The position numbers were made by a program, and so were the translations under genes. A stretch of DNA of 21,415 nucleotides, from positions 1-21,415 of the IMG/VR virus record IMGVR_UViG_3300045120_000089; one strand, given 5' to 3'. The notes below the pieces were generated by a model. It made no database searches and was not told where the DNA came from. It was given only the letters and a program-made list of their open reading frames with translations. This document shows, piece by piece, positions 1 through 21,415 of the stretch. The first letter of the stretch is position 1; every line of letters starts with the position of its first letter. Source of the stretch: a virus.

Positions 1-177
1 GCGGGTGCGCAGACACGCTCGGGCGCGGGCGCGCGCCTTCGCCCCGGGGGGTGGCCGCGAGCGCCTTCGGCTCGCGTCCAGACGCACAGAGAAAATTCCT
101 CATCCCACAACTTTCGATGGGATACAGATCACACTCGCATCACACTTTTTGAGGGGCTGCGAAAGTGCGCCAGACAC

Positions 178-280
178 GGGGGCGCAGGGGTTCTACTGTG
201 CTCTCTTCTGGCGCTGGGGAAATAAAACCGGAATAGCGTGACCGCGTGACTGCGCCGGGAGCGGGGGCGCAGGGGTTCTA
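178..280. repeat. 18-bp direct repeat pair (178-195, 263-280)
   Basis: The 18-mer GGGGGCGCAGGGGTTCTA occurs exactly at 178-195 and 263-280, start-to-start distance 85 bp. After each copy the similarity continues imperfectly, with GCTCT followed by T-rich bases. The first copy directly abuts a CAGACAC motif at 171-177. Paired direct repeats in a leader fit operator sites, a terminase-recognition region or a local duplication; the sequence does not decide between these. Confidence 0.75.
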
Positions 281-297
281 AGGCGCTCTTTGCGCCT
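281..297 (+). other. Short perfect hairpin in the leader
   Basis: AGGCGC (281-286) and GCGCCT (292-297) pair perfectly around a 5-base TCTTT loop, immediately after the second direct repeat. No T tract follows, so it does not look like an intrinsic terminator. It overlaps the possible -35 element described at 290-318. Confidence 0.5.
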
Positions 298-318
298 CGT
301 GCGCGATGCGTGTATATA
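290..318 (+). promoter_or_regulatory. Weak sigma70-like promoter candidate
   Basis: TTGCGC (290-295) and TATATA (313-318) are separated by 17 bp and are the only sigma70-like pair I found in the leader. The -10 box matches 4 of 6 consensus bases and the -35 box about 3 of 6, so this is weak. If used, transcription would begin near 325. That would exclude the upstream GTG at 310 as a start for the tail-fibre gene and favour ATG 376. Confidence 0.25.
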
Positions 319-375
319 AAGCGTCAGCCGCTCATGGATCGCTCGGCATGGTCCGCTTGCTCGCAGAGCGCGTCA

Positions 376-1308
376 ATGCCGTTCCCGAAGCCGCCGGACA
401 AGATCGTCGCTTTCAATTCAGGCGCGGTCGCTCCTCATGACATCGGCCGTCAATTCGACGAGCACCGCCGGGCGGCGGGCGAAGTCATCAACTTCCTTCG
501 TACAATCGCGCGCGACGACGGGACCGTGAAGAACGGCTCGGTCGGACCCGAGCAGTTAGCGCCGGAACTCCCGGAGACGCTGGCAAAGACAGCGGTCAGC
601 GCGGTCGAAGGACTTTTAGCGCAGGTGCGCCAGAGCGCGGCGCTCGCGGCGCATCATGTCGTCGAAGCGCAGGCGTTGCGTGAAGAACTGGGCGCGCTCT
701 GGGCCGCCATGGCGCAGCAAGTGTCTGCGATGCAGACAGCGGCGAGCGAAGCGCGCGACGCGAGCGCCGAAGCCAGCATGCAAGTGGCCGCCGCGAAGGC
801 GCAGATCGAGGCGCTGTCCACGTCGCTGGCGACCGGACTGCTGGGCGTGGGGGCGGGAGGGTTCTACGGCGTCGATGCGCAGGGCGCCGGAGCGACGGCG
901 CAGGATTACGCGCAAGTAAGTATAGAGTGGGCCGAGCACATGCCCGACATCATTCCCCCGAATGTGTTGGCGATCAACGCGATCACTGGCGATCACTGGT
1001 CCTCGCGGTGGTGGGCGAACCGCGCTGCGGGGATCATCGCTTCGAGTGGCGGCGCCGTCGGTTCCGTGCCTGCCGGGCAGGGCGTGTTCTCCGAGCCGGT
1101 CGCCGTCACCGGCGCCAACGTGTGCGCGCCTCTCACCAAGACGCCGGCCGGCCCGGTTCTCTTGATCGTCAACGGGATCTCGTTTTTGCCCGTCGGAACC
1201 ACGCCGCCATTCACCATGTCGGGCAAAACCATCAACTGGTTTTCGTCGATCTACTCGCTCATTCCCGGACAGACCGAGGTTGCCGCTTGGTACCCATTCG
1301 CGCCATGA
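376..1308 (+). CDS. Tail fibre protein with central coiled coil
   Basis: Probable tail fibre or appendage protein, 310 residues from ATG 376. The N-terminus (PFPKPPDKIVAFNSG, then DDGTVKNGSVGPEQLAPEL) has the look of phage fibre attachment regions in alphaproteobacterial phages. Residues about 70-165 are Ala/Glu/Gln-rich heptads typical of a trimeric coiled coil. A segment reading AEHMPDIIPPNVLAINAITG, followed by DHWSSRWWANRA, leads into a beta-rich C-terminal tip ending WYPFAP. In-frame starts also exist at GTG 310 and ATG 334. I chose 376 because the fibre-like sequence begins there and the only promoter candidate lies between; no start has a good ribosome site. The stop overlaps the next ATG (ATGA). 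A CAGACAC motif (reverse) with a partial second arm lies at 721-738. The receptor is unknown. Confidence 0.75.
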   Translation: MPFPKPPDKIVAFNSGAVAPHDIGRQFDEHRRAAGEVINFLRTIARDDGTVKNGSVGPEQLAPELPETLAKTAVSAVEGLLAQVRQSAALAAHHVVEAQALREELGALWAAMAQQVSAMQTAASEARDASAEASMQVAAAKAQIEALSTSLATGLLGVGAGGFYGVDAQGAGATAQDYAQVSIEWAEHMPDIIPPNVLAINAITGDHWSSRWWANRAAGIIASSGGAVGSVPAGQGVFSEPVAVTGANVCAPLTKTPAGPVLLIVNGISFLPVGTTPPFTMSGKTINWFSSIYSLIPGQTEVAAWYPFAP

Positions 1309-4300
1309 AAAAAGCTCTCGCGTTCCTCGCGCTTTTGGCGTTGTCGTCGCCGGTGTCTGCGCAGACACAGCCGGCCCAAATGGGCATCACGCCTACGACG
1401 ACGCCCGAGGTTTTGCAGACCCTGGACAACACCCAGACCTGGGTTCCGCTGGGCACCGTCAACTCGACGACGCACAAGTTTTCGGTCGTTGGCGGCGGCG
1501 GCAATTCCTACACCGATCACGCCGCGTTGCTGGCTGCGATCACTGCTGCGCCATCGCCGCCGCAGCCCATATCGCAGCAGGGTTTTAGCGCGCCGGGCGA
1601 CGGCGGCGACGCTCTCTATCAGTGGAACGCGGCTTCCTACTGCCCGCTTGGGACATCGAGCGCGCCAGTCGCGGCGGATGGCGTCGTCTGCATCCTGCCG
1701 AGCGCTCAAAGCGCTTCGGTCGCCGGGCGGTATTTGTTGAGCAACGACGGCGCCGTCAACGTCCTGCAAGTGGGCATGAAACCAGGGGGGTTCGACAACT
1801 CTCCCTTGGTGCAGACGCTGATGAACGCCGTCAGCCCCGCCGGGTACACGTCGCCTGCGCCGGAGATCGTGTTTCCGCCGGCGTTGGGGCAGGCGACTAC
1901 GCAGTATTATTTCTCGCAACCGTTTGTGATCGCACGCGGTTCGCGCATCGACTGCCGTGGCGGTCTGAGCCTCGACAGCGCGGGGCCTGTCCAACTGATC
2001 TTTCCTCCCGGCGTGGACGGGCTCATTCAGGAATGGGGCTCCCTTGCGCCGGATTACGGGTTCGGGTTGAGCGACATCAATGGCTGTTCCATCGTGTCGC
2101 TCGGAGGAGGCGGCGCAGCGGGGGCGGTAAACGGTTCGGCGTCGCTGACAAGCGTGAATTTGCACAACCGATTGGCCGGCGCGCCTTTCACCATGCCTTC
2201 GAGCTGCAATCCGTCAGGCGGCGCATGCACGGTCGGCGTCAACGATGGGATCATCGCGATTTCGGGCTGGCAACCAGCCAATAATGACCTGGCGGTCAAC
2301 ACCGGGGCCTACGCCGTGGCGTCCGACCCGGTGGCGAAGACAATGACGCTTTCGACGCCGATCAAGAACATGGGTCTCTTTTCCGGGACGCCGGTGACGG
2401 GTGTGGTGATCTGGGATCTGCCGGCAAGCCAGAAATACTCGATCCGCACCATGCCGTCCTACGTCACCACGACTGCAACGTCGTCGGCCTACAACAGCAC
2501 GACCGGCGACCTGGCGCTGACTTTCGCCACTGCGCCGCTTGGCGCGAGCTATCCGGCAGATACTTGTTTCCAGTTGCAAGTCTACGGTTTCAGCGACACG
2601 GCAGGGACGGACTACCAGCAGCTGTCCGGTGTCTGGTATGTCAACAACATCACTTCGGCCGGAACCGTGATCCATCTCCAAGCTCCAAAGGGGCTGACGA
2701 TCACGTCTCTAAGCGGCGGCATCCTTTACTCAAACGCCATCGGGCTCGCCGGCAACGCCGTTTGCATGCTCTCGGGACCACGCTTGTTGAAGCCGGGCGA
2801 CATGATCTGGTCGGACGCTTTCCTGTTCGGGACGACCGTGACCCAGATGGTCAACCACGTTGCCGGAACGCCTACGGTCCACACCGGCGGTTCTGGATAT
2901 TCCGGGGCTTCCGGCACGATGACCTATAACGGCATTGCCTGCGACAACGGGCCTCCGGTGCTCAACGTGACGGCGTCGGGAGGCGTAATCACCGGCGTCA
3001 CCGGCGTCGCCAATCGCGGCAACTGCATTCGCTACTCGCCGCTGGCTGGCGACACGCATTGGACGGCCGGAGGAGGATTGAGCGGCGGTTCGGGCGCGAG
3101 CTTCGACATGACGTTCAACGAGATCGCCTACGTGAATTGCCTGGCTATCGAGAATTGCCCCGAGACGGCGTCGGTGATCTACCCGGTGGGTTCGGCGGCG
3201 GGCCAAATGTGGACGGTTCCGACGGGTATTATCAAGCGCACGCAGGGCAACACCCATAGCGGCAGTATTACCTATTTCGGCATCGGCATACGAGGTGACT
3301 GCGACCCCGGCACCAGTCCAGGCACTGGCTGCAACGCCAGTTTTGACCAGCAGAACACCATTAGCAACAGCCTGGTGGGACGGATGATGCGAGGCGGCAA
3401 TGCCGGCGTCAGCACGTCCATGCTTAACGTCTTCGCCTACAATTCCATCGTGGACGAGGTTGAGGCTGGGACCATCGGCAGCACCTACATCAGCGAGGAA
3501 TATAACAGCTTCGAGGACGGCAGCGCCTGGAACAGCTTCGTCGGCCTGTGCGGCACGCAAAATTACTCGACGATTTATGGGGCCTACATCACCAACATCG
3601 AGGGCGGTTACTGCATGGGGCTCAACGCCCACGGCTGGGCGACGCTTGTAACCCCGCCGCAACGGCAGAACCCCGGCAGCATGCTGTTCATCGGCAGCAT
3701 TTACGGCGGTCCAATGCCGTCGATAGGTCCGTCGTCGCAGATGGCTGGAAATTGGCGGTTTTCGGGTCAGTCAGACTATTCGATCCACGCAAATGCTGCG
3801 ACGGTTTCTGGTAATATTATTACTCTGGGCAATGTCCCCGCCATCACGGCGGGAATGACCGTCACCAATACGACCCACCCTTCGGTCATTCCTGCCAACA
3901 CGACGGTAAAAAGCTCATTTAGCGGTGGAGTGGTGTTATCGAACGCCGTCACCGGAGCGGGCGTGCAGAACGGCGACGTGATCAATTTTTATCGCGGCTA
4001 CGGCAATGGCTGCACCCAAATTAACGCCGGTCTGGACAACACTACCACACCTCTCGGGGTTTCCCTCGATTGCGTCAACTTCACCGGCATCAGCTATGAC
4101 GGTTATCTCAATGCTTGGTATTTCGGTTCGATAATCATGCCCTACGGACTATTTGCTCCCTACGCCGGATATAATGTTCCCAGCAATCCCCCAGTGCTTA
4201 AGGGCGGTCTTCTTCTGGGCGACAGCGACGGCGGAAACCCCGGCATCGAACGGCTGCTCGACATAGGTGATCAACCCCCTTCCTACGCCGCATGGCACGC

Positions 4301-4856
4301 GCCTGGCGACATTCGGTTCGCTGTCGGCGGGGGAAACTTGCCTGCCCCCGGCAGTGTTTTGGCATGGTCGAACACCATGCTCGCGCGCAATCGCATCAAC
4401 GCCGACGCGCCACTGGGTTCGACGACGATAACAATAGACGCCTGCGCCGGCTGGCCAGTCGGGACAGCGGTCATCGGCGAAACCGCTGGTTCCGTTTATG
4501 GAGTATCAGTCACGCCCAAAGGGCTGGGGACAATGGCATCGTGCGTCGGAACGACGCTGACCTTGCAAGCGCCGTCACTCGCCGCCGTCGTCAATGGCGA
4601 TATCCTCGACTTTGTGTCGTGGCGTCCTGCTGCGCCCATCGCCAATGACGCTAACGGGACAAGCTGGTCGCTCGGCAACTATCTTTATCTGGCTCCGGTT
4701 GCGCTGGCGTCGCTTCCCGCCGCCTGCCCGGCGGGGCAACTCGCGATGATTAGCAACGGCGTCGCCAGCCCTGTCTACAACGCCAATGTCGGCACAACCA
4801 CGGGATCGTCGCCGTCTCCGGTGTTCTGCGCCGGGAATGTCTGGAAGTACCACTGA
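1305..4856 (+). CDS. Tailspike-like large tail protein with Sec signal peptide
   Basis: A 1183-residue protein, probably a tailspike or large receptor-binding protein. Residues 1-19 (MKKALAFLALLALSSPVSA) form a classical Sec signal peptide with an Ala-x-Ala-type cleavage site. After a linker, residues about 75-180 include GDGGDALYQWN and a KPGGFDN stretch like those that precede pectate-lyase-type beta-helices. The middle is rich in Gly/Asn/Thr/Ser with short beta-strand periodicity, including RIDCRGG, as in right-handed beta-helix spikes. Near the C-terminus at least two segments follow a pattern of hydrophobic strands with GMTV, PANTTV and NGDVINF. I recognise no specific catalytic motif, so enzymatic activity on host polysaccharide is possible but not shown. 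The gene begins inside the stop of the fibre gene without its own ribosome site. The frame is open upstream to 927, but that part is the shadow of the fibre gene. Confidence 0.75.
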   Translation: MKKALAFLALLALSSPVSAQTQPAQMGITPTTTPEVLQTLDNTQTWVPLGTVNSTTHKFSVVGGGGNSYTDHAALLAAITAAPSPPQPISQQGFSAPGDGGDALYQWNAASYCPLGTSSAPVAADGVVCILPSAQSASVAGRYLLSNDGAVNVLQVGMKPGGFDNSPLVQTLMNAVSPAGYTSPAPEIVFPPALGQATTQYYFSQPFVIARGSRIDCRGGLSLDSAGPVQLIFPPGVDGLIQEWGSLAPDYGFGLSDINGCSIVSLGGGGAAGAVNGSASLTSVNLHNRLAGAPFTMPSSCNPSGGACTVGVNDGIIAISGWQPANNDLAVNTGAYAVASDPVAKTMTLSTPIKNMGLFSGTPVTGVVIWDLPASQKYSIRTMPSYVTTTATSSAYNSTTGDLALTFATAPLGASYPADTCFQLQVYGFSDTAGTDYQQLSGVWYVNNITSAGTVIHLQAPKGLTITSLSGGILYSNAIGLAGNAVCMLSGPRLLKPGDMIWSDAFLFGTTVTQMVNHVAGTPTVHTGGSGYSGASGTMTYNGIACDNGPPVLNVTASGGVITGVTGVANRGNCIRYSPLAGDTHWTAGGGLSGGSGASFDMTFNEIAYVNCLAIENCPETASVIYPVGSAAGQMWTVPTGIIKRTQGNTHSGSITYFGIGIRGDCDPGTSPGTGCNASFDQQNTISNSLVGRMMRGGNAGVSTSMLNVFAYNSIVDEVEAGTIGSTYISEEYNSFEDGSAWNSFVGLCGTQNYSTIYGAYITNIEGGYCMGLNAHGWATLVTPPQRQNPGSMLFIGSIYGGPMPSIGPSSQMAGNWRFSGQSDYSIHANAATVSGNIITLGNVPAITAGMTVTNTTHPSVIPANTTVKSSFSGGVVLSNAVTGAGVQNGDVINFYRGYGNGCTQINAGLDNTTTPLGVSLDCVNFTGISYDGYLNAWYFGSIIMPYGLFAPYAGYNVPSNPPVLKGGLLLGDSDGGNPGIERLLDIGDQPPSYAAWHAPGDIRFAVGGGNLPAPGSVLAWSNTMLARNRINADAPLGSTTITIDACAGWPVGTAVIGETAGSVYGVSVTPKGLGTMASCVGTTLTLQAPSLAAVVNGDILDFVSWRPAAPIANDANGTSWSLGNYLYLAPVALASLPAACPAGQLAMISNGVASPVYNANVGTTTGSSPSPVFCAGNVWKYH
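1353..1368. other. Perfect 16-bp palindrome made of two CAGACAC motifs
   Basis: GTGTCTGCGCAGACAC is a perfect inverted repeat built from one reverse (1353-1359) and one forward (1362-1368) copy of the genome-wide motif. It lies inside the tailspike gene, exactly over the signal-peptide cleavage region (VSA-QTQ). The reading frame tolerates it, but the symmetry is not required by the protein. Confidence 0.9.
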
Positions 4857-5032
4857 TGACCCAGGTCGCCAGCGAAACGATTAGCGCGCTCAAAACGAGC
4901 CCGCTTTTGCTCGTCGTCGTGGTGCTGAACGCCGGAATGATTTTCGCCCTTCTTTACATCGCCAATGTCCAGCGCGACGAGCGGCAGACACTGACCAAAT
5001 ACGTTGTCGAGAATTGCGGGAGGGCTCCGTGA
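4856..5032 (+). CDS. Small one-TM holin-like protein
   Basis: A 58-residue protein starting at ATG 4856, inside the stop of the tailspike gene (TGATG), and ending in the GTGA overlap with the endolysin start. Residues 16-36 form one strongly hydrophobic helix (LLLVVVVLNAGMIFALLYIA). It is preceded by a short polar N-terminus and followed by a charged tail (QRDERQTLTKYVVENCGRAP). Size, topology and position directly before the endolysin suggest a holin or another small lysis membrane protein. I do not recognise a named family, and a spanin-type role is not excluded, although there is no lipobox. One CAGACAC motif lies in frame at 4985-4991. The gene is certain enough from the double coupling; the function is inferred from context. 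Confidence 0.75.
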   Translation: MTQVASETISALKTSPLLLVVVVLNAGMIFALLYIANVQRDERQTLTKYVVENCGRAP

Positions 5033-5505
5033 GCGAACGCATTCCTCCGTCTAAATTGTTTTTGTCACAGGCCGGAGTGGAAGTTCTGTCTGATCGCGAA
5101 GGGTGCGAACTCACCGCCTATCTCGATACTGTCGGCGTGCTCACAATCGGCATCGGTCATACAAGCAGCGCCGGGCCGCCCACGGTCTATCAGGGCATGA
5201 CGATCACCGAAGAGGCGGCGCATTCGATCTTTCGCTCCGATAACCGGCGTTTTCGCGCCGAGGCGCTGCCGCTGATCGAGGTTCCCTGTCACCAATACGA
5301 ATGGGACGCGCTGTGCAGCTTCCTGTTCAATCTTGGGACGACCCAATTCGCGGGTTCGACCGCGCTTGAACGGCTCAACGATGGGAACTACGCCGGAGTG
5401 CCGGAAGCGATGATGTGGTGGAACAAGCCGCCCGAGATCATCAGCCGGCGCAAAGGCGAAGCGCATCAGTTCGCGACTGGCGAATATATCGCGAGGATCG
5501 CGTGA
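5029..5505 (+). CDS. Endolysin, GH24 (T4-type) lysozyme
   Basis: A 158-residue muramidase predicted to cleave the MurNAc-GlcNAc bond of peptidoglycan at the end of infection. The GH24 signature is clear: Glu24 in REGCELTAY, Asp33 in YLDTVG and Thr39 in TIGIGHT. Their spacing (9 then 6) equals the catalytic Glu11-Asp20-Thr26 of T4 lysozyme. The later segment WDALCSFLFNLGTTQF matches the conserved helical lobe, and RRKGEAHQFATGEY the C-terminal motif. The start is GTG 5029 with GGGAGG a few bases upstream and a GTGA overlap with the holin-like gene. A TTG at 5014 is a weaker alternative. There is no signal peptide or signal-anchor, so export would depend on a holin. Length is normal for the family. 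It sits between tail genes, so lysis and adsorption genes are interleaved. Confidence 0.93.
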   Translation: MSERIPPSKLFLSQAGVEVLSDREGCELTAYLDTVGVLTIGIGHTSSAGPPTVYQGMTITEEAAHSIFRSDNRRFRAEALPLIEVPCHQYEWDALCSFLFNLGTTQFAGSTALERLNDGNYAGVPEAMMWWNKPPEIISRRKGEAHQFATGEYIARIA

Positions 5506-6605
5506 GAACCCGTGCTTGCGCCCTTTTGTTTGCGCTTCTCGTGTCTGCGACGCCGGCATTCGCCGTCGCCACCACGAAATACGCGCTCACCAATTCTGGC
5601 TGGACTGATCTCGGCGCCGGCCCGATGCTGTTGTCGTTTCAGGGGTCGGGCGTCTTCGCCGTCGGCGATACGACGCCGACCCTGGTCAACGAGGGGTTCG
5701 GCATCAGGGCGGGCCGCAGTTTCCCCATCAAGACGACTTCGCACGTGTGGGCAAAGGCGCCGGGAGCGTTTAGCGTCAACGCCTATGTCGCGCCGATCAG
5801 CGCCGGGGGCGGCGGGCCTTTAAGCTGCGCGCAGGCGACGACCCATCTCGCCCGTACTGTAGGGAACAACGAGGGGGGCAACGCAGTAAATATTTCGAAC
5901 TTGATTTGTGGTTTGGTAGTGGATGGGGTGATTGACGGTGATCTCTCACCTATTGTTTCTGGCAAACCTGCCGGTAAAACCCTGCCAGGATGTGGATCGC
6001 ACTTAGACACGCTTTATGTGTATGCGCAGCAAAATGGCATTGATGCGATGCTCAATATTTGTGGGACGAACTATACCGGAGGTAATGCCGGCACTGTTGC
6101 ATTTACCAGTTATGTCGGACTGAACGGGTACAACCTAGGCGGTATTACTTATTCAAATTTTAACCCAACAACCGCCACAAGTCCACATTTCACGTTAAAC
6201 AACGGAAGCTTTGGTGTATGGGCGTATGACGCTTTCTCTGATCCTAAGCCTCAAATGGGAAACGGGAATACTTATCTATATGACAATGCTCCTAACTTTT
6301 ATCCTAGAGTAAATGATAGCAACCCTGCGAATGTCACTACGACAATAACCAAAGGCCTATTCGTCGCAGAACGAAGAGACGCGGCTAACGTATATGGCTA
6401 CCAAAACGGTGTTTCCAGCGCTGCGATGGCAGCGGCATCGACTGGAGTGACCAATGATATGTTTTATATTGGCGGAATAAACGGGGTAGCCTATACAGCG
6501 CAGACACTCAGTGAAGTCCATATTGGCGGCGCGCTCGGCGACACGCTGAACCTCGCTCTCTACAATCGCCTTCGCACGTACATGACCGCGGTCGGAGTTC
6601 CCTGA
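5502..6605 (+). CDS. Fibre-like protein: signal peptide, repeat domain, AT-rich binding module
   Basis: A 367-residue protein starting at GTG 5502 in a GTGA overlap with the endolysin. Residues 1-21 (ending SATPAFA) are a Sec-type signal peptide. Residues about 22-105 form a beta-rich domain with WTDLGAGPML, AVGDTTPT and TSHVW motifs; it is closely related to the whole of the next gene. From about residue 120 the protein changes to a Gly/Asn/Thr/Tyr-rich C-terminal module, ending LYNRLRTYMTAVGVP, that looks like a concanavalin/LamG-type sugar-binding tip of phage fibres. The DNA changes with it: I counted 70% GC in 5641-5700 but 47% in 6181-6240 and 42% in 6301-6360. This suggests a separately acquired receptor-binding domain. 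The role as adsorption protein is inferred; no enzyme motif is seen. Confidence 0.75.
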   Translation: MRTRACALLFALLVSATPAFAVATTKYALTNSGWTDLGAGPMLLSFQGSGVFAVGDTTPTLVNEGFGIRAGRSFPIKTTSHVWAKAPGAFSVNAYVAPISAGGGGPLSCAQATTHLARTVGNNEGGNAVNISNLICGLVVDGVIDGDLSPIVSGKPAGKTLPGCGSHLDTLYVYAQQNGIDAMLNICGTNYTGGNAGTVAFTSYVGLNGYNLGGITYSNFNPTTATSPHFTLNNGSFGVWAYDAFSDPKPQMGNGNTYLYDNAPNFYPRVNDSNPANVTTTITKGLFVAERRDAANVYGYQNGVSSAAMAAASTGVTNDMFYIGGINGVAYTAQTLSEVHIGGALGDTLNLALYNRLRTYMTAVGVP

Positions 6606-6904
6606 TGAAACGCCTTCTTCTTGTGACGTTCCTCGTCTTGTCGCTGACATCGGCGATGGCGGCGGTAGTGACGACGAAGTTCGTGCTCAACAACACAAGT
6701 TGGACCGATCTCGGCGCCGGGCCGATGCTCCTGGGGTTCAGCGGCGGCGGCGTCTACGCCGTCGGCGATACGACGCCGACGATCCCGAAGAGCGAAGGGT
6801 TCTCGATCCCCAGCGGCGAAAGCTTCTACATCAGTTCGACTTCGCATGTGTGGGGAATGTCGAGAGACGTGTTCAACGTGAACGCTTACGTTTCGGCCTA
6901 CTAA
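6605..6904 (+). CDS. Secreted single-domain paralogue of the preceding fibre-like protein
   Basis: A 99-residue protein whose ATG overlaps the previous stop (TGATG). Residues 1-19 (MKRLLLVTFLVLSLTSAMA) form a Sec signal peptide. The mature part is one beta-rich domain homologous to residues 22-105 of the preceding gene; WTDLGAGPML, AVGDTTPT, TSHVW and VNAYV are shared in order. The two genes also share an identical DNA stretch ending GATACGACGCCGAC (5657-5680 and 6757-6780). It lacks the C-terminal binding module. It could be a periplasmic or surface protein, a fibre-base subunit, or the remnant of a duplication in which the tip was lost. Similar length to the repeat unit and a clean stop argue for a working gene. 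Confidence 0.75.
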   Translation: MKRLLLVTFLVLSLTSAMAAVVTTKFVLNNTSWTDLGAGPMLLGFSGGGVYAVGDTTPTIPKSEGFSIPSGESFYISSTSHVWGMSRDVFNVNAYVSAY

Positions 6905-6916
6905 GGAGGTTCAATC

Positions 6917-7354
6917 ATGGCTCTCATTCCTGGCGGCATGCCGCCGCCGCCTCCCGGCGGCCCGCCTCCCGGCGGCCCTCCGGGCGGCGGGATCAGCGGG
7001 CTCCTGGCGAGCCTGGCGAACATGCACGGCGCTCCCGCCGGCCTTATGATGCACCCCGGCGGGGGCGGCGGAATGCCGCCAGGCGCCGGGCCGCCGGCGA
7101 TGCCTCCCATCGCTGGCGGCGGCGGCCCGCCTCCGGGCGCGATGGGCGGCCCTCCCGGTATGGGCGGGCCCCCTCCGGGAATGGGCGGGCCTCCCCCCGG
7201 CATGCGGCCTCCCCCCGTCGGCATGCCGGGCCGCGCTCTCGGCGGGGCGCCCCCTCCGATGGGCGCCCGTCCCAAGTCCCCGGTGGGCAAGCGCCCGCCG
7301 GGCAAGCGGGGCGGCGGCATCAAAGTCAAGCAGTCCCCGGTACGGGTGTCTTAG
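6917..7354 (+). CDS. Glycine/proline/methionine-rich disordered protein
   Basis: A 145-residue low-complexity protein dominated by Gly, Pro and Met, with runs of PPPPP and seven-residue GMGGPPP-type repeats at about residues 76-100. The C-terminus turns basic (RPKSPVGKRPPGKRGGGIKV). The ribosome site is excellent: AAGGAGGT at 6903-6910, 6 bases before ATG 6917. Long open frames also exist on the opposite strand because of the GC-rich repeats, but they have no start signals. I recognise no family. A disordered, nucleic-acid-binding or virion-linked role is possible from the basic tail; nothing in the sequence proves it. It sits between the tail/lysis and packaging genes. Confidence 0.7.
   Translation: MALIPGGMPPPPPGGPPPGGPPGGGISGLLASLANMHGAPAGLMMHPGGGGGMPPGAGPPAMPPIAGGGGPPPGAMGGPPGMGGPPPGMGGPPPGMRPPPVGMPGRALGGAPPPMGARPKSPVGKRPPGKRGGGIKVKQSPVRVS
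7142..7222 (+). repeat. Tandem 18/21-bp coding repeats
   Basis: Successive units begin ATGGGCGG or ATGCGG at 7142, 7160, 7181 and 7202, of 18, 21, 21 and about 21 bp. They encode MGGPPG and (G)MGGPPP-type units in the Gly/Pro-rich protein. Such runs expand and contract by slippage, so the copy number may vary between relatives. Confidence 0.75.
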
Positions 7355-7366
7355 GAGAGTTCTGAA

Positions 7367-7798
7367 ATGGCCGTTGGAGAAAAGAGCGCCCAGTCCTACG
7401 GCTGGGGAACGACGCTTAAGCAGCCGGTGCCAAGCGGCGACGGGGTGGAGATCCCGGCGCCGGGCTTCGATCACCGTTACACAGACACCAAGCACGTCGA
7501 TGTGACTGTTCCCGGAGGCCGGGTGTACCGCGCCGGCGGCGAGGGTGTGCCCGGCGTCGATGTGCTCTTCAACAACGCGGGTTCACACGAACTCCCGGTG
7601 TCTGTCACCGTCAGCAACAACACTCAGGAGGAATGGCCCCTGGGAGGCTCGATCTACGTGTTCGCGCCCCACCTTTTGTCGGCCGGGGCCAACGAATGGG
7701 ACGTGAAAGAGCAGATTTACGATCTCCAGCAGCGCGTCAAGGCTCTGGAGGACGCAACCCTGCAAGAAACCCAAAAACACGAGCCCGAAGCCGAGTGA
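7367..7798 (+). CDS. Hypothetical protein with C-terminal coiled coil
   Basis: A 143-residue protein with GGAGAG at 7354-7359, 7 bases before ATG 7367. Residues about 20-105 are beta-prone with many Gly and Pro (for example HVDVTVPGGRVYRAGG, VSVTVSNN and GSIYVFAP), resembling a small beta-sandwich. Residues about 112-132 (VKEQIYDLQQRVKALED) form a short coiled coil, and the tail is acidic. The stop overlaps the GTG start of the terminase (GTGA). Its position is where a small terminase subunit often lies, but I see no helix-turn-helix and the beta-rich body does not fit one. A virion decoration or fibre-linked protein is equally possible. Family not recognised. Confidence 0.75.
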   Translation: MAVGEKSAQSYGWGTTLKQPVPSGDGVEIPAPGFDHRYTDTKHVDVTVPGGRVYRAGGEGVPGVDVLFNNAGSHELPVSVTVSNNTQEEWPLGGSIYVFAPHLLSAGANEWDVKEQIYDLQQRVKALEDATLQETQKHEPEAE

Positions 7799-9363
7799 AC
7801 GACCAAAGTGAACTCAAACAGCTCTTATTGCGCCGGAAAGCGATCTTTTCGGCGCGCGACGACCTGATTGCGTTCGCCCGTTTCATGATGCCGGTGCCTG
7901 ACACGCCCGACGACGTTAACTTCTCGCTATATCGGCCCGCCAAGCACCACCGAGTGCTCGGCGCAGCCCTCGAAAAGGTCGAAAAAGGTGAGTTTTCGCG
8001 GCTTCAAATCACTCTTCCGCCGCGTCATGGGAAGACCAAGCTTGCGTCGCACCTATTCGCAGCTTGGTTTGCTGGCCGGAACCCCGAAAAGTCGATCATC
8101 GTCGCGACTTACAGCGAAAAATTCGCCTGGGACCATGGGAGAGCCGTCCGGGACATCATCGAAAACCCGCTTTTTCAGCAAGTTTTCCCCAATACGCGCC
8201 TTAAACCGGGCTCGGCGTCGATGGACCGGCTCGAAACCGAGCAGGGGGGCGTCCTCTTCTTCCTAGGGCGGGGTTCCGGAGCGACCGGGCGCGGCGCTGA
8301 CGTGATTTTGCTCGACGACCCGACCAAAGATCGAAAAGAAGCAGACAGTCCGACGATACGCGAGCAACTTTGGTCCTGGTACACCCAGGTCTTGCAGACA
8401 CGCCTGATGACCAAAGAAGGCCGCATCGTGATCATCCAGACACGGTGGCACGAAGACGATCTCATAGGCCGGCTCACAGATCCTACAAACCCGTGTTATT
8501 CCGTGAGCGAAGCGCAGAAATGGCGGGTGATCGACATGCCGGCGATTGCGCGCGAGAAAGACGTTCTCGGCCGCAAAGTGGGCGAGGCGTTGTGGCCGGA
8601 GCGCTTCGACCGCGACTATCTCGACAGTCTCCGGGAAACCGACATCAGAGGGTTTCAGGCGCTTTACCAGGGGCGCCCGACGCCCGAAGAGGGCTCTTTC
8701 TTCAAGGCGGTGTCGCTGCGCACCTACGTCAAGATGCGCGACATGCCGGGCAAGGAGCGGCTTCGCTATTACGGGGCCTCGGATCACGCGGTTTCGCTCG
8801 AACAGGGCCGCGACAAGACTTGCCTGATGATCATCGGTGTCGATGAGCGCGATGACATTTGGGTGCAACCCGACCTGTTCTGGCAGCAGGCAGACACCGC
8901 GACGGTGGTCGAGAACATGGTCCAGATGATGGACAAGTACCAGCCTTTATTCTGGTGGGCAGAAAAAGGGCACATTTCGAAGAGCATCGGCCCCTTCCTG
9001 CGCAAGCGCATGCTGGAGAAGCGGGTGTTCTGCACCATCGACGAAATCACGCCCATCGGCGACAAGCAGACACGCGCCCAATCGATGCAGGCGCGCATGA
9101 CGATGGGCAAGGTGGTTTTCCCCGGTTTCACCCGCTGGTGGGCGGAAGCCCACGACCAGATGCTCAAGTTTCCGCAGGGCGCGCACGACGACTTCGTCGA
9201 TACGCTTTCGCTCTTTGGCTATGGCCTGTATCGTCAGCGCGGCCAGCGCGCAGCGCCGAAAGAGAGTAAGACGCCGAAAATGCTCACTTACGGCTGGGTG
9301 ATCGAAGACGCCGCGCGCGAGCGTAAGAAAGAGCGTTCGCACATGACGGTCGGAGGCTGGTGA
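7795..9363 (+). CDS. terL: Terminase large subunit (packaging ATPase/nuclease)
   Basis: A 522-residue DNA-packaging motor. The N-terminal ATPase has a Walker A-like loop PPRHGKT (residues 75-81), a Walker B strand VILLDD (170-175), and the coupling segment IIQTRWHEDD (about 213-222). The C-terminal RNase H-like nuclease shows a first acidic strand with Asp330 (YYGASDHAV) and a terminal Asp pair (465-466, in HDDFVDTLSLF). Length is normal. The start GTG 7795 overlaps the previous stop; the open frame extends upstream to 7633, but only as a shadow. The protein packages DNA into the prohead through the portal encoded just downstream. Four CAGACAC motifs fall inside this gene, one of them within the coupling-segment codons. 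No small subunit is recognisable in the window. Confidence 0.95.
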   Translation: MNDQSELKQLLLRRKAIFSARDDLIAFARFMMPVPDTPDDVNFSLYRPAKHHRVLGAALEKVEKGEFSRLQITLPPRHGKTKLASHLFAAWFAGRNPEKSIIVATYSEKFAWDHGRAVRDIIENPLFQQVFPNTRLKPGSASMDRLETEQGGVLFFLGRGSGATGRGADVILLDDPTKDRKEADSPTIREQLWSWYTQVLQTRLMTKEGRIVIIQTRWHEDDLIGRLTDPTNPCYSVSEAQKWRVIDMPAIAREKDVLGRKVGEALWPERFDRDYLDSLRETDIRGFQALYQGRPTPEEGSFFKAVSLRTYVKMRDMPGKERLRYYGASDHAVSLEQGRDKTCLMIIGVDERDDIWVQPDLFWQQADTATVVENMVQMMDKYQPLFWWAEKGHISKSIGPFLRKRMLEKRVFCTIDEITPIGDKQTRAQSMQARMTMGKVVFPGFTRWWAEAHDQMLKFPQGAHDDFVDTLSLFGYGLYRQRGQRAAPKESKTPKMLTYGWVIEDAARERKKERSHMTVGGW

Positions 9364-9524
9364 TGGATCGTCGTTTCTGCGCCGTACTGCGAAAAATCCA
9401 TCGCGAAATCCTGGTCGAGTACGAAAAGCGAAATCCTAAGGTGGATTGGGAATTTAGCCTCAAGGGGGTCACAGCCAGGAAAAAAGCGGAAAACTCCCTA
9501 GAAAAGGGCCGTGAAAATGGCTGA
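9363..9524 (+). CDS. Small basic hypothetical ORF between terL and portal
   Basis: A 53-residue ORF whose ATG overlaps the terL stop (TGATG) and whose end overlaps the portal start by 8 bases. It is strongly charged: RRFCAVLRKIHREILVEYEK at residues 3-22, then a Lys/Glu-rich tail. It is predicted mainly helical. No family is recognised. Coupling at both ends supports translation, and its base use is more AT-rich than its neighbours. It might only be a spacer that keeps ribosomes moving from terL to the portal gene. Confidence 0.6.
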   Translation: MDRRFCAVLRKIHREILVEYEKRNPKVDWEFSLKGVTARKKAENSLEKGRENG

Positions 9525-11802
9525 TCTGCTCGCGCCTCCCGATCCGCTCGGCGACGCCTACGCCGACAACCCCGGCTTGTCGCTCGAACAGCTCATGGGG
9601 GTCGAGAAGCAGAACGAAGACCTTCTGGAGCGCGACCGCCCGGACCCGCCGGAACCCCGCAAGGAACTGGTCTCGGACTGGACCAACAAACTCAAGCGCG
9701 CCAAGAAATACTGGGAGCCGGTCTACAACCGGATGAAGGCCGACCAGGACTTCGCCGCCGGCTATCAGTGGTCGAAGGAAGAGAAAGACGACCGCTATGT
9801 CGCCAATCTCACGCTGCGTATCATCTCGCAGCGCGTGGCGTTCTTTTACGCCAAGAACCCCAAGTTCATCGCCCGGCGCCGCAAGCGCATTCTCAACGTT
9901 GCGTGGGACGGCGATCAGGCCACTTTGGTCGCGCTCCAGCAATCGGCGGCGCAAGTTTCGCAACAAGTGATGATGGGGGCGATGGACCCGGCGATGGCGC
10001 AGTCGGCGCAGCAATCGGCGATGCCGATCATCATGGACGCCGCGCGGGTCAAACAGGAAGAAGAGCAGCTCGACAAGATCGCCAAGACGCTCGAATACCT
10101 CTTTCGGGCCAACGTCGAGCAGGCGACCCACGACTTCAAGCAGATGATGAAAATGACGGTGCGACGCGCGTCAACGACCGGCGTCGGCTACGTCAAGCTC
10201 GGGTTCGAGCGCGTGATGCAGAAGAAGCCCGACATTGAGCAGCGCATCGCCGATATTTCCAATCGCCTCTCGACGCTCGAACGTCTCTCGGCCGATTTGC
10301 ACGACGATCAAACTGATACGAACGGGCCCGAAGCCGAGCAGCTACGGCTTCTGCTCCAGGATCTCGGCAACCAGATGCAGATCGTGGTCCGCGAGGGTCT
10401 GACGTTCGACTACCCAACGTCCATGTCCATCATTCCCGACCCGAAGCTCATATCGTTGCGGGAGTTCCTCGGCGCGGACTGGGTCGCCGAGGAGTATATT
10501 CTCTCGCCAAACGACGTGAAGGAAATCTACGAGGTTGATGTCGGCAAATCCTACAACGCTTACAAGGGCGTCGATGATGGCGTCACGGTCACTTCGCGCA
10601 GCGGGTTCGTGGTTCTCCAGGACAAAACCTCCAAGACCGAAGTGCGCGAAGGCGCCGACGGCCGTTCGTGCTGTGTCTGGGAAGTCTACAACCGCAAGGA
10701 CGGCCTGGTCTACACACTCTGCGACGGCTATCCCGACTTCCTGCGCGAGCCGGCGTCGCCCGAGGTTTACACCGACCGCTTCTGGCCGTGGTTTCCGCTG
10801 ACGCTGAACGAGATCGACCACGAGCGGCACGTCTTCCCGCCGAGCGATGTCAAGCTCATTCGCGACATGCAGATGGAGTACAACCGCTCGCGCCAGGGCA
10901 TGCGTGAGCACCGGCGCGCGGCGCGCCCCAAGACCGTCGTCGCCTCGGGCATGGTGGACGCGGAAGATCTCGAAAAACTGTCGAACCACCCCGACAATGC
11001 GATCATCGAGCTGAACGGCTTGCAGCCAGGTCAAAAGGTCGAAGACTTGTTGCAGGCATTCCGTGGTCCCCCCATTGATCCGAACCTCTACGAGACCGAG
11101 CAGAACTTTGCCGACATGATGCGCGTGTCCGGCATCCAGGACGCCAACATCGGCGCGACTTCGGGCGCTCCGAGCGCCACGCAATCCAACATAGCGGAGG
11201 CGTCGCGCGCCACCGCGATGGGTTCGAACATCGACGACATCGACGATATTCTCACCAGTTTGGCGCGTTCCGGGTCGCAGATCCTGCTCCAGGAGTGCAG
11301 TACAGACACCGTCAAGCGGATCGTCGGCGAGGGTTCGGTTTGGCCCGAAATGACCCGCCAGCAAATTTCAGACGAGCTTTGGCTCCAGATCGAGGCGGGC
11401 TCGACGGGCCGGCCGAACCAGGCGCAGGAAATCGCCAACGCCGAACGGCTGTTCCCTCTTCTTATGCAGCTTCCTGGCATTAAGCCCGAGTGGCTCGCCA
11501 AAGAGCTGATCAAGCGCCTCGACGACAAGCTCGACATCACCACGGCGTTCCAAAGTATGCTGCCGTCGATCATCGCCATGAACGGCATGGCTTCGCGCTT
11601 GGGGCAAGGCCCGCAAGCGCCAGGGGGTCCGATGGATTTCCCCGGCGCCGGCGCGGCCCAGGGACCGGCGGGCGCGGCCAACGCTCCCCAGGGCGCTCCT
11701 CCTGGAGCCCAGCGCCCGCCCGGCCAGGTGCCGGGACCGCCGCCCCATAATCCGATGCCTGGTCCCGTCGCGCCTCCTTCTGGAGGACATCCCATTGCGT
11801 GA
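9517..11802 (+). CDS. Portal protein (P22-like)
   Basis: A 761-residue portal protein, expected to form the dodecameric ring at the capsid vertex through which DNA enters and leaves. Features fitting P22-type portals include KRAKKYWEPVYNRMKADQDF near residue 50, RYVANLTLRIISQRVAFFYA near 90, the wing region ending FDYPTSMSIIPDP, and the stem/clip part with DVKLIRDMQMEYNRSRQGMR. The last 80 residues are Gly/Pro/Ala-rich and probably disordered. An alternative start is GTG 9511, two codons upstream; ATG 9517 has AAAAGGG at 9502-9508 in front. Length is normal for this type. The position between terL and scaffold is canonical. Confidence 0.9.
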   Translation: MADLLAPPDPLGDAYADNPGLSLEQLMGVEKQNEDLLERDRPDPPEPRKELVSDWTNKLKRAKKYWEPVYNRMKADQDFAAGYQWSKEEKDDRYVANLTLRIISQRVAFFYAKNPKFIARRRKRILNVAWDGDQATLVALQQSAAQVSQQVMMGAMDPAMAQSAQQSAMPIIMDAARVKQEEEQLDKIAKTLEYLFRANVEQATHDFKQMMKMTVRRASTTGVGYVKLGFERVMQKKPDIEQRIADISNRLSTLERLSADLHDDQTDTNGPEAEQLRLLLQDLGNQMQIVVREGLTFDYPTSMSIIPDPKLISLREFLGADWVAEEYILSPNDVKEIYEVDVGKSYNAYKGVDDGVTVTSRSGFVVLQDKTSKTEVREGADGRSCCVWEVYNRKDGLVYTLCDGYPDFLREPASPEVYTDRFWPWFPLTLNEIDHERHVFPPSDVKLIRDMQMEYNRSRQGMREHRRAARPKTVVASGMVDAEDLEKLSNHPDNAIIELNGLQPGQKVEDLLQAFRGPPIDPNLYETEQNFADMMRVSGIQDANIGATSGAPSATQSNIAEASRATAMGSNIDDIDDILTSLARSGSQILLQECSTDTVKRIVGEGSVWPEMTRQQISDELWLQIEAGSTGRPNQAQEIANAERLFPLLMQLPGIKPEWLAKELIKRLDDKLDITTAFQSMLPSIIAMNGMASRLGQGPQAPGGPMDFPGAGAAQGPAGAANAPQGAPPGAQRPPGQVPGPPPHNPMPGPVAPPSGGHPIA

Positions 11803-11803
11803 T

Positions 11804-11851
11804 CCCGTGTCTGCGCGTATTGGTCACAGGCACGGGCAGACACGCCCCGTG
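11804..11851. other. Inverted repeats of the CAGACAC motif between portal and scaffold
   Basis: CGTGTCTGC (11806-11814) and GCAGACACG (11836-11844) are perfect 9-bp inverted arms with a 21-base loop. CACGGG (11831-11836) can also pair with CCCGTG at 11846-11851 (9-base loop holding the motif) or with CCCGTG at 11804-11809. The arms are mutually exclusive. No T tract follows, so this is not a standard intrinsic terminator. It fills most of the 63-base gap before the scaffold gene and ends just at its ribosome site. Confidence 0.75.
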
Positions 11852-11865
11852 GAGACTTCGACGTA

Positions 11866-12912
11866 ATGGCAGAGAGTTCGTCGCCTGCCGAACCCGGCCC
11901 AGAGAGCTTGCACGACGCGGCGGAAGCCGCATCGCACGAACCCTCTTCGGCCAAATCCGACGTAACCGCCTCCCCGTCAGAGGCTGAGAAGAGCGATAGT
12001 AAAGAGACGCTTCTCGAAGCGGTGCTCAAGGCGGTCAAGCCCGCCGACGACGCCGACGAGGAAGCGCCTGCCGGGACTTCGCCACCCTCGGAGAGCGCCA
12101 CCAGTCCAGCCGACGCCAAGAGCGAAGGGGACAAGGCCGATCTAACCAAAGACCCGACTGCCGAAGAGCTTGCGGCGTTCAACAAACGGACCCGCGACCG
12201 CGTCGAGCAGTTGATTGGACAGCGCAACTCTTATCGCGCCGAAGCCGAGGTTACGCAGACACTCCGGAATTTTCTCGTCACGAATGACATCGCGCGAGAA
12301 GATTTCCAGTTGACGCTCGACCTGGCCGCCGCGATGCGCAGGGGCGACTTCAAGGCGTTTTTGGAAGGTGTCGGACCCTATGTCCAACTCGCTACCCAGG
12401 CGTTGGGGGTAACGCTTCCGCCGGATCTCCAGAACGAAGTCCAGCAGCAGCGTTTGACGTTCGACGCGGCAGCGCAGATGTCGCGCGACAGGTATGCGAG
12501 AGCCTTGGCCGAGCAGCGCGCGACCCGCGCCACGCAAGTCCTCAACACTCACGAAACCTCAGCGCAACAGCAGCATTTGTCCCGCACCATCGAGAACACG
12601 GTTTCTCAGTGGGAAGCGGGCATCCGTCAGACCGACCCGGACTATGGGCGCAAGGAAGAAACCGTTCGGCAACTTCTTTGGTCCGTCGTTCAGGAGCAGG
12701 GCGCGCCCCGCTCCCCCGAACACGCCGTCGAGATCGCGAAAGAGGCTTACGCCCGGGCAAACCGGACGCTTTCTGCTTTCGCGCCCCAACGTCAACCGAC
12801 CCGAGCCGTTCCGAGCAGCGTCAACAACCGCGCCGCGTCGGGCGCACGCTCGGAACCGCGCTCCATGATGGAAGCGGCTGAACTCGGGCTTGCGCGCGCT
12901 CGCGGGGCTTAA
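11866..12912 (+). CDS. Scaffolding protein
   Basis: A 348-residue, largely helical protein placed between portal and major capsid genes, the standard place for an internal scaffold that guides prohead assembly and then leaves. Residues 1-95 are Ser/Pro/Ala/Asp/Glu-rich and disordered. Residues about 100-300 are helical with Gln-rich stretches (DLQNEVQQQRLTFDAAAQM, QQQHLSRTIENTV). The C-terminus is basic and Ser/Arg-rich (APQRQPTRAVPSSVNNRAAS), as in scaffolds that dock onto coat protein. No protease gene is seen nearby, as expected for a P22-like scaffold. GGAGA at 11851-11855 precedes ATG 11866. I assign the role by context and composition rather than by a signature. Confidence 0.8.
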   Translation: MAESSSPAEPGPESLHDAAEAASHEPSSAKSDVTASPSEAEKSDSKETLLEAVLKAVKPADDADEEAPAGTSPPSESATSPADAKSEGDKADLTKDPTAEELAAFNKRTRDRVEQLIGQRNSYRAEAEVTQTLRNFLVTNDIAREDFQLTLDLAAAMRRGDFKAFLEGVGPYVQLATQALGVTLPPDLQNEVQQQRLTFDAAAQMSRDRYARALAEQRATRATQVLNTHETSAQQQHLSRTIENTVSQWEAGIRQTDPDYGRKEETVRQLLWSVVQEQGAPRSPEHAVEIAKEAYARANRTLSAFAPQRQPTRAVPSSVNNRAASGARSEPRSMMEAAELGLARARGA

Positions 12913-12933
12913 CAGCTCTGACGGAGCCCCAAG

Positions 12934-14049
12934 ATGGCATTCACAGCAGGCGAAATCGCGTCCATCGCCAATTCGGCGCTCGACTTCTACTTCAACAAAG
13001 GCGGCCAGTTCGACCAGACGATCCAGAACAAGCCGCTTCTCAACAAGATGGAGGGCTCGAAGAAAACCTTCCCCGGCGGCAAGGGCAATATCTCACTGGC
13101 AGTCGTCGGCGCGTATGGCGACGGCTCCGGCAACGACGTGGTCAAGGGCTACAGCCACAACGACGCGGTCGGGTTCTTCACCCCGGCCAACATCAAGCGG
13201 GCGAACTACCCCTGGCGCGAGCACCACATCGGTCTGACGCTCACCCACACCGAGCTTAAGATCGATGGGATCAGCGTCGTAGACACCAACGGCGAGCGCA
13301 CCGCCGAGCACTCGAAGCGCGAAATGACGGTGCTCGTCAACCTCCTCGAACAGAAGCTGTTCTCACTCGGCGAGCAGTACGCGCGCACGATGAACGCGCT
13401 TCTGTGGGGCGACGGCGTGGCGGACGCCAAGGCTCTCGCCGGCATGCAGTCGATCATCAAGGCGAACCCCTGCACCGGCACGGTCGGCGGCATCGACCAG
13501 ACGACCGCGACCGGCTCCAACTGGTGGCGTAATCGGGCGAGGACCGCCGCGATGGCGACGCAAATTGGAACCGTGCCTGGCGACGCGATCTCCGGCGGCG
13601 GCCCCGTTACCTCGGCCACGACAGCCGGCGGCGCCCTGCTCCAGGCGCTCCAGCACGAGTATTTCCAGCTCATTCGTTATGGCGGCAAGCCAACGATGGC
13701 GCTGGCCGGCAGCGCGTTCATCGACGCCCTGATGATCGAGCGCCGGGCGAACGGCTTCTACTCGATGACCGGGTTCTCGAACTCGCAGGATGTCTCTTCG
13801 GGCGACATCATCCTGGCCGGCGGGACCAAGGTGCAATACGACCCGACCCTCGACGATCTCGGGTTCTCCAAGCGGATGTACTGGTTCGATCCCCGGTGCA
13901 TTTTCCTGATGGCGATGGAAGACGAGTGGCGCAAGGACCACACCCCGGCGCGGCCCTACAACATCTTCGTTCTCTACAAGAGCATCACGAGCACCGGCCA
14001 GATGGTGGCGTCCCAGCTCAATTCGTCGCTGGTTATCGACATCACCTAG
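12934..14049 (+). CDS. Major capsid protein
   Basis: A 371-residue coat protein immediately after the scaffold. The N-terminus (AFTAGEIASIANSALDFYFN) is followed by a glycine-rich KTFPGGKGNISLAVVGAYGD region like the flexible arm of HK97-fold coats. WREHHIGLTLTHTELKIDG and the long helix MTVLVNLLEQKLFSLGEQYA fit the spine helix. The C-terminal half contains SGDIILAGGTKVQYDPTLDD and ends with strand-rich SSLVIDIT. Cysteines are few. The ribosome site CGGAG (12922-12926) precedes ATG 12934. HK97 fold is assumed as for all tailed phages; no single residue signature proves it. The clean base composition and strongest start region fit high expression. Confidence 0.88.
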   Translation: MAFTAGEIASIANSALDFYFNKGGQFDQTIQNKPLLNKMEGSKKTFPGGKGNISLAVVGAYGDGSGNDVVKGYSHNDAVGFFTPANIKRANYPWREHHIGLTLTHTELKIDGISVVDTNGERTAEHSKREMTVLVNLLEQKLFSLGEQYARTMNALLWGDGVADAKALAGMQSIIKANPCTGTVGGIDQTTATGSNWWRNRARTAAMATQIGTVPGDAISGGGPVTSATTAGGALLQALQHEYFQLIRYGGKPTMALAGSAFIDALMIERRANGFYSMTGFSNSQDVSSGDIILAGGTKVQYDPTLDDLGFSKRMYWFDPRCIFLMAMEDEWRKDHTPARPYNIFVLYKSITSTGQMVASQLNSSLVIDIT

Positions 14050-14178
14050 AGGTATCGTGTCTGCGCGTTCGCTTCGGTGTCCCTTGGCGAGTTGGCCATA
14101 GTTGCAGGGGTAACTCTCCAGTCGTAAGGCCGGAGAGCTATGTCGCCGGGCGGGCGCGGTCATTCAGGAGGTTCGGAT
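14050..14178 (+). other. Gap after the capsid gene with a hairpin and a motif copy
   Basis: This 129-base gap, one of the longest in the block, has a reverse CAGACAC motif at 14057-14063. It also has an inverted repeat CTCTCC (14114-14119) / GGAGAG (14132-14137) with a 12-base loop. No T tract follows, so it is at most a Rho-dependent or mRNA-processing or stability element after the highly expressed capsid gene. The ribosome site AGGAGG at 14166-14171 belongs to the next gene. Confidence 0.45.
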
Positions 14179-14361
14179 ATGGCCAAGGGTCCGATTAAAA
14201 AAAGCGGTTCGTTCGAAGGAAAATCGAACAAACTCGGTCATGGCGGGCGCGCTGCGCAACTCGAAGCGCGCGGCGTTCCCGGCGGCGTAATCGGAAAACT
14301 AGCTCGTGAAGCGCAAGCGGCCCCGGGGCAAAAGAATTACCACGGAAGCCGCAAGAAATAG
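14179..14361 (+). CDS. Small basic conserved phage protein
   Basis: A 60-residue, strongly basic protein starting at ATG 14179, 7 bases after a perfect AGGAGG. An in-frame start at 14140 lacks such a site and would hide it. The sequence is Gly/Lys/Arg-rich: KSNKLGHGGRAAQLEARGVP at residues 15-34 and APGQKNYHGSRKK at the end. This general pattern is familiar from uncharacterised small proteins near capsid genes of alphaproteobacterial phages, but I know of no tested function. Binding to packaged DNA or to the capsid interior is plausible from the charge and position. Confidence 0.8.
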   Translation: MAKGPIKKSGSFEGKSNKLGHGGRAAQLEARGVPGGVIGKLAREAQAAPGQKNYHGSRKK

Positions 14362-14402
14362 AGTTCTCGCGCGTTGAACTGGTGTTGATCAGGAGAACCC
14401 CG

Positions 14403-15032
14403 ATGACTTCCAAAGATAACCACAAGCCCCCCGCTCCCCCGGTGCGAGACATGCCCGGCCAGAAGCACCCGCCGTCACCAAGCGCCGCGCAGCCGCCGCG
14501 CCCGCCGTCGCCCCCGCCCCCGCCCCCGCCGCGCCCCGGAACTCCCCCGCCGCCGCCCCCGCGTCCCGCCGCATCCGGCGCCCCGCGTGACCCCGTGCTG
14601 GGGACAGTCGATCCGTTAAAGCGCGAGACCGAGACGCTTCCGGTGCAGGCGCATCCCGGCCCCGACCGGGGAGAGCCCGTCGGCCACGCCCGGCATGCCG
14701 AGACACCGGAAGAAGTCGAGAAGATCTCGGCGATGGAAGGCTTCGGTTCCGACGAAAGGAAGGTTCCGCCTCCCGGCTCGCGCCACTTTGTCGCCGGGCA
14801 ACCCGTGGACGACGAAGAGTGGGAGAAGACCGAGAACGAAGCCAACCGCCTCGCCGATGCGGGCCGCGCGCAGCGCACCGAAGCCGAGAAGCGATTGGCC
14901 GCGAACAACCCGGGCGATCCCGATTATCATCCGGTTGACCCCGATCACCGCGATCCGCAGGCCGGGGGCAAGCGCGCAGACACCAATCCTGATCCTCATC
15001 GCCCCGAGGACGAGGACAAACACAAAAGGTAA
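14403..15032 (+). CDS. Proline-rich, charged disordered protein
   Basis: A 209-residue protein with AGGAGA at 14391-14396 before ATG 14403; an upstream in-frame start at 14382 would run over that site. Residues about 15-65 consist mainly of Pro, with runs of seven and six (SPPPPPPPRPGTPPPPPPRP). The rest is highly charged, with Glu/Asp/Lys/Arg and a C-terminal part full of DP, HP and RPED units (for example DYHPVDPDHRDPQ). No fold or family is evident; it is probably disordered throughout. Such proteins can be capsid accessory, linker or assembly factors. The low-complexity G+C of the proline run also gives long open frames on the other strand, which I regard as shadows. Confidence 0.75.
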   Translation: MTSKDNHKPPAPPVRDMPGQKHPPSPSAAQPPRPPSPPPPPPPRPGTPPPPPPRPAASGAPRDPVLGTVDPLKRETETLPVQAHPGPDRGEPVGHARHAETPEEVEKISAMEGFGSDERKVPPPGSRHFVAGQPVDDEEWEKTENEANRLADAGRAQRTEAEKRLAANNPGDPDYHPVDPDHRDPQAGGKRADTNPDPHRPEDEDKHKR

Positions 15033-15035
15033 GCA

Positions 15036-15443
15036 ATGGTAGAGCGCGAAGAAGGCTACATGCAGCAGCACCTCTGCGGCTGCAAAATCGACATCGCCGG
15101 CGAAGGGCTGACCGTGGTGGACCGGACTGACAATCCGGTCCCCTGGCCGGAGATCCTCATTCTCCAGTCGGTCCACGGCGACCAGGCGATCTTCGACATT
15201 CGCCCGGTGGCGCTCGCTTCGCGCGAGACGCCGCTGCGCGAGAAGGAGCGCATGTCGTTGATCTATGGGCGCGACGCGGTCGAAGCAGTGTACGCCGGGA
15301 AGGGGTTCCGCATGGAATGGTTCATGCCCGGCTGGCCCATCGACCCGGCCAAAGCGCCGAAGAAGCCGCTGAACGACCGCCCTAAGCGGGTGCAGCAACG
15401 CCGGCCCGATGATGACGAGGGCGCCGCCGACGCCCGGATTTGA
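15036..15443 (+). CDS. Hypothetical protein
   Basis: A 135-residue protein starting 3 bases after the previous stop, with AAAAGG at 15024-15029 as a modest ribosome site. The first 100 residues look like a folded alpha/beta domain: MQQHLCGCKIDIAGEGLTVV, PWPEILILQSVHGDQAIFDI and FRMEWFMPGWPID are the clearest parts. The last 30 residues are charged and disordered (RPKRVQQRRPDDDEG). The Cys-x-Cys pair near residue 14 might bind metal, but no partner cysteines are seen. I do not recognise the family. Its place among capsid accessory genes suggests a virion or assembly part. Confidence 0.7.
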   Translation: MVEREEGYMQQHLCGCKIDIAGEGLTVVDRTDNPVPWPEILILQSVHGDQAIFDIRPVALASRETPLREKERMSLIYGRDAVEAVYAGKGFRMEWFMPGWPIDPAKAPKKPLNDRPKRVQQRRPDDDEGAADARI

Positions 15444-15452
15444 GAGGAAAGA

Positions 15453-15623
15453 ATGAGCCTCCTCGGTGTCGTTCTCGTCGTCATCGTGGTCCTGATCCTG
15501 TTCGGCGGGATCAGTCCCGGAACGCCGTGGGGCTATGGCTACGGCGTCGGGCATTACGGCGTCGGCGGCATCGGGTTGATCCTGGTGATCCTCCTCGTTT
15601 TACTATTGCTCGGGCGGATATGA
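15453..15623 (+). CDS. DUF3309-like small membrane protein
   Basis: A 56-residue protein with GAGAGGAAA just before ATG 15453. Two hydrophobic helices (residues 2-20, LLGVVLVVIVVLILFGG, and 38-55, GGIGLILVILLVLLLLGRI) flank a Gly/Tyr/Trp-rich loop (TPWGYGYGVGHYGVGG). This two-helix pattern with an aromatic-glycine loop and the final LLLLGRI matches what I remember of the DUF3309 family, common in Rhizobiales chromosomes. Function is unknown. It overlaps the next tiny membrane gene (ATGA). In a phage it might be an alternative holin, a virion membrane-channel component or a gene taken from the host. Confidence 0.75.
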   Translation: MSLLGVVLVVIVVLILFGGISPGTPWGYGYGVGHYGVGGIGLILVILLVLLLLGRI

Positions 15624-15736
15624 GGATGCTCGAATTTGAACAGCAAATGGCGCATGACACGCTTCTCGCAACAGCGATAGGCGGCGCAATCGGGTTGGTC
15701 GTAATCGTCGGCGCACTGATTTTGATGTATCTGTAG
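15620..15736 (+). CDS. Tiny one-TM membrane protein
   Basis: A 38-residue ORF starting inside the stop of the DUF3309-like gene (ATGA) and ending 12 bases before the adaptor gene. A polar N-terminus with MLEFEQQMAHDT is followed by one hydrophobic helix, residues 15-38 (AIGGAIGLVVIVGALILMYL). Coupling and the clear membrane helix support a real gene. Function is not known. Together with its neighbour it forms a two-gene membrane pair in the middle of structural genes. Confidence 0.65.
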   Translation: MRMLEFEQQMAHDTLLATAIGGAIGLVVIVGALILMYL

Positions 15737-15748
15737 GAGGGTTCAGCG

Positions 15749-16516
15749 ATGGCGCCGCGCTCGATGGAAGTCGGGGTTCTGTTGAGCGAACTCCGACGCC
15801 GGCTCTTGGCTGAGACTTTTCAGTCGCTCAATCCCAATCAGACGACTTCGTCCACACCCTTCTACAACTACCAGCTTGATCGCGTGCAGCGCGAGCAGTG
15901 GAACGACATCGAGTGGCCGCACCTGACGATCTACAAAGACGTACCGATGGTGATTGGCCAGCGATACTACGATTACCCGCCCCAGTTGCCCTTCGACAGC
16001 ATCTTCCGGATCTGGTGGCCACAGGGCGTGACCTGGGTGCCTTTGGACTACGGGATCAACCCTCAGACCTACGCGACGATGGGCGGTGAGCTGATCCAGG
16101 CGTGGCCGCCCCGGCGCTGGCGCAACGTTGCGCTCTTCGACGAAACTTCGGGCCAGACACAGCCGGCGGCGCAATTCGAGGTTTGGCCCATCCCAGGCCC
16201 GACGCTACCCTTCTCTCTTCGCATCGAGGGCAACGCGCCGCTGAACTCGTTGGTCGAGGACACCGACGTATGCGTGATCGACGCGACACTCATTGTGTTG
16301 TTTGCAGCGGCTGAGATCCTGGCGATGCAAAAGAGCGAGAGCGCGTCGCTTAAGCTCCAGAAGGCGAACCAATATCGCCGCATGCTGATCGCGCGCCTCG
16401 GGGCGCAGCAACGCTCGATGAAGTCGTTGAGCAAGGACGGCGGTCACATAGGCCCGCTCGCCGATGGTCGCCGGCTCGTACCCTACCTCGACTTCATTCC
16501 TGCCTACGGATCGTAA
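15749..16516 (+). CDS. Head-tail adaptor protein
   Basis: A 255-residue protein preceded by a strong AGGAGG. It is probably the adaptor (connector) that sits under the portal and receives the tail nozzle, as gp4 does in P22 and the adaptor does in SU10-like phages. Features are an N-terminal helix VLLSELRRRLLAE, QLDRVQREQWNDIEWPHL, a beta-rich middle with YYDYPPQLPFDSIFRIWW, QFEVWPIPG, and a final helix bundle (LAMQKSESASLKLQKANQYR). These fit the SU10-type adaptor family as I know it. Unlike P22 gp4, no separate lysozyme activity is suggested. It lies directly before the nozzle-like gene. A T7 gp11-type relation is the main alternative. Confidence 0.72.
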   Translation: MAPRSMEVGVLLSELRRRLLAETFQSLNPNQTTSSTPFYNYQLDRVQREQWNDIEWPHLTIYKDVPMVIGQRYYDYPPQLPFDSIFRIWWPQGVTWVPLDYGINPQTYATMGGELIQAWPPRRWRNVALFDETSGQTQPAAQFEVWPIPGPTLPFSLRIEGNAPLNSLVEDTDVCVIDATLIVLFAAAEILAMQKSESASLKLQKANQYRRMLIARLGAQQRSMKSLSKDGGHIGPLADGRRLVPYLDFIPAYGS

Positions 16517-16519
16517 GGC

Positions 16520-18304
16520 ATGGCGGCGTCGCAGAAGCAGGGGGGCGGCGGGGGTTCGCTCTACTACGAAATCGCGAACTTCCAGGCCGGCATGGACCTG
16601 CGCAAGAGCGAACTCACGGCGCCGGCAGGCACGCTGCGCTTGCTACAGAACGCCCACATCACCCAAGGGGGCGAGATCGAGAAGCGCGCGAAGTTCGACT
16701 TATGGTGCAACGCACCGGCGGGTTCGATAGGCATCTGCGCCGTTGACGACAAGGTCTACACCCACGTTTTTAGCGGCACTCCCGGCGTAATCGACGAGCC
16801 GACAGACACGACGATTGGCGTCATTCACATCGCACCGCCAATCGGCAGCATCGTGCTCGCCGGGGCCAACATCACCGACGGGATCACTGACCCGCCCATC
16901 GCAGGCACGGTTTTGTATATCGCTGATCTCACGACCTACGACGGAAGCTCCACCACGATCACTGTCGGCATGAAGGTCAACGGGACGGGCGTGGCGGAAG
17001 GCACGGTGATCACGTCCGACATTGACGGCGGCGGCGGCCCCGGCAATTATTACGTCAACAACTCTCAGCTCTCGTATCCAAGCTCGCTCGACGGCCACCC
17101 GACCGGCGAGACGCCGATCTACCAGCTTTGTTACGACATCTTCAACGGCCGGGTGTTCGCGGTCTTCGGCGGCCCGACCACCAACTCCTACGCCTATTAT
17201 GATGGCGTGCAGGCGACCGAAGCCAACGGCACGCCCGGCTCGGAGGGCGGCAACGGCCAGATGCTGTTCGTCCGCACCTACAAAGAAAAAATGTACGCGC
17301 TGGTGAACCGCCAGTTGGTGTTCAGTTCGGTCGGCGACCCGACGATCTGGTACGATCCTGGCCCCGATGTTGACGGCAACATCGCCCACAACGGCACGGG
17401 GTTCATCGATGTCGGCACCAACGACGCCGACAGCCAGTTGCTGCTGTCGATGGAAGTCTACTACGACAAGATGGCGATCTTCTCGCGCTTGTCGTGCCAG
17501 TTGTGGTTTCTCGATCCTGATCCGAGCCTGAACCAGTATTTCCAGACCCTGCGCGACGCAGGCACCATCGCCCCGACCAGCGTGCGCCAGTACGTCGCCA
17601 ACGATGTCTACTTCCTGGGAACGCACGGGATCAGGTCGCTCCGGGCGCGCGACCTGACGACGACCGCAGCAGTCGCCGATGTCGGCTCGCCCATCGACGC
17701 GCCGGTTCAGGATCTGATCGCCACCGACGGGCCGTTCGAGCTGAACAACATCCTTTATTGGACGAGATCGGTGCTCGACGCCCGCACCGGGCGGTTCTGG
17801 ATCGCGTCCAAAAACACGATTTATATTCTGTCGAACTGGGCTTCGCCCAACATCTCGGCGTGGAGCGTCTACATCCCCGAGTTCACTATCGACAACCAGC
17901 ACATATTGTTCTCGGACCCCTATGTCGTCATTCGCACCACCACCGGCGCGATCATGCGCTTCGGCTCTTCCGGCGCGCTGGCATACGACAGTTGCCCGGT
18001 CCAGTTCACCACGCCTTTTCTCAGTTTCGACAAGCCGGCGACCTTCAAGTTCTACCAGGGGTTTGACGCCATCTGCTCGAACGTCCCGGGCTCGGTGTGG
18101 AGCGTGAAGGCGAGCTTCGACCCGACCCGAACCCCCACCCCTTTTGATCAGATTTGCACGCTCGACGGGCCGAGCATCATGGACGGAAAGATCCCGATCA
18201 GCGGCCGGGGAACCCACGTCATGATCGATGTCACCCACGCGGCGCCGGGACCGGCGACGTTCTCGAAATTGTTCATCCACTACGCACCGAGTGATACAAG
18301 CTGA
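16520..18304 (+). CDS. Tail nozzle-like protein (gp10-type beta-propeller)
   Basis: A 594-residue protein following the adaptor, in the position of P22 gp10 or the SU10-like nozzle that closes the portal channel. The N-terminus NFQAGMDLRKSELTAPAGTL and RLLQNAHITQGGEIEKRAKF is like nozzle proteins that begin by wrapping around the adaptor. The body is strand-rich with repeated aromatic-Gly patterns (GRVFAVFGG, QMLFVRTYKEKMYALVNRQL, TIWYDPGP, QLWFLDPDPSLNQYF), consistent with a beta-propeller. Residues about 108-192 form an apparent inserted Thr/Gly/Val-rich domain (MKVNGTGVAEGTVITSD). The start follows the adaptor stop by 3 bases. The stop overlaps the next ATG. Family membership is judged by pattern and order, not by a signature residue. 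Confidence 0.72.
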   Translation: MAASQKQGGGGGSLYYEIANFQAGMDLRKSELTAPAGTLRLLQNAHITQGGEIEKRAKFDLWCNAPAGSIGICAVDDKVYTHVFSGTPGVIDEPTDTTIGVIHIAPPIGSIVLAGANITDGITDPPIAGTVLYIADLTTYDGSSTTITVGMKVNGTGVAEGTVITSDIDGGGGPGNYYVNNSQLSYPSSLDGHPTGETPIYQLCYDIFNGRVFAVFGGPTTNSYAYYDGVQATEANGTPGSEGGNGQMLFVRTYKEKMYALVNRQLVFSSVGDPTIWYDPGPDVDGNIAHNGTGFIDVGTNDADSQLLLSMEVYYDKMAIFSRLSCQLWFLDPDPSLNQYFQTLRDAGTIAPTSVRQYVANDVYFLGTHGIRSLRARDLTTTAAVADVGSPIDAPVQDLIATDGPFELNNILYWTRSVLDARTGRFWIASKNTIYILSNWASPNISAWSVYIPEFTIDNQHILFSDPYVVIRTTTGAIMRFGSSGALAYDSCPVQFTTPFLSFDKPATFKFYQGFDAICSNVPGSVWSVKASFDPTRTPTPFDQICTLDGPSIMDGKIPISGRGTHVMIDVTHAAPGPATFSKLFIHYAPSDTS

Positions 18305-18567
18305 TGACAGACGACATTGAGCGCCGCCTCGAACGGCTGGAAGAAAACTTCAACTCCATTCGGCTGTCGCTCGACCGGATAGAGCGTAATCTTTTCGAGA
18401 CGCGAGACGCCGTTGTCAGAATTCAACGCCAAATCGCCCGTTCTGTCGCGCCCGTCGCGCAAGACGCGCCCGACGGCACGCTGGCGATCCGCGATCCGGA
18501 CATACTCCTTCAGCAACAGCGCACGCAGACACGGGGCTATTCCCGGCCTATCCCCCGAAGACCTTGA
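18304..18567 (+). CDS. Coiled-coil protein, possibly frameshifted into the next ORF
   Basis: An 87-residue ORF starting inside the nozzle stop (TGATG). Residues 3-45 form a strong coiled coil with heptads (RRLERLEENFNSIRLSLDRI, then RNLFETRDAVVRIQRQI). The rest is polar and ends abruptly in RPIPRRP. The stop is TGA followed by C, preceded by CCT, and a run of five C lies at 18552-18556. Downstream, the +1 frame is clearly protein-like, see the ORF ending at 18691. A fusion would give a protein of about 128 residues. I cannot tell a programmed +1 shift from a sequence error or two real genes. Confidence 0.7.
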   Translation: MTDDIERRLERLEENFNSIRLSLDRIERNLFETRDAVVRIQRQIARSVAPVAQDAPDGTLAIRDPDILLQQQRTQTRGYSRPIPRRP

Positions 18568-18691
18568 CGCGCTGTGGCGGCCTTATCCGAAATTCATCGG
18601 GCCAGTGGCGCCGCTGATGTGGATGTGGCTGTACGACCAGGAGAAACAGCGGGACTGGCGCATCGCGATGAATTTAGGACCGGCGCCGTGA
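18413..18691 (+). CDS. Trp-rich ORF overlapping the coiled-coil gene, start uncertain
   Basis: This frame is open from a TTG at 18413 to the stop at 18691. Only its last third looks like protein: SPEDLDALWRPYPKFIGPVA, then PLMWMWLYDQEKQRDWRIAM. The first 45 codons are Arg/Ser-rich and read as the shadow of the coiled-coil gene. The only later in-frame start is GTG 18605, which would give just 28 residues and cut the conserved-looking part. The best explanation is that this is the C-terminal part of the coiled-coil gene, reached by a +1 shift near 18552-18567. The stop overlaps the next GTG (GTGA), which supports translation up to this point. Confidence 0.45.
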   Translation: MSEFNAKSPVLSRPSRKTRPTARWRSAIRTYSFSNSARRHGAIPGLSPEDLDALWRPYPKFIGPVAPLMWMWLYDQEKQRDWRIAMNLGPAP

Positions 18692-19188
18692 GCAAAGTCA
18701 CGGGCATGACACCCGACCCTTTGCAGCATGTTCTCTTCAATTTACGCCCCGAAGACCGGGCCGAGATCGAAGCCGTGCGGGGCGTGGGTTTTGACGCGAT
18801 CCGGATGTCGCTCGAACTGTGCGCGCTGGCAAAAACGGGCGAGGGCTGGATCTTCTGGCGCACAGACACCGGCGAGCCCGCCGCCGTGCTCGGCGCCTAC
18901 GCCATGACGCCGGCTGTCGCCGGGTGCTGGGCGTTCGGCACCCCGGGCTGGCCGCGCGTCGTCAAGGGCGTGACAAGGCATATCCGAAGCGTTATGGTGC
19001 CGGCGCTCCTCCAGGGAGGGTTCCACCGCGCCGAGTGCCGGGCTCTGGCCAATCGCCAGGACACCAAGCTCTGGCTCACTTCCCTGGGGTGGAGAGCAGA
19101 AGCCGTTTTGTCGGAATTCGGCATCCGACGTGAAGATTTTATTCTCTTCGCGTGGGTCGCCGATGAACAAGCGGATCTCTTTAGATAG
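18688..19188 (+). CDS. T7 gp13-like internal virion protein / GNAT-like
   Basis: A 166-residue protein starting at GTG 18688, with TAGGA at 18675-18679 and a GTGA overlap. The order of motifs (LRPEDRAEIEAVRGVG, then GWIFWRTDTGEPAAVLGAYA, WPRVVKGVTRHIRSVMVPAL, then FHRAECRALANRQDTKLWL, and the end RREDFILFAW) resembles the DUF2833/T7 gp13 internal virion group. These proteins have a degenerate acetyltransferase-like fold and are needed for virion assembly in T7. The expected acetyl-CoA loop is not clear, so activity is doubtful. The gene sits at the start of the presumed ejection-protein cluster and overlaps the following GNAT gene by 26 bases. Confidence 0.72.
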   Translation: MSKVTGMTPDPLQHVLFNLRPEDRAEIEAVRGVGFDAIRMSLELCALAKTGEGWIFWRTDTGEPAAVLGAYAMTPAVAGCWAFGTPGWPRVVKGVTRHIRSVMVPALLQGGFHRAECRALANRQDTKLWLTSLGWRAEAVLSEFGIRREDFILFAWVADEQADLFR

Positions 19189-19654
19189 TCTTGACGAATA
19201 CGTCGCCTTCCGGTTCGCCGACGCCAACGACGTTCCCGAACTGATCGAGCTTTACCTTCGCTTCTACGACGAAGCGATCTACCAAGATTTCCTTGAGTTC
19301 GATCCCGCACGCGCCCGCGCCACGATCCTCAACGGCATTGTCACAGACACCCGCCCGCACATCGTCGCCGAATTCGATGGACGGATCGAAGGGTTCATTT
19401 CTTACATCTTCGATCACACTTTTTCAGTGCGCCCCTGCCAGGTGCTGATGGAGTTCTACGTCGCTCCCGAACTCCGTCTGAGCCCGATTGGCCGAGCTTT
19501 GCTGGCGATGGCGGTGCAAGAAGGCAAAGCCGCCGACGCCGGCGCTTTTCATGCGCCTGTCGCCTCGGGCATGCGCGCCGCGCGCTCACTCGCCAATCTA
19601 TTCGAGAAAGCCGGGTTCCACCCAATGGGCTTCATAATGCGGAAAGGCTTCTGA
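19163..19654 (+). CDS. GNAT-family N-acetyltransferase-like protein
   Basis: A 163-residue protein overlapping the previous gene by 26 bases. The first part (YVAFRFADANDVPELIELYL, residues 13-32) is the usual GNAT beginning of strand and helix. FDGRIEGFISYIF fits strands 2-3. EFYVAPELRLSPIGRALLAM (residues 97-116) fits strand 4 and the acetyl-CoA helix, although the loop reads RLSPIGRA instead of the usual Q/R-x-x-G-x-G/A. The C-terminus NLFEKAGFHPMGFIMRK is typical of GNAT strand 6-7. A real acetyltransferase fold is likely; its substrate and whether it is catalytic are unknown. Two GNAT-like genes side by side within virion genes suggests a structural reuse of the fold. Confidence 0.75.
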   Translation: MNKRISLDSLDEYVAFRFADANDVPELIELYLRFYDEAIYQDFLEFDPARARATILNGIVTDTRPHIVAEFDGRIEGFISYIFDHTFSVRPCQVLMEFYVAPELRLSPIGRALLAMAVQEGKAADAGAFHAPVASGMRAARSLANLFEKAGFHPMGFIMRKGF

Positions 19655-19655
19655 C

Positions 19656-20645
19656 GTGGGAGGCAAGGGAGCAAGCGGACCGCAGTCGGACAACCAGCAA
19701 ATTGTCCAGATGCAGATGCAGCAGGCGGCGCAGGCCAAGGCCGCCAACGAGCAACGCAACGCCCGGCTCAGTTATGGCTCCAACCTGATCAAGAGCATGT
19801 TCGAAGGCTCGCCGGCGGGCTCGACGCTGCTCGACTTGTCGAGCATCACCAGCGGCGGCGTTCCCAAAGCGACTTCGACCGGCGCGACCAATCCGGTCAT
19901 GGCGCAATGGCTGGCGCAGAACCCGACCTATGACCAGTCGCAGTTGACCCAGCAAGGCCGCGCGTCGCTGCCAGGCGGGTATTCCTGGGGCGTTCTGCCA
20001 GACACCGGCTCGGGGACGACATATGGGATCTACGACCCGTCGGGCAACCTCCTCACGTCTTCGTCGTCGCTCTCGGATCTCGCCGCGTCGAAGATCTATT
20101 CCGGCGGCGACCCGAACTCGCGGGTCGGCGGGTTCGGCGACGCTTTCTACGACAAATACCGTAAATCGATCATGGACTACTACATGCCGCAAGAAGGCGA
20201 GCAGTATAACACAGCGCGGTCGAACTTAACCTATGGGCTCGCCCGCGCCGGCACGCTCCGGAGTTCCATCGCCGGCCAGGATGTCGCCAAGCTCGCCAAT
20301 CAGGACACGATCAACCGGGCGAACATCGCCTCCCAGGCAGACACCCAGACCGGCGCCCTGCGCTCGACCATCCAGCAGGACGAAGAAGCCGCGCTCAACC
20401 AGCTCTACTCGACCGAAGACCCGTCGGTCGCGGCGAACACCGCCGGCAACATGGTCGCCAACGCCCAGCTTACCAAGCCTTTGTTGAACCCGGCGGGGGC
20501 GCTATTCGCGCCGCTCACCGTGGGCGTCGGCAACGCGCTCTCCGGGTTCCTCAATCCAACCGCCTACATCAATCCTGGCGCCGGCGGCGGCTCGGCGACG
20601 ACGCCGAGCGGTTCGGTGAGCACCGGCATTAATCAACAGGGATAA
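19656..20645 (+). CDS. Probable internal virion (ejection) protein
   Basis: A 329-residue protein starting at GTG 19656, one base after the GNAT stop; GAAAGG at 19642-19647 could serve as ribosome site. The N-terminus is Gln/Ala-rich and helical (NQQIVQMQMQQAAQAKAANE). The middle has Gly/Ser-rich, strand-like parts (SYGSNLIKSMFEG, PGGYSWGVLPDTGSG). The region from residue 165 on is helical and Gln/Asn/Ala-rich (YYMPQEGEQYNTARSNLTYG). The end is Gly/Pro-rich. This composition, without a membrane helix, is common in podovirus ejection proteins that leave the virion with the DNA. I identify no enzyme motif. The role is inferred from the position after the gp13-like gene. Confidence 0.65.
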   Translation: MGGKGASGPQSDNQQIVQMQMQQAAQAKAANEQRNARLSYGSNLIKSMFEGSPAGSTLLDLSSITSGGVPKATSTGATNPVMAQWLAQNPTYDQSQLTQQGRASLPGGYSWGVLPDTGSGTTYGIYDPSGNLLTSSSSLSDLAASKIYSGGDPNSRVGGFGDAFYDKYRKSIMDYYMPQEGEQYNTARSNLTYGLARAGTLRSSIAGQDVAKLANQDTINRANIASQADTQTGALRSTIQQDEEAALNQLYSTEDPSVAANTAGNMVANAQLTKPLLNPAGALFAPLTVGVGNALSGFLNPTAYINPGAGGGSATTPSGSVSTGINQQG

Positions 20646-20651
20646 AACACC

Positions 20652-21415
20652 TTGTGCGATCCGATCAGTTTGGTCTCGCTCGCCGGCGCGGCAATCTCTG
20701 CCGGCGCCGGGATGTACGAGAGTTCGCAGGCGGCGTCGGCGATGGCGGCGACCAACCGCGCCCAGAACGACGCCAACAACGCCTGGATCGCCTACCAGAA
20801 GCAGATCCACGACCAGCAAGCCCTGGCCGAGCAGCAGGCGCGCGAAAAGGCGACTTCGGCGCAGCAGAGCACCCTGAACAAGATCTCGCCGGAAGCGCAA
20901 GCCAACACCCAGACGACCGAGCAGCAGCGGCTGAACTCGCTCTACAACAAAGCCGGGGGCAGCGCTCCCGGCGGCTCCGGCGGCGCGAGCGTGCTGCTGT
21001 CGGGCGAGAACACCGGCAACCAATCAACGATCAACAGCATCACGTCGCAGGTCAATCAGGCGACATCCCAGGCGCGCCAGCGCATCGCCGCGCTGGCGAC
21101 GGCCGGCTCCTACGGGGGTTCGTTCGGGGGCCTCGGGACCACGGTGCCTATCGAGCTTGCCCGGGGCGGCAACGCGATCAATCTCCAGAACGCCATCCGC
21201 CAGGGTGATCTCAAGACTTATGGCGTCGAGCAGCAGGTGCAGCCGGTCCAGTACACCCTCGGGCCAGGCACCGGGCAGCAGGCCCAGCTTGGCAAAGCCC
21301 TGGGGAGCCTGGCGGGGTCGCTCGCCGGAATTGGAGGGCCGAGGGCGTTCGGCGACGTGACCGGGTCCGTGGCGGCAGACACCAGTGCTATTCCGGGAGG
21401 CGGCGGTTTGACCTG
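20652..21415 (+). CDS. Probable internal virion protein, partial at window end
   Basis: A gene that is open to the end of the window, at least 254 residues, starting at TTG 20652, 6 bases after the previous stop. The start reads MCDPISLVSLAGAAISAGAG, a Cys-Asp-Pro plus small-hydrophobic helix pattern seen at the beginning of T7-like internal virion proteins. A long Gln/Ala-rich helical region follows (YQKQIHDQQALAEQQAREKA), then Ser/Gly/Gln-rich sequence (SQVNQATSQARQRIAALATA). CAGGGA about 11 bases upstream is a weak ribosome site. A competing frame starting at GTG 20654 is Arg-rich and a shadow. The true length and any C-terminal enzymatic domain, such as a transglycosylase, lie outside the window. 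Confidence 0.7.
   Translation, partial: MCDPISLVSLAGAAISAGAGMYESSQAASAMAATNRAQNDANNAWIAYQKQIHDQQALAEQQAREKATSAQQSTLNKISPEAQANTQTTEQQRLNSLYNKAGGSAPGGSGGASVLLSGENTGNQSTINSITSQVNQATSQARQRIAALATAGSYGGSFGGLGTTVPIELARGGNAINLQNAIRQGDLKTYGVEQQVQPVQYTLGPGTGQQAQLGKALGSLAGSLAGIGGPRAFGDVTGSVAADTSAIPGGGGLT

Follow-up and report, generated by a model that had tools for sequence, protein, structure and literature searches.

The window analysed here, 21,415 nucleotides of IMG/VR virus record IMGVR_UViG_3300045120_000089, is a phage genome fragment of 62% GC that carries terminase, portal, capsid, endolysin and tail-region genes, all on the + strand, and that lacks a primase gene. It is strewn with exact copies of the heptamer CAGACAC, 22 on the + strand and 8 on the - strand, where the + strand reads GTGTCTG (Table 1). 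These are exactly the counts given in an earlier, sequence-only reading, which had described the motif as about ten-fold over-represented, strand-biased and sharply defined.

Table 1. Exact copies of CAGACAC/GTGTCTG in the window, from the first at position 10 to the last starting at 21376, and the non-coding region at its left end.
Feature	Coordinates	Strand	Context
Non-coding region	1..309		upstream of structural operon
CAGACAC	10..16	+	intergenic, upstream of structural operon
CAGACAC	171..177	+	intergenic
GTGTCTG	721..727	-	template reading on + strand
GTGTCTG	1353..1359	-	palindromic pair with copy at 1362
CAGACAC	1362..1368	+	palindromic pair with copy at 1353
GTGTCTG	2629..2635	-	exact match
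CAGACAC	4985..4991	+	gap ahead of endolysin gene
GTGTCTG	5541..5547	-	exact match
CAGACAC	6501..6507	+	exact match
CAGACAC	7482..7488	+	exact match
GTGTCTG	7598..7604	-	exact match
CAGACAC	8395..8401	+	terL; same codon position in 7 sequences
CAGACAC	8437..8443	+	terL; conserved in 7 sequences
CAGACAC	8891..8897	+	terL; conserved in 5 sequences
CAGACAC	9067..9073	+	terL; conserved in 8 sequences
GTGTCTG	10673..10679	-	portal gene; conserved in 6 sequences
CAGACAC	11303..11309	+	portal gene
GTGTCTG	11807..11813	-	intergenic
CAGACAC	11837..11843	+	intergenic
CAGACAC	12256..12262	+	exact match
GTGTCTG	14057..14063	-	directly after capsid gene
CAGACAC	14977..14983	+	exact match
CAGACAC	16154..16160	+	exact match
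CAGACAC	16803..16809	+	exact match
CAGACAC	18526..18532	+	exact match
CAGACAC	18863..18869	+	exact match
CAGACAC	19344..19350	+	exact match
CAGACAC	19999..20005	+	exact match
CAGACAC	20338..20344	+	exact match
CAGACAC	21376..21382	+	exact match

Markov, composition-matched and synonymous-shuffle controls all lead to the conclusion that the enrichment is real and amounts to around 8.6-fold in each direction. A second-order Markov model predicts 2.2 copies on both strands together against the 30 seen (Poisson P ~1e-23), and first-order Markov simulations of the window gave a mean of 2.0 and a maximum of 6. Overall, the word is ca. 9-fold too frequent. Heptamers with the base composition of CAGACAC number 140 and occur 3.6 times on average; the runner-up among them, AGACACC with 15, overlaps CAGACAC itself. 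When synonymous codons were shuffled within each gene (400 shuffles), the 18 sense and 6 antisense copies found in coding sequence compared with means of 2.06 and 0.71, an enrichment of 8.7-fold and 8.5-fold after correction for coding. The sequence-only reading had argued that protein selection does not explain the copies, and had named codon-preserving shuffles with 20 or more of them, or equally frequent heptamers of like composition, as what would speak against the motif; the highest shuffle total was 7, and no such heptamer came near. Simple arithmetic also bears out that the coding copies occupy two of the three reading frames. High GC content and genes all pointing one way might have produced an artefact of composition or codon usage, yet these controls exclude it and relatives of the same composition carry a different word, which leaves that explanation next to no credit.

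The strand bias fared differently. As a count, 22:8 is real, but it is no property of the site, since the encoded proteins and their codons predict the same ratio (2.06:0.71; P = 0.84) and enrichment after coding correction is equal in the two directions; the ratio can thus not be read as polarity, and a functional strand bias is rejected. Likewise, the last nine copies do all lie on the + strand as had been pointed out, but such a run has a probability of ~0.07.

The word is as sharply defined as claimed, with nearly all single substitutions of GTGTCTG at background and CAGACAG, put at about three copies in the sequence-only reading, counted twice on the + strand and once on the - strand. Its extent exceeds the heptamer by one position. 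T never precedes CAGACAC in the window, and across 17 pooled sequences of the same class, A follows GTGTCTG in 9 of 422 cases, where other TCTGN contexts would predict 79; in synonymous shuffles, A takes this position in 9%. Because A is so rare there, the recognised word is the 8-nt GTGTCTGB (B, not A), the complement-strand reading of CAGACAC.

Relatives gathered by terminase homology (75% to 84% identity to the window) show that the word is shared by a whole group of phages. No heptamer is more enriched than GTGTCTG in L001-L007 and L012, and the short contig L013 also has it in excess. In complete or near-complete contigs, the sites spread across the entire genome (70 in 48.2 kb in G001, 65 in 48.8 kb in G004 and ca. 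74 in 44.4 kb in G006), mostly inside genes and with mean gaps of 620 to 740 bp. Spacing is near random apart from some extra close pairs, so a regular Okazaki ruler is not seen, and neither is any lagging-strand polarity of sites in the genomes of these relatives. Near divergent operons, the sites form intergenic clusters, with an array of eight copies at a 14-bp period in G004, a triple at a 7-bp period in G001 and a group of six copies in G007. The non-coding left end of the window is the counterpart of this origin-like divergent intergenic region, given that in G004 and G001 the region is followed by a homologue of the window gene starting at position 310.

Other relatives have exchanged the word for another. 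In L008 and L009, GTGTCT[C/T] (GTGTCTY) is enriched and GTGTCTG is at background, while the word of L010, L011, L017 and L076 is GTGCCT[G/C] (GTGCCTS), even though TerL and portal proteins of close relatives with different words share 75% to 80% identity. G001 also shows a raised number of the variant GTGCCTG (25 versus 3.8), as if its specificity were intermediate. Three alignment positions in terL carry a site spelled as in two different classes (e.g., CAGACAC in L003, L004 and L006 and GAGGCAC in L010 and L011 at the same position), suggesting a site-by-site respelling between classes.

These observations bear on two of the functions that the sequence-only reading had put forward. Chi words are 5 to 8 nt long and specific to the host, and a switch of word class could follow a switch of hosts, as one would expect of a Chi-like word that guards the phage from a host AddAB/RecBCD nuclease. 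However, the Chi words of a host are enriched and polar in the host's own genome, whereas CAGACAC shows no polarity beyond coding and, in ten genomes with terminase relatives, which may not include the host, occurs no more often than its reversal used as control (e.g., 73 versus 78 copies in 4.2 Mb), so that we consider Chi-like protection very unlikely. A DNA modification site, a restriction decoy or some other defence-related signal appears less probable still. An asymmetric 7-mer would be a typical methylation site for a type III or BREX-like system, but the PF01555 and PF00145 models, which are positive in most control genomes, found no methyltransferase in the window, its relatives or Sinorhizobium phage phiM5 (nine records), and restriction predicts depletion where enrichment is seen.

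The relatives encode a replication module composed of DNA polymerase A (PolA), an Enc34-type single-stranded DNA-binding protein (SSB), a DUF2800 nuclease-like protein, an SNF2 helicase and a primase with matches to Prim-Pol, PriCT_2 and PF19263 (DUF5906). Further contigs obtained by primase or polymerase homology fall into matching word classes, with seven more contigs of the GTGTCTG class (primases 48% to 67% identical), GTGCCTG in L205-L207 (35% to 42%), GTGACAG in L106 (29%) and ATGACTAT in L111-L114 (33%). Phage phiM5 of S. meliloti has only the primase, PolA, SSB, DUF2800 and SNF2 genes in common with G001 and no structural homologue, and is enriched for TGACAG (169 versus 30 expected). 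In L016, where PolA is accompanied by an AEP/helix-bundle protein followed by a RepA/RecA-like ATPase in place of PF19263, another word, GAGCCC, is enriched (149 versus 35). Since carriers of the replication genes show matching classes and phiM5 shares nothing but the module, the word travels in these comparisons with the replication module rather than with the structural genes. This leaves little room for a signal that structural or nucleoid proteins would read in packaging, condensing or partitioning the DNA. Sites that are distributed genome-wide on both strands would suit such a role, and a packaging or uptake signal was among the earlier candidates, but it is disfavoured by the structurally unrelated phiM5 and by words that differ between phages with similar TerL and portal proteins; we regard it as highly improbable.

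Enrichment of a word is a property of some lineages and not general to the primase family. Several phages with a PF19263 primase (StenoS1, L213-L225 and others) have no clear enriched word, which rules out the rule that such a primase implies one, and queries of viral contigs with phiM5, L106 and A5 brought up no additional lineages. Every word class of the window's clade starts with GTG on the would-be template strand, and among the classes at large, GTGTCTG, GTGTCTY, GTGCCTS and GTGACAG do so; the words of L111, phiM5, Mae-Yong, L016 and L064 lack the initial GTG, and TGTCCT is among the words without it. We noticed post hoc that a pattern NTGNCW fits most lineages, though not L016, L064 and P106B.

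Structure prediction points to an archaeo-eukaryotic primase-polymerase (AEP) with a helix-bundle domain as part of the module in these relatives. The sequence match to AEP is near the Pfam cut-off and the Prim-Pol and PriCT_2 matches are weak; the motifs VDNDQG and GxHP, corresponding to the catalytic DxD and xxH of AEP enzymes, are conserved. Modelled with AF2 (pLDDT 85), residues 1-400 of the G004 protein form a helix bundle (helices 239-340, pLDDT ca. 90) beside a catalytic domain. In a Foldseek search of the PDB, significant matches of this model are confined to the pRN1 primase (E 3e-7) and the NrS-1 primase-polymerase (four structures, E ~5e-6 to 2e-5), with two-domain structures of AEP and helix bundle on top. 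The helicase part matches that of NrS-1 at E 5e-14 in an HMM comparison. The pRN1 primase depends on a 5'-GTG-3' in the template; its helix bundle attaches to this triplet, and the initial dinucleotide is formed across from the two template bases on the 5' side (PMC8076596). The NrS-1 enzyme, NrSPol, uses the sites 5'-GTG(A/G)-3' and an 8-nt 5'-TTTGGTTA (PMC8718748). In both enzymes, synthesis begins immediately 5' of the GTG and the helix bundle is the part that contacts the motif.

Our favoured explanation, to which we assign a probability of roughly 0.6, is that the phage's own primase starts primers at the scattered copies of CAGACAC/GTGTCTG(B), which co-evolve with this enzyme. We read the word in this way because the fold matches the primases of pRN1 and NrS-1, both of which read a template 5'-GTG, and because the words of the clade begin with GTG. 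GTGTCTG(B), found across both genome strands, would be recognised in single-stranded template DNA, and the protein made of AEP, helix bundle and PF19263 helicase would start primers there, presumably to fire origins and to begin Okazaki fragments. In this scheme, the motif with its GTG would be held by the helix bundle while the AEP domain joins the first two nucleotides opposite the bases immediately 5' of the motif. Selection would maintain one site per ca. 0.6 to 0.7 kb, and the spelling would drift together with the replication module. Three points are inferred here: recognition of the site by the primase and not by a different replication protein, priming at the site, and the presence of the same primase in the phage of the window, which is deduced from its relatives as the gene is absent from the fragment. 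The main rival is that another protein of the module (SSB, PolA, the DUF2800 RecB-like nuclease or the SNF2 helicase) is the reader, e.g., of a Chi-like signal of the phage or as an initiator at iterons. The clade shares all of these proteins with phiM5, their genes segregate together with the word class, and the intergenic tandem arrays near divergent operons would fit such a reader. Most copies lie in genes and not at an origin, which argues against such a reader, and we know of no member of these four families that reads a 7- to 8-nt word. AEP-helix-bundle primases, in turn, do read such words (PMC8718748, PMC8076596), and overall we consider another reader unlikely, if far less so than the other alternatives.

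Between word classes, the helix bundle diverges no more than PolA, SSB, DUF2800 and SNF2, no phylogenetic discordance of primase and PolA was found, and there was no clean primase-only recombinant among the contigs compared. The sole helix-bundle column that discriminates between classes is F286 (F in all GTGTCTG primases and H, H, Q or A in the others), and the other replication genes have as many discriminating columns, so that F286 as a putative specificity residue is only a lead.

What stands of the sequence-only interpretation is that the motif is real, sharply defined and probably a protein recognition site, whereas Chi, modification and functional strand bias are unsupported; a primase site was absent from its candidates. 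More broadly, this phage lineage may write a private priming code of 7 to 8 letters on both strands, mostly within genes, which is rewritten site by site as the specificity of the primase-polymerase drifts (GTGTCTG to GTGTCTY to GTGCCTG), with genome and module forming a co-evolving matched pair; for this wider picture, we see even odds. If true, such a matched code of primase and genome would be a previously unrecognised constraint on phage mosaicism that limits the swapping of modules. If the words are priming sites, primase specificity could be read directly from the genomes of many phages in parallel, and comparison of the classes would make the specificity-setting residues of the helix bundle testable. 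Primase recognition is regarded as nearly degenerate (ca. 3 nt), and each measurement deals with a single enzyme. That AEP primases have template words is already known, and the genome-wide enriched, class-switching form of 8 nt is apparently new, as we found no report of it in the literature searched.

Among known systems, Chi of RecBCD/AddAB resembles the word in being short, over-represented and lineage-specific, but it is owned by the host and polar, whereas the word described here is linked to the phage, non-polar and not enriched in genomes with terminase relatives. T7 gp4 (5'-GTC) and the trinucleotide sites of bacterial DnaG are likewise dispersed template words, and they set the starts of Okazaki fragments; these enzymes belong to the unrelated TOPRIM primase family, unlike the AEP-type primase of the relatives, and no comparable enriched two-strand word was found in T7, phiKMV or lambda. 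The ORF904 primase of the Sulfolobus plasmid pRN1 shares the fold of AEP and helix bundle as well as the GTG-initial template motif of the window's clade, though GTG alone suffices for it, in contrast to a word of 7 to 8 nt that is enriched genome-wide in a lineage-specific spelling. In phage NrS-1, the known sites of NrSPol are not enriched in the genome (1 copy of the 8-nt site versus 2 expected), but its combination of AEP, helix bundle and PF19263 helicase with a known recognition site of 8 nt is the same as that proposed here.

The intergenic region 5' of the structural operon carries a perfect 16-bp direct repeat (see table) resembling a pair of late promoters or regulatory elements, and in the related phage G001 the repeat core, GCGCAGGGGTTC, is also paired at the equivalent location (5376 and 5468). 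The motif array of the related phage G004 lies between early operons, in a segment without a convincing gene, and could possibly represent origin iterons.

Features located in the window and in related phages
Feature	Location	Remarks
Direct repeat GGGCGCAGGGGTTCTA, 16 bp, perfect	window 180-195 and 265-280	upstream of structural operon
Acetyltransferase-like protein	window 19130-19654	PHROG 1249 match
VWA-domain (CobT-like) protein	L081 543-4262	homologues in G004, G006, G007
Motif array, eight copies, 14-bp period	L085, G004 record 26437-26541	

GGGGTTC is a second word enriched on two strands in G004 (L084-L086; 63 versus 13), and the fetched sequence L100 is likewise enriched for it (23 versus 6), with a weaker enrichment in the window (18 copies). 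At a prophage-like locus of a Devosia MAG (L238) with a 50% identical terminase, CGTGTCC / CCGGACA is up four- to fivefold and may be a further GTGTCC spelling; a search of this Devosia genome for an A1-type primase found none.

Among the genes of the clade, the acetyltransferase-like gene sits within the structural operon and is kept in four relatives (G001, G006, G007 and G009). The VWA-domain protein of the fetched sequence L081 is conserved in relatives, and a MoxR/CbbQ-like AAA ATPase gene adjoins it in G001, G004 and G006.

Elsewhere, in the two phages BcepNazgul (L137/L138) and Erythrobacter phage R22L (L155/L156), words of the AAGTTACTT / AAGTAACTT type recur, for the most part on a single strand, and probably play a regulatory role. 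Words strongly enriched on two strands are carried by Microcystis phage Mae-Yong1326-1 (L161/L162), the L064 record (L191/L192), Rhizobium phage P106B (L159/L160) and phiC31 (L177/L178), namely TGTCCT (106 versus 19), CCCTGG (82 versus 22), CCTGGA (64 versus 10), CCCAGG (94 versus 15) and GTGAGTAG (25 versus 1). The strongest enrichment among those seen is that of the TGACA core in the cultured Sinorhizobium phage phiM5 (L143/L144), with 384 copies in 40 kb versus 100 expected.

Follow-up and report, generated by a model that had tools for sequence, protein, structure and literature searches.

Secretion signals and cysteine pattern of fibre-like proteins in several soil phages suggest folding outside the cytoplasm

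The window, which is the whole stretch of DNA that was analysed, is an IMG/VR-type virus record of 21,415 bases (IMGVR_UViG_3300045120_000089). Gene calls placed six consecutive genes on the + strand, from 310-1308 to 6605-6904, in the order listed in Table 1. Two small genes follow 3' of 6605-6904, and then come genes for the terminase, the portal, a protein in scaffold position and the capsid protein, with the fibre cluster a short way upstream of the large terminase gene. The product of the first gene of the cluster matched no Pfam family above its cut-off, and the fibre clusters of clade members are likewise opened by genes similar to it. When these genes were compared by eye, no clear shortening was seen in the phages with signal-bearing genes.

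Table 1. Features of the fibre cluster and of two reference genes in the window
Feature	Position	Strand	Remarks
Fibre-like gene without signal peptide, 332 aa from GTG	310..1308	+	First of fibre cluster
Large gene in spike/fibre position, 1183 aa, predicted signal peptide, mature part with 22 Cys	1305..4856	+	
Signal peptide MKKALAFLALLALSSPVSA, predicted cleavage before QTQ	1305..1361	+	19 residues
Holin-like gene, single TM, 58 aa	4856..5032	+	
Endolysin, Phage_lysozyme PF00959, E 1e-30, without signal peptide	5029..5505	+	
Fibre-like gene, 367 aa, GTG start: predicted signal peptide, small beta domain, C-terminal phrog_26223-like domain	5502..6605	+	
Signal peptide MRTRACALLFALLVSATPAFA, predicted cleavage before VAT	5502..5564	+	21 residues
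C-terminal domain of the 367-aa protein, Cys pair (SCAQAT ... LICGLV)	5817..6602	+	
Short fibre-like paralogue, 99 aa: predicted signal peptide, one small beta domain	6605..6904	+	
Signal peptide MKRLLLVTFLVLSLTSAMA, predicted cleavage before AVV	6605..6661	+	19 residues
Large terminase	7795..9363	+	Context
Major capsid protein	12934..14049	+	Basis for fibre-independent choice of clade members

The original prediction described three tail/fibre-like genes with Sec signal peptides that flank the holin and endolysin genes. The flanking arrangement was confirmed, with the holin-like gene, for which Pfam and PHROG profile searches gave no family match, and the PF00959 lysozyme gene lying between them. 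The paralogy of the two fibre-like genes was also borne out, because 6605-6904 is 60% identical to 5523-5792, and a small domain at the start of the 367-aa protein recurs in the 99-aa protein. The 367-aa protein matches phrog_26223, a family without assigned function. All three signal-bearing genes are encoded in the virion structural operon beside other fibre genes. The label tailspike-like for 1305-4856 denotes position and size. The 1183-aa protein had no Pfam, PHROG or NCBIfam family above cut-off, no match among PDB sequences and no relative in viral_contigs (searched with peptide patterns) or in INPHARED, and its AlphaFold model from a three-row alignment had a pLDDT of 27.5.

As predicted, translations and a scoring rule showed that the three late genes (1305-4856, 5502-6605 and 6605-6904) begin with textbook signal peptides of the Sec/signal peptidase I type, each with a basic n-region, a hydrophobic core of 13 to 15 residues and an Ala-x-Ala-type site (VSA, AFA and AMA). 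The starts of these genes are fixed by overlaps of 1 to 4 bases with the previous stop codons (1305-1308, 5502-5505 and 6605). The rule, which is our own and not SignalP, scores the basic n-region, the uncharged core and the residues at -3 and -1. It gave 4.88 (1305), 5.08 (5502) and 4.96 (6605), comparable to its scores for Escherichia coli OmpA (4.88) and OmpF (5.01). When calibrated on two regions of E. coli K-12, it matched 19 of the 28 proteins that we take to be exported and 2 of 58 others, both of which were inner-membrane proteins. Of the 1247 genes called in the first 93 loci, counting the window, the rule marked 36 as positive, and the strong ones were mostly genes in fibre or spike position. 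Across all phage loci, made non-redundant, signal-bearing genes had Ala at -1 in 87/87 cases and Ala or Val at -3 in 74/87, frequencies for which the rule and the score cut are themselves partly responsible, and Gln at +1 in 34/87. The +1 residues in the window are Gln, Val and Ala; lipoproteins of the signal peptidase II, superinfection-exclusion type were ruled out by this lack of a lipobox Cys at +1. Nor do the three starts qualify as SAR domains, since they have Ala-x-Ala sites and none of the three proteins matched a lysozyme or lysis family.

Exported proteins are described as favouring even numbers of cysteines (PMC7678975). The mature proteins of the window contain 22 (1305-4856), 4 (5502-6605) and 0 (99-aa protein) cysteines; the first two counts are even, as expected of exported proteins with disulfide bonds, and the third is zero. 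Over all phage loci the mature parts of signal-bearing proteins had even, odd and zero counts in 73, 4 and 10 cases (n=87), compared with 238, 312 and 250 for signal-less genes of the same loci (n=800; Fisher 8e-20). This set excludes scores below 4, incomplete genes, near-duplicates (2077 reduced to 1401), signal-bearing proteins shorter than 80 aa and signal-less ones shorter than 150 aa. Because many loci were fetched with peptide patterns that contain cysteine, the comparison was repeated on loci chosen by the capsid protein alone, where the counts were 18/0/3 (n=21) against 146/194/174 for signal-less genes (n=514; p 5e-7). Removing the proteins with the patterned C-terminal domain from all loci gave 63/4/10 (n=77) against 240/321/253 (n=814; p 3e-17). 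Cysteine made up 1.47% of signal-bearing and 0.57% of signal-less proteins in genes of at least 250 aa over all loci. In fibre regions the corresponding values were 1.32% (15 signal-bearing genes) and 0.47% (58 signal-less genes), a comparison that includes one gene of L110 (score 2.46, probably a false positive) and a 388-aa gene of L095 that was set as signal-bearing by hand. Some proteins are rich in cysteine yet signal-less, namely L190 proteins of 441 aa (12 Cys) and 814 aa (14 Cys) and the 527-aa protein of L005 (6 Cys).

The C-terminal domain of the 367-aa protein permitted the cysteine pair and the signal to be compared within one family. Homologues were gathered by cysteine-requiring patterns, one cysteine-free pattern and from bacterial genomes, and dropping four near-duplicates and two incomplete rows reduced 61 rows to 55. 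Among these 55 distinct domains, 25 had both signal and pair, 4 the signal only, 2 the pair only and 24 neither (Fisher 2e-9); by the rule alone, the signal of L145_4631 having been judged by eye, the counts were 24/4/3/24 (Fisher 2e-8). A signal thus accompanies 25 of the 27 pairs and is lacking in 24 of the 28 domains without a pair. The exceptions are L161 and L159, which keep the pair without a signal, and four signal-bearing domains without the pair.

Relatedness among the domains is a real concern for this statistic. On a tree built without the columns of the cysteine pair, the signal changed 11 times and the pair 10 times. The 11 contrasts on the best tree comprised 7 that agreed, none that opposed and 4 ties (p 0.016), and firmly supported branches gave just 3 independent contrasts, which were not significant. 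Prophages yielded six homologues of the domain in 5 of 297 genomes, all in one bacterial order; five have neither pair nor signal, and the sixth (L185) has no pair, its N-terminus lying outside the sequenced piece examined. Another instance is the signal-bearing gene of clade member L116, which matches tail family phrog_17312. Where three named structural proteins of phages, all of them signal-less, have Gly, its protein has a second Cys, which adjoins a Cys common to all four aligned proteins.

The small domain shared by the 99-aa and 367-aa proteins provides a view of the signal itself. Nine such domains were aligned. A start resembling a signal is present in seven, in some as judged by eye, and the other two (L003 and L010) have their initiator Met at position -1 of the cleavage site and align downstream of it. 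The same signal-less copy as in L003 is present in L004 and L005. L003 and L005 encode tandem proteins of 527 and 81 aa with the small domain upstream of the terminase, neither with a signal, in the position that the 367-aa and 99-aa genes occupy in the window. Because the initiator Met of the signal-less homologues coincides with the predicted cleavage site, the predicted signal peptide is a modular add-on. All homologues of the 1183-aa protein with a readable N-terminus (L106, L095, L138 and two in L142) have signals, although one in L142 was assigned by eye after the rule had missed it; the start of a further match, in L018, is cut off.

Since cysteine counts are even and the pair co-occurs with the signal, export to the periplasm and oxidative folding there are very probable. 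The export suggested in the original prediction was supported, beyond the motif itself, by the parity, a cysteine content about 2.5 times higher, the co-variation of the pair and the homologues that start at the cleavage site. More generally, several soil phages have a secretion signal predicted ahead of fibre-like proteins, and the pattern of cysteines suggests that these proteins are exported from the cytoplasm and acquire disulfide bonds as they fold.

At least one signal-bearing gene of at least 250 aa was found in 8 of 23 fibre regions of the clade (the window, L095, L099, L100, L102, L106, L113 and L116). The 23 regions all contain a terminase (the window, L095-L104, L106-L114, L116, L117 and L122); pieces L105 and L115 have none and were left out, and L110, with its probable false positive, is not among the eight. 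The other 15 regions have no signal-bearing gene of at least 250 aa, and most have signal-less fibre-like genes in the slot. Several unrelated phage types also carry signal-bearing genes within virion structural operons. For example, the 48.6-kb phage L192 carries signal-bearing cassettes between its capsid gene and its tail genes (phrog_212, 394 and 376), and cassettes were also found in phages of 67-70 kb (L190, L191 and L193) and 47 kb (L194). In L093 a signal-bearing gene of 112 aa has neighbours that resemble contractile-tail genes by eye. L193 has a run of seven consecutive genes from 6726 with 10, 8, 4, 6, 22, 16 and 20 mature cysteines, six with signals by the rule and one, of 499 aa, called by eye despite its lack of a basic residue; the last gene encodes a GTA head-spike fibre domain (51.7 bits against a cut-off of 36). 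Two isolated phages with related capsid proteins, Microcystis phage Mae-Yong1326-1 and Rhizobium phage RHph_N65, have no signal-bearing fibre at the annotated starts of the coding sequences that were read (49/57 and 23/69, respectively). When eight signal-bearing proteins were compared by tblastn with 50,697 phage records, six had no match and two had partial-domain matches only, and the records searched contained no clade isolate with a signal-bearing fibre gene and no proteome of one.

Coat proteins of filamentous phages such as pIII resemble the proteins as proposed here in that they belong to the virion, lose a signal peptide by cleavage and form disulfides in the periplasm. However, filamentous phages assemble at the membrane, whereas the present phages are tailed and have terminase, portal and capsid genes. 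Sec-exported endolysins, including SAR endolysins, are likewise late proteins of tailed phages with an N-terminal export signal, and Lys44 of phage fOg44 is described as one such lysis protein (PMC6116005). These are lysis enzymes that act on the wall, whereas in the window the endolysin lacks a signal and the fibres have one. The head-spike fibre of RcGTA (rcc01080) is described as a particle protein attached by its N-terminal ten residues (PMC10218006), and its domain, NF048003, is present in signal-bearing proteins of G065 and G066. Residues 2-10 of rcc01080 are reported as seen in the RcGTA particle (PMC10218006), and so no signal is removed there. NF048003 is not a rare domain, for the search that detected it in 2 of 20 records also matched 5 of 14 control genomes; a profile search gave no match in the window.

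The cytoplasm is regarded as the place where the fibres of tailed phages fold and assemble, and we know of no tailed-phage fibre that is built outside it. Exported lysis proteins of tailed phages and signal-bearing virion proteins of filamentous phages are already known. In the portion of the open-licence PMC literature that was consulted, no report of signal peptides on tailed-phage fibres was found, which does not establish their absence from print.

The explanation that we favour is that the host Sec pathway exports the three fibre- or spike-type proteins and signal peptidase I cleaves them. The proteins would then fold in the oxidising periplasm, those with cysteines forming disulfide bonds, and would accumulate late in infection, encoded as they are beside the lysis genes. 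Upon the action of holin and endolysin they would be released together with the virions and would join, as spikes or accessory fibres, virions that already bear the operon's own signal-less fibre protein. We give this whole sequence of events an even chance of being correct. The same slot upstream of the terminase is occupied by genes with and without signals, the cassettes of L192 lie among capsid and tail genes, and the signal-bearing protein of G066 has the GTA head-spike fibre domain above cut-off. Related phages have these modules without a signal at the corresponding position of the operon, and this is an argument that some, at least, of the signal-bearing proteins belong to the virion but are made in another way. 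Attachment to virions at lysis, as judged from operon position, the modules with and without signals in one slot and the GTA domain, is about evenly balanced. A more tentative proposal, to which we give somewhat less than even odds, is a second route of morphogenesis. Receptor-binding fibres and spikes would be exported by Sec (a few perhaps by Tat), would fold and form disulfide bonds in the periplasm, and would be added to completed virions only at lysis; soil phages of several unrelated lineages would have toggled this route on and off repeatedly by gaining or losing the signal together with the cysteines. If fibres are exported and oxidised first, then the order of assembly needs rethinking, and so do host-range studies of these phages and the way in which "hypothetical secreted proteins" of soil viromes are annotated. 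Fibres stabilised by disulfides would in that case form a new class of robust binding proteins.

The chief rival to virion joining is a secreted role. The proteins may be exported but stay apart from the virion, either set free by lysis or retained in the envelope, and may serve there to bind or degrade polysaccharide of the cell surface, to mask receptors or as decoys. Receptor masking, superinfection exclusion, a released depolymerase or a decoy were the roles that the original prediction suggested they may have. We estimate a chance of roughly one in three for this possibility, to which the same evidence of export applies. L100 encodes a signal-bearing candidate of 933 aa that is pectate-lyase-like (Pfam under cut-off, E 5e-5; phrog_32881 pectin lyase, E 1e-12) and one of 303 aa that is arabinofuranosidase-like (Pfam under cut-off, E 4e-4). 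Signal-less fibres coexist with the signal-bearing genes in L099 and L113, and a detachable, biofilm-degrading GTA tailspike has been described (PMC13420450). However, related phages have the same modules without a signal in the same slot, and nothing was seen in the sequence for crossing the outer membrane before lysis. If the proteins are not virion parts, the same data would show that phage infection has a widespread secreted component.

An uncleaved hydrophobic start that tethers the protein to the virion, as the original prediction also suggested, or to a membrane now appears improbable. Cleavage is a prediction here, and the rule mistakes some inner-membrane helices for signals (the 2 of 58 noted above). 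However, the residues at -1 and -3 and the length of the core are those of cleaved signals, the parity and the co-variation of the pair imply an oxidising compartment, and an anchor would explain neither the parity nor the module boundary at which signal-less homologues begin. It is still less probable that the phage exports nothing and that the signals arose by chance or are relics that came along with domains of secreted host proteins: although the prediction is rule-based and comes from metagenome contigs, the signals precede phage-specific modules that also occur signal-less, and on the best domain tree cysteine pairs tend to follow the roughly 11 changes in signal state and therefore behave unlike a relic.

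Foldseek of the predicted model of the 99-aa protein against the PDB gave only weak matches, to folds of the double-stranded beta-helix/cupin-like kind (best E 6.5e-3; VIA Z <=8.6), and against BFVD it gave small, mostly unnamed phage proteins; the modelled fold is a common one from which we draw no function. The Foldseek matches included I2FLS9 (rank 16, E 1.5e-3) and I2FLT0 (rank 47, E 5.4e-3), which we equated by their lengths with tf_60 and tf_61 of Pseudomonas phage tf. These two proteins of similar small fold are encoded beside a tail-fibre gene and, unlike the 99-aa protein, have no signal peptide.

A second module occurring with and without a predicted Sec signal is recognizable by sequence in L190, one of the 67- to 70-kb phages outside the window's clade: two of its proteins (162 and 471 aa) share the motif QSGN[IV]TPGH, near the Met in one and after the signal peptide in the other. 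The starts of two large proteins, from the 47-kb phage L194 and the compared phage locus L162, resemble the twin-arginine motif; these proteins, with 16 and 13 Cys in their mature parts, respectively, would possibly be exported by Tat instead of Sec.

Features discussed in the text
Protein	Location	Strand	Character
162 aa	L190:8546-9034	-	QSGN[IV]TPGH shortly downstream of Met
471 aa	L190:6571-7986	-	QSGN[IV]TPGH immediately behind signal peptide
Large, 932 aa	L194:12983-15781	+	twin-arginine-like start MKLTRRNLGRLF
Large, 707 aa	L162 at 5747		twin-arginine-like start MLNQATRRKFLAG
145 aa	window 6917-7354		mostly Pro, Gly, and Met
Small membrane protein	window 15453-15623		MSLLGVVLVVIVVLILFGG...

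Several clade members, L095 and L096 among them, encode proteins similar in appearance to the 145-aa protein close to their terminase, and ones resembling the small membrane protein lie by fibre or lysis genes in clade members L095, L109, and L122. Microcystis is the recorded source of the phages OP028995 (L127) and PP438406 (L136), each of which is a relative of the window's phage group or shares its fibre domain; the cyanobacterial host stated for them may be worth checking.
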